Below, in pieces: positions 1 to 64,000 of a stretch of 64,000 bases of DNA. A model generated the notes under the pieces. That model worked only from the letters and a program-made list of their open reading frames with translations. It did no database searches and was not told the DNA's origin. The number at the start of each line of letters is the position of its first letter. Within the stretch, counting starts at the first letter, position 1. Origin of the DNA: Talaromyces rugulosus (taxonomy: Eukaryota; Ascomycota; Eurotiomycetes; Eurotiales; Trichocomaceae); assembly GCF_013368755.1 (NCBI RefSeq), contig NC_049561.1, positions 1 to 64,000 of the forward strand, written 5' to 3'. The position numbers and the translations under genes were made by a program.

Positions 1-110
1 CTAACCCTAACCCTAACCCTAACCCTAACCCTAACCCTAACCCTAACCCTAACCCTAACCCTAACCCTAACCCTAACCCTAACCCTAACCCTAACCCTAA
101 CCCTAACCCT
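1..110. repeat. Telomere repeat tract (CCCTAA)n
   Basis: About 18 uninterrupted copies of CCCTAA run from the first base and stop at the pyrimidine-rich sequence near 111. The strand orientation (C-rich strand reading inward) is that of a left chromosome end, so base 1 is at or very near the physical end. TTAGGG-type repeats are standard for most Pezizomycotina. Confidence 0.98.
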
Positions 111-1700
111 CCTTTTCCTTTCCCGTTCACTTCTCTCTTTCTCTTTTTTCTACTCCATATACTTGCCTCTCGCTGGGGTAACCACTGGATTATACTCCTC
201 GCACCATCATTGGTAACCCTAACCCTGACCATGATCGACCCCTCTTCCTAACCCTGACCGACACCCTTTCCTTTTATTTTCCATTTCCCCGTCTTTTTCT
301 TCTGCATCGATGCTGGTCCACACTCTTCGCGGTCTTTCTGACAACCCCGAATCTGGCCCCGTGCACCATCATTGGCAACCCTAACCCTGACCTTTTCCTT
401 TTCTCTCCTTTTCTTTTCCTTTTCTTTTCCTTTTCTTTTCCTTTCCTTGTCTTTTTCCTGTTCTTTTCCATTCCTTTTCTGTTCTCTGTCTTTCCTTTTC
501 CTTCCCTATTCTTTTTCTTTGCCTTTTCTGTCCCGTTCCTTTCTCTCTTATATTCCTTTTCCTTTGTTTACTTTTCCTCTCTTTCTCTGTCTTTTTCTGT
601 TCTTTGTACTTTCGTCCTTCTCTTCTGGTTACTGTGTATAATAACCTTTTTGCCGGTAAAATCATGATATTGTACCTCTTATACCATCATTAATAACCTG
701 AACCCTGACTCTCTCCATTCTATCTCTGGTACGATCATTGGTAATCCTAACCCTGACTGCACTGTATTACTACTTGGTCTGTTTTTCCATCCTTTCTGCC
801 TTTCCTATCCTTCCTATCTTTTCGGCTTTTTTGCTTTATCTACTTTCTCTGTTGTTTCACTTCTGTCCTTTTTCTTTATTATATATAACTGCCTCTCGCT
901 GGGATCACTGCCGGATTGTGCTCCTGGCACCATCATTGGTAACCTTAACCCTGACCTTTTCCTTTCCTTTTCCTGCCTGTCCGACCTTTCCTGCTCTTTC
1001 AACCTTTCTAATTTTTTCTGTCTTTCTGGTCTTTTCTACTTTTTATATTTTTCTTCCTGTTTGTGCTATTCCTATTCTTTCATTTCCGTCTTTCTTTTTT
1101 TTCTATTATATATAATTGTTTCTCATGGGGATGACAACCGCATTGTGCCCCTTGCACCATCATTGGTAACCCTAACCCTGGCCACCATGGGCCCCTCTCC
1201 CTAACCCCAACCGATACGTCATCCTCTCTCTTTCCTTTTCATCTTCTCCTCTGCTTCTCCGAACTCGTCATGACACTCTGCCGTCTCCCCGATGATGCCT
1301 CAATTGGGCCCTGTGCACCATCATGGGTAACCCGAACCCTGGCCTTGGACAACGATGTCCCTCTTTGCAACACTCTCCTTTCCTTTCTTTCTGGTCTTGC
1401 CATTTCTTTTTCTCGCTTTCTTTTGGTATTCTGTTATATATATATTATCTATGTCGATCTGTGTATATATATATCACTCTCTTGATTCAATATTCAAAAT
1501 ATATATTCCTCGGACTGGTTTATATTGACATCTGTAAATATATATAATCACTGAATAATGCTTTTATTGATCTGGTAAAACCCCTGCTTCATGCGTGTAT
1601 ATTCTATGCCTTCCTATTGAACTTTCTGTCTCATCCATGTATATACCTGATCTGGGTTCTGATAATCTACCTGATCCTGATGCATCTATGCAAATATTTG
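111..1700. repeat. T-rich subtelomeric zone with degenerate telomere-like motifs
   Basis: Strongly pyrimidine-biased sequence (TTTTCC/TCTTT runs) in which a motif of the form caccatcattggtaaccc followed by taaccctgacc recurs about seven times (near 202, 366, 683, 730, 929, 1155 and 1316) at irregular spacing. The motif contains one or two telomere-like CCCTAA words. Open frames here are low-complexity Phe/Ser/Leu on one strand and Lys/Arg/Glu on the other and are not credible genes. The same zone recurs, RIP-mutated, at 7921-8348 (shortened) and 14131-15540, so it belongs to the subtelomeric units. Confidence 0.85.
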
Positions 1701-1707
1701 GAACTGC

Positions 1708-2097
1708 CTTGACCGTCATGCGGGCCTATGCCTACAAACCTCTGCTTGACCGTCATGCGGGCCTATACCTACAAACCTCTGCTTGACCGTCATGCGGGCC
1801 AATGCCTACAAACCTCTGCTTGACCGTCATGCGGGCCTATACCTACAAACCTCTGCTTGACCGTCATGCGGGCCAATGCCTACAAACCTCTGCTTGACCG
1901 TCATGCGGGCCTATGCCTACAAACCTCTGCTTGACCGTCATGCGGGCCTATACCTACAAACCTCTGCTTGACCGTCATGCGGGCCAATGCCTACAAACCT
2001 CTGCTTGACCGTCATGCGGGCCTATGCCTACAAACCTCTGCTTGACCGTCATGCGGGCCAATGCCTACAAACCTCTGCTTGACCATCATACGGGCAT
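1708..2097. repeat. 37-bp tandem repeat, 10 copies plus a partial
   Basis: Exact 37-bp periodicity starting cttgaccgtcatgcgggcc and ending with acaaacctctg. Ten full copies fill 1708-2077, and an eleventh is partial and diverged. Copies differ only in a central six-base slot with three variants (tatgcc, tatacc, aatgcc) in the order 1,2,3,2,3,1,2,3,1,3. The array lies just beyond the helicase stop codon, between the gene and the telomere. Four decayed copies lie in the same place in unit B (8349-8516). Confidence 0.95.
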
Positions 2098-2147
2098 TTT
2101 GTGCTTATGGAACCTCCTCTATTTCTATATTATTGTGGTGTATGTAT

Positions 2148-5100
2148 CTACATATGGCTTATGATTGAATTGGAATCCTCACTGCTCTCGACATCTACCT
2201 GCATCGTATCGTCGACCCATGAACACATCCACGTCATCTCTTCTACCAACCCACTACGCTCCTCTCCACGTTTTCCAAACTTCCGCTGAAAATGACGAAT
2301 CAACGCGGCCTGGTTCTCATGGGGGACCCCTCCCCCGGGCATCTGCGCCAACCGCCGCTCCCATGCTGGCTGGATCACCTCCCGCATCGGTCCATGCAAC
2401 AACTGCGCCATGGTGTGCGCCGCCGTCTCCAAATATCGACATGCTTCTTTGGTACGCTGATATCCACCATGATCGACACGAACCCATCGTGGACATATCC
2501 ACTGCGGCGAATGGCACTGAAAACATACCGCATAATCCTCATACCCGTTCCTCCCATCTTCGCGTTGATTCCCGGTCACCTTGCGGATGGTCTCCTCGAT
2601 CCACGCCGCCGCCTGTTGGCCTTCGGCCCGGGGACATTGATACGTGAAATGCTCGCTGGGTGCCTCGTGCATCGCGCAAATCCGGCATCGTCCCACCCAC
2701 CGGTCAAAATGCTCCCGGATGGAATCCACCGTTCGCGCCTCACGCTCGATGTGTGATCGTAATTGCTCCCATGGCTCGTTGTATCCTCTCCGCCGGGCAT
2801 GCGGCATTGTCACCATGGTGAATGCCTCGCTTAACTTTCGTTTCGGGGACCGCGCCGGTGCCGGGACTGGTGATCTGGCCTGGACCTGAACCCGCCTGGC
2901 CGGTGATATGGCCGGGGTCTCACTCTGCGTGGTCGGTGATGTGGCCTGCGTCTCAACCGGTATGGCTGCCGCACAACATCCATCACACGCCGCTTCACCC
3001 TCCTCGCACTGCTGCCGCTGGTACCCATCCACCTCCCCATCCAAATATGGATCGAACACGCCTCGTCGACATGGCTGATCAATGTACCGCTGTACCTGCT
3101 CCAATGCCCGCAATGATCCCGCATCTCGATCGGTCACTGGGTCCCCCCATCCACCACCACTACCGTCCAAAACCATCACCGCCGTGCTGCCCTGCCCATC
3201 TCGCCCGGCACGCCCACTCTCCTGGGCATAATCCAACAACGATCGGGGACGCCCAACGTGGATCACACACCGGATGTCGGGGATATCGATGCCCATGCCT
3301 AATGCACTGGTGGCCACGATGACGCCGCTGGGCGTCTGTCGGAATGTGCTCAACATCCCGGCTCGATCAATCGTGTGGGAATGGTATGCACCGCATCCCA
3401 ATGCCTCCGCGACCTGCTCCGTCTGGTGCCGGCTGTTGGCGTACACCACCACCTTGCCGGGCGAATATCGCGGGATCTCCTGTTCAATCCACGCCATGAT
3501 GGCCGCTCCCACGTCACCACGTCGGCCATGCTCCTGCGGCCGCGCAATGCGGACCACCCGATATGCAATGTTGTGACGACTGGTACGCGCGCGGATCCAA
3601 TGCACGGTGCTGGGGGGGAAATACATCCGCTGGCACAATCGCTCCTCGTCCTCTCGGGGCATCGTCGCCGTCAACAACAACATGGGGGCACGGTACCGGA
3701 CCAACTGCCCCAACTGCGTCATCGACTTGCGGAAATCGTACTGGTCGTGCAATGCGATGTGGCATTCATCGATCACGATCCGGTCCAACTGGCCGGTGAA
3801 CTGCTTGCGGTTTAAAAACGTGCTGAATGTTTCGTCACGTACGGCGGACTCGGGCGTGATTAACACAATCGATGCACCATCGGCGGGTTGCCGGTTGTTC
3901 CATGCGACACATTGAATGTCTAATTCCGCGCATCGACGCTGTAAATCATCTCGTAACGACACCAATGGGATGATAACGACCGTCGTGCCACCGCGGGCCA
4001 TCCATGCCGGCAACATGAACAACAAACTCTTGCCACCACCGGTGGGCATCACGCCGATGACCGGGCTCTGTCCTTGGATCACGGCCTGCACAATCTGCTT
4101 CTGTGGCCCGCGAAATGCGGCGTCCGGTCCCATCATGTCGCGCAACGCCTGGTCGACATCCATGCGCTGCATCCGCTGCCACCGTTCCTCCCGGCTGCGC
4201 TGCGCCTCGTCCGTGAACCACGATGTGCTGGATGCTGGGGGCGCGCTAAATGGATCGGCATCCGGGTCGGACGGCGGCTGGCATGATGCAAACCCTAACC
4301 ATGTATGCCAATCCTGACTGCTACCACGATATCGTTCTCGCATGGACGCCATGGCGCCAAACAACTCGCGGCTCTCCCGGGCGTATATGCCACCGGCCGT
4401 GTGTGGATCATGCCCGGCCTGACGATCGGCGGCATCGGCCAACAATTGCACCTCGTCCATGGCCTCGGGGTCGTCTCCATCATCCGCCGCAAATCGATAT
4501 TTGTTGCGTAAATACCGCCGGCTGATGGCAATCGCAACCTCACGATATGATGCAATGTGCAATGATTGACCGCGCAATCCCATGGCACTCTCGCGCTGCA
4601 ATATGTGTCGTAATCGTTCGGAATTCCATTTCGCTTGGTGTGGGTGGGCGGTCCAAATATGGCTGGACACCTGGTCCCGTTGATATATATTTCCACTGAC
4701 CACCCGCTCGAACGGCTGCACCAACCACAAATACCACACTAATAACTCACCCACCTCGCGTGGTAAATATCGATGGATGATCTTAACGTCGCCGCTCAAT
4801 TGGTAACCCTTGTGGTACTGCGCGACCAATACCACCATGCCATCCTCGATAAACATATTACGGATCCCACCCATGGGACTGTTCTCGTGCCGGATGCTCA
4901 ACAACTCGGGGGCCCGCGCCGGTTGACCCCATGTGAACTGGATGGCCACCAACAACTTCTCTAAAAACGCAGTGATCCGGTTCTGATACGCCATCCATCG
5001 CGCCGGATGAAACCCTTGCCCGTCGGCCTGGATGAATCGACGCCGCACGGCTGGGTCCTGACGGATTCGATGCCACATCCAATGCTCCCCATCCACGGGC

Positions 5101-6758
5101 CATTGCGTTCGGGTGTCCTGTAAAAAACTCCATCGTGCCTGGTTATTGCTGGGGTCGTCATACAAACGGTCCCATGGAATGGCTGGCACGGCGTCGGACG
5201 GGCATCCTAATATGTCGTCGATCAATATCCGCCGCGCGTCCTGGACCACCGCGTGCACCATGCCACGAAACTCATTCATGGTGAACTGCCGGTCCTTATA
5301 ACATAACTCGTCCCCATTCTGCCACTGTACATGGCCGGCGCTGGTCGTGTTGTAATGGATCTTCAACCCATATGTGCGCAAATCCAACATCCATTGCGTG
5401 GGGCCTTGCGATCCGCGCACCATGAACCGATCCATCATCTGGGTCACCCACTGCAAACATCCTTTGCGGCCTGGCGAACTGGGTGGCGGCGATCCACCAT
5501 ATGCGCTGTCCCAATCCGTGTGGTCCATGGAACTGGGCAACTCGGCCGCATCCTCCTCCTCGGGCTCGTCACTCAATTCGACGGCTTTCTTCACCACCAT
5601 GAACCGCGCGACCTTGATCACTCGCGATAAAATGGGCGGGTAATCCTCGGGCGTACGGAAACCGCCCTCACGAACCCCCAATACGGCTGCGGCACACACT
5701 AATGCGCTGTCGTACTCCCGTCGGGTGATGCGCTGGTTCAACAATTCGATGCAAAAATCCAAACACGCCCGCTCCACGGGGCTCAATGGCGGCACGGTGA
5801 TGTTGCTGGCTTCCTCCTCATTCTCCGGGGGGCGCTCAATATCAAATATGGCATCCACATCAACCGTTCTCCCCATGGCCGTCTCCTCCATCGTCTTCTC
5901 TATCCCGTCACTCCTATCATTGAAAAAATCGGGTTCGTTGCTGTCCACGGACAACGAATCAATCGACATGGTGTCTCTCTCCTCCTCCTCCTCCTCCTCC
6001 TCCTCCCCCTCCTCTTCCTCCTCTTCCTCCACCCACGGTGCCCGCGTGGCCCCGGATCGCGTGATCACCTTACCCTTGCTCACCTGGCGGGTGGGTGGAA
6101 TCCGCACCGCGTCGACCAACCGCTCCCATGCCATGCGCTGTCGTCGCGTGAATCGATACGGGGGACTGGTCCACTCGTGCGGCTGCTGCGTACGCCAAAA
6201 AAACATCAACATCTCCTGCCACGGCCGCACCTGCTTCACGATTGACTCCTCATCCTGGTACGCCTCTAACGGGGTGTACCGCGTCTGATGCTGCTCGGTC
6301 CGGATGGCTTCCAACCGCACAAACACCCCAATCTGGTGAATCACGGACAACTGGCTGATCGTGGCCAACCGCGCCATGGCCGTCCAAATGGCGTGGGCTT
6401 CCGGCTCGATGGACGGCTGGCCGTCGATATCCGCGGGGGGTGGGCTCACACTCTGTATCAAATCGGGGATGTCGAACTCCCCCAAATACTTCACCCACTC
6501 GGTTCGCCGTAACCACGGGTTGGCCTCGTCGACCTGGCCGGCCTGGATCTTCCGATCCGCGGCCTCCTGCACGCTGCGCCAATGCGCCTGCATGTTCTGG
6601 ATTAACGTCTCGCACGCATCACCGTCGGGGGCCACGGCTTCATCCGTCTCGGGAATAATCGCAAAATACTGCGAGTTGGCCTTGACGGGAAACAACCGCT
6701 GGCATTGAACGGGACGGCATGCCTGGTCCTGCTCGTGCTGAATCTGTTTCTGCTCCAT
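2148..6758 (-). CDS. Telomere-linked OrsD/RecQ helicase, TLH-I copy A (intact part)
   Basis: A 1536-codon open frame reading toward the telomere. RecQ-type motifs: Walker A MPTGGGKS near residue 904, DECH near 996, TATM, SALGMGIDIPDIRCVIH, and motif VI QESGRAGRDG near 1179, followed by a Cys-rich RecQ zinc subdomain ending EAACDGC. The last about 200 residues hold further CxxC clusters (CRIC, CFQC). Residues of about 240-262 are an acidic Glu run coded by a GAG/GAA microsatellite. Residues 600-800 form a separate region with R615, K650, R739, H783 and Y792 spaced like a tyrosine recombinase core (my inference). ATG at 6758 is the first usable start, but the same frame continues upstream to an ATG at 7133 through five stops, so the natural N-terminus is probably lost. 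GC content is far higher than in the other copies. No introns are needed. The family is known as telomere-linked helicase in fungi; its role in end maintenance here is inferred. Confidence 0.88.
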   Translation of the reverse strand: MEQKQIQHEQDQACRPVQCQRLFPVKANSQYFAIIPETDEAVAPDGDACETLIQNMQAHWRSVQEAADRKIQAGQVDEANPWLRRTEWVKYLGEFDIPDLIQSVSPPPADIDGQPSIEPEAHAIWTAMARLATISQLSVIHQIGVFVRLEAIRTEQHQTRYTPLEAYQDEESIVKQVRPWQEMLMFFWRTQQPHEWTSPPYRFTRRQRMAWERLVDAVRIPPTRQVSKGKVITRSGATRAPWVEEEEEEEGEEEEEEEEERDTMSIDSLSVDSNEPDFFNDRSDGIEKTMEETAMGRTVDVDAIFDIERPPENEEEASNITVPPLSPVERACLDFCIELLNQRITRREYDSALVCAAAVLGVREGGFRTPEDYPPILSRVIKVARFMVVKKAVELSDEPEEEDAAELPSSMDHTDWDSAYGGSPPPSSPGRKGCLQWVTQMMDRFMVRGSQGPTQWMLDLRTYGLKIHYNTTSAGHVQWQNGDELCYKDRQFTMNEFRGMVHAVVQDARRILIDDILGCPSDAVPAIPWDRLYDDPSNNQARWSFLQDTRTQWPVDGEHWMWHRIRQDPAVRRRFIQADGQGFHPARWMAYQNRITAFLEKLLVAIQFTWGQPARAPELLSIRHENSPMGGIRNMFIEDGMVVLVAQYHKGYQLSGDVKIIHRYLPREVGELLVWYLWLVQPFERVVSGNIYQRDQVSSHIWTAHPHQAKWNSERLRHILQRESAMGLRGQSLHIASYREVAIAISRRYLRNKYRFAADDGDDPEAMDEVQLLADAADRQAGHDPHTAGGIYARESRELFGAMASMRERYRGSSQDWHTWLGFASCQPPSDPDADPFSAPPASSTSWFTDEAQRSREERWQRMQRMDVDQALRDMMGPDAAFRGPQKQIVQAVIQGQSPVIGVMPTGGGKSLLFMLPAWMARGGTTVVIIPLVSLRDDLQRRCAELDIQCVAWNNRQPADGASIVLITPESAVRDETFSTFLNRKQFTGQLDRIVIDECHIALHDQYDFRKSMTQLGQLVRYRAPMLLLTATMPREDEERLCQRMYFPPSTVHWIRARTSRHNIAYRVVRIARPQEHGRRGDVGAAIMAWIEQEIPRYSPGKVVVYANSRHQTEQVAEALGCGAYHSHTIDRAGMLSTFRQTPSGVIVATSALGMGIDIPDIRCVIHVGRPRSLLDYAQESGRAGRDGQGSTAVMVLDGSGGGWGDPVTDRDAGSLRALEQVQRYIDQPCRRGVFDPYLDGEVDGYQRQQCEEGEAACDGCCAAAIPVETQATSPTTQSETPAISPARRVQVQARSPVPAPARSPKRKLSEAFTMVTMPHARRRGYNEPWEQLRSHIEREARTVDSIREHFDRWVGRCRICAMHEAPSEHFTYQCPRAEGQQAAAWIEETIRKVTGNQREDGRNGYEDYAVCFQCHSPQWICPRWVRVDHGGYQRTKEACRYLETAAHTMAQLLHGPMREVIQPAWERRLAQMPGGGVPHENQAALIRHFQRKFGKRGEERSGLVEEMTWMCSWVDDTMQVDVESSEDSNSIISHM

Positions 6759-7133
6759 GTGGGTAGGCTGTCCAATCTTTCAGATCCAGGACCACTGATA
6801 ATGCTTGATCCAATACTGCCACATAATAGGCATGGTAGTGCATATATATTAGCACGAATAGGAACTCAATTGACATCAATATCCATCAACAAACGCGACC
6901 AACTGTTGGATCACTATGGTCCGGATAGCCGGGATATTCAACTCAATCAGATCATGCGCGATATTAGGCCATGTACAAACATCATCGGCCAATGTGACGC
7001 ACATGATAGTAGACACATAACGGTGCGCGCAACGCAAATGCGTTTCAATCTAGCTAGGCCACACGGCATGGCGACACTCCCGGCATACCACAATAGGAAA
7101 CTCCTCTAGTTACTCGAAAAACGTGTTATACAT
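6759..7133 (-). pseudogene. Decayed N-terminus of TLH-I copy A (OrsD zinc finger)
   Basis: The helicase frame extends 125 codons further upstream to ATG 7133, encoding an OrsD/DUF3505-type finger (CRECRHAVWPS then IETHLRCAHR). Five in-frame stops interrupt it: TAA 7110-7112, TAG 7050-7052, TGA 6876-6878, TAA 6849-6851 and TGA 6780-6782. Each has a sense codon in another copy: CAA in B and C, CAG in D, CAA in D, CAA in B, C and D, CGA in B. All five are C-to-T type changes as RIP makes. Either copy A starts at 6758 without the finger, or it is inactive. Confidence 0.82.
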
Positions 7134-7542
7134 GATGATAATAATGAATTGCCCTGGTAAATGTGATAAATACTAATGCTATCTATAATAGTAATGGTAA
7201 TCTGTAGTATGGACAATATATGATTATATATAACCATGCCCTAATACGTCAGAACCCCTGACGATCCGTCATGGCGCGCACGCGATATATCCTGGCCACT
7301 AGCGCCCGTCGCACCCCAACCAAAACAACCTGAAAAACCCGTCCTTTTCAATTAACCACGACAGCGGCACGATAACTTGAATATCGCTCATTCTCCGGTG
7401 ACGAGCGATTTAATGGTATGAAAATAACTGGTCCAATTTTGAGGGCGATCAGGCGACAAAACCTGATTGTAGTCTACAAAAGTTCGTGATTGTAGTCTAT
7501 GACACTAACCCTAGATTTAACTAGCAAAAATAACCCTAAAAT
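7134..7542. other. Upstream region of TLH-I, constant centromere-side flank
   Basis: About 400 bp between the helicase start and the 47-bp array, with no gene. It is conserved at 13580-13988, 38306-38714, 52672-53080 and (partly) 53223-53322, so it is part of the unit. It contains two telomere-like words (actaaccctag and aataaccctaaa) and a short repeat gattgtagtctA around 7466-7500. It presumably includes the helicase promoter, but no promoter element could be assigned. Confidence 0.6.
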
Positions 7543-7918
7543 AGAGTTTGTGATTGTAGTACAGTTCACTACACTCAGGTATTTTGGTTAGAGTTTGTGA
7601 TTGTAGTACAGTTCACTACACTCAGGTATTTTGGTTAGAGTTTGTGATTGTAGTACAGTTCACTACACTCAGGTATTTTGGTTAGAGTTTGTGATTGTAG
7701 TACAGTTCACTACACTCAGGTATTTTGGTTAGAGTTTGTGATTGTAGTACAGTTCACTACACTCAGGTATTTTGGTTAGAGTTTGTGATTGTAGTACAGT
7801 TCACTACACTCAGGTATTTTGGTTAGAGTTTGTGATTGTAGTACAGTTCACTACACTCAGGTATTTTGGTTAGAGTTTGTGATTGTAGTACAGTTCACTA
7901 CACTCAGGTATTTTGGTT
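7543..7918. repeat. 47-bp tandem repeat, 8 copies (TLH-I right end)
   Basis: Eight essentially identical 47-bp copies beginning agagtttgtgattgtagtac and ending ggtattttggtt. Each holds an imperfect hairpin GTAGT...ACTAC. Copy number varies between units (8, 3, 1, 3, 2), but the array always stops in the same phase, followed by AG or AA. The final bases therefore read GGTTAG (GGTTAA at 53222), a telomere-like word facing inward. This is the constant right end of the unit. Confidence 0.95.
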
Positions 7919-7920
7919 AG

Positions 7921-8348
7921 AATAAGCCCTATACACCATCATAGATAATCCTAATCCTGGCCACCATAGGCCCCTCTCCTTAATCCTAACTGATATGTTA
8001 TCTGCTCTCTTTCTTTTTCGTTCCTTTCTTTCTAGTCTTACCATTTCTTTTTCTCACTTTCTTTTAGTATTCTGTTATATATATATTATCTATATTGATC
8101 TATATATATATATATCACTCTCTTAATTCAATATTCAAAATATATATTCCTTAGACTAGTTTATATTAACATCTATAAATATATATAATCACTGAATAAT
8201 ACTTTTATTGATCTAGTAAAACCCCTGTTTCATACATGTATATTCTATGCCTTCCTATTAAACTTTCTGTCTTATCCATGTATATACCTGATCTGGGTTC
8301 TAATAATCTACCTAATCCTGATACATCTATACAAATATTTGGAACTGT
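7921..8348. repeat. Truncated T-rich zone of unit B
   Basis: Begins abruptly after ttttggttag and aligns with copy A from about 1145, then skips roughly 150 bp relative to copy A before resuming at the tatatatatt segment. It carries many C-to-T and G-to-A differences. The start is the variable, telomere-side cut of unit B. Confidence 0.75.
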
Positions 8349-8516
8349 CTTAACTATCATACAGGCCTATACCTATAAACCTCTACTTAACTGTTATACA
8401 GGTCTATGCCTATAAACCTCTACTTAACCATCATATAGGCCTATACCTACAAACTTCTGTTTGACTATTATGCGGGCCAATGCCTACAAACCTCTACTTA
8501 ATCATCATACAGGCAT
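8349..8516. repeat. 37-bp repeat, 4 decayed copies plus partial (unit B)
   Basis: Four 37-bp periods from 8349 followed by a partial copy ending aggcattttg, in the same position as the array at 1708-2097. Copies differ from the telomeric array almost only by transitions. Confidence 0.85.
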
Positions 8517-8566
8517 TTTGTGCTTATAGAACCTCCTCTATTTCTATATTATTATGGTGTATGTAT

Positions 8567-11500
8567 CTACATATGGCTTATGATTAAATTAGAATCCTTA
8601 CTGCTCTCAATATCTACCTATATTATATCATCAACCTATAAACACATCCACGTCATCTCTTCTACCAACCCACTACGCTCCTCTCCACGTTTTCTAAACT
8701 TCCACTGAAAATAACGAATTAACACGGCCTAATTCTCATAGAGGACCTCTCCCCCGGGTATCTATGCCAACCACCACTCCCATACTAGCTGGATCACCTC
8801 CCGCATCGATCCATACAATAACTGCATCATAATATATACCACCGTCTCTAAATATCGATATGCTTCTTTGGTACGCTAATATCCACTATAATTAACATAA
8901 ACCTATTATGAATATATCCACTATAGTAAATAATACTGAAAACATATCATATAATCCTTATATCTGTTCCTCCTATCTTCGCGTTGATTCCCAGTCATCT
9001 TGCAGATAGTCTTCTCAATCCATGCTACCATCTATTGGCCTTTGGCCCGGGAATATTAATATATAAAATGCTCACTAAGTACCTTATATATCACACAAAT
9101 CCAGCATTGTCCCACCTACCGGTCAAAATGTTTTTAGATAGAATCCATTGTTTGCGCCTTATATTTAATATATGATTGTAATTGCTCCTATAGCTTGTTA
9201 TATCCTCTTCATCAGGTATACAGCATTGTTACTATGGTGAATGTTTCACTTAACTTTCATTTTAGAGACCACGCTAGTGCTAGGACTAGTGATCTAGCCT
9301 AGATCTGAATCCACCTAGCTGATAATATGGCCGAAGTCTTACTCTGTGTAGTTGATGATATGGTCTACATCTTAATCAGTATGGCTGCTGCATAATATTC
9401 ATTACACGTTATTTTACTCTCCTTGTACTGTTGTTACTGGTACCCATCCACCTTTCTATCTAAATATGGATCAAACACGCCTTGTTGATATGGCTGATTA
9501 ATATACTGCTGTACCTGTTCTAATGCCCGCAATAATCCCGCATCTTGATTGGTCACTGGGTCCCCCCATCCACCACCACTACCGTCCAAAACCATCACCA
9601 CCGTGCTGTCCTGTTTATCTCGCCCAGCACACCTACTCTCCTGGGCATAATCCAACAATGATTGGGGACGCCCAATGTGGATCACATACTGGATGTTGGG
9701 GATATCAATGCCTATATCTAATGTACTGGTGGCCACAATGACGCCGCTGGATGTCTGTCAGAATATGCTCAACATCCCGGCTCAATCAATTATGTGGGAA
9801 TGGTATGTACTGTATCCCAATGCCTCCATGACCTGCTCTGTCTAGTGCCGGCTATTAGCATATACCATTATTTTGTTAGATGAATATCACAGGATCTCCT
9901 ATTTAATCCACGCCATGATGGCCGTTTCCACATCACCATGTCGGCTATGCTCCTGTGGCTGTGTAATATGGATTATCTAATATGCAATATTGTGACGACT
10001 GATACGCGTGTGGATCTAATATATGGTGCTGGGGGGGAAATACATCCACTGGCACAATCGCTCCTCGTTCTCTTAGGGTATTGTTGCTGTTAACAACAAT
10101 ATGGGGGCACGGTACCGGACTAACTGCCCCAACTGTGTTATTGACTTGCAGAAATTATACTAGTCATACAATACAATATGGTATTCGTCGATCATGATCC
10201 GGTCCAACTGGCCAGTGAACTGCTTACAATTTAAAAATGTACTGAATGTTTTATTATATACAGCAGACTTGGGCATAATTAACACAATCAATACACTATC
10301 AGCAGGTTATTAATTATTCTATACAACACATTGAATGTCTAATTCCATACATCAACACTGTAAATCATCTTATAACAACACTAATAGGATAATAACAACC
10401 ATCATGCCACCGCAGGCCATCCATACCAGCAACATGAACAACAAACTCTTGCTACCACCAATAGACATCACACCAATAACCAGGCTCTGTCCTTGGATCA
10501 TGGCCTACACAATCTGCTTCTATAGCCCACAAAATATAGCATCTAGTCCCATCATATTGTGCAACGCCTGATCAATATCCATATGCTGTATCCGCTACTA
10601 CCGTTCCTCCCAGCTGCGCTGCGCCTTATCTGTAAACTATAATATGCTAGATACTAGGAGCATACTAAATAGATCAGTATCTAGGTCAAATAGCAGCTAA
10701 TATAATATAAACCCTAACCATATATACCAATCCTGACTGTTACCACAATATTATTCTTATATAGACACCATAACACCAAACAACTCACAGCTCTCCCAAA
10801 CATATATACCACCAGCCATATATAAATCATACCCAGCCTAACAATCAGCAGCATCAACCAACAATTACACCTCATCCATAGCCTCAAAGTCGTCTCCATC
10901 ATCCACCACAAATCAATATTTATTACATAAATACCGCCAGCTGATGGCAATCGCAACCTCACAATATAATGCAATATGCAATGATTAACCACACAATCCC
11001 ATAGCACTCTCACGCTGCAATATGTATCGTAATCATTCAGAATTCCATTTCACTTAATGTGGGTGGGCGGTCCAAATATAGCTAGACACCTGATCCCATT
11101 AATATATATTTCCACTAACCACCCACTCAAACAGCTGCACCAACCACAAATACCACACTAATAACTCACCCACCTCGCGTGGTAAATATCAATGGATAAT
11201 CTTAACGTCGCCACTCAATTAGTAACCCTTGTAGTACTGCGCGACCAATACCACCATGCCATCCTCGATAAACATATTACGGATCCCACCCATAGGACTG
11301 TTCTCGTGCCAGATGCTTAATAACTCAGGGGCCCACGCCGGTTAACCCCATATAAACTAGATAGCCACCAACAACTTCTCTAAAAACGCAGTAATCCAGT
11401 TCTAATACGCCATCCATCACGCCAAATAAAACCCTTACCTGTCGGCCTAGATGAATCAACACCGCATAGCTAGGTCCTAACAGATTCAATACCATATCCA

Positions 11501-13579
11501 ATACTCCCTATCCACAGGCCATTACGTTCAGGTGTCCTATAAAAAACTCTATCATATCTAATTATTACTAAGGTCATTATATAAACAGTCCTATAGAATA
11601 GCTAACATGGCGTCAGACAGGCATCCTAATATATCGTCAATCAATATCCGCCACATATCCTGGACCACCACATGCACCATACCACAAAACTTATTTATAG
11701 TAAACTACCAGTCCTTATAACATAACTCATCCCCATTCTGCCACTATACATAGCCAGCGCTGGTCATATTATAATAGATCTTCAACCCATATATGCGCAA
11801 ATCCAACATCCATTACATAGGGCCTTGCAATCCACACACCATAAACCAATCTATCATCTGGATCACCCACTGCAAACATCCTTTGCAGCCTAGCAAACTA
11901 GGTGACGGCGATCCACCATATGCGCTGTCCCAATCCATATAGTCCATAGAACTGGGCAACTCGGCCGCATCCTCCTCCTCAGGCTCATTACTCAATTCAA
12001 CAGCTTTCTTCACTACCATAAACCGCGCGACCTTGATCACTCACAATAAAATGGGCAGATAATCCTCAAATATACAGAAACCACCCTCACAAACCCCTAA
12101 TACGGCTGCAGCACACACTAATACGCTGTCATACTCCTGTCAGATAATACACTAATTCAACAATTCAATACAAAAATCCAAACACGCCCGCTCCACAGAG
12201 CTCAATAACAGCACAATAATATTACTGGCTTCCTCCTCATTCTCCAAAGGGCACTCAATATCAAATATAGCATCCACATTAACCATTCTCCCTATAGCTA
12301 TCTCCTCCATCATCTTCTCTATCCCGTCACTCCTATCATTGAAAAAATCGGGTTCATTGCTGTCCACAGACAACGAATCAATCGACATAGTATCTCTCTC
12401 CTCCTCCTCCTCCTCCTCCTCCTCCTCCTCCTCCTCCTCCTCCTCCTCCTCCTCCTCCTCTTCCTCCTCTTCCTCTACCCACGGTGCCCGCGTGGCCCCG
12501 GATCGCGTGATCACCTTACCCTTACTCACCTGGCAAGTGGATAGAATCCACACCGCGTCGACCAACCGCTCCCATGCCATGCACTGTCGTCGCATGAATC
12601 AATACAGGAGACTGGTCCACTCATGCGGCTGCTGCATACACCAAAAAAACATCAACATCTCCTGCCACAGCCACACCTACTTCACAATTGACTCCTCATC
12701 CTAATACACCTCTAACAGGGTATACCACATCTGATACTACTCAGTCCAAATAGCTTCCAACCACACAAACACCCCAATCTGGTGAATCACAGACAACTAG
12801 CTGATCGTGGCCAACCACACCATAGCCATCCAAATAACGTAGACTTCCAGCTCAATAGACAGCTGGCCATCAATATCCACGAGGGATAGGCTCACACTCT
12901 GTATCAAATCAGAGATGTTGAACTCCCCCAAATACTTCACCCACTTGGTTCACTATAACCACAGGTTGGCCTCGTTGACCTGGCTGGCCTAGATCTTCCA
13001 ATCTGTGGCCTCCTACACACTGTGCCAATGCGCCTGTATGTTCTAGATTAACGTCTCACATATATCACCATTAAGGACCACAGCTTCATCCATCTCAGGA
13101 ATAATCACAAAATACTGCAAGTTAGCCTTAACAGGAAACAACCACTGACATTAAACAAAACAGCATACCTAATCCTACTTATACTGAATCTGTTTCTGCT
13201 CCATATAGATAGGTTGTCCAATCTTTCGGATCCAGAACCACTGATGATACTTGATCCAATACTGCCACATAATAGACATAGTAATATATATGTATTGACA
13301 CGAATGGGAACTCAATTAACATCAATATCTATCAATAGACACGACCAACTGTTAGATCACTGTGGTCCAGATAACCAGGATATTCAACTCGATCAGGTCA
13401 TGCGCGATGTTAGGCCATGTACAAACATCATTGGCCAATGTAACGCGCATAATAGTGGACACATAATAGTACACACGACGCAAATACATTTCAATCTAAC
13501 TAGGCCACACGGCATGGTGACACTCCTGGCATACCACAATAAGAAACTTCTCTAATTGCTTGAAAAACGTGTTATACAT
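8567..13579 (-). pseudogene. TLH-I copy B, RIP-inactivated helicase
   Basis: Colinear with copy A from its stop codon (2148) to its upstream ATG (7133). The total length difference is 27 bp, which the longer Glu tract accounts for (about 27 Glu codons near 12397-12474 against 17-18 in A). Elsewhere I see transitions but no net indel. Fragments remain open, for example the motif VI region at 9434-9736 (DYAQES.CAGRDKQ) and the acidic segment at 12152-12595. Numerous TAG, TAA and TGA codons interrupt the rest. At two sites it keeps the sense codon that copy A lost near the N-terminus. Confidence 0.92.
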
Positions 13580-14130
13580 GATAATAATAATGAATTGCCC
13601 TGGTAAATGTGATAAATACTAATGCTATCTATAATAGTAATGGTAATCTGTAGTATAAACAATATATAATTATATATAACTATGTCTTAATATGTTAGAA
13701 CCCCTGACGATCTGTCATGGCGCGCACGCGATATATCCTGGCCACTAGTGTCTGTTGCACCCTAACCAAAACAACCTGAAAAACCTGTCCTTTTCAATTA
13801 ACTATGATAGCGGCATAATAACTTGAATATCACTTATTCTCCAGTGATGAGCGATTTAATAGTATGAAAATAACTGGTCTAATTTTAAGGGCAATCAGGT
13901 GATAAAACCTGATTGTAGTCTATAAAAGTTCATAATTATAGTCTATAACACTAACCCTAGATTTAACTAGCAAAAATAACCCTAAAATAGAGTTTGTGAT
14001 TGTAGTACAGTTCACTACACTCAGGTATTTTGGTTAGAGTTTGTGATTGTAGTACAGTTCACTACACTCAGGTATTTTGGTTAGAGTTTGTGATTGTAGT
14101 ACAGTTCACTACACTCAGGTATTTTGGTTA
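13580..14130. repeat. Right end of unit B with 3x47-bp repeat
   Basis: Upstream flank as in copy A, then three 47-bp copies at 13989-14129 ending attttggtta, joined directly to gggtaaccactgg. That sequence corresponds to base 175 of the telomeric T-rich zone. No telomere array lies at the junction. Confidence 0.9.
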
Positions 14131-15540
14131 GGGTAACCACTGGATTATACTCCTCGCACCATTATTGGTAACCCTAATCCTGACCATGATCAACCCTTCT
14201 TCCTAATCCTGACCGACACCCTTTCCTTTTATTTTCTATTTCTCTGTCTTTTTCTTCTGTATTGATACTGGTCCACACTCTTGGCGGTCTTTCTAACAAT
14301 CTCGAATCTGGCCCCATGCACTATTATTAGCAATCTTAACCCTAATCTTTTCTTTTTCTCTCCTTTTCTTTTCTTTTTCTTTTTCTTTTCTTTTCCTTTT
14401 CTTTTCCTTTTCTTGTCTTTTTTCTTTTTTTTTCTATTCCTTTTCTGTTCTTTGTCTTTCCTTTTCCTTCTCTATTCTTTTTCTTTGCCTTTTCTGTCTT
14501 GTTTCTTTCTCTCTTATATTCTTTTTCCTTTGTTTACTTTTTCTCTCTTTCTCTATCTTTTTCTGTTCTTTGTACTTTCGTCCTTCTCTTCTGGTTACTG
14601 TATATAATAACCTTTTTGCCAGTAAAATCATGATATTGTACCTCTTATATTATTATTAATAATCTGAACCCTGACTCTCTCCATTCTATCTCTGGTACGA
14701 TCATTGGTAATCCTAATCTTGACTGCACTGTATTACTACTTGGTCTATTTTTCCATTCTTTCTGCCTTTTCTATCCTTCCTATCTTTTCGGCTTTTTTGC
14801 TTTATCTACTTTCTTTATTATTTCACTTCTGTTCTTTTTCTTTATTATATATAACTACCTCTTGCTAGGATCACTGCCAGATTATACTCCTGGCACCATC
14901 ATTGATAACCTTAACCCTAATCTTTTCCTTTCCTTTTCCTGCCTGTCTGACCTTTCCTACTTTTTCAACCTTTCTAATTTTTTCTATCTTTCTGGTCTTT
15001 TCTACTTTTTATATTTTTCTTCCTATTTATGCTATTCCTATTCTTTCATTTCCGTCTTTCTTTTTTTTTTATTATATATAATTATTTCTTATGGGGATGA
15101 CAACTAGATTGTGCCCCTTGCACCATTATTAGTAACCCTAACCCTGGCCATTATGGGCCCCTCTCTCTAATCTCAACCGATATGTCATCCTCTCTCTTTT
15201 CTTTTCATCTTCTCCTCTGCTTCTTTGAACTCGTCATAACACTCTGCCGTCTCCCCAATGATGCCTTAATTGGGCCCTGTGTATTATCATGGGTAACCTG
15301 AACCCTGGCCTTGGACAATAATGTCCTTCTTTGCAACACTCTCCTTTCCTTTCTTTTTGGTCTTACCATTTCTTTTTCTCACTTTCTTTTAGTATTCTGT
15401 TATATATATATTATCTATGTCGATCTACATATATATATATCACTCTCTAGATTTGATATTCAAAATATATATCCCTTAGACTAGTTTATATTAATATCTC
15501 TAAATATATATAATCACCGAATAATACTCTTACTAAACTG
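14131..15540. repeat. T-rich subtelomeric zone of the TLH-II unit
   Basis: Aligns with 175-1560 of the window, including each caccattattggtaaccc-type motif, with scattered transitions. After about 15500 it diverges from the TLH-I layout, lacks the 37-bp repeats, and runs into the 3' end of a different helicase (TLH-II). The distal zone is thus shared between two unit families. No gene. Confidence 0.8.
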
Positions 15541-15599
15541 ATAAAATACCTGGATTATACACATGTATTCTATTCCACTCCATCAAACCTTCTGCCCTA

Positions 15600-16240
15600 A
15601 CCATGTATTAACCTGGTCCATATAGGTGATGTCAACACCATTATTACACATCCATATCAATACCAGATCAACATATACATCGGGCCCATATTTAATAACA
15701 CTAAATACCACAGAGATAACAATATCAAGAAACTGGCAATCACATCTATTCATCATATGTTATCCGCCCTGCCTATTGCTCTCAAACCGCTGGCATACCG
15801 CCTGGGGGACACCACATAGAAAATAACATAAATATAGGGCATATTTCCACTTATCACATATTACTTGGGTCATCGTTACAATCTCCTACCACACTTCATC
15901 CACATCAGCCTGCCGGCAATGCTCAATCCAATACATGAATATCTGGGGATCCGCCGTGGCCATAGAATATATAGAATATCGCTACATCTATACCGTTAAC
16001 TGCCGTTCCAATACATCGATCTTAATCACCACCTACACACACATGGACTGCCCCCGCTGGGCTATTCACCACTTCAACTGTTCCTAGACTATCTACGCTA
16101 TTAATGCCGGCTTCAACCTCGGTTTGGATATAGATGGCCGCCCTGGTGCCTGGCATTGATCGTACACTGTCTTATTGGCTATATACCCCTCACACCAGTT
16201 ATATGAATCCAAATATCTATCTAACACTATCTGTCAGCAT
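15600..16240 (-). pseudogene. TLH-II copy 1, 3' segment
   Basis: Decayed C-terminal coding sequence of a second helicase family (about 800 bp from the zone boundary to the hAT insertion). It includes a segment resembling the Cys/Trp-rich C-terminus of TLH-I (minus-strand reading of ccacacatggactgcccccg). No long open frame remains. The bases 16233-16240 (gtcagcat) are the target-site duplication of the hAT that follows. The sequence resumes at 20063. Confidence 0.65.
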
Positions 16241-19200
16241 TAGTCTTCCGCACGACCCAGTAAAACCCAGACCCAACCCAGACCCAACCCAGACTAGGTT
16301 GGGTTTTGGGTCAAACATGTCGACCCAGTAATGGGTCTAGGTTGAACTAGGTAACCTAGTACTGGACCTAGGGCCCCAAATTGGATTACAAATATAACAA
16401 ATATACTAAGAATTCTAATTGCATAACTTATGTATTTTATAATTATATTTTTAAGTATTTACTTTACAGATTTATTAAGAAAAAAAGTAAAAAAAAAGTC
16501 TTTATTTAAAATTTATATATTTAACTAATGATATTTAAATATATTATCTTCCTAGCTCTTACATTTCCGCTTTAATACCTATGTCTATGTATAGATTAAT
16601 AGTAATAATAGTGAGCCTGGACTATCTAGTTTAGTAGCAGATAAAGAAATTATATCTAGTCTTATATTCTCTATTTTATTCTCTAGTCTATTTTCTAGCT
16701 TATCCTCTTGCTCCTCTGTATTACTAATTAGATTGATCTTATCTTTATTAAGCTTCTCTTTTTTTTCTTCTTTTACCGCCTCAAGCTCATTCTATAAAAA
16801 GAATTTTTCAAAAAGCTTTGCTTCCTATATCTCTATATTAAATTTAGATATATAAAGAAATATCATCAACTCTTTAATTGTCTTAGTCTTCATTCTCCCA
16901 CAATAATAGTGACAAACATCTTAAGCAGTATTAAAGAGGCATTCCACTCCTACACCAATGGCTGGAAAGAAGAGCACATCTCACGCAAAGACAGCAATAG
17001 CTAGAAAGCAATATTAATGCTCTTTCTAAAAGATAAATGGCTTAATAAAAACAGTATCTAGTTTAAAATTATTAAACTAATAATATATAGATAGTAAATA
17101 ATTACTAACCACTATCAAGATATTAACTAATTTTATCAGTCATCACTCATAGCTATATATCCTTTCCATCAAGCATCTCCTCCAGCCTTGAGCTTGGTTA
17201 AGCTGCAGTGTGAAAGCTATATACATCCTAGCTTTGACTTTTTACTTACGCTTAGTATAGAATAAGGGCTTACTGAAAAACGTTATAATAGATATCTCGC
17301 CACTTCTGATCCCAATCACTAGAGAGAAAGAATCTAAATTTATTCACTGATGCAAGCATCATACTGACAATATAGATATACCCTTAAATAGTATCAGTTT
17401 GAGTATAGTACTTATTAAGCTTAGTCTGTCCAGCATCCAGTACATCCAGTATTTATTTCTTCCATAGGACATGCTTCTATTATAGCTATGTTTGTGATTG
17501 CTCAAGATAATTAAAAAGTTAATTATAAATCTTGAACATATAATAGACAGTAATGTCTTGAGTCTTTGATAACTAGGTTATATAATTAAAGAATAGCTTA
17601 GTGATACAAAGAAAATAGTTAATTTGGCGTTATTTATGCTTATTAAATAGTATCTCCTCATAGTCATACTCTGCATAAAATAAAGAGAAAATAGCACGTA
17701 GCCATTTAACCTAGCAAAGTATAAGAAATATAGAATTCTATCATATTTTTATATCTTGGATAAGAACAATCTTGATATTTATTATCTAAAGATTATAGAA
17801 TATCTCTTAGTGTTAGAGGCTTACATTTATATAAATTATAAGATAATATACTTTATTCAATATAGAAGAGATCTAATATTACTTTACATTCTTTTAAACC
17901 AGCCTAGACTAACTCTCTATCTACTTTATCTCTATAGATTCATTGGATAGAACTGCCTTAATCCAAACAAGAAGCTGATTAAGACTGAGCTGGATAATAT
18001 AGATAAAACATAGTATTCGTGTAATAATAACATCATTTAATAAAGCTTATTAGAGAGACACAGCTAATACCTTATTGTTTAATATATTATCTATGGTCAG
18101 CCCAAATACTCTATCTTCAATATTATTCTCTACCAAGGTTTCCATCAGAACACCACTTAAGTAAGACCCCATATATATACTGTGAAGTGGCTTAAAACCA
18201 AAAAGCACCTTACAATAAACCCAATCACTATCAATAAAATAACCAATAATCGCCATAAATGCCTGCAAGAATAGAGATGTCCAACAGTCAAGCGCAATAG
18301 ATATCTTTAAACCAGCAGGTAGCATACAAAGAACCTACTACTGCCAGTCTTTAACCAAGCTCTCTAATCAGCAACAGATTATATCAGTAGATAGGATCAC
18401 TAAAACAACAAGAGCAGAACACACTTTATAAATAATCTGCTTAAATAATAGATGCTCAATAAAATGGAATAGTAGCCAATTAAGAATTAGAAATTATAAG
18501 ATATCATCTTCCCAGTCCTTTTATAAAAAGGGTATATCTGCTGAAATTTCGCCTTAGAAAGACATATCATAGATTAGTATCTAAATATTATTTTATAATC
18601 TAAAATATACCTCTTTTTAGAGAAACTTTGTAATCTCTACCTTCTTTCCCTTTTCTAACTGTAGACACCCAGCTGTCTTCAGATGTTTCTAGATTATTAA
18701 TATACTGTGATACTGCGTTTTACTAGAACTATTTAGACTTAGAGAATAAAGATGCTCAAGAATCTTTTCATAACATTTATATATAACCTTTGGTGTGCCA
18801 TCTATACCCTCAGCAACCTGGTTATAGCTATTCCAAATCACTATATAGTAATATAAATCCTAATTAATCTTTCTTTTCTATCTATAGTCTGTCTGTAACC
18901 ACTAGTTAATAAACTCGTTATATAATATCTTATTATAGAGAATAAATCTATTCTAGCGATCAGGTCTAACATGTATTAAAGAAGAAAGAACAAGGAGATT
19001 ATCTAACCAGTAGAAGCTAGAATCAATTGTATAATAACTTGTAGATAAAGTAATTTATTACATTAAAAAAGATAAAAGATCATCAATATCTCTATTATAA
19101 AGTGACGATATGAAGTTGGAAAACTGGCTTTGAGACATGACAAAAGATATGTAAGCATCACAAAGAGAAGAGGTAAAAAGAAAATATAAATAACATATTA

Positions 19201-20054
19201 AGATAGAAAAGTACTATAATTAGAAAAATGAGAAAAATAAGAAAGTCAAGTTAATTGATATATTAGATGGAATGAATCTTTGTTTTTTTATTTATTGGTT
19301 TGGTATACTGATATTATATGGACCTAATACATTATCCCTATAATAACCCAGTAATAGCCTAAAGACAACCTAGAGAACCTAGTCAAGGCCCAGTCAAACC
19401 CCAGTTAAACCCTAATTCCTACCCCAGTTTCCCCAAACCTAGCCAAAAAAATTCATCCTATTCTACTTTCAAAGTTGAAACCTTCAACTTAAATATAGAT
19501 ATCTAGATATTCTAATAAGCGTCGGAATTATCAATAAAACAGTTTGATATTCTGATAACAGTAGAATATTTAAACAGTTTAATATATTCTAATATTCTTT
19601 AAAATATTTATTTAATTTATATAGAAATGTATAATATATAAATATATATTTAATATATATAACTACATCAATACAACGATAGATGCGTATTTTCCCACTA
19701 CACTGTAGATATAGTCTTTCCATATAGAACAAGGCATTGTAAAAGATAAGTAATAGTAAATTCGATATACCCTTTTTATATTTAAGAAATTCCTTAAAGA
19801 TTTTATTGATTTCTTAGTAGAAAGTATTCTATTTCAGTGTAAACATCAAAATAGGAAAAATGACGGCGTGTAATTTAAATAATTATACCATAATTTATAC
19901 TAGAACTAGGTTGAAATAGGTTATTTCTAGGTTTTCTGGGGCCTCAGTGACTGGGCCTGGGTTGGGCCTGGGTTATGAAGTTTCGACCCAGACCCAGACC
20001 GGGTTGGGTTTTGGGTCGTGACCTTCGACCCAAAATGGGTTATGCGGAAGTCTA
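16241..20054 (-). mobile_element. hAT transposon copy 1, RIP-inactivated
   Basis: 3814 bp, identical in length to the intact copy at 22445-26258 but in opposite orientation and riddled with C-to-T/G-to-A changes. Terminal inverted repeats start TAGTCTTCCGCACGACCCA at the left and (reverse) TAGACTTCCGCATAACCCA at the right. It is flanked by a perfect 8-bp duplication gtcagcat at 16233-16240 and 20055-20062, the hAT hallmark. The transposase start corresponds to 19136-19138. Only short frames survive, for example 18050-18325 (minus) covering the first catalytic-Asp region. Confidence 0.95.
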
Positions 20055-20062
20055 GTCAGCAT

Positions 20063-22436
20063 CCTGACTTCTAGAAATATCGCTGCATCATCTCTTTATT
20101 CTCCTGCTATCCACGCTCCTACTGTCCCTATCCGCGTCTCTAGACTGTCCGCGGTGCAATAATCACCACTTCACTGTCTTGCCTATCCTGTCTGGTACGC
20201 CTACTTTTCTGGCTGTAATCCCGCAATATGCTCAGCACATCGATGTGGATCACACACCACACAGCCAGGATGTTGATTTCTATCCCTAATGTGTTCGTCG
20301 CTACAATTGTGACCCCACTGGCCATCTCACTGAATGCCTGCAATGTCTGCCGCTTGGCCGCCTCAGCTATTTATCTATAGTATACCAACATCCCTAATAT
20401 TACCACTAATATGTCGATATTCCCTATTAACTCACAGTAAATAATCACCTTCTTTCCCTAAAAATGCCATTAGGCCTCCTGCTGTCGAATAAATGCCATC
20501 TATGTTGCTTTATCCGGCTCTATTGGCTCTACGCGGTATGTAATATTCGTCTGTGTCGTGTGTAGATTACAGTACTATTATACCACCACAGGCATCAATT
20601 ATAATGTCTGCAACAACTGGGCCTTATCAACCGCTGGCAATATCACTGTCAATATGACTATGGGGGTGCCTATGGTCATCAATCAGAATAACTTCTGCAT
20701 TTTGGGTCAAAAATCCGCCTGGCTGTCTAATATCATGTGGCATTTATTGATCATAATCTGGTCTAATTAGTTCTGGTCCTGCAATTAACCTAAATATAAT
20801 CAAAATCCTTTGTTAATAGCTAACTCAGGCGTCACTAATATAATGTGTGTGGTCTCAGGCAGTCAATAGGAATTCCACGGCACACATAATATCCTGGTCT
20901 GTTTGCACTCCTGCTGCATGTCTTGCCGCAATAACACTATAGATACCACTATAATCAATGTACTGGCCTGCTTCTACACTGCTAGTATTATGAATATTAT
21001 ACTTTTATCCCCACCGATGCCCATCACCACCAACATCTATAGCGCGCTGTCCATAATGGTCTTAATAGCAGCTGCCTACACGCCTTGAAACTATGCCATA
21101 AATCCTTTAATACAGGTTAATAATGGCTGAATGGCCGCCTGCCACATTACCTATTAATAGGCCATCTACCATACCTGGTTCTGCTCAGTAACCTGCTATC
21201 CACACTTCCCCCCAGCTCCCCGCGTCAATGAAAATCCTAAAAACCGGTACCATCGCTTACTAATCTACCAGAACTGCTCCTGCATTACCGCTAACATCCC
21301 AGCTGCTTGGTGCATCTCCCAGGCATATATCCCCTCAGCAATATGACTGCCATGCCCAGCCTACATATCAATCACCACATCCTCCATCATCCACCAACAT
21401 CCATCTTCATTCTCAGTGGCCTCCTCCTCATCATCATCAACCTCAAACCCAGCTATAGACCCTAAATATCACCACACAATCACAATCATGATCTACCGGC
21501 ATACACTGATGTTCAACCGCTCCTCTATACCCATCTCACTCTCCCGCTACATAGCCTATTTCATACAGTCCAACATCCATATCCGGCCATTCACCTCTTG
21601 CAGTGGCCATATGAACCCACTCCGCTCGGGATGCCCATACACCATAGTCTCAATGTGCCATTAAAATAGCATGACCAACCGCTGGAAATATATAAATAAC
21701 TCACCCACTGGCCGCGGCACATATCAATGAATGATCTTTGGCCACCTATTGATACTATACCCCTTGTGATATAACACTATAAACAATATCAACCCTTTCT
21801 TAATAAATTAATTATGGATACCGCCAAACTTGGTATTCTAATATCAGATACTCAATATCTTAAGTCCCTGCCTAGGGTCACCACCCGTCTAATGCTTCAA
21901 TATTAATATCTGTTCCTTACTCCATCCAACAGCCTGCATCTACTGTTGTACCTGCCTCTCTCACTATTACCCATCCAGCTGAATCCATTCCTGGCGCAAC
22001 CAGGGGATGTTCTAAATCTAGTGATATAACCACTATTAGTCATCTAACACCCACCAATTACAGGGATCCCAGGCATAATACTATCGGGGCTGGTCCTCAG
22101 CTATGTTGTCCTCCATGATGTCCCATGCGATAGAGGGTAACTGCTCGGCCTCTTCCAGCATTAATAATAATACTTCCTGTATCAAATACTCCCACATCTA
22201 GTTGACCAACCCGTGCACCATCTCCTGGAACTAATCCATGGTAAACTGGTAATGCTGGTACGTGATCTAGTCATCCTGCCACGCCACTAACCCATCAGTA
22301 GTGGTGTTATACTGGATCTTCAATCTATATATCCAGGCATCTAACATCCATTTTATCAGCATAGCTTCTATAGTGGTCATGAACCATATCACTATAGCCT
22401 ATAATAGGTTCAAACAATCCTTGGTCTCGGCTGTCT
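20063..22436 (-). pseudogene. TLH-II copy 1, middle segment (helicase core)
   Basis: Minus-strand remains of a RecQ helicase distinct from TLH-I. Positions 20140-20343 still read ATNTLGIEIN...DYSQKSRRTRQDRQ, equivalent to motifs V-VI. The motif II site near 20740 has lost its DE to transitions. Near 21323-21355 the minus strand reads AGH, eight residues, then Y, the same spacing as in TLH-I. It is colinear with TLH-II copy 4 at 41395 onward. It is interrupted on both sides by hAT insertions and by many stops. Confidence 0.85.
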
Positions 22437-22444
22437 CTTCTTAT

Positions 22445-25400
22445 TAGACTTCCGCATAACCCATTTTGGGTCGAAGGTCACGACCCAAAACCCAACCCGG
22501 TCTGGGTCTGGGTCGAAGCTTCATAACCCAGGCCCAACCCAGGCCCAGTCACTGGGGCCCCAGAAAACCCAGAAATAACCCATTTCGACCCAGTTCCGGC
22601 ATAAATTATGGTATAATTATTTAAATTACACGCCGTCATTTTTCCCGTTTTGATGTTTACACTGAAATAGAACACTTTCTACCAGGAAATCAATGAAATC
22701 TTTAAGGAATTTCTTAAATATGAAAAGGGCATATCGAATTCACTGTTGCTTATCTTTTACAATGCCTCGTTCTACATGGAAAGGCCGTATCTACGGTGTG
22801 GTGGGAAAATGCGCATCTATCGTCGTACCGATGTAGTTATATATGTTAAACATATATTCACACATTATACATTTCTACATGAATCAAATAAATATTTCGG
22901 GGAATATTAGAATGTATTGAACTGTTTAAATGTTCTACTGTTGTCAGAATATCAAACCGTTCTATTGATAATTCCGACGCTTGTCAGAATACCTAGATAT
23001 CTACATTTAAGTCGAAGGCTTCAACTTTGAAAGTAGGACGGGATGAATTTTTTTGGCTAGGCTTGGGGAAACTGGGGTGGGAATTGGGGTTTGACTGGGG
23101 TTTGACTGGGCCTTGACTGGGTTCTCTGGGTTGTCTCTGGGCTATTACTGGGTTATTACAGGGATAATGCATTAGGTCCACATAATATCAGTATACCAAA
23201 CCAATGAATGAGAGGACAAGGATTCATTCCATCTGACATATCAATTAACTTGACTTTCTCATTTTTCTCATTTTTCTAATTGTAGTGCTTTTCCATCTCA
23301 GTATGTTATTCATATTTTCCCTTTACCTCTCCCCTTCGTGATGCTTACATATCTTTTGTCATGTCTCAAAGCCAGCTTTCCGACTTCACATCGTCACTTT
23401 ATAGTGGAGATATTGATGATCTTCCATCTCTCTCAACGCAACAAATCACTCCATCCGCAAGTCATCATACAATTGATTCTGGCTTCCACCGGCCAGATGA
23501 CCTCCTCGTTCCCCCTTCTTTGATACGTGTTGGACCTGATCGCCGGAATAGGTTTGTTCTCTACGACAAGATGTCACACAACGAGTTTATCGACTGGTGG
23601 TTACAGACGGACTATGGGCGGAAAAGAAAGATCAACTGGGATTCACATCGCCACACGGTGATCTGGAATAGCTACAACCAGGTTGCTGAGGGTGTAGATG
23701 GCACACCAAAGGTCATGTGCAAACGCTGTGGAAAGATTCTTGAGCATCCTTATTCCCTGAGTCTGAACAGTTCCGGCAAAGCGCAGTATCACGGCACATC
23801 AACAATCCAGAAACATCTGAAGACAGCTGGGTGCCTACGGTCGGAGAAGGGAAAGAAGGCAGAGATTACAAAGTTTCTCCAAAAAGAGGTATGTTTTAGA
23901 CTGTGAAACGATACTTAGATACTAATCTATGGTATGTCTTCCTAGGGCGAAATCTCAGCAGATATACCCTTTTTACAAGAGGACTGGGAAGACGATATCT
24001 TGCAATTCCTGACTCTCAATCGGCTACCATTCCACCTCATCGAGCATCCATCATTTAAGCGGATTATCTACAAAGCGCGTTCTGCTCTTGTCGCTCCAGT
24101 GATCCCGTCTGCCGATACAATCCGTCGCCGATTAGGGAGCTTGGTCAAAGACCGGCAGCAGCGGGTTCTTCGTACGCTACCTGCTGGTTCAAAGATATCT
24201 ATTGCGCTTGACTGTTGGACATCTCCATTCTCGCAGGCATTTATGGCGATCACTGGTTATTTTATCGACAGTGATTGGGTTTATCGTGAGGTGCTTCTTG
24301 GTTTTAAGCCACTTCACGGTACACATACGGGGTCTTACTTAAGTGGTGTTCTGATGGAAACCCTGGTAGAGAACAACATTGAAGATAGAGTGTTTGGGCT
24401 GACCACAGATAATGCATCAAACAATAAGGCATTAGCTGCGTCTCTCCAACAAGCTTTATCAGATGGTGTCATTATTACACGAATACCATGCCTTGCCCAT
24501 GTTATCCAGCTCAGTCTTAATCAGCTTCTTGTTCGGATTAAGGCAGTTCCATCCAATGAATCCGCGGAGACAAAGTGGACAGAGAGTCAGTCCAGGCTGG
24601 TTCAAGAGAATGCGAAGCAATGTCAGATCTCTTCTACATTGAACAAAGTACGTTATCTTGCAATTTATATAAATGCAAGCCCCCAGCGCCGAGAGACATT
24701 CTACAATCTTCAGACAACAAACGTCAAGATTGTTCCCATCCAAGATGTGAAAACACGATGGAATTCTACATTTCTTATGCTTCGCCGGGCCAAACGGCTA
24801 CGTGCTATCTTCTCTTTATTTTGTGCAGAGTATGACTGTGAGGAGATGCTACTTAGCGAGCACGAGTGGCGCCAAATTGACTATCTTCTCTGTATCACTG
24901 AGCCGTTCTTCGATTATACAACCCAGTTATCAAAGACTCGAGACGTCACTGCCCACTATGTGTTCAAGATTTACAACCGACTTTTTGATCATCTTGAGCG
25001 ATCACAGACACAGCTACAACGGAAGCGTGTCCCATGGAAGAAACAAATGCTGGACGCACTGGACGCTGGACGGACCAAGCTTGATGAGTACTACGCTCAA
25101 ACCGATACTATTCGAGGGCATATCTATGCCGTCAGTACGATGCTTGCACCAGTGAATAAATTTAGATTCTTTCTCTCTAGCGATTGGGATCAGAAGTGGC
25201 GAGATATCTATCGCAACGCCTTTCAGCAAGCCCTCATCCCATACCAAGCGCAAGTAAAAAGTCAAAGCCAGGATGCATACAGCTCTCACACTGCAGCTCA
25301 ACCAAGCTCAAGGCTGGAGGAGATGCTTGATGGAAAGGATATACAGCCACGAGCGATGACTGATGAAATTAGTCAATATCTTGATAGTGGTCAGTGATTA

Positions 25401-26258
25401 TCCACTACCTATGTATTGCTAGTTCACTAATCTTAAACTAGATACTGTTTCTGTTGGGCCACTTATCTTTTGGAAAGAGCATCAATATCGCTTTCCAGCT
25501 ATTGCCGCCCTTGCGCGAGATGCGCTCTCCTTCCCAGCCACTGGTGCAGGAGTGGAACGCCTCTTTAATACTGCTCGAGATGTTTGTCACTATCGTCGTG
25601 GGAGAATGAAGACCGAGACGATTGAGGAGTTGATGATGTTTCTTTGTACATCCAAATTCGATATAGAGGCACAGGAAGCAAAGCTTCTTGAAAAATTCTT
25701 CTCACAGGATGAGCTTGAGGCGGCGAAAGAAGAAAGGGAAGAGAAGCTTAACAAGGATGAGATCAATCCAATTAGTGATACAGAGGAGCAAGAGGATGAG
25801 CTAGAAAATGGACCAGAGAATGAAATGGAGGATATAGGACTAGATACGACTTCCTTATCTGCTGCTGAACCAGATAGTCCAGGCTCACCGTCATTACCAC
25901 CAACCTGTACACAGACACGGGTATCAGGGCGGAAACGTAAGAGCCGGGAAGATGATATATTTGAATATCATTAGTTAAATATGTAAATTCTAAATAAAGG
26001 CTTTTCTTTTACCTTTTTTCCTAATAAATCTGTAAAGTAAATACTCAAAAATACAACTACAAAATGCATAAGTTATGCAATTAGAATTCTTGGTATATTT
26101 GTTATGTTTGTAACCCAATTTGGGGCCCCAGGCCCAGTACTGGGTTACCCAGTCCAACCCAGACCCATTACTGGGTCGACATGTTTGACCCAAAACCCAA
26201 CCCAGTCTGGGTTGGGTCTGGGTTGGGTCTGGGTTTTACTGGGTCGTGCGGAAGACTA
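22445..26258 (+). mobile_element. hAT transposon copy 2, apparently intact
   Basis: 3814-bp element bounded by terminal inverted repeats TAGACTTCCGCATAACCCA and (reverse) TAGTCTTCCGCACGACCCA. It is flanked by a perfect 8-bp target duplication cttcttat at 22437-22444 and 26259-26266. Subterminal zones (22460-22570 and 26120-26240) are packed with AACCCAG/GGGTY words, typical hAT transposase-binding repeats. It carries one gene with an uninterrupted coding sequence after splicing. The uninserted target is visible in other TLH-II copies (about 28043, 39531 and 43771). Unlike its host sequence it shows no RIP. Confidence 0.97.
23361..25974 (+). CDS. hAT transposase (BED finger, RNase H-like core, dimerisation domain)
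   Basis: Three exons: 23361-23888, 23946-25389 and 25442-25974, with GT-AG introns of 57 and 52 bp, both with an actaatc-type branch site, giving 834 aa. Removing the introns joins LQKE to GEISADI and LDSDTVS to VGPLIFW in frame. An N-terminal BED-type finger (CKRCGK, then KHLKTAGC) spans about residues 117-160. The catalytic triad candidates are D near 264 (LDCWTSPF), D near 329 (TTDNASNN) and E near 694 (GVERLFNTARD). The C-terminal hAT dimerisation region ends MKTETIEELMMFLCTS, followed by an acidic and then a basic tail (GRKRKSRED, probable nuclear signal). Its role is cut-and-paste transposition in the nucleus. I see no stop or frameshift, so it may be active. Confidence 0.95.
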
Positions 26259-26266
26259 CTTCTTAT

Positions 26267-28010
26267 GCCTGCTGGGCCACCAACATCTATGTGATCTTGA
26301 TTATCCTAGACAATTGAAGGGTGGACATTAATGCACTCTCCCACCCACCCTACTCTTTGATACCCATGACAGCCAATCCACTGATGATGCCACTATAGTA
26401 TTCATATTCAGCTTAGCTATCTAATCGATGATTTAACATGCTGATACACCACCATAATATGGCCTGATCCGCGGGACTTAATGATTAATCAGCTAGGTCC
26501 TACATCTCCTCGATTAGATCCTTACTGGCTATAGACTCATTATCTTTCTCTACAACAGCCTCAATCATCTACTCTATAGTCATCTGCTGGTCCGTTATCA
26601 ACTAAAACTAGATAATCTGCTGCTGCACACTCTATATAATATATCAAATTATACACTGCCACACGTCCTAGTACTTCACTATGGTGCTAGGGTCTATTCG
26701 CGCCTGGAACAGGGCGCTGGGCATCTAGTCTACCTATTTCTAGTGCATCTCATATTGACTGAACATATTTAATCGCATTAATATGGTCCGCTGGGCCACT
26801 ATGACAATCCAGGCGAATTATTCTCTAATCTCAGCCAATACTGGTTCCTTCTCAGGATCTGGCTAGTCTAATAACACCTGCAATATCCCCTAATGCTCAT
26901 CCAACAAATGCATAGTCTATCCCATATGTTCCATCTATAGGTTCACCTCGCATAGCTTATAGGCCCAGATACACGCCTCCTCAGCTTCTTTAATCTACTA
27001 CTCGCACTGTATAATTGTCTGCTTCATAGCCTGCTCAGCCACATCCCACAGAGACCGCTCGCTAGACCGCACAGAGACCAGGTTGTCAGCGGCATTGATA
27101 TCAACAACAAACCGCTAAGACCCAGGTCTATGGCGCATAAATTGCTGGCTATAGACGACCTACCATAGACAATCAGGTTTAAGGACATGGATCACATGCT
27201 TACGGGATCGACCATATACTTAGGAATTCTTCCATACATGTTAGGTACAACAATACTACTAGATCCAGATAACCATCTTAACCACTAAATGGCATCCAAG
27301 ATAACAATATTAATATATAAAATATTGAGGATCATCTAATAACACAATACATACAATAAGCTTGCAGGGAATAATGATATAGATAGCTTATTACATACAT
27401 TCAGAATACTAGTTATAATACTCATGGAATGATGATATATATCAGCCATAGCGCTCGGCCTGATATGCAGGTTAACGTAAATATTCATCCAATTAACCAT
27501 CTAATACTACCTAGTAACATAAACAACAAATCATAACCCAGTATTTAGGCTCGTACTACAATATCTATACAATATTCAGCATCACCATATTTCTACAAAT
27601 ACATTAAATGATGGATGGTAGTCCCCCTAACCAGGATATAAAAACAACTCTAAAATCACACTAAAATAACCTTAAACTTTTATCACTTTTCTACTTTAAG
27701 TAATAGTTGTGGTCCTAATCAGATATAATACTTCCATACCCTAACCACCTCAAAATATAACCCTAACAATTTTCAATAACTTATAACAACATAGCTAATC
27801 GGTTAAATACACTCAAACTGATACTATATATTAATAGCGGCGTCACATATCCCTAGTCCAAATTTGAGCCTCTACCCTAATATAAATACAGGCGTGGAGA
27901 GTTAGTTGAATTAAAAAAACCAACCAACTCCCTTTTACCTAGCACAACGCTAACGTTTGTTAACAAAATAAAATCAACAGACTAGTCAGTTGCTTTTCCA
28001 TTGATAATAG
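26267..28010 (-). pseudogene. TLH-II copy 1, 5' segment and constant right end
   Basis: Continues copy 1 immediately after the hAT target duplication (gcctgctgggccacc) to the N-terminal zinc-finger area near 27530 and then about 400 bp of upstream sequence. The last bases, gactagtcagttgcttttcc then attgataatag, are the constant right end seen again at 29791, 41287, 51824, 51997 and 52213. Coding sequence is heavily interrupted. Confidence 0.85.
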
Positions 28011-29791
28011 GTTCAAACAATCCTCAGTCTCAGCTGTCTCTTCCCATGCCTGCTGGGCCACCAACATCCGCACGATCTTGATCATCCCGGACAATTGGGG
28101 GATGGACGTCAACGTACTCTCCCACCCACCCTGCTCCTTGATACCCATGACAGCCAATCTACTGATAATACCACTATAGTATTTATATTTGGCTTAGCTA
28201 TCTAATCAATAATCTAATATACTAATACACCACCGCAATATAGCCTGATCTATAGGACTTAATAATTGATCAGCTGGGTCCTACATCTTCTCAATTGGGT
28301 CCTTACTAGCCATAGACTTATTATCTTTTTCTACAATAATCTTAATCATCTGCTCTATAGCCGTCTGCTAGTCTGTTATCAACTAAAACTAGGTAGTCTA
28401 CTGCTGTATGTTCTGCACAATATATTAAATCATACACTACTATATATCCTGGTATTTTACCATAGTATTAAGGTCCATTCATGCCTAGAATGGGATATTG
28501 GGCATCTAGTCTACCTATTTCTAGTGTATCTTATACCAACTAAATATATTCAATTGCGTTAATATAGTCTACTAGACCACTATAATAATCCAGGCGAATC
28601 GCTCTCTAATCTCAGCTAACACCAGTTTCTTCTCAGGATCCAGCTAATCCAATAATGCCTACAATATCTCCCAATACTCATCCAACAAATGCACGGCCTA
28701 TCCCATACATTCCATCCATAGATTCACCTCGCATAACTCATAGACCTGGATGCGCGCCTTCTTAACTTTTTCAATCTACTGCTCACACTGCATAATCATC
28801 TACTTCATAGCCTGCTCAGCCACATTCCACAGGGGCCGCTCGCTGGACTGCACAGAGACTGGATTGTCAGCAGCGTCGATGTCAACAATAAACTGCTAGG
28901 ATCCAGATCTGTGGCACATAAATTGCTGGCTATGAACAACCTGCCATAGATAATTAGGTTTAGAGGCATAGATCACATATTTATAGGGTCAACTGCGTAC
29001 TTAAGAATTCTCCTATACATATTGGATACAACAATGCTGCTGGATCTAAATGACCGTCTTGACCACCAAATGGCATCTAGAATAACGATATTGATATGTG
29101 GGATATTAGAGATCATCTAATAATACAATACGTGCAATGGGCTTACAAAGAATAGTAATATGGGTAGCCTGTTACATATATTCAGGGTACTGGTTATAAT
29201 ACTCACGGAATAATAATATATATTAGCCATGGCGCTCAGCCTAATGTATAGATCAACATAAATGTTTGTCCAATTAACCATCTAATACCATCTGATGACA
29301 TAAACAACAAATCATAACCTGGTATTTAGGCTCGTACTGCAATATCTGTGTAATATTCAGCATTACTATGTTTCTACAAATGCATTAAATAATGGATAGT
29401 AGTCCTCCTGACCAGGACATGAAAACAACTCTAAAATCACACTAAAATAACCTTAAACTTTTATCACTTTTCTACTTTAAGTAATGGTTGTGGTCCTAAT
29501 CAGGTATAACACTTCTATACCCTAATTACCTTAAAATATAATCTTAACAATTTTTAATAACTTATAATAATATAGCTAATCAATTAAATACACTCAAACT
29601 GATACTGTATATTAATAGCAGCATCATATATCCCTAGTCCAAATTTGAGCCTCTACCCTAATATAAATACAGGCGTAGAAAGTCGGTTGAATTAAAAAAA
29701 CTAACTAACTCCCTTTTACCTAGCACAACACTAACGTTTATTAACAAAATAAAATCAACAGACTAGTCAGTTGCTTTTCCATTGATGATAG
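28011..29791 (-). pseudogene. TLH-II copy 2, truncated (5' third only)
   Basis: Starts inside the TLH-II gene at gttcaaacaatcc (equivalent to 22408 in copy 1) directly after the right end of copy 1, and runs to the constant end attgatgatag. It preserves the uninserted hAT target as ctcttcccatgcctg. The minus strand near 29310-29350 reads an OrsD-like start (RVMICCLCHQMVLDGQL). Stops are frequent, and it is less AT-shifted than copies 3 and 4. Confidence 0.88.
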
Positions 29792-32700
29792 ATCCCTGCC
29801 TAGCCAGCTTACTCAATAGCATAGCTTCTTCCAGCGCATCCAAGAGTCCAGGATCCTGTCAACTTCCCATTCCAAATTTCCGTTGATCTAGAGCTCAGGA
29901 CATTCCTCTTCCAGTTAACCAGCGAGGGGCTCAGTCAAAACAACACAGCAGAGCTTATCTAGGAAAAAGATATAGTATACTCATACGCCCTATAATAAAT
30001 CTAATTCAAAGATATATCCTATCTTACACAGTATCTTATATAGCCTTTTAAACTGATAGCCCAGCTTCCTACCTAGTCGTTCTATATCCCATCCTTCATT
30101 ACTGACGTAGACGTAGTCACCAACTCCAAAGTCTATCTCCCATCTGCGCTTATTCACTTACCATTACTATCTGCCTTATACTTCCACAATATTATTACGG
30201 GCGTGGTCCCATATACACTCTAAACACTATACCTATGCTCAGACTTCCTTCTCATTCAGTATATAGCTTCTAGACAGCATTAATAACACCCAATTAAACA
30301 ACATCCAAAGAGCATAACCTTTTTCTATCTCAAATAGGAACATCCCTATAGATTCCTATGGCAGTGACGCAGCTGCAAAGTCAATAATTAATAGATACTC
30401 CAACCAGTCATCCATTACAAAGTTAACATATAGCCACAGCCGCTGCTAAAAATACTGATTCACTATCTCTATTTATCCATCTATCTAGACATACCATACT
30501 ATCAACAGCTTTACCTTAATGTAAAGAATTCAGCACGCCTCTCCCCAGAACTCAGAAATAAACTGGCCTCCTCAATCTAATACAATACTGTCTGGCAGGC
30601 CTATCCACAGAAAAATATACCGAATCCATAACTTTGCCATATCTCTAGCTGTCACCCCCTTATAACACAATATAAAGACCAGTCTTTTAATCAAGCGGTC
30701 AACAGTAACAAAAACATTATCGAATCCCCATTTATCCTAAGACAGCTCCATGAAGTCCATCAACAAATACTGCCAAGGTCATACTAAGATAGGTAACAGT
30801 TAGAGAAATCCAAGAGCCCTATCCCTACACATATTCGTCCTCTTGCATATTTTACAATTATCTACATACCGGTTCACATCATTACTCCATACCTCCCAGT
30901 AGAACCATTCTCAGACTAGCTTCAGCATCTTTATACATCCTGGGTGCGCTGTTACGGGTTATCAATATACTTCGTCTAGCAGTCATACTCGTAAATCATC
31001 TTTCTTAGAAACATAGAGTCATTCATTAAAGAAAAGTCGTCCTTCAATCACCCTATAGCTCTCCCCTTTCCCTGAGAGTAAAACTTTAGCACCTTTCTTA
31101 GCCACATATTCTTCATTAGCCACCAACACCTTAATAACAATATCATCCTCTACAGTTAGAATGACCAGTTCTGCATATACTATCTTAAGTATAATCTTAT
31201 CATCAATTTTATACCGCGGCAGTAGCGTTCAGTTCTAATGGTCAAGATTTTTCGCCTTTTCATCTTCTCTCTAGATAAGGATATCCACCAATATATTCAC
31301 TTTTCCTAGTTAGTATCTGAGTACAAAGTGATATTTCTCTAAGAATTCACACCATCAAGCTTATCAGGCGTTCAGAGTTTTAGTAGTCATAAAGTACTTA
31401 AGAGCCTAATAATCCAATAAGACATCAAAGGACTCCTATCCTCTCAGTCCAATCAATTCAGACTTCTATTTCCTCAAAGCCTTTATTACTGCCAGTAGTT
31501 CCTTATCATAGATATCATAATTATGCTTAGCTAAGATCATTAATGCGGAGTAGTACACAACCAGATGCCATTCCTCATCTTCACACAATTAAAATAAGAC
31601 TGCAACTACTACTCTGTCTAACACATCCGTTTCCACACAGGTTTAATAATTAGGATTGTAATAGGCTAGTACCAAGGCTTCCAATAATTTCTTTTTCAGA
31701 CTTTCAAATACTTCTTCACACTCCTTACTCCATATAAATAGAATATCAGTTCAAGTAAGATAATACAATAGCCTTACAGTTCAGCTATAGACCTTTATAA
31801 ACTTCCAATAAAAGTTACAGAAACCAAGGAATGACTATACTCCTAAAACTATTATTAGCGTCTTCCAGAAAAAGATAACCTTAATCTTTACTAGATCAAC
31901 CTCTATCCTCTCTAAGATAATAATAAAGCCCAAATACTTAGTTAATATGATATAAAACTCACATTTTTTGATACTAGCTTACAGTCCTGTCTCTTGGAGT
32001 CTTTCCAACATCTATCACACATGCATCTCATGCTCTAGCTCGTTCTTGCTATATATCAATAGATCGTCAATAAATATAATCACGAACTGGTCAAGGTAGT
32101 CTATGAAGATATCATTAATCAGTCATTGAAATGTTGCTGGTCCATTAGTGAGGCTAAACAGTATTACCTTATACTTAAAAGTGCCATACTGACAATAGAA
32201 GGTGGTCAGATCTATGAAATCTAGGTGCATTCAGATTTGGTGGAACCCCTGTCTAATATCCAGCTTAATAAAGATCTTTACCTTACTTAAGCACTTAAAG
32301 ACTTTCTCAATAAATGGCAGTGGATATTAGTCCTTTCTGGTCAAAGCGTTCAGCTTGCGGTAATCAATATAGAAGCAGAATCCACTATCAGCTTTCTTAG
32401 CTATAAGAATTAAAGACATGAATAGTATATTACTAGAGACGATAAATCCTTTATCTAGATTATCAATAATATAGTCTTGGGCTGTTTAGAGCTGTTCCTC
32501 TGATATTTAATATAAAGAACTATAACCCAACTCTAGGTCTTGATTCAACTCAATCTTATGGTTATATTTCTAGTGAACTGATAACTCATCTAAATAGATC
32601 TTCAAGAAGACATCAGCGAACTCACAATACTGATCTAGCAGCTGCTGCTTAATCTCCTTACTTTTAGTTAACTTAGCCGTTCTTTTCTTTTCAGTTTCCA

Positions 32701-35302
32701 GCGCCTACTCTATCTTATAAAGACTAGTTATAAAGATATCTATAATCTTACTTTTTATATAATAATGGAATCCAGCAGCTCCAATAATTACTATGTCTAT
32801 TCTATACGTCCTTCTTTCTAAGCATTAGCAATATAGATTTCTCATTAGACTAATAACTAGTAATGCTTCCTTAATACTACCAAAAGATCCTATAGCATTC
32901 TCTAATCATAAGGCTTTCTCTATTTTCTACAATTCTATCCTTGATTACATCCTTTATGTTCTTCCTATAACTATAGGCGCTTTCCTTTGGGGTTCTAATT
33001 GTAGAAGTAGGATAGATTCTTCTATTAATTAATCTTGGCGCTCTATATCAGCTTGGTGCTTAAGATTAACTAGTCTATTTCTCCTTAGTATTATCTTTAA
33101 TATATAGATGAATTACTCTCTCTCCATTTAATCTTTAAGAGACACATTCTCCGGCCATAAAAGATAATAATTTCTATAATCTATTAATATATTATACTTC
33201 TCTAGCCACATACAACCTAAAATAATATCATAACAGCCTAGTCACACTAAGAGAAAGAGTAGATACTATTATATCCAGCTATTAACAATCAGTATTAAGA
33301 TCATAAGGTGTATAACTAGTTCCACTGTCTTCCCATCATATCCTCTCATCCCATAGAGTTCAGAAACGGGTACTGTATATATCTAAAAATATCATACAAG
33401 CTTCTCCGCTAAAAATATATCTAAAAAGGCAAATCCATTAACTTTAATATCAGCTAAAGCTTTAATACAAATTAAATATCCATTCTTAGCTAGCTAAATA
33501 GATACAGTTATGCTATTCTTCTCTCTCCCTATCAGCTGTAAGAGATCTAAAGCTTCATTATCCATACTTAATGCGCCTAAGAAGAAGACTTCTCCTAAAT
33601 ATAGATATTTTCCGACTCCTTACCTACATTATCCTCCAAGGCCTTCAGATCCGGAGCCTTCTTCTTAAAGGAGCACTTGTCAGCACAGTAACCGTTTAAT
33701 TTACAATTAAAGCACTTATCCTTATTTATTAGCTTCTTCTTTTCTTCCCAGGAAAGCTGCAGTTAAGAAACTTTATTCTTCAGCTTCAATCCTCCGGAGA
33801 TATTTAACTGATAGCCTCCCTAGCTATGGCCTTTGCTGCTCCTAATCCCATGGCTATAGGCGCGTCGTTCCCCTTTAGCGATCTGCTCAAAGCAGTTGAC
33901 AGTAGTGTAACATCCTTGTACAAAGATCTAGTATAATACCATTAGATTGGTGCTTTCCTTGATCATAGCGCGCTATATATCAAATAAAAATTTATGATAG
34001 AGTTCCTTCTTCCATTCTAATAGGGCAAGGCCAGCTTCCTGGACAAGAAGCGTGAATTTCGACAAAAAGATCTAAAACTTCAAATCTCTCATTACTAGAC
34101 AACAGAGTTCCATCTTCACATTAATCACACAGTTCTCATCCATATAGATTGTTCTTAAATGCTCAAAGATATCACCAACATCCTAATAACATTGTGCTGA
34201 GTCCTTCCAGAATCATGAAAGCAAGTAATTAGCCACTTCTCCCTTACACATCCCCTTCACGTACACCATACGGGCCAGGGCTGTTAGGTAATGGTCAGCA
34301 TTAACTTCCAACTTATTCTCAACATCGATCTCCCATAATTCGTACTTAGGATCAATTCCATCCAATAGCAGCTGACCATCTAGCAGCTTGGTGATCTTCT
34401 TTTTATGGTCTCTCCTAGCTGGAGAGATATTAGCAATTACAGCATTACGCTTTATAATCAGTTCAGATATAGCCTGATAATAGTCAGCTAGATTACTCTT
34501 AAGATTCTAAATCTCTTCTCTTATAGAGTCAATTTCCTCTATATCGTTATTGCTAGACTCAGTAAGAGTCTCTTCTAATCATTTCTCCTACATAGAGAGA
34601 TGTTAGAATAAACCTTCAAACAGGCCTCTAGGATCACTTCTACAAAGCTCAAGGAATTTATTCTTATTAAGTAGTCCCTCAGGAACATCTCTAAGCTTCA
34701 GTTCTTCAAGATTAATAGTCAAGCGGCGATTAGGCTCTCCTATATCATTATTGCTGGTGCTCTCGCTATACTAACATCCATTAGCAGTACTTAGTCTTGC
34801 CATCATACTAACTCACAAGATTTCTAGATTTCGAATAAAAATAAATAAAGATTCAGGGTTAGAGCGCTAATAAGACGTTTATTATAACTATACAGACTGT
34901 GCTAAACACAAAAAGGTTGAGATAAAGAAAAGTCTACTCCTAACTAGAATACTGACTACAGCTAAATGCTGGCTATGCTAATCATAAAAAAGACAAAGAT
35001 AAAATATAACAATGCTTATTGTAATGTGACGTGCCTTTTCCAAAGATATTTGATTCTTATCTAGAGGTGCAATTCTCTAAAACAACAAGCATAGGAAAGA
35101 AATCTAACTACCAGGACCTGCGGGAAGGTTTTATCTTGTGTGCTTAGATAACCAGCTTGACCCCTTATAGCCCCGGGGTGAGGCTATCCCCAGATCTGGC
35201 ACTGCAGGTTAGGGTTGATGCCCTTCCTGCCTAAGGCCTCCCATCCGGCCACGAGGCCGCTCCTACCCTTGGGGATAGCCTCAGGCTCAGCCGTCACAGG
35301 TT
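29792..35302 (-). mobile_element. Ty3/Gypsy chromovirus, 3'-truncated and RIP-inactivated
   Basis: Minus-strand order is gag (about 34806-33800), CCHC knuckle (33680-33725), reverse transcriptase with [12 protein letters not shown] near 32040-32090, RNase H, integrase with a YVDNCKICKR zinc motif near 30840-30890, then a chromodomain-like tail (EWEVDRILDS) at about 29800-29880. RT before integrase identifies Ty3/Gypsy rather than Copia. In the knuckle the His is a Tyr codon, the change C-to-T would make. Every domain has stops, mostly TAG or TAA. The right end begins TGTGACGG, a 5' LTR. There is no 3' LTR: the left end is cut inside the chromodomain at the junction with TLH-II copy 2. Confidence 0.9.
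34850..35302 (-). repeat. 5' LTR of the Gypsy element (inner edge approximate)
   Basis: The right boundary is sharp: gccgtcaca (TGTGACGGC on the minus strand) meets TLH-I sequence at 35303. The outer about 145 bp is GC-rich and contains the inverted pair tgaggctatcccc / ggggatagcctca; the rest is AT-rich. The inner boundary is only bracketed by the gag start (ATG near 34806), because the partner LTR is missing. Confidence 0.65.
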
Positions 35303-38300
35303 GATATCTATGTGCTGTATCTGCTGCCACTATTCCTCCTGGCTGTGCTGTGCTTTGTCCATGAACCATAATATGCTGGATGCTGGGGGCGTGCTAAATG
35401 GATCAGCATCTGGGTCAGACAGCGGCTGGTATGATACAAACCCTAACTATGTATGCCAATCTTGACTATTACTATGATATCGTTCTTATATGGACGCCAT
35501 AGCGCCAAACAACTCATGGCTCTCCTAGGTGTATATACCACCGGCTGTATATAGATCATATCTGGCCTGATAATTGGCAGCATTAGCCAACAATTGCATC
35601 TTATCTATAGCCTTAGGGTCATCTCCATCATCTACCGCAAATCGATATTTGTTGTATAAATATCACCGGCTGATAGCAATTGCAACCTCATGATATAATA
35701 TAATGTGCAATGATTGACCACATAATCCCATAGCACTCTTACGCTGCAATATATGTCATAATTGTTTGGAATTCCATTTCGCTTAGTATAGGTGGGTAGT
35801 CTAAATATAGCTGGACACCTAGTCTCATTGATATATATTTCTACTGACCATCCATTTGAATAGCTGCACCAACCATAAATACTATACTAATAACTCATCT
35901 ACCTCGCGTGATAAATATTGATAGATGATCTTAATATTACCGCTCAATTAGTAACCCTTATAATACTATACAATCAATACCACTATGCCATCCTTAATAA
36001 ATATATTATAGATCCCATCTATAGAACTATTCTCGTGCTGGATACTTAATAACTCAGAGACCCATACTAATTAATCCTATATAAACTAGATAGCTACTAA
36101 TAACTTCTCTAAAAATACAGTGATCCAGTTCTAATACACTATCCATCACATTAGATAAAACCCTTACCCGTTAACCTAGATAAATCAACACCATATAGCT
36201 AGGTCCTGACAGATTTGATACTACATCCAATACTTTCTATCCACAGACCATTACGTTCGGATATTCTATAAAAAACTCTATTATATCTAGTTATTGCTGG
36301 GGTCGTCATATAAATAGTCCTATAGAATAGCTGGCACAGTATTAGATAGGCATCCTAATATATTGTTGATCAATATCCGCTGCGCATCCTGGACCACTGT
36401 GTGTACCATACCACAAAACTCATTCATGGTAAACTGCTGGTCCTTATAATATAACTTGTCTCCATTCTGCCACTATACATAGCCAGCGCTGGTCATGTTA
36501 TAATAGATCTTCAACCTATATATACGCAAATCCAACATCTATTACATAAGGCCTTGCGATCTGCGCACTATGAACTAATCTATCATCTAGGTTATCTACT
36601 ACAAATATCCTTTGCAGCCTAGTAAACTAGGTAGCAACAATCTACTATATACACTGTCCTAATCCATATAGTCCATAGAACTAAGCAACTCGGCTGTATC
36701 TTCCTCCTTAGACTTATCACTTAATTCAACAGCTTTCTTCATTATTATGAATCACGCAACCTTAATTATTTACAATAAAATAGACGGGTAATCCTCAGGT
36801 ATATAGAAACCACCCTCACAAACCTCTAATATGGCTATAGTATATACTAATACGCTGTTATACTCCTATTAGGTAATACGCTGGTTCAATAATTCAATAT
36901 AAAAATCTAAACACGTCTGCTCCATAGGGCTTAATAATGATATAGTGATGTTGCTAGCTTTCTCTTCATTCTCCGAGGAGCGCTCAATATCAAATATGGC
37001 ATCTATATTAACTGTTCTCTCCATAGCCGTCTCCTCTATCGTCTTCTCTATCCCGTCATTCCTATCATTGAAAAAATCGGGTTTGTTGCTGTCCACAGAC
37101 AATAAATCAATTGATATAGTGTCTCTCTTCTCTTTCTCCTTCTCTTCTTTTTTCTCTTTTTTCTCCTCCTTCTCCTCCTCCTCCTCTTCCTCCTCTTCCT
37201 CTATCTATGGTGCCCACGTGGCCTCAGATCGCGTGATCACCTTACCTTTGCTTACCTAGCAGGTAGATAGAATCCGCACCGCGTCGACTAACCGCTCCTA
37301 TGCCATGCGCTGTCGTCGTGTGAATCGATACAAAAGACTGGTCTACTCATGCGGCTGCTGTGTATATCAAAAAAATATCAATATCTCCTGCTATAGCCGC
37401 ACCTACTTTATAATTAACTCCTTATCCTAGTATATCTCTAATAGGGTGTATTGCGTTTGATGCTGCTTGGTCTAGATAGCTTCTAACCATATAAATATCC
37501 TAATCTAGTGAATCACGGACAACTAGCTGATCGTGGCTAACCGCACTATGGCTATCCAAATAGTATGGGCTTCTAGCTTAATAGATGGCTGGCTGTTAAT
37601 ATCTACAGGGGATAGGCTCACACTCTATATTAAATTGGGGATATCAAACTCCTTCAAATATTTCACCCACTCGGTTCACTGTAACCACAGATTGGCCTTA
37701 TTAACCTGGCCGGCCTGGATCTTCTGATCTACGGCCTTCTATATACTACGCCAATGCGCCTATATATTCTGGATTAACATCTCGCACGCATCATTGTCGG
37801 GGGCCATAGCTTTATCTGTCTCAGAAATAATCGTAAAATACTGCGAGTTGGCCTTGACGGGAAACAACTACTAATATTGAATAGAACGGTATGCCTGATC
37901 CTGCTTGTACTGAATCTGTTTCTACTCCATGTGGGTGGGCTGTCTGATCTTTTAGATCTAGGACTACTGATAATGCTTAATCTAATGCTGCTGTATAGTG
38001 GGCATGGTAATATATATGTATTGACACAAATAGGAACTCAATTGATATTAATATCTATTAACGGGCGCGATTAACTGTTGGATTACTATAGTCCAGATAA
38101 CTGGGATATTCAACTTAATTAGGTCATGCACGATATTAGGCTATATACAAACATTATTGGCCAATATAACGCACATAGTAGTAGATATATAACAGTGCAC
38201 GCGACGTAAATACATTTTAATCTAGCTAGGCCACACAGTATGGTAACACTCCCAGCATACTATAATAAGAAACTTCTCTAGTTGCTCGAAAAACGTGTTA

Positions 38301-38763
38301 TACATGATGATAATAATAAATTATCCTGATAAATGTGATAAATACTAATGCTATCTATAATAATAATAGTAATCTATAGTATGGACAATATATGATTATA
38401 TATAACTATATCCTAATATATCAGAACCCCTAACGATCCATCATGGTGTGTACGCGATATATCCTAGCCACTAACGCCCGTCGCACCCCAACCAAAACAA
38501 CCTGAAAAACCCGTCCTTTTCAATTAACCACAACAGCGGCACGATAACTTAAATATCACTTATTCTCTAATAACAAGCGATTTAATAGTATAAAAATAAC
38601 TAATCTAATTTTAAAGGCGATCAGGCGACAAAACCTGATTATAGTCTATAAAAGTTCGTGATTATAGTCTATAACACTAACCCTAGATTTAACTAGCAAA
38701 AATAACCCTAAAATAGAGTTTGTGATTGTAGTACAGTTCACTACACTCAGGTATTTTGGTTAG
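35303..38763 (-). pseudogene. TLH-I copy C, truncated by the Gypsy insertion
   Basis: Starts at the sequence equivalent to about 4150 of copy A, just upstream of the helicase Walker A region, and is colinear to the upstream ATG (38303-38305), flank and a single 47-bp repeat (38715-38761). The right end reads ttttggttag. RIP is heavier than in B: a conserved Trp-rich stretch near 37930 has become three stops. The Glu tract is partly changed to Lys codons (37120-37200). It keeps CAA where copy A has its first and fourth N-terminal stops. Confidence 0.9.
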
Positions 38764-41287
38764 AATAGTATAACTAACCACTGGAAATATATAAACAACT
38801 CATCCACTGGCCACGGCACGTATCAATGAATGATCTTCAGCCACCTACTGATACTGTACCCCTTGTGATATAACACTATAAACAATATCAACCCTTTCTT
38901 AATAAATTGATTGTGGATACCACCAAACTCGGTATTCTGATATTAGATACTCAATATCTCAAGTCCCCACCCAGGGCCACCACCTGTCCAATGCTTCAAT
39001 ACCAATATCTGTTCCTTACTCTGTCTAATGGCCTGCATCTACTACTATACCTACCTCTTTTACTATTACCTATCCAGCTGAATCTATTCCTGGCGTAACC
39101 AGGGGGTATTCTAAATCTGGTGATATAACTACCACTGGTTATCCAATACCCACCGATTATAGAGATCCCGGGCGTAATACTATCGAGGCTAGTCCTTGGC
39201 TGTGTTATCCTCTATAGTGTTCTATATAATGGGGAGTAACTACTTGGTCTCTTCCAGTGTTAATAATAACACCTCCTGCGTCAAATGCTCCTACGCCTAG
39301 TTGACCAATCTGTGCACTGTCTCCTGGAACTGATCTATAGTGAATTAGTAATACTGGTATGTGATCTGGTTGTCTTGCTACGCTACTAATCTGTTGGTAG
39401 TAGTGTTGTACTGGATTTTTAATCTATACATCCAGGTATCTAATATCCACTTTATTGGTGTGGCCTCCATGGTGGTTATGAACTGCATTACTATGGCCTG
39501 TAATAGGTTCGAATAATCCTTGGTCTTGGCTGTCTTTTCCTATGTCTGTTAGGCTACCAATATCTGCGTGATCTTGATTATCCTGGATAATTGGGGGGTG
39601 GACGTTAATATATTTTCCTATCCATCCTGCTCCTTGATACCTATGATAGCCAATCTACTAATGATGTCACTATGGTATTCATGTTCAGCTTGGCTATTTA
39701 ATTAATAATCTAATATGCTGATATACCACTGTAATATGGCCTGATCTATAGGACTTAATAGTTAATTAGTTAGGTCCTGTGTCTTCTTGATTAAGTCCTC
39801 ACTAGCTGTGGACTTATTATCTTTTTCTATAATAATCTTGATTATCTGCTCTATAGCTATCTGTTAGTCTGTTATTAACTAAAACTAGATAGTCTGTTAC
39901 TGCATGCTCTATGTAATATATTGAATTATATACTGTTATACGTCCTGGTACTTTGCTATGATGCTGGGGTCTATTCACGCCTGGAATGGGGTACTAGGCA
40001 TCTAATCCATCTGTTTCTAATACATTTTGTACTGACTGAATATATTTAACTGCGTTAATATGGTCCACTGGGCCACTATAATGATCTGGGCGAATTGTTC
40101 TCTGATCTTAGCTAATATTAGTTTCTTCTTAGGATCTGGCTAGTCTAACAACGCCTGTAATGTCCTCTAGTACTTATCTAATAAATATATAGCCTATTCT
40201 ATATATTCTATCTATAGGTTCATCTCATATAGCTTATAGGCCTGGATGTGTATCTTCTTAGCTTCTTTAATCTGCTACTTACACTGTATAATTATCTGCT
40301 TTATAGTCTGTTTAGCCGTATTCTACGGAAGCTGCTTGTTAGACTGTATAGGGACTGGATTATCAGCGGCATTGATGTTAATAGTAAACTATTAAGATTT
40401 AGATCTATAGCATATAAATTATTGACTGTAGATGACCTGCTATAGATGATTAGGTTTGGAGGTATAGATTGCATATTTATAAGGTTGACTGTGTATTTAG
40501 GAATTCTCCTATACATGTTAGATATGATAATGCTGCTAGATCTAGGTAACTGTCTTGACTACTAAATGGTATCTGGGATAATAATATTGGTATATAGGAT
40601 ATTAAGGATTATTTAATAACATAATACGTGTAATGGGCTTGCAGGGAATGGTAATATAAGTGGTCTGTTATATATATTTAGAATATTGGTTATAATACTT
40701 GCGGAATAATAATATATATCAGCTATAGTGCTTGGCTTAATGTATAGATTGATGTAAATGTTTGTCTAATTGACTATCTAATACCATCTAATGATATAAA
40801 TAACAAATCATAACCTGGTATTTGGGCTTGTATTGTAATATCTATACAATATTTGGTATTACTATGTTTCTATGAATGTATTGAATGATGGATGGTGGTC
40901 TCTCTGACCAGGATATGAAAATAACTCTAAAATCATGCTAAAATAACTTTAAACTTTTATCACTTTTCTATTTTAGATAATGGTTGTGGTTCTAATTAGG
41001 TATAACACTTCTATATCTTAATTACTTTAAAATATAATCCTAATAATTTTTAATAACTTATAACAATATAGCTAATCAGTTAAATATGCTTAAATTGATA
41101 CTGTATATTAATAGTAATGTCACATATCCCTAATCCAAATTTAAGCCTCTACCTTAATATAAATGTGGGTGTAGGGAGTCGGTTAAATTAAAAAAACCAA
41201 TCAACTCTCTTTTACCTAGTATAATGCTAATGTTTGTTAACAAAATAAAATTAACAGACTAGTCGGTTGCTTTTCTATTGATGATAG
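38764..41287 (-). pseudogene. TLH-II copy 3, truncated
   Basis: Begins mid-gene at aatagtataactaacc (equivalent to 21665 in copy 1), right after the TLH-I C end, and runs through the N-terminal region to the constant end ttgatgatag at 41287. It contains the uninserted hAT target near 39531. No long open frame; strongly AT-shifted by transitions. Confidence 0.88.
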
Positions 41288-44200
41288 ATGGCCGCCCTGG
41301 TGCCTGGTACTGATTGTATGCCGTCTTGCCGGCTATATACCCTTTATGCTGGTTGTATGAATCTAAATACCTGTCTAATACTATCTATTGGTATCCTGAT
41401 TCCTGGAAATATCGCTGTATCGCCTTTTTGTTTTTCTGTTATCCACGCTCTTACTGTCTTTATCTGCGTTTTTAGGTCGTCCGCGGTATAATGATCATTG
41501 TTTTACTGTCCTGTCTATTCTGTCTGGCACACCTATTTTCCTGGTTGTAATCCTATAATATGCTTGGTATATTAATGTGGATCATATATTGTATGGCTGG
41601 GATGTTAATATCTACCTCTAATGTGTTTATTATTATGATTATGATCCTACTGACTATCTTATTGAATGCCTGTAATGTCTGTCACTTGGCTACTTCAGCT
41701 ATTTGTCTATGGTATGCTAATATCCCTAATATCGCCGCTAATATATTGATATCCCCTGTTAATTCATAGTAAATGATCACTTTCCTCTTCTGGGGATACT
41801 ATTAGGCTTTCTGCTGTTGAATAAATGTTATCTATGCCATTTCATCTGGCTCTATTGGCTTTACACGGTATGTAATATTTGTCTGCGTTATGTGTAGGCT
41901 ATAGTACTGTTGTACTACTGTAGGCGTCAACTGTAATATTTGTAATAACTGGGTCTTGTCGATCGTCGGTAACATCGCTGTTAATATGACTATGGGGGTG
42001 TCTATGGTTATTAACTGGAATAACTTCTGTATCTTAGGTTGAAAATCCGTCTGGCTGTCTAATATTGTGTGGCATTTGTTGATTATAATCTGGTTTAATT
42101 GGTTCTGGTTCTGCAATCGACTTAAATATGATTGAAATCCTTTGCTGATGGTTGATTTGGGCGTTATCAATATAATGTATGCGGTCTTGGGTGGTCAATA
42201 GGAATTCTATGGTATACATGATATCCTGGCCTGCTTGTACTTCTGTTGTATGTTCTGCCGCAATGACACTGTGGGTACCATTATAATTGACGTGCTGGCC
42301 TGTTTCTACATTGCTGGTATTATAAATATTATATTTTTGCTCCCACTGGTGTCTATCATTGTTAATGTCTATGGTGTATCGCCTATAATGGCCTTGATAG
42401 TGGCTGCCTGCATGTCCTGAAACTGTGCTGTAGGTTTTTTAATATAGGTTAATAATAGCTGAATAGCTATCTGCTGCATTGCCTGCTAATAGGCTATTTG
42501 CTGTGTCTGGTTCTGTTTAGTGATCTGTCGTCTACGCTTTTCCCTAGCTCCCTGTGTTGATAGGAATCTTAAAAACTGGTGTTATTGCTTATTGGCTTAT
42601 TGGAATTGCTCCTGTATTGCTGTTAATATCCTAGCTGCTTGGTGTATCTTCTGAGCATATATCTTCTTGGTAATATGATTGCTATGCCTAGCCTGTATGT
42701 TAATTACCATGTTCTCTGCTGTCTACTAATATCTATCTTTATTCTTAGTAGCCTTTTCCTCGTCATTATCGACTTTAAATCTGGCTATGGGTCCTAAATA
42801 TTGCTGCGTGATCATAATTATGATCTACTGGTATATACTGATATTTAATCACTTTTCTATACCTATCTCACTCTTCTGCTGCATGGCCTGTTTTATGCAG
42901 TCTAATGTCTATGTCTAGCTATCTACCTCTTATAATAGCTATATAAACCTACTTTACTCAGGATATCTGTACATCATAGTCTCGATATACTGCTAGAATG
43001 ATATGATTAACTGCTGGAAATATATAAATAACTTGCCCACCAGCTGCAGCATGTATTAATAAATAATCTTTGGCTACCTACTAATACTGTACCTCTTGTG
43101 ATATAATACTATAAATAATATCAATCTTTTCTTAATGAATTGATTGTGGATGTTGCTAAACTTGATATTCTGATATTAGATACTTAATATCTTGGGTCCC
43201 TATCTGGGGCTACTGTCTGTCTAATGTTTTAATATCAATATCTGTTCCTTACTCTGTTTAATGGTCTGTATCTATTACTGTATCTGCCTCTTTTGCTATT
43301 ACCTGTCTGGCTGAATCTATTCTTGGCGTAACTGGGGGGTGTTCTAAATCTGGTGATATAATTATTACTGGTCATCTAATACCTACTAATTATGGGGATC
43401 CTAGGTGTAATACTATCGGGGCTGGTCCTTAGCCGCGTTATTCTCTATAGTGTCCCATGTAATAGGGGATAACTACTCAGCCTCTTCTGATGTCAACAAT
43501 AATACTTTCTGCGTTAAATGCTCCTATGCCTGGTTGATCAACCCATGCACTGTTTCCTAGAACTAATCTATGGTGAATTGGTAATGCTGGTATGTGATCT
43601 GGTTGTCCTGCCATACCACTAACCTGTTAGTGGTGGTGTTGTACCAGATCTTTAATCCATATGTCTAGGCATCTAATATCTACTTCATTGGTGTGGCCTC
43701 TATGGTGGTTATAAACTATATCACTATAGCCCACAATAGATTCAAACAATCCTCAGTCTTGGCTGTCTTTTTCTATGCCTGCTGGGCCACCAACATCCAC
43801 ACAATCTTGATTATCCTGGATAATTAGAGGATAGACGTTAATGCACTCTTCTACCTACCCTATTCTTTGATACCCATAACAGCCAATCTACTGATAATGC
43901 CACTATGGTATTTATATTTAGCTTGGCTATCTAATTAATAATTTAATATATTAATATACTACTGTAATATAGCCTGATCTATGGGACTTAATAATTGATT
44001 AGCTGGGTCCTATGTCTTCTTAATTAAGTCCTTGCTAGCTGTGGACTTATCGTCTTTCTTTATAATAGCTTTGATTATCTGCTCTATAGCTATTTATTAG
44101 TCTGTTGTTAATTAAAATTAGATAGTCTACTGCTATATGCTCTATATAATATATCAAATCATATGCTATTATATATTCTAATACTTTGCTATGGTGCTGG

Positions 44201-44881
44201 AGTCTATTTATATCTAGAACAGGGCGCTAGATATCTAATCTATCTATTTTTAGTACATCTTATACTGACTAAACATATTTAACTGTGTTAATGTGGTCTG
44301 TTGGGCTACTATAATGATTTGGGTAAATTACTTTCTGATCTTAGCTAATACTGGTTCCTTCTCAGGATCTAGCTGGTCTAATAATGTCTGTAATATCCCC
44401 CAGTGCTCGTCCAATAAATATATGGCCTATTCTATACGTTCTATCTATAGGTTCATCTTGTGTGGTTTATAGGCCTGGATACATACCTTTTTAGCTTTTT
44501 TGATCTACTACTTGCGCTGTATAATTATCTACTTCATAGTCTGCTTAGCTGTATCCTACAAGAGCCACTCACTAGACTGCATAGGGACTGGGTTGTTAAT
44601 GGCGTCAATGTTAACAGTAAATTGCTGGGACCTGGGTCTATGACACATGAATTGCTGGCTGTAGATGATCTGCTATGGACGATCAGGTTTGGAGGTATAG
44701 ATTGCACACTTACAGGATTGATTATGTACTTAGGAATTCTTCTATATATATTAGATACGACAATACTACTGGATCTAGATAACCGTCTTGACCACCAAAT
44801 GGTATCTAGGATAATTATATTGGTATATGGGATATTAGGGATCATCTAATAACATAATGCATGCAATGGGCTTGTGGGGAA
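41288..44881 (-). pseudogene. TLH-II copy 4, distal part (nearly full helicase)
   Basis: Starts at atggccgccctggtgcc (equivalent to 16134 in copy 1) and is colinear with copy 1 without either hAT, which confirms both insertions. The minus strand at 41832-42170 reads a degraded helicase block, INKCHTILDSQ for the DECH motif (DE to NK, both G-to-A) followed by ILTAMLP. Near 42655-42695 the frame reads QARHSNHITKKIYAQK, keeping the H-x8-Y spacing. A LINE interrupts it at 44881. Confidence 0.88.
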
Positions 44882-44920
44882 ACCCGCCGGGAAAATCAAA
44901 AATCAACCTTTTGAAATTCA

Positions 44921-46852
44921 ATGCTACTGGAAGGCATCCAGGGCTTCGCTATGGCCCCTGGACTCCCCAATATCGACAACCACCCCCTAGACCCAGGGGG
45001 GCAGGCGCTAGGTCTGGTGAACCCCGTAGGGGCCTATATAGGCACCCCAGCGGGGACAGCACCACCAGCACCCCCCGAGGCAAGTGCAACAGTCCCTCAG
45101 AGCGAGGGCTTCTTGCCTAGCCTGGAAATCAACCCTAGGGAGTTGTTTCCCCCCCTAAGCAGCGTGCCAGGCTCCCAGGAAGCACCTAAAACTCTAGGGA
45201 AGAGACTACAGGAACACAGCCCTAACAGGGCAGAAAGAGCCCCCATGAAGGCCCTAATCGGCCCAGCCTACAAGGACATGGAACAGGCCTTATTAGGCCA
45301 CTTTGCAAGCAGCAATAGCGCGCTGCACGCGGAGATGGCCGCTATGAAGGCCTATATAACCTTTCTGGTAGAGGCTATGGAGCAGCGCCTCACAGGCTAA
45401 TTGGGCGCTCTGGAGCGCCGTTTCTCAACTCTAGAAGCTCAACAGGTCTTCCTGAACGCCCCAAACCACCCCCTAAAGCCCCTATCGTCAGGGAGCGACC
45501 GCCAGGGCCCACGACAGCCTCTGTCATTCCAGGGGACGACGTTTGCAGAGGTTGCCCATGGCCCTTAAGCTAACCTAAATAGGGCCGCTAAGCCCATAGA
45601 GCCACGCAGAGCCTCACCCCCGATATCAAAACCACTCTTTGGGGTGAAGCCTGTAGCAGGCTCCTAGTGGGCCGATATAGCGGCTAGCAATGTCTAGGAG
45701 TGGCAAATCGTTACAAAAAAACGGGCTTACTCCCCGAACCAGCCCCTAAAAGTCTAAATGGACCTAGGGAGCCTGAAGCCTATTCGTGGAAGCAATAAGG
45801 GAGACCGCAGGCTTATATTTAGGCGTGAAAATGGCTGTATCGCCTCTAGAAAGTCTAAAGCTGATGTCATCTTGCAGCTTAACCGCTGCCTAGCCCAGAC
45901 AGGCTTCCCGAACTTCGCCAGGGTAATAGACGCCAATTACACCGAATCAGGGGCTATCTCAGCCCTATTGGACCAAGGAAGCACCGTAGGCTCGCTATTA
46001 CCAGCCTATAAGGACCTATTAGTGGCTGCCTGCCACCGGGTTGACCCTGTAGTCATCTTAGTGGAAGTAGACCAATAGTGGCACAAGATTAAGGTGCATG
46101 CGGTGCTGGTAGCCCGCTATAGTGTCTTAGGGCTAGGCCTAGCCAGGAAAGAAATTGAATTAGGGGGCATATGCACCCTAATGAGAAACTCTATCTGGAT
46201 TAAGCCGATAGCGGCTATCCAGACTAATAAGCAGCGTTTCTCTACTATTGTTATAACAGTAGAAGGCCTAGATGACGCCCGCAGGCTACTCGCCTGGGGC
46301 GTACGCTTCGGGGGCAACAGGCACCCTACCAGCCCCTATCACGAAGTGGGTAAAGACACCGTTTGCACCCGATACTGCGGCATTGGCCACCGAACTTATA
46401 GAGGCTGCGGCACCCGACCACCACTCTGCACTGTGTGTGCTGGTGCCTATGAAGCCTAAAAGCACACCTGTAACGTGCTAGACTGCAGGGCCTAAACAGG
46501 CTACCTATGCCTGCATGTATCCACTAAATGCGGCAATTGTGGGGGGAAGCACCAGGCTGATTCCCTGGGGTGCCCCAAGCTTCGGGAGGCCCGCCGGCGA
46601 CTCCATAAGCGCTTCCCTGGCGTAGAGGTCGTTATGCCCCCTCCCCCCCCTGAATGGACTGAATAGGAAGGCGTTGCTGAGGAGGCTTCTTCCTCAACCA
46701 CTACCCAGGACGCCCCCCAAGCCCCAAAGCTTAGGGAGGTCGATGACGCTATGGAAGATGCCCCAGGGACATCACCCCTACCGTACTCATCCCCGTGTCC
46801 AACACCAACGCCTGGAGCTGCAGCCCCTATTAATGTTGATTATTCAACATAA
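44921..46852 (+). pseudogene. LINE ORF1 (gag-like, CCHC knuckles) with nonsense codons
   Basis: A single frame of 644 codons from ATG 44921 to TAA 46850-46852. It is interrupted only by TAA/TAG codons (for example after EQRLTG at 45400, after VEVDQ at 46078 and after GAYEA at 46459) and has no frameshift. The N-terminal part is Pro/Gly-rich; the C-terminal part has Cys-rich knuckles (CTRYCGIGHRTYRGC, CTVC, CGNCGGKHQADSLGC) near 46370-46580, as expected of an RNA-binding retrotransposon gag protein. The stops are as expected of CAR-to-TAR or TGG-to-TAG change. Confidence 0.85.
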
Positions 46853-49800
46853 TTGCGGCCGTACCTACCCCGCAACCTTAGGGGCTCTAGAAGCGGGGAT
46901 AGAGCGGCAAATAGGCATTATATGCCTGCAAGAGCCTTATATTGCTTATGACTTCTCCCACCCAGGCTATCTGCTGTACTGGCCAGGGGGGGAGAAGCGG
47001 GATCAACGGGTGCTTATGGCCATCCGTAAAGACCTTATAGGGGCGGTTAGGGTCGAGAACCGCACTGATTTAGTAGACCACCCCTATTTACAGGCCCTGG
47101 ACATATGGGAAGCACCAATAATTAGCGGGCATGCCCCCCGACGCACTAGAATAGTCAACTGCTATGATGTGTGGATTGGGGCCAGTTACCGGTGGCAAGG
47201 GGCCTTCCCTAGACGACGCCAGGCCATCGAGGACGCAGACTAGGACCTGCTTATAGTAAGTAGGTGCCTATTAGTAGGTAATTTCAACGCCCATAGCCCT
47301 TCGTGGAACCCACTGGCCAAGGACCAGGTTAACGCTGAGCCCTTGGAACAGCTTATAAAGCGGCACTCACTATATATTAATAACCCACTGGGGGAGGCCA
47401 CACACTATAAGAAGACCAAGGGGGTGTTAATTATTGATTTAGCGTTATCCTCGCTAACCCTAGAGCCTCTGCAAGCCTGGGAGATGGATAAGGATAAGCC
47501 TACAACATCTAACTATAAGCTTATCGTCCTAGCCTGGGAAGCCCTAGAACCCCCCTCAGGAGGAATCTCCGGGGAGATTACTAGGTGGTAAATAGAAGCT
47601 CTATAGGTAAACAAGAAAGCCCTAAAGCTGGCTATAGCAGCTTGGGCCTCAGAGGCTATAGGCCACCCCCCTTTTAGTAATCAATACACCAAGGAAGACC
47701 TTGCTAGAGAGGCTAATTAGGTGTAGGACACCCTAACCAGTATACTTAATAGACATACCAAAGCAGTACGGCTTTATACACGCTCTAAGCGGTGGTAGAA
47801 GCCAGAACTACAGCAAGCCTAGAGCTTATAGACTGCAGCCCACAAGCGGTGGCAGGCCCATACCTATACCAACACCGAATTCAAAGCTACAAGAACCGCT
47901 TATTACCATGAAATAAAAGCGGCTAAAAAGACCTGCTAGGAGGCCTTCCTTACTGAGGGAGGCCCTGGGGAGAAGGAAGAGTAGAAAAAAGGTTCTAACC
48001 CCACTAGGAACCCTTTTTCCAAAGGCCCTAGGGATGACCTGGAAAAGCCTTCTCCAAGAGATCCTAATAGGTGTTGAATAGTCTTACAGTATACTAAGCC
48101 ACGGACTAATCCTACCACCCCAGTACTCTAAGGCCCAGATCTAGAGGCTTCCCCTGCCACTACCATAGCCGATAAAGAAGTTCTAATTAGGGAAACGGCA
48201 TTTCCTAACGCCTTCTATAGCTCCTCTCCTGGGGAGCTACTAGGTGGACAGGCCCACATATTTATAACACCAGAGCGGATATATTAGGTCTTATTCAGCT
48301 AAAGCATTAAGAAAGCTCTAGGGGCCAACAGGCTCAATTTTAAAGTATATTGGCTACTCTGGGCACTAGACTTATCCCGAATTATAGAGATAGCTAGACA
48401 GTGTTTTCGGCTTGGGGTGCACCTAGGGGCCTAGAAGACTACTAAAGGCATCCTACTTTGGAAGCCAGGGAAGCCCGATTACATCTAGGTGAAGGCCTAG
48501 AGGGTGATAAGCTTGCTTAGCTGCCTGGGCAAGGTTGTTGAGAAGCTGGCTGTAGGCCTTATAGCAGACTGGTATGAGGCCCAGGGGGCTTTATACCCTG
48601 GACAAATAGGATGCAGGCGGGGCCGTGGGGCTATTGACGCGGTGGTCTGCCTCGTGCAAACAGTGCACGAGGGATGGACTCAAAAGCTTTTCACAGGCAC
48701 TATCTTTATTGATGTTATGGGGGCCTTCGACCATGTTGACCCCTATAAGCTTAGTAAGGCTATGGAAGCTGCAGGCCTAAATAATGACCTTATAAGGTGG
48801 ACCTTATCCTTCCTTACAAATAGAAGGGTCAGCCTCGTAATTAACGGTTATAAAGCCCCTGAACAGCCTATTGACTCAAGGCTGCCCCAGGGCTCACCGG
48901 TCTCCCCAATCCTCTTTCTTATCTATATCCGGGGTGTGTTTCAGGCTATGGAACAGCAGGTGCCAGGAATCAAGGCCCTGTCCTATGCCGATGACATAGG
49001 CCTGGTAGCCCAGGGAAGCTCGGTCTCTGAGATCTGTAGGCAGCTAGAAGCAGCGGCAAAAGCTGCTATTAAGTAGGGACTGGCAAATAGCGTCAAATTC
49101 GACCCTAAAAAGACAGAGGCCATCCTATTCTCTAGGGCCACCAGCAGGGAACATAAAAATCAGGTCCAGGAAGCTAGGGTGCAGGTAGAAGACGCTTTAG
49201 TGGCATTCTCCCCAACAGCCATCCGGTGGTTAGGGGTCTTACTAGATCCAAAGCTTACCCTCAAAGCCCACTATAAGTACCGCCTGCAAAAAGGTCAAAA
49301 TACTGAAAGACGAGTGCGGGCACTGTGCAAGGCCCAGGGGCTCCCCCCAGGCCTGGCATGGCGAATCCAAAAGGCCACCGCGCAGTCAGTGGCGCTTTAT
49401 GGGGCCGAGCTTTGGTGGCATGGGCAAAAGAACTGCCTAGAAGGACTGCAGGGCCTAATTAATAACCAGGCCCGGGCAGTCACAGGCATGCTGAAGTCCA
49501 CCCCGTTAGGACCACTTATAAGGGAGGCAGCTCTGGAACCAGCAGAGGCCCTATTAGATAGTAAACAGCGGCGGTATGCCCTGAGACTCCTAGGACTTCC
49601 CCAGGGGCATCCAGCAGCAGAAATACTCCCTATAACGCTTAGGGAGGGAGACGCCCATGCACAGCCTGGAGAGCAGCCACTAGAAGACCGAGCTTGGGCA
49701 ACACCAACCCGCCGAGGCCCCTGGAAGCTGGGCATGGGCCTGGCCCGCAGGCTACGAGAGGCCTTGACCGCCGACCCCTCCCAGGGCTTTGAGCGTACAA

Positions 49801-50882
49801 TAGAGCCTGGTAATAGGTCTATACCACTAGATTTCAGGATAGACTCCCCTGAAACCGCTATGCAATTAGCCTCAGACCCCCTAAGTGGGATAGGGAACAC
49901 CGACCTTTACTCAGACGGTTCTAGGTTAGACGATCAGCGCGTAGGCGCTGCAGTAGCTTATAAGCCACTTATTGGCCCCTGGAGGTCGCGCCTAGCTCCC
50001 CTGGGCGCAGGCTTCGAAGTCTTTGATGCAGAACTAATAGGAGTAGTCGAAGCCCTAGAGTGGGCGCTGGCAGAGAATCTTATAGGGCCAATTAGGGTGT
50101 TTTTAGACGCCCAGGCCGCTATAAGCAGGCTCCAGCATACCCGGCCTGGCCCAGGGCAAGCCCTAGCGCTGCGGGCACACGACCTAGCCGGGGAACTACA
50201 GGCCACCGGCCGCAGGGTTACCATATGCTGGGTGCCAGGCCATAAAGGGGTCCCAGGCAACGAGGAGGCCGATAAGGCCGCTAAGAAAGCTGCAGGGAGG
50301 CCCTGTACAGGCAAGTACTCAGGCATCTCACTGGCCCATGCCCGGCGGGCATGCACCGAGACTTATAGCGCTATCAAGGCCAACTGGCTCACTGCAAAGC
50401 TTGCAAGACGCACCCAACAGGTAGGCCAGGCCTACCAACCCCCCCGGGGATGGAAGCTTGACCCAATAGTGGCAAGCACCCCCAAGCACCTGGCGCGGCG
50501 GTATTACCAATTCAAGACCGGCCACACCCCAATCGGGGCCTATCTGCACCGAATCAAGGCCCGAGACTCCCCTAATTGCTTGGGGTGCTCTAGGGGGACT
50601 GAGACGGTAAGACACCTTCTTACAAACTGTCGACAGTGGTGCCACCAGCGGGAAAAACTATATGCCGGCTTGGCCGAAGCGGGGGTAAAGGCCCCGCAGG
50701 ATAGCGAGCAGTGCCCCGAAGCACGCCTATTCCAGGACCCAAAGGCCACTACAGCGCTGCTGGCGTTTATAGGGGCCATTAGGGAGCGAGAGGATAACCA
50801 ACAGGCCTGGGAGCAGGCCTATAAGACTGATAATTGGGGCATTGAGGCCCTGGATGAGGGAGAGCGAGAGGGGGAAGGATAG
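46833..50882 (+). pseudogene. LINE ORF2: endonuclease, reverse transcriptase, RNase H
   Basis: A 1350-codon frame from ATG 46833, overlapping ORF1 by 20 bp. AP-like endonuclease at 46840-47560 (IICLQEPYI; then GNFNAHSPSW, where the family has GDFNAHS, a G-to-A change of a catalytic Asp). Reverse transcriptase at about 48450-49076 (VISLLSCLGKVVEK, DVMGAFDHVD, LPQGSPVSPILF, YADD). RNase H near 49910-50300 (YSDGSR, FDAELIGVVEAL, DAQAA, WVPGHKGVPGNEEADKAA). A C-terminal knuckle (CLGCSRGTETVRHLLTNC) follows. Nonsense codons crowd 47241-48500; the last 567 codons (49179-50882) are open. Inactive as it stands. Confidence 0.9.
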
Positions 50883-51185
50883 CGGGCAGGGGCGGCCCGC
50901 TATTGTAGGCAACGCCCAAACGTTAGTGGCCATAAGGAGGGGGTAGTGGTTGCCACCCACTATAAGCCCCCGAATCGTCCTGCGCATATAAGCGGCATGG
51001 GGTGAGGAAAGTGCAAGATACCTTGAAAGCCTGGATCCAATGGGGGTAGAGGCACCGGCTTATGGGGGGCAACCCCTATAAGCAGGCCTAATCCACACGA
51101 ATCGCTGTCTGTCATAGCCTAGGGCTCGGTATAGACGTTAAATTTGATTAAATAATAATAATAATAATAATGGGCTTGTGGGGAA

Positions 51186-51824
51186 TGGTGATGTAGATAG
51201 CCTGTTGCATGCGTTTAGGGTACTGGTTATAATACTTGTGGAATGATGATATATATCGGCCATGGCGCTTGGCCTAATATGCGGGTTGATGTAAATGTTT
51301 GTCTAATTGACTATCTAATACCACCTGGTGACATAAACAACAAATCATAACCCGATATTTAGACTCGTACTGCAATATCTGTGCAATATTCGGCATCGCC
51401 ATGTTTCTATAAATGCATTAAATAATGGATAATGGTCCCTCTGACCAGGACATGAAAACAACTCTAAAATTATGCTAAAATAACCTTAAATTTTTATCAC
51501 TTTTCTACTTTAGGTAATGGTTGTGATCCTAATCAGGTATAACACTTCCGTACCCTAACCACCTCAAAATATAATCCTAACGATTTTCAATAACTTGTAA
51601 TAACATAGCTAATCAGTTAAATATACTTAAACTGATACTGTATATTGATAGTAGCGTCATATATCCCTAATCTAAATTTAAGCCTCTACCCTAATATAAA
51701 TGCAGGCGTGGAGAGTCAGTTAAATTAAAAAAACTAACTGACTTTCTTTTACCTAGTACAACATTAACATTTGTTAATAAAATAAAATTAATAGACTAGT
51801 TGGTTGCTTTTCTATTGATGATAG
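51186..51824 (-). pseudogene. TLH-II copy 4, proximal part and right end
   Basis: Continues copy 4 after the LINE target duplication (tggtgatgtagatagcctg) through the zinc-finger area and upstream flank, ending ttgatgatag at 51824. Decayed by transitions throughout. Confidence 0.85.
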
Positions 51825-51997
51825 CGGCGTTATATATCCCTGGTCTAAATTTAAGCCTCTACCCTAATATAAATGCGGGCATGGGGAGTCGGTTAAATTA
51901 AAAAAACTAACTAATTCTTTTTTATCTAGTATGACGCTAATGTTTGTTAATAAAATAAAATCAATAGACTAGTTGGTTGTTTTTCTATTAATGATAG
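51825..51997. repeat. TLH-II right-end scrap 1 (173 bp)
   Basis: Only the last about 170 bp of a TLH-II unit, from cggcgttatatatccc (upstream flank) to the constant end taatgatag. It follows the complete right end of copy 4 head to tail. No coding sequence. Confidence 0.88.
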
Positions 51998-52213
51998 CTA
52001 ATTGGTTAAATGCGCTCAAACTGATATTGTATATTGATAGCGGCGTCACATATCCCTGGTCTAAATTTAAGCCTCTATCCTAATATAAATGCGGGCGTGG
52101 GGAGTTAGTTGAATTAAAAAAACTAACCAACTTTTTTTTGCCTAGTACAACGCTAATATTTGTTAATAAAATAAAATCAATAGACTAGTCGGTTGCTTTT
52201 CTATTGATGATAG
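51998..52213. repeat. TLH-II right-end scrap 2 (216 bp)
   Basis: A second, slightly longer remnant starting ctaattggttaaatgcgctc and ending ttgatgatag. It includes the region of scrap 1, so it is an independent unit with its own cut point rather than a simple local duplication. Confidence 0.88.
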
Positions 52214-53222
52214 TTGGCCTTGACAGGAAACAACTGCTGGCATTGAACGGGATGGTATGCCTGGTTTTGCTTGTGTTGAATCTGTTTCTGCTCTATGTGG
52301 GTGGGCTGTCTGATCTTTTGGGTCTGGGACCACTGATGATGCTTGATCTAATGCTGTCGTATGGTGGGTATGGTAGTGCATATGTATTGGCATGAATGGG
52401 AACTTAATTGATATTGATATCTATTAATGGGCGCGATCAACTGTTGGATTACTATAGTCTGAGTGGCTGGGATATTTAACTTGATTGGGTCATACGCGAT
52501 ATTGGGCTATATATAAATATTATTAGCTAATGTGACGTGCATGGTAGTGGATATATAATAGTATGTATGACGTAAATGTGTTTTAATCTGGCTAGGCTAT
52601 ATAGTATGGCGATATTCTTAGTATATTATAATAGAAAACTTTTTTAGTTACTTAAAAAATGTGTTATATATAATGATAATAATGAATTGCTTTAGTAAAT
52701 GTGATAAATATTAATGCTATTTATAATGGTAATGGTAATCTGTAGTATAGACAATATATGATTATATATAACTATGCCTTAATATATTAGAATCTCTAAC
52801 AATCTGTTATAGTGTGTACATGATATATCCTGGCTACTAGTGCCTGTCACACCTTAACTAAAATAACCTGAAAAACCCGTCCTTTTTAATTAACCATGAC
52901 AGCAGCATGATAACTTGAATATTGCTTATTCTCTAATAATAAGTGATTTAATAGTATAAAAATAACTAGTCCAATTTTAAGGATGATCAGACAATAAAAC
53001 CTAATTATAGTCTATAAAAGTTTATAATTATAGTCTATAACACTAACTCTAGATTTAACTAGCAAAAATAATTCTAAAATAGAGTTTGTGATTGTAGTAC
53101 AGTTCACTACATTCAGATATTTTGATTAGAGTTTGTGATTGTAGTACAGTTCACTATACTTAGGTATTTTAGTTAGAGTTTATGATTATAGTACAGTTCA
53201 CTACACTTAGATATTTTGGTTA
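52214..53222 (-). pseudogene. TLH-I copy D (5' end only) with 3x47-bp repeat
   Basis: Begins at ttggccttgacaggaaac (equivalent to 6672 of copy A), about 30 codons downstream of ATG 6758. It covers the N-terminal OrsD part, upstream flank and three 47-bp repeats (53081-53221). It is the most AT-shifted TLH-I copy, yet it keeps CAG and CAA at codons that are stops in copy A, so it is useful for inferring the ancestor. Confidence 0.9.
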
Positions 53223-53418
53223 AGGCGATCAGGCGACAAAACCTGATTGTAGTCTATAAAAGTTTGTGATTGTAGTCTATAACACTAACCCTAAATTTAA
53301 CTAGCAAAAATAACCCTAAAATAGAGTTTATGATTGTAGTACAGTTCACTACACTCAGGTATTTTGGTTAGAGTTTGTGATTGTAGTACAGTTCACTACA
53401 CTCAGGTATTTTGGTTAG
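53223..53418. repeat. TLH-I scrap E with 2x47-bp repeat
   Basis: About 195 bp: starts ggcgatcaggcgacaaaacc (equivalent to 7444 of copy A), then the tagtctataaaag flank and two 47-bp repeats at 53323-53416 ending ttttggttag. It is the innermost unit; single-copy-type sequence begins right after it. Confidence 0.9.
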
Positions 53419-53905
53419 AAAGAGAATAGGGATGTATTGGATTATTTTATATACAAAAAGAAACTGATTGTTCCTATTAATCAAGGTTGTACTGGCTATG
53501 AGAAGGCTGATACATAGTTATCAGCAGTGCCTATAATTATTTATAAAGCCACTAAAACGTATATACCGTTCTTCCAAGAAGAGTTGGATCTTTTGAAATA
53601 ACTTAAGGAAGAAGACCGACTGCCCTGGAAATAGATTAGGAAATACTTCCCTGGCCGAATAGAGGGTACCTTCCAAGTTCAATACAGTACAAAGATCAAG
53701 GATTGGGCTCCAAGGTCGCCGATTCCAAGTGAAATGAAGGATGTGAATTGCGAGTCTTCGCAGCCTACCAAGTCAGACAAGAGACTACGGTCTCGTTGCA
53801 CCGTCGCGGAACCCTCGTTTGCCTCTCGATATGGCGCACCTCGGTCTCGGCGTGCTGTGGACCGGTATTCACCATTATAGAGAGATAGGAAAGTTCCGAG
53901 CCATA
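53419..53905 (+). pseudogene. Myb/SANT-like domain gene relic (distal copy)
   Basis: A decayed frame near 53570-53710 reads FFQEELDLLK, stop, LKEEDRLPWK, stop, IRKYFPGRIEGTFQVQYSTK. This is the pattern of a helix-turn-helix Myb/SANT-like domain common in Aspergillus-type hypothetical proteins (family assignment from memory of the pattern). The two internal stops are TAA and TAG. A second relic with the same stops lies at 63268-63790. The left end is cut exactly where the subtelomeric array starts. Confidence 0.6.
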
Positions 53906-54468
53906 GAACTTAGACTAAGCCCAAAGTACCTGGAATGAGATCGGTGCCTGTGCTCACGCTATCCTTCTTTGGATTCAAGGCTCGGAGTAAGCAATACGTA
54001 AGTTACTACATATCTTAAAGGCCAAAAAATTTTCAGAGGAGACATGTGAGACACATTCACGGTCTCTTAGCGTCTCATCGAAGCAGGGATCCGTCACGTG
54101 AATTTGATTTGCCGATAGGGTTGAGGTAGACTTTATGAGGACTCAAGGATAGTTAGGAAGAGGAGAGAGAGAAGCAAATTTACATCGGGTGAGAATGGAA
54201 GCGATGTAACTTAAGGCAAGCGTCTAAAATTCGTGAGGCCCAGTTGTTCAATGCAGCTGTTTTATTTTTGAGGCGTCTTTCTGCCGTTGTACACCGCCTT
54301 CTGTTTAGCGCTCCGGCGGTCAAGGACCTCGCCTTCAGTCGTCTCCCATATTAAGTCGGAATCTTGAGATTCATTCTTGCTCAGCCTGCTCTCTATGCAT
54401 TTTTATCATCCTTGCTGCTCAACTTACATTCCATTCACATCGCTGGCAACCAGCGAATTATAACCATT
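53906..54468. other. Intergenic region
   Basis: About 560 bp without a recognisable gene, of ordinary base composition and not RIP-shifted. It presumably holds the promoter of the kinase-like gene that starts at 54469. I see no convincing core promoter element. Confidence 0.5.
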
Positions 54469-55578
54469 ATGGGCGCCAGTGATTTACAATATTCTGTAGA
54501 CCAAGAGATTGGTCATTTCTTTGAGAAGACTTCTACGACTCGCATAGCCTGTGATACATATACAAAGGAGCATCTTGGAGGCGATGTCATTCCAGTGGCC
54601 GTGCAAGGCGTGTGCAGTTACACCGTCTACGCTGGACCTAATAGTGAATTTGTGGCTCAGTTTCGCCTCAAGTCTCTTCAACTGAGAATGGAGACTATGA
54701 ATCTGGCTCGAGCCATCTATGGCCACCTTGCACCCCAGGTCACCTTCAGGGGGCAGGTTGGGGAAGATACTGAGGGAAAAGAACCCCTATATATTTATTT
54801 CATGAGCCGTATACGAGGCATTAGCTACTTGGATTTTATCCTAGCACACAACAGCCAAGTACCAGAAAATTCCCCTGGGTTTTCTTTTTGGCGAAAGAAT
54901 TTGATAATCGACATCGCAAGGTATGCTTAATGGCGTAAGTTACAGGTAAAATTGCTGACCATACATCCTGTTAGGTTCTTCGCTCTCTCGTGGAAGTCGC
55001 CGCAGGATGTTGAACAAGCCTATCGCGACGGCCTACACTGTCAATACGAGAAAGAACTGAAGCTATTACTTAGCACTCTCCCAGATCGCTTCCACCCATT
55101 AATCCGAAAGTCAATCGAATCACTATCGGCCATTCTTTCTCTCCCAATGGTGCTACTTCACAAAGACTTTGGTGTTTGCAATATTATGGTCAATAAAGAA
55201 TCTTGCAATCTAGTTGGGGTGATCGATTGGGCCGAAGCTGAAGTTGCGCCATTTGGCCTCTACCTTCACTCTCATCAACGACTGATAAGCAAAGTCCACC
55301 TCAAGAATGGTTGGGTCAGATACGACGACTACATTCTTTTAGAGGAGGTATTCTGGAATACGTTCAGTGAGGAAGCGGGAGGACTGAGCAATGAAATAAT
55401 CGGGATCATCAAGTCAGCAAGGATTGTGGGATTATTACTGTCACGAGGCTTTACAAGTCGTCTTGCAAATATGCCCAAATCAGTACCTATTCGGGATGAT
55501 GAAAGTGGAGCATACAACATGCGCGATCTTGATGGACTACTAATTAATCCCGCCACAAGGTTTACTGAATTGGTATAA
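54469..55578 (+). CDS. APH-family phosphotransferase (aminoglycoside/choline kinase-like)
   Basis: Two exons, 54469-54920 and 54975-55578, with a 54-bp GT-AG intron (donor gtatgc, acceptor ctgttag) joining ..DIA-R-FFALSW in frame, giving 351 aa. The first in-frame ATG (MGASDLQYS) is used; an open upstream extension lacks ATG. The catalytic loop HKDFGVCNIMV gives H213, D215 and N220, and the Mg-binding Asp is D235 in GVIDWAEAE, the Brenner-type signature of the APH superfamily. The N-lobe is short and poorly conserved. Known fungal members are cytoplasmic, often subtelomeric and of unknown substrate; drug resistance should not be assumed. No disabling change is visible, so it may be functional. 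Confidence 0.8.
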
Positions 55579-55685
55579 CTAAAATCAATTCCACAAATTG
55601 AAAGATGAGTTAAAAGGGAAATATAAGATTCAAATAATTAACTACAGGCGACCATTAAATATGAGCTCCACAATGCTACAGCAGA

Positions 55686-56381
55686 CTAAAGGTCACCGAC
55701 CGAGACAAGAGCGTCCTTCAGATCTTCGGCACTTTCTAGCTTAGGGTGAGGCTTTTCCGCATTGAAAACCTTGTGATTGCCGGATGTCATCGTCGCATGG
55801 GTTTCGTTTGCCGAGCAAACTCGCGGTTTCCCATTGACAGACTCAAACTTCCAGCCTGTGATGCGGGTCGGCTTCGTGTTCTTGACGGCAGACGAATCCA
55901 GCATGACAGTTCCCTGATCAAGGATAAGTTCCGACATGGGGCAATCGCCGCACCCAAGGACTTGAAGGCCAACGAGGCTTATGAGATTGTTCTCAACAAT
56001 ATAGTGGATGAACTCATCCAGGAAACCCTGTCCAATGCCAGAAAAGTCGGGAAGAGGCCCATCCTGTATCTCATAAGCACAGAGGCCGTCTTTGGTGAGG
56101 GCAAAAATGTGTCCATGGACACCGGCAGGGTTGATCTTCTTAATATCGGTGACCTTAGTCCAACGAAGGTAGGGGTTCTCGAAGTTGGTCCCAAGCATGA
56201 CGGTGCTCTTGGGGATCTTAAAATGGCCGTGGATCAAGTGAATTCCAAGAAGCTTCTCGGCATTGTGACGGACGAATATCTCCGCTAGGTTCGTAATATG
56301 CTCATCAGCTACTGGGGGCTGGTCACCGTCGTCAAGAAGTTCGTTGTACCTGTAAAGTGTTAACCTTTGTATATAGTTCAT
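55686..56381 (-). CDS. Hypothetical protein, convergent to the APH gene
   Basis: An open frame of 231 codons from ATG 56381 (MNYIQRLTLYRYNELL). The frame is open further upstream but has no ATG there. Another ATG near 56450 (MTALVATPPALHCLDKALE) is in a different frame and would need an intron I cannot place, so the N-terminus is uncertain. The protein is soluble, with repeated His/Asn-rich hydrophobic stretches (LLGIHLIHGHFKIP, HIFALTKDGLCAYEI) and two Cys near the middle (CGDC). I do not recognise a family. Codon use looks normal and there are no stops. The 3' end faces the APH gene 107 bp away. Confidence 0.6.
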   Translation of the reverse strand: MNYIQRLTLYRYNELLDDGDQPPVADEHITNLAEIFVRHNAEKLLGIHLIHGHFKIPKSTVMLGTNFENPYLRWTKVTDIKKINPAGVHGHIFALTKDGLCAYEIQDGPLPDFSGIGQGFLDEFIHYIVENNLISLVGLQVLGCGDCPMSELILDQGTVMLDSSAVKNTKPTRITGWKFESVNGKPRVCSANETHATMTSGNHKVFNAEKPHPKLESAEDLKDALVSVGDL

Positions 56382-56819
56382 GGTGGTCCTGGATCTCCAG
56401 AGCCTTATCAAGACAATGAAGAGCGGGAGGTGTAGCAACGAGAGCCGTCATATTCTAAAGGAGCGTTGAAGGTTACTGTTTTTTTGTTCGGAGTATCATA
56501 AAATTGAGTAGAGAAAAGAAACGATCTGGCGAGTTTTGGAGGGAGGAAAGCGAGTCGAAGATTCTGGCCTATATTTATATGTTTGTCACAACAGAGGCGG
56601 AACCTAGCGCAATTATGTGCTCACTGAGAGGACCACACAGGTCTCTAAGCTACGGAAATGTTTACAGGTGATAAGGCTGCATTGCCTTGCTCGATGGCTT
56701 ATATCAGGTCCGTGCGGCACACTTGATCCATGCTAGTCCGGCAGGGATCCCGGCGCTTAACACTCAACAGACTCCCTTTTCCATCACCCCTAGTGACTTC
56801 ATTGGCTCATAGGAATTAC
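56382..56819. other. Intergenic region
   Basis: About 440 bp, including a probable 5' region of the minus-strand hypothetical gene (a ggcctatatttatatg TATA-like stretch near 56570). No gene seen. Confidence 0.45.
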
Positions 56820-58050
56820 TCGGAGTCAGACAAACATTCTGAAATTGTTGCCTAGCATGATGCTCATTCTGATTTGGAGCAACGATTATTCCTGAGTGCT
56901 TTGAGCCGTCAATTCCAGGATTTGGTTCAGGCTGCCCTCAATGTTCAATACTACAGCCACGGCGCGTTTGAGGAAAATAGGGCCCTCGCTCTTGTTGCAC
57001 ATGTTGTCAACCTTACCAAGTAATTTAACTCCGACTTTGAGGAGAAGGCGCAGCTTCGATATTTTGAGCCAACCAATGACATGGAGGGGAATAACGGCGA
57101 CGGCGAAGACGAAGGCGAAGACGATGGTCATGACGAAATAGAAGAGGATACTTGGACCAGCATGAATGCAAAAGAGAATCGGATTGATGATATTGGCATT
57201 GAAGACCCTGTTCTTGAAAATATTATCACCAAGGACTATGATTTCGACTACTTTTAAAACGATATTATGGATTGGCTTGAGAAACTTTACCTGTGTTTTT
57301 GTGGTGTGGAACTAGGCATTTTTGGTGGAACTATACTTTCAGTGTATTTAAAGAACAGTCTAGCAAGTGGGAAAATATGACTAAGGTGTATGTGAGTAAT
57401 GTTATTGTGACTATTCACTACTTTATAGTTACTGTGTTAAAAATACTTTGTAATGACACCCAAGTCTATGAGGAAATATGGTCCTCTATTCTTGATGAAG
57501 TGGTTAATAGGTACAGAGCAGTAATATATTAAGCGATGTTCCTTGTATTCATTGAGAGAGGGAAAAGACTATATACTTTGAACTATTATTTTAATGAGGA
57601 ATCTTTAGATATCACATAGCAACTGTATGGCTGTAATGTTGAAGGGAAACGCTCGGAATGAAATAAAGCCAAGCTTTTTTGGTAAGGGTGTTGCCACCTT
57701 TAACAACCTTATCGTTGATCTCGACTCTGTCAATTATGTTATAGCTAGTAAAAGTAATGTGAAACATGTTAAGGAGGAAATACATAATATCCTTTAGTCT
57801 TACTATAAAGTTGTACGAAAACGATTTATCGACAATATTTATTAGTAAGCTATTGATCATTGCTTATTGATAGGTCCCATGAGTCTACTTGCAGTTTTTA
57901 GTCAGGAATGGGTGATCAAATTAGATACTGAACAGCTGGTAGCCATAGTAGGGGAGTCTGCTACTAAGAAGCTCCAGACGACCTCTGGTGAAGAAGATAC
58001 TTGACCTGGAGGTTGCTATGCGGATCTTGAGATACTGAAGAGTTCGTTTT
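56820..58050 (+). pseudogene. Dynamin-family GTPase, C-terminal half, decayed
   Basis: Three successive frames carry the stalk and GTPase-effector part of a fungal dynamin/Mx-like protein. First, 56856-57388: LSRQFQDLVQAALNVQ, then MDWLEKLY and GIFGGTIL, with one stop at NLTK. Second, 57330-57630: FKEQSSKWENMTK, VVNRYRAVIY, stop, MFLVFIERGKRLYTLNYYF. Third, 57690-58003: VKEEIHNIL, stop, YYKVVRKRFIDNI, then AVFSQEWVIKL and LVAIVGESATKK. The GTPase domain (G1-G4 motifs) is absent upstream, so the gene is 5'-truncated as well as frameshifted. An acidic insert (EDEGEDDG) sits near 57100. The family call rests on the order of several conserved blocks recognised from memory. Confidence 0.75.
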
Positions 58051-58416
58051 CATCTCATATATGCCACTGGACCTGAGTCTACGAGGAGAAAAGGATCCTT
58101 TAGGATAAAGTGCAAGAAATGTATGTTACATATTCTGGTGGTCGTGATGCTTTAACAGGACTGTGTGTCTGCATATGTGTATGTTTATAAGCAGTCCACC
58201 TACAAAAGAATAAGAACGGGATAACACATACTGCTGAACCTACTTCAACAGCCATGCATTCGATGTGAGGATTTTGGGAGTATGTTATTTTTGTTTTAAC
58301 CGTAACTGAGTTTACTTGAATGATGAACATAAATAGCTGATACGGAAGGCATTTAATTTCTAATTTAAGTCCGATAAATCCGGATTCGAAACTGGCTTTA
58401 CTATTTTATACACTTT
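58051..58416. other. Gap without recognisable gene
   Basis: About 370 bp between the dynamin relic and the Tc1/mariner element. Short frames only. I looked for an inverted repeat matching the other side of the transposase and did not find one. Confidence 0.4.
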
Positions 58417-59401
58417 TTACTCTAACTTTAAATACTGTCGATACAAGAGGTAGCCTTGCTTAGTAAGTAGCGTCGTCAAACCTATCGATTGGCTGAGGTT
58501 TATCGATTCTTCTGACACCGGATAGGCCTTATAAATCTCCTTTTTTAAAAGCGCCCATAGATTCTCAACTGGATTCAAATCCGGCGAATAGGGAGGCCAA
58601 TTCATGATAGTAAATCCGTACTCCTGGCTCAGATCCTTTAGTAAATCCTTAATAATATGAGCCCTATGTACGGAAGCATTATCATGCATAAAGATATCGC
58701 CATCTTGAAGCATTTCAGGTAACCAAGCTGCATATAAAGCGCGAATAACAGAGCTTGTGACTCCTCCTCGCTGAGAAGTAGGATCTCCATCTAATGGAAT
58801 AAGCCCAGTGCGATATTGATAACCAAATCCGGCCCAAAACATCTTAGATACACCCTTTCCGGTTCTTATAGGGTTAATATCCTTAATATAAAGCTGTTCC
58901 GAAGGTCTTGAAAATGCCCAGATTCGTTCCTTTCCAACACCTCTCTATTGTGCATTCATCGGTCCATTTAACGCGTTGCCAGTCAGAAATCGTAAAATGA
59001 GCATGATTAAGTGCCCACTGAAGCCGCTGGGCAGCATGCTCCTTAGTAAGTGCAGGCCGGCTGAGTTGTTGCCATTTGCGCATATTCATCCTTTGAAATA
59101 ACCTCATAAGAGTTCTGCGGTGAATATCCCTGTTAATGTTGTCCAAAAGCACCTCATATTTAATATGGGGATCTGTATTAACTATATCAATATGATTATC
59201 TCGTCCCTCCTCAGTAATTTTGCGCGGTGCGCCTGGGCGAGGCCTTGATTTATTGTCATCACGGGTGTGTTCGCGTAATATATTGGTTTTTATAGTGCCT
59301 AAAGGAATCTCAGGATGTATAGCATGAATTTTTGCGTAGCTGAGGCCATAAGCTTTCAATTCGCGCCTTACAGTACGTGGAACACGTGGAGCGCGAGGCA
59401 T
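58417..59401 (-). pseudogene. Tc1/mariner transposase, frameshifted
   Basis: Two minus-strand frames that would be one gene. 59401-58883 gives the N-terminal HTH and first catalytic Asp (MPRAPRVPRTVRRELKAYGL to VKWTDECTIER). 58842-58417 gives the rest (MFWAGFGYQYRTGLIPLDGD, IFMHDNASVH, WPPYSPDLNPVENLWALLK). The second Asp (HDN) and Glu (VEN) are separated by 38 residues, unlike the 34 of classical Tc1. The frame breaks just after TIER near 58935, where a 2-nt loss accounts for the shift; the missing linker is still readable in another frame. Terminal inverted repeats were not found. Otherwise well preserved and not RIP-shifted. Confidence 0.88.
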
Positions 59402-60520
59402 CTTGGTGTTTGGATAACTTCAAAAAAGCTTCAGAAATTCGAATTAATAAAGCGGCATGTAAATAAAGCGCGTTTTCGGCCTAGCATATAAATTAGTATG
59501 GGGTGGTGTAAGCGCTAGTTTTTAGTGCTGGTCTCAACTTAACGCCCACCCACTGTATGAACGATCATTGGACAATGAAAGATATACCATCTACCGTTAC
59601 TGATAGATGATATACGGTATACAAAACGTAGGAGACTGGGTATATAGGAACTCGTTCACCACGTGTATTTAGTTCTTCATGGTTCTTTAACCTAAGTCAC
59701 TACAGTCTTACCAAGAATACTAGGATACTATCGTGTCTACTCTTACTACTTGATCATACTTTGAGGTCAGCAAGGCAACTCATCTCAAGATATTCGTATC
59801 GCGGGAGTATCTCTTCCTACTTGTGTCGTGCGCTACTTAGTCACTCCACACCAACGTCTACGAGCTGATCACGAACGAGACGGATCTAGGTCCGTGACAG
59901 TGAAGCCTGTTTCGAAACTGACTGTAATGATGTATCTGTTTACAACCACGTTCAGGATGTCAAATAGATTATAATCACCAAGCAGAATTCTATAACATTA
60001 TCACTGGTATGGATTGTTGGCCTCGTCGATAGGTTTACCCGACAGTGCAGGTGGCAAAATCAAAGTGTTTGGATCAGACGACAGCCACGGTGCGAACCGC
60101 CAGCTCATACCTGCAGCTTACCCCTCATTGCTTTATTGTGGCTGCGCCTCGTTACTTGCCACTCATTTTTCGTCCACCGTCTTTTTTTTCATGTTTTAAT
60201 TTAGAGAAGAAACAAAGGTCAAATAATTTTAGCGTCTTTTGAATATCAAGGAGAACTTACCGGTCATGGCTGGAAACTCAAACTGTATGTCTAGAATTTC
60301 ACAATCGATTGCTAGAACTCCGATGTGTGTTTCAGAGCTCGACAAGGTGTTCTTCACGTAAGTAAGACTTCATTGGTTTGGATCTGACAATTTCGTATAT
60401 TTCTACCAACAAAACGTTGACAGTGCACTTCACGGGCCACCACACAAGCCAGCTATGAGGTTATGCTAAGTTGAAAGGGTGCTTAATGCATACATCTCCA
60501 CTGGCTACTAACCCCACCAT
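59402..60520. other. Long intergenic region
   Basis: About 1.1 kb with no gene I can support. Around 60266-60360 both strands have a short coding-like stretch next to a gtaagt donor-like word, but neither extends into a credible gene. The flank of the Tc1/mariner element (aaagcgcgttttcgg) lies at the left edge. Confidence 0.45.
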
Positions 60521-61894
60521 CTACTTCGAGCTCATTGCATTGAGCCCAGCAATGCGCCCAAAGACGAGCGCGCGTAAAACAGCAACAGCATTTGGCGCGG
60601 TGTCGTGGAAATGGCCGGTAATCTCACCTGCGGCGTAGAGGTTAGGAATAGCGCCTTGCTGGGTTAATACTCGCGCTTCTGTGTCAGTCGCAAGTCCACC
60701 AAAAGTGTATACAATAGCAGCGGCTAAAGGAAAAGCTAAATACGGCGGAGAGTTGAGCGGGCGGGCCCAGTTCGACTTTGGAGGTTCCAAGTGTGGGCCA
60801 GTTGCAAGGCCATCAAGGCGGCCAGCAGAAAAAAGGGATACGTCTGTGTCACAAGCTGCGTTGTAGCTTGAGATTGTATCTAAGAGCGCTTGTTCCGGCA
60901 CCTTCATCTGGACTGCTAGGCCAGATACTGTGTCCGCTGTAAGAGGCGGGATGTCGGTGCGAATGGCCGCTTCATAGCCTTCCACCTCAGAGAGTCTTGA
61001 ATCGCAAACTACCCAGGCTGACTGGCCCGGAGCATTAAAGTGGATAGTTCGTGAAAGTTGTTCCCAGGTGTCATGGACGAGCCCTGCGCCCTCATCAACG
61101 AATCGCTTTCCGTTGCGATTCACCACAATACCATAAGGATAGACGAGCACTAGTGGTGCAGGCATATCGCTGCGCGGATCAATTATTTCGCTATGCATGC
61201 CATTCCAATTTCCATTTACCGCAGCTCCGTTATTCAGCGCCATTTGGATCCCATCTCCTGTGTTCCACCGCGTGCCTGGAGATATCGGTCGTAGAGACTC
61301 CGCACCGGTCCCGAAATAGGTATGCAGGAGGTCTGGATTACCTTGGAATCCACCGCTGGCGAGAACAACGGATTTGGCAATGAATCGCCGCCCGTCTGCC
61401 GCCTCAATGGTTGCCCCTTCTTTCCCAAGGTGCAGTTGTTTGGCGCGGCATTCGTACACCAGCTGGATCCCTTTTGCCCTGGCAGATCGCTGCAGCGTTT
61501 CGATTATGGCGGCACCTTTGCCGACGGGTTGAATCCTATTTGGCCACGACTTCAAGAAATAGTCCATGGCATGAAATTGCACACCTTGTCTCTCGAGCCA
61601 CTGGACGGCCTGCGGTGCCTGGTCGGCCAACTTTTCGAAATAGGCGCGGTCGCCGTCTACGCCACTGATGGTCATCATATCGTCCACGAAACCAGGCAAT
61701 ATCTCATTAACAGATCGCATGCGCATATTGGCCGGGCTATAACGCGTGTTCCCCCCGCTGGCAGCCTCAGGCGTGCGCTCTAGCACGGCAATCTGAGCTG
61801 CTGGAACGAGTTCCGCCGCCGATACTGCGGCGGCTAGACCGGCCACGCCGTGACCAACTATGACAAGGTCATACATGCTAATTGTGCCTGCCAT
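60521..61894 (-). CDS. FAD-dependent dehydrogenase, flavocytochrome c / TcuA-like
   Basis: 457 aa, intronless, ATG 61894. The N-terminal dinucleotide-binding motif VIVGHGVAGLAAA (G14, G16, G19) ends with acidic E39 and R40, followed by SGGNTRYS, the FAD-contact segment of fumarate-reductase/succinate-dehydrogenase-type flavoproteins. Mid-protein VVLASGGFQGN and the C-terminal NLYAAGEITG...DTAPNAVAVLRALVFGRIAG close the FAD fold. The overall pattern fits the TcuA/CobZ tricarballylate-dehydrogenase branch (family knowledge), but substrate cannot be read from sequence. Absence of introns, full length and bacterial-like architecture make transfer from bacteria possible, not shown. No neighbours suggest a pathway. 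No stop or RIP damage. Confidence 0.85.
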   Translation of the reverse strand: MAGTISMYDLVIVGHGVAGLAAAVSAAELVPAAQIAVLERTPEAASGGNTRYSPANMRMRSVNEILPGFVDDMMTISGVDGDRAYFEKLADQAPQAVQWLERQGVQFHAMDYFLKSWPNRIQPVGKGAAIIETLQRSARAKGIQLVYECRAKQLHLGKEGATIEAADGRRFIAKSVVLASGGFQGNPDLLHTYFGTGAESLRPISPGTRWNTGDGIQMALNNGAAVNGNWNGMHSEIIDPRSDMPAPLVLVYPYGIVVNRNGKRFVDEGAGLVHDTWEQLSRTIHFNAPGQSAWVVCDSRLSEVEGYEAAIRTDIPPLTADTVSGLAVQMKVPEQALLDTISSYNAACDTDVSLFSAGRLDGLATGPHLEPPKSNWARPLNSPPYLAFPLAAAIVYTFGGLATDTEARVLTQQGAIPNLYAAGEITGHFHDTAPNAVAVLRALVFGRIAGLNAMSSK

Positions 61895-62247
61895 TTCGTT
61901 TTAGTAGTTAGATTTCAGCAGGTTTTAGACACTCAAGTTGCTGGTCGTGGTGTTTGATGAAAAGATCTCCTCGTCGCTGAAGTCGAAATGATTCGCGCCG
62001 TGGGATTCGCTTATGTGTTGGCGCTAGTGTCTCCTGATACTTATTTTTAGTGGTCCACTAATCTCCTATACCGCCCCACCTTGGTACTCTTTAAGGATAC
62101 CAAGCAGTTTTGTTAGAAGGGTACTTTTATATGTGAACTTCAGATTAGGAATAGGATGATTATAGGGCATATATAGCTATGTAGAGATCGATTTCTTAGT
62201 AATAAGATAAGAAGTAAGCCTTTATTTACTGTACCTTATTACTCAGC
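61895..62247. other. Divergent intergenic region
   Basis: About 350 bp between the minus-strand FAD gene and the plus-strand decayed gene, so it should carry the FAD gene's promoter. No element could be assigned with confidence. Confidence 0.4.
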
Positions 62248-62809
62248 ATGCCAGCCCCGGCGACAAAGGACCGCGAGATATACCACCGGAGTTTACGGAG
62301 TCCGAGTCGCGCGGATCAGCCAGAGCTGTATGCCACTCCGACAACGGTCTGAACGCCTCCTGTGGTTCCGGTCAGAACGAGAGTACGTTTCCTTTACTAA
62401 GCTAGCGCGCCTAGTTCTTCTCTAATAGGTTAATGTAGACATTTCAGTGACGGGGAATGGAGAATGTTAATCTGAACCCACGGTGGTCTGCGATACCAGG
62501 CAAGCTCGTGTGGCAATAGACAACCCCGTTGATGCTGCTGCGAACCCTACGGATCTTGTCCGCGTAGTAGATTTTGCGAACAACTCCGGTCCGTCTATGC
62601 GCACACAATGTTCTAGGTCAGCCGTGGTGGCACTGGCAGCTGAATTCGACTGCATCGAACGTACCAAGACCACGCAACCGGTCTCAGAGGTGATCAAAGA
62701 ACTGCCTACGGATCAAGCTGTTGATGGAGTGGTTCCTGAGATCCTGGTTTCGGATATAGATCCAATCCTTATAACGCAGGACAAGGATGATGATCATAAC
62801 AAAGATTAG
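62248..62809 (+). pseudogene. Decayed gene of unknown function
   Basis: ATG 62248 opens MPAPATKDREIYHRSLRSPS and continues with a TGA stop after TPTTV. A GT-AG gap (gtacgt to ctaatag, about 62382-62428) could be an intron leading to VNVDISVTGNGEC, a TAA stop, and then an open stretch to 62809 (RQARVAIDNPVDAAANPTD ... DDDHNK). Both stops could be C-to-T changes of CGA and CAA. No family recognised. It might be the 5' part of the same gene as the Myb/SANT-like relic at 63268, since the sequence between them is also decayed coding-like. Confidence 0.45.
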
Positions 62810-62812
62810 ATG

Positions 62813-63267
62813 TCTTATTAGGATAGTTAAATGGCTATTCTAGTAGATACTTACTATATACACGATTAGTTAACGTCAGCACAGAATGAAGGAACAGATT
62901 TTTAATCTGATTATTCTGTTGAAGTGATAGTTCCTATATTATAATCTACTAAGTCATAAGGATCTATAACTACTAGACTCTCTTATCATACACACCACAA
63001 TAAACAGAAGAATTAATCAGTCTTATCCCAAGATCCTAATAATACTGATAATGATGATTATATTGACATAAAGACAACCCAAGATGATCTGCACCGTCCC
63101 ATAAAGAAGAAAACAAGATGACTGACAGCTATAGAAAGTGACTGGCCAATAACCTAAACTGCAATCAGATCGCCGCTAGACGGCTTCTTACTTTTTAATC
63201 TATACGCTGTTATCTGAGTAGTTCTTACTATGGAGTTCTTTCTATCAGAAATCATGTACTTGTTTTT
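62813..63267. other. AT-rich decayed stretch
   Basis: About 450 bp, AT-rich, with short coding-like pieces (for example DDLHRPIKKKTR) interrupted by stops. Possibly the middle of one decayed gene spanning 62248-63790. No intact feature. Confidence 0.35.
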
Positions 63268-63790
63268 ATGGAAAGAGAATAGAGATATGCTGGGTTGTTT
63301 TGAATGTAAAGAGAAGTTGATTGTTTTTATTAATTAAAGGTGTACTGGGTATGAAAAGGATAATATATAGTCATTAGCAGCGCCTGGAATTGCTAATAAG
63401 GTTATTAAAATATATATACTATTCTTTTAAGAAGAGTTAGATCTCTTGAAATAACTAAAGAAAGAAGACTAACTACCTTGGAAATAGATTAAAGAACACT
63501 TTCTTAACTAAATAGAGAATACTTTCTAAGTTTAATACAGCACGAAGTTCAAAGATTAAGATCTAAGGTTATTAGGTTTGATTAGAAATAAGAATTTGAA
63601 TAGCCAGTCTTTATAGCCTTTTAAATTGGATAGGAGAAGCTACAGATAACAGTTTTATTATATTACCATAGATCTGTTATTTATATCCTGGTATAACGCA
63701 CCTTGGTCTTAGTATACTGTGGACTAGTATTTATTATTATAGAGGAATTGGACGGTTAAGAGCTTTGGAATGTTATATTAAGTGCGAGAC
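63268..63790 (+). pseudogene. Myb/SANT-like domain gene relic (proximal copy)
   Basis: Aligns base for base with 53419-53905 from aaagagaata onward, including the FFxEELDLLK and LPWK blocks, and shares the same two in-frame stops plus several more (TAA/TAG). It is more AT-shifted than its partner. Unlike the partner it continues upstream into related decayed sequence. Confidence 0.55.
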
Positions 63791-64000
63791 TCAGAGCATA
63801 AGTATAACATATATGTCGTTCGTTGCTTGATGAAAGAGTATCACTGATAGAAAACATTTTGATAGAAAACATTTCAGTTGTTTGTTATTATAAATATTTG
63901 ACCAGCCTTGCTACAGTACTTAATTTATATAAGCTTTATCTAAATCTAGGGAACTATTGATTGTGATACTAGATGATTGAATTCTAATAATCGTCTCTTC
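63791..64000. other. AT-rich end of window
   Basis: About 210 bp of AT-rich sequence with a direct repeat of tagaaaacatttt near 63850-63872. Nothing else recognised. Confidence 0.4.

Follow-up and report, generated by a model that had tools for sequence, protein, structure and literature searches.

The window analysed here is a stretch of 64,000 nucleotides of Talaromyces rugulosus (NC_049561.1, positions 1-64,000). It begins at a telomere and contains a series of units from two families, TLH-I and TLH-II. The features are as follows (a slash marks a joint or cut).

1..110 (no strand): terminal telomere tract, CCCTAA repeats
111..7920 (minus): unit 1, full-length TLH-I, from the telomere to the constant right end ...TTTTGGTTAG/
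2151..7133 (minus): TLH-I gene, 1661 codons; OrsD, tyrosine recombinase (YR)-like region and RecQ helicase
4182..5819 (minus): YR-like region of TLH-I, with residues invariant across homologues
7542..7921 (no strand): tandem array of 47-bp repeats (8.1 copies) at the constant end of TLH-I
7921..14131 (minus): unit 2, TLH-I, RIP-decayed, outer side cut at unit position ~1140-1280 (position uncertain owing to local repeats)
14132..28010 (minus): unit 3, TLH-II, outer side nearly complete (matches TLH-I position 176)
16241-20054: inverted copy of the 3.8-kb DNA transposon, in unit 3
22445..26258 (plus): 3.8-kb DNA transposon within unit 3, 8-bp target duplication CTTCTTAT at 22437-22444 and 26259-26266
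28011..29791 (minus): unit 4, TLH-II, cut ...AATAG/GTTC
29792..38763 (minus): unit 5, inner part of a TLH-I unit (35299-38763) with non-TLH sequence (29792 to ~35298) on its outer side
38764..41287 (minus): unit 6, TLH-II
41288..51824 (minus): unit 7, TLH-II, with an insertion at ~44882-51145
51825..51997 (minus): unit 8, TLH-II stub, 173 bp
51998..52213 (minus): unit 9, TLH-II stub, 216 bp
52214..53223 (minus): unit 10, TLH-I, outer cut ...GCGAG/TTGG
53224..53418 (minus): unit 11, the innermost, a TLH-I stub that abuts non-TLH sequence /AAAGAGAATAGGG

Self-BLAST and base-level reading place TLH-I right ends at 7920, 14131, 38763, 53223 and 53418 and TLH-II right ends at 28010, 29791, 41287, 51824, 51997 and 52213. 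All 11 junction positions given in an earlier note on this DNA were thus found again, each at most 1 bp off. As that note stated, the left partner at all eleven is a complete family end, ...TTTTGGTTAG/ in TLH-I and ...TTGATGATAG/ in TLH-II (the final base of unit 10 is A instead of G, giving TTAA). The right partners have eleven differing start points. Two DNA transposons interrupt unit 3; the 3.8-kb transposon is non-TLH sequence and demonstrates an interruption of this unit, not its termination. The insertion in unit 7 has an RNase H domain (PF00075) in the ORF at 49077-50882.

The TLH-I protein has the domain order OrsD, a region without annotation and RecQ helicase. The OrsD domain (PF12013) is found in protein P0002 (E-value: 3e-22) and in 29 of the 30 members of alignment A3. 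The helicase domains are of the RecQ type (PF00270 and PF00271): RecQ chains in the PDB match the TLH profile with E-values of ~1e-59, and helicases are the 60 best of 277 matches in a PDB search with the whole TLH alignment. Pfam shows no reverse transcriptase (RT) domain in the TLH-I protein, in keeping with the earlier description of a helicase unit lacking this enzyme. The copy in the window has 5 stops, all upstream of 6776, and 6 other tips have a full-length stop-free TLH-I match. The 32 matches listed place stop-free full-length TLH-I at these 6 tips and at no interior position, with the scoring covering 28 of 90 candidates.

The region between OrsD and the helicase (546 aa) resembles a YR in the arrangement of its conserved residues. 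R302, K337, K346, R426, H470 and Y479 (numbering of the 546-aa region) are invariant in 62/62 homologues, and residues R, K, R, H and Y occur in YR order with H-x8-Y spacing. Of the YR catalytic pattern R..K..(H)xxR..H..Y, the usual box-II histidine is not conserved. The second histidine of box III is present in 59/62 homologues and so is not invariant, and the box-III motif also resembles the subtilase motif HGTHVAG (Pfam Peptidase_S8, best E-value: 0.002, 5/22). The best hhalign result is with 79 DUF3435 captains (P 0.034), with the arginine boxes in register; two control regions of the same proteins give P 0.30 and 0.34, and captains against XerD give 0.017. No YR match to the region is found in Pfam (E-values up to 10), in a PHROGs scan or in PDB sequences searched with the 546-aa piece alone. 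A PDB search with the trimmed TLH profile also returns no YR, the top match being a translation factor (E-value: 0.0015) that is taken as chance. In HMMER, the TLH profile ranks five bacterial YRs among shuffles; hhalign against bacterial YRs is null, a comparison of low power given that the captains, a YR family, score just 0.4% against the same YRs. A motif pattern composed after the sequences had been seen matches XerC, XerD, 84/120 TLH homologues, 0/8 non-YR controls and 4/200000 shuffles, and leaves FimB, FimE and lambda Int unmatched. In our reading, TLH-I would be a one-ended, telomere-terminal YR-helicase element with a putative YR fold.

Both constant ends recur at other chromosome ends, which the earlier note had proposed as a check. 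The TLH-I end is present at 11/12 and the TLH-II end at 7/12; the left end of C4 starts with masked bases (first 300 = N) and was left unjudged. A TLH-I match is found at 11/11 readable tips, and BLAST shows the TLH body facing the telomere at all chromosome ends with TLH ends. Genome-wide, 65 junctions were read, of which 44 are distinct, in one genome and from arrays read piecewise. As these 65 were selected by a pattern for the end itself, its constancy among them is by construction, and independent support comes from BLAST: 24 of 33 TLH-II matches (the query itself included) terminate within query positions 1751-1756, where the constant end is 1752. The pattern missed at least five older right ends of TLH-II, which are outside the 65. 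Among 143 alignments, 12 were flagged, five of them stopping at the constant end of TLH-II and the others (~six places) elsewhere. The approximately six alignments that end short of the constant end are unexplained, and all are outside the window.

The absence of interstitial telomere tracts noted earlier extends to the whole set, with (CCCTAA)2/(TTAGGG)2-type sequence within 60 bp of 0/65 junctions. One interstitial TLH-II relic was found (C6:822572-822689), and the order in which two TLH-II target sites are used at C1L is reversed at C3R. One constant end was recognised in TLH, the opposite side of a live unit being the telomere. No reciprocal or excision product was recognised in this one genome, with its arrays read in pieces.

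In the gene sense, a unit starts with CTAACC or CTATCATC. The 47-bp array at the TLH-I constant end has fewer copies in the other units read than the 8.1 of unit 1, and each 47-bp repeat has TGTAGT-7-ACTACA, which stops 18 bp short of the cut point. The best inverted repeat in the TLH-I terminal 46 bp is equalled by 4/300 mononucleotide shuffles and that in the TLH-II terminal 59 bp by 69/300, so the TLH-I repeat alone is notable. The arms of both inverted repeats end 18 bp before the cut, an observation made post hoc.

The sequence at the outer cut was read as the majority base of aligned intact copies of the target. Position -1 is G and position -2 a purine in 35/36 junctions, and -3 is a pyrimidine in 31/36. 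The cut therefore follows RG in 35/36 cases and YRG in 31/36, against a YRG background of 5.5% (P ~4e-35 on 35). The junction at C1R:18796, which has a low-complexity partner and homologues with T at -1 and -2, fits none of these positions and was excluded from the test; 8/44 distinct junctions without an intact homologue were left out, and 5/35 of those counted rest on one homologue. At junctions with at least two intact target copies (n=30), 30, 30 and 27 fit at -1, -2 and -3, respectively. TLH-I junctions also have a purine at +1 in 28/28 distinct cases (P ~4e-10) and T at +3 in 16/28. The TLH-I target can thus be written YRG/R(R)(T), a degenerate telomere repeat (TAG/GGT). Because purine and pyrimidine classes are kept and positions past the unit's own end are constrained, the motif is more than microhomology. 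Together, the fixed end and the target motif argue for an element-encoded joining step as opposed to random erosion and capping. The earlier view that the outer cuts are arbitrary products of erosion is not borne out, as the targets fit YRG/ with a purine at +1 of TLH-I in 28/28; the cut looks chosen. No outer part of the target unit was found beside the joint.

The copies differ in age along the array. The farther a TLH-I right end lies from the tip, the lower is its GC content (rho -0.886, n=33), and identity to the live class declines likewise (rho -0.60, 18 copies beyond 9 kb). For TLH-I, a time gradient is thus supported, in which RIP-type decay rises inward and outer copies are younger; for TLH-II, the gradient with distance from the tip is not significant (n=14). 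The ordered outward addition proposed earlier, with its constant inner end and younger outer TLH-I copies, is supported, but a strict time series is not, as homologous exchange is superimposed. This exchange follows from recurring junctions (9/44 distinct junctions are found at more than one place, accounting for 30/65 instances) and from blocks common to different ends that are 100% identical but have different inner partners. With 3 of the recurring junctions among the window's eleven, and with shared blocks, the former count of "at least eleven" independent events is not supported. In the blocks /GGCC, /GGTC and /GGTG (a fourth, /GGCATCG, was left out of the comparison), between-end identity reaches the constant end. 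The last 50 bp of the unit stay conserved and could seed exchange. Each of the 11 readable tips matches the window's tip at 99.8-100% identity over the first ~550-600 bases. Homologous exchange within the conserved terminal repeat could produce the identical blocks as well, so they were counted on neither side of the model.

Blocks with several identical junctions, named in the earlier note as the case against it, were sought and are absent, with 0 consecutive pairs at more than one end (65 junctions, piecewise arrays). Simple segmental duplication was rejected, as no consecutive junctions among the 65 are shared between ends. Chromosome healing by telomerase was rejected by reasoning only, as it would have the wrong strand polarity, and nested insertion keeping both target halves was rejected because no outer halves lie beside the joints in the window.

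Several other explanations must be weighed. It is unlikely, yet worth serious consideration, that the 546-aa region is another conserved DNA-binding or nuclease domain and that joining is performed by a different enzyme recognising the TLH end, an explanation that may overlap the others. Profile searches without a YR match are in its favour, but R, K, R, H and Y with H-x8-Y are invariant in 62 homologues, and the post hoc motif hits XerC/XerD, 84/120 TLH and 0/8 controls (missing FimB, FimE and lambda Int). Joining without any element enzyme is rather unlikely. Here a broken end would capture a terminal fragment with a fixed end (e.g. a linear extrachromosomal TLH molecule) through microhomology-mediated repair. 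At most intact-target junctions the unit end and target do share 1-6 identical bases, and broken-end capture predicts joining at an end without a telomere tract. End trimming would, however, blur the single donor point at which 24/33 BLAST matches stop, and microhomology based on base identity does not predict constraint reaching +1 (purine in 28/28) and +3 (T), nor a target in which G can replace A and C can replace T.

Homologous recombination as sole cause, with break-induced replication inside repeated TLH units as for Y' and the Colletotrichum subtelomeric repeats, was already weak and is judged improbable. It fits the near identity of 11/11 readable tips over the first ~550 bases and the /GGCC, /GGTC and /GGTG blocks, identical up to a constant end whose conserved last 50 bp could seed exchange. 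Recombination moves old junctions, but does not create 44 distinct ones with one unit end and a shared motif; the distinct partners argue against descent of nearly all junctions from a few, and among the 65 junctions read no consecutive ones are shared between ends. An RNA route is very improbable. In it, a TLH transcript or cDNA whose 5' end is the constant end would be captured at broken ends using a borrowed RT. Since the TLH gene lies downstream of the constant end, first-strand cDNA could end ...GGTTAG-3', and fungal telomeric RT elements exist (PMC12857005). Against this, Pfam shows no RT domain in TLH-I, the telomere and subtelomere move together with the unit, and the target motif is left unexplained.

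The favoured reading, given a probability of about 0.55, is that TLH units are one-ended, telomere-terminal DNA elements. As read from the sequence, the terminal unit spans the telomere to the fixed inner end, which directly abuts a YRG/ target. The mechanism envisaged is as follows. The YR part would cut the donor's inner end and the target, and the TTAG end would then be joined to the target. RecQ helicases have 3'-to-5' polarity, and the RecQ part may unwind from the inner end toward the telomere, with the other strand being filled in. The chromosome tip would serve as the element's second end, so that the whole tip would move with a single join. Only outward caps near ends would survive, since joins in the reverse orientation or distant from an end would give dicentrics or gene loss. 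Homologous exchange among near-identical tips would spread blocks, while RIP would decay the inner copies. The wider proposal is somewhat more tentative, falling just short of an even chance: fungal TLHs would serve as transposition proteins for a new class of mobile DNA, in which a YR fused to a RecQ helicase moves whole tips by a single end, targets telomere-like YRG/RRT and uses the telomere as the second end, giving chromosome ends a DNA-only, RT-free means of renewal beside telomerase.

Like other fungal TLHs, that of T. rugulosus is a telomere-adjacent helicase with an OrsD-type domain in a single orientation. Subtelomeric repeats of Colletotrichum higginsianum with DUF3505/OrsD and helicase are telomere-adjacent and have one orientation with respect to the telomere (PMC5576322), and in Fusarium oxysporum, TLH regions at chromosome ends comprise both full and truncated copies (PMC12857005). 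In the parts of these sources available, fungal TLHs are described as single full-length copies with homologous recombination, or as co-localised with RT elements; the constant inner end with a target motif and the recombinase-like region found here are absent from those descriptions (PMC5576322, PMC12857005). MoTeR/FoTeR and telomeric Penelope-like elements are likewise telomere-linked mobile DNA in fungi, and these encode RT and sit at telomere repeats (PMC12857005, PMC4522978, PMC5576322). Fly telomeres maintained by non-LTR elements are mentioned in PMC4522978, which also names Y' elements.

TLH units share with the Drosophila elements HeT-A, TART and TAHRE head-to-tail terminal arrays, a constant inner joint and outer truncation. 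Those elements are retrotransposons that replace telomerase, whereas the TLH-I unit lacks RT, has its gene transcribed toward the telomere and keeps TTAGGG telomeres. The yeast Y' element is also a helicase-encoding subtelomeric unit that has spread between ends. Y' elements spread by homologous recombination and have telomere tracts between units; TLH, in contrast, makes new junctions at non-homologous targets, 0/65 with a telomere tract within 60 bp, although exchange between ends is still likely. Cryptons and Starships (DUF3435 captains) are tyrosine-recombinase elements, inserted internally and with two ends. TLH resembles them in having a recombinase-like gene at a fixed 5' edge facing inward and a short core at the insertion site, but has one end, the telomere replacing the other, and a fused RecQ, and its YR membership is putative. 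Helitrons encode a Rep/HUH nuclease and a Pif1-type helicase and have 5' TC and 3' CTRR ends. This class was rejected: the TLH helicase is of the RecQ type, no Rep/HUH is among the Pfam hits shown, and the start is CTAACC or CTATCATC.

RecQ-like genes lie at many fungal telomeres, for which to our knowledge there is no agreed reason. With copies stacked outward, the same inner end and a short preferred target, TLH has the appearance of a telomere-dwelling DNA element requiring just one recombination end. Should the TLH gene encode the enzyme that joins a terminal element, the question becomes open to testing, as a fixed end, a motif and a candidate catalytic tyrosine are named. If true, the terminal arrays of flies would have a DNA-only counterpart in TLH arrays, and movement of the latter would provide a mechanism that deletes subtelomeric genes and swaps chromosome tips in one step.

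The window covers the left end of contig C1 in an assembly of six contigs (C1 to C6, whose left and right ends are labelled L and R; 35.76 Mb). Self-comparison and base-level reading bore out the eleven junctions of the earlier note, each joining the constant inner (right) end of a unit from one of two telomere-linked helicase families, TLH-I or TLH-II, to a partner sequence. Features of the window are as follows.

1-110: telomere (CCCTAA) at the left tip of C1
4182-5819, minus strand: region resembling a tyrosine recombinase (YR-like region), between OrsD and RecQ
7920, 14131, 38763, 53223 and 53418: TLH-I right ends, terminating in ...TATTTTGGTTAG
28010, 29791, 41287, 51824, 51997 and 52213: TLH-II right ends, terminating in ...GATGATAG
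22445-26258 and 16241-20054: a 3.8-kb DNA transposon present twice, in opposite orientations, with 86% identity between the copies
49077-50882: ORF with an RNase H match (PF00075), within the insertion splitting unit 7
54931-55578 and 60521-61900: ORFs for an APH-type phosphotransferase piece and an FAD-binding oxidoreductase, inside the array's inner border

The decayed TLH-I unit at 53223 terminates in TTAA instead, and the TLH-II unit at 28010 in AATAG. Counting from the tip inward, units 3 and 7 contain insertions and the outer side of unit 5 is non-TLH sequence; the inner ends of all three are present. All eleven window units retain their inner ends; genome-wide, approximately six alignments end elsewhere. 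The transposon copies have similar ends (TAGACT... and ...GAAGACTA), with an 8-bp target duplication at the 22445-26258 copy, from the size of which we take the element to be hAT-like. At C3R 19394, a TLH-II end is joined to a stretch 99% identical to the 49077-50882 region.

Searching the assembly with the DNA of the TLH-II and TLH-I inner ends returned at least 33 and at least 50 matches, respectively. Among those listed, all lie within approximately 100 kb of chromosome ends except one relic on C6, a 118-bp solo TLH-II right end deep inside the chromosome (C6:822572-822689). This relic, which could mark a former chromosome end or have inserted internally, also terminates at the constant end. 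This end (query 1751-1756) is the stop point for 24 of the 33 TLH-II matches listed. The other nine are the query itself, two stopping at 1113 and 1161 (each next to an insertion beyond which the unit continues), two starting at 1746-1747 (sequence past the end) and four stopping at 1007, 802, 594 and 1716. TLH-I constant ends were found at 11 chromosome ends and TLH-II constant ends at seven.

In total, 65 right-end junctions were read, 44 of them distinct (28 TLH-I and 16 TLH-II); as they were selected by a pattern for the ends among loci returned by the searches, constancy of the end is circular within this set, which slightly weakens the constant-end claim. No telomere tract lies within 60 bp of any of the 65. 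Partner sequences fall within TLH units, always in the same orientation, at 31 distinct junctions; those of the other 13 match no TLH unit. Nine distinct junctions recur at different places, making up 30 instances, and 35 occur at one place. Blocks with several identical junctions at other ends, which the earlier note had equated with simple segmental duplication, were looked for; no consecutive pair among the 65 is common to two ends, a result that speaks against such duplication and strengthens the constant-end claim. The order of two TLH-II stubs (173 and 216 bp) at C1L 51824-52213 is reversed at C3R 25909-26298, suggesting that the same two target sites were used repeatedly.

The outer cuts, earlier called arbitrary, are not: YRG stands at the cut in most alignable junctions, against a background of 5.5% of positions (P ~4e-35; motif P values take junctions as independent and were calculated post hoc, with the motif already seen). 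A partner homologue aligns across the breakpoint in 36 of the 44 distinct junctions, from which C1R:18796 was excluded for its low-complexity partner and misfit to the motif. By majority base, the remaining 35 have G at -1 (35/35), a purine at -2 (35/35) and a pyrimidine at -3 (31/35); with two or more homologues (n=30) the counts are 30, 30 and 27. Beyond the cut, TLH-I junctions have a purine at +1 (28/28; post hoc P ~4e-10), a purine at +2 (20/28) and T at +3 (16/28), and TLH-II junctions a purine at +1 (11/16). The TLH-I motif YRG/RRT (slash, cut) reads as a loose version of the telomere repeat TAG/GGT. Part of it could be microhomology, since G at -1 and often A at -2 match the unit's own end, but the acceptance of either purine at -2 and the +1 and +3 constraint exceed this.

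All 11 readable tips share their first ~550-600 bases with the C1L tip at 99.8-100% identity, and terminal TLH-I right ends form two classes, with 100.0% and 95.0% identity to C1L. Six tips (C2L, C3L, C3R, C5L, C5R and C6L) carry a stop-free 1661-aa TLH-I match. The match begins at residue 385 without stops at C2R and at residue 433 with one stop at C4R, and has five stops at C1L, C1R and C6R; all inner TLH-I matches listed contain stops (32 matches; 28 of 90 candidates scored). GC of TLH-I right ends is lower the farther they lie from the tip (rho -0.886, P 7e-12, n=33 including terminal units), as is identity to the C1L terminal copy (rho -0.61, n=33; for the 18 copies beyond 9 kb, rho -0.60, P 0.008). 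The live C2L copy and unit 2 differ by 197 substitutions in 1.5 kb, all G>A (152) or C>T (45), which is the pattern of RIP. Unit order had been proposed as a time series. Because GC and identity drop inward, with RIP-type changes, outer TLH-I copies are indeed younger, but exchange blurs the series and TLH-II alone shows no significant trend with distance (n=14). Across ten old TLH-I units, few RIP-type sites are hit in the last 50 bp (38714-38763, for example; 6/80 versus 818/2105 further in), through a RIP edge effect, protection or exchange.

Three blocks, named by the partner bases after the cut, recur. The five GGCC copies are identical except for gaps, array copy number and, in one copy, a single 300-bp window that differs by 0.3%. 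Three of the four GGTC copies are identical, as are two copies of GGTG. The inner partners following each copy differ. Such blocks can arise either by homologous recombination via the conserved terminal repeat or by composite tips moving through their constant end.

The TLH-I protein P0002 has 1661 aa, matches the best tip copies at 100% identity and consists of OrsD, a middle region without annotation and a RecQ helicase. TLH-II is ~26-36% identical to it, piecewise, YR-like region included. R302, K337, K346, R426, H470 and Y479 (numbering of window:4182-5819:-) are invariant across an alignment of 62 sequences, made up of the window's own plus 61 homologues that we picked from 120 listed of 881 found. 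The conserved boxes GQPARxPEILSIRH, YHKGYxxSGDVKIIHRYLP, AYREIAIGISRR and QAGHSxHVAGMIYAR were matched by eye to TGLRVSELVGLTMSD, GKGNKERLVPL, HVLRHAFAT and LLGHSDLSTTQIYTH of XerD. Box order, the R-x-x-E box, the K-G...R-x-x-P hairpin and H-x8-Y spacing are alike, although the box-II histidine does not agree. YR identity was unconfirmed by every profile method applied to the middle region; one weak in-register profile match relates it to captains, the DUF3435 YRs of Starships (P 0.034). DUF3435 matches occur in the same genome at C2:6805623-6807073, C6:33974-35461 and C5:5305286-5306579, two of them less than 40 kb from a chromosome end. A TLH relative from Talaromyces marneffei (P0105, 950 aa) has OrsD and the YR-like region, with no helicase domain match.

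TLH genes and subtelomeric repeats with OrsD-type and helicase parts are already known. In C. higginsianum, one of three such families occurs at all 24 subtelomeres in a single orientation, and homologous recombination among copies was proposed (PMC5576322). In F. oxysporum, TLH regions occur together with RT elements (PMC12857005), and M. graminicola has 13 RecQ copies (PMC4522978). Among papers linking a YR, Crypton or Starship with RecQ, a helicase or telomeres, titles and abstract openings, mostly from outside subscription journals, yielded no account of a system like this one.

A one-ended terminal element best fits the TLH unit. The fixed end, the motif, the lack of an outer target half beside the joint and the decay inward are observed; to these we would add YR chemistry, strand unwinding, fill-in and non-reciprocity as inferred steps. 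The recombinase-like part would act on the constant end and on YRG, with the helicase unwinding in the direction of the telomere and the telomere serving as the element's second end. Viable products would be limited to outward caps close to chromosome ends, which would account for where the units lie and how they are oriented with no need to target ends.
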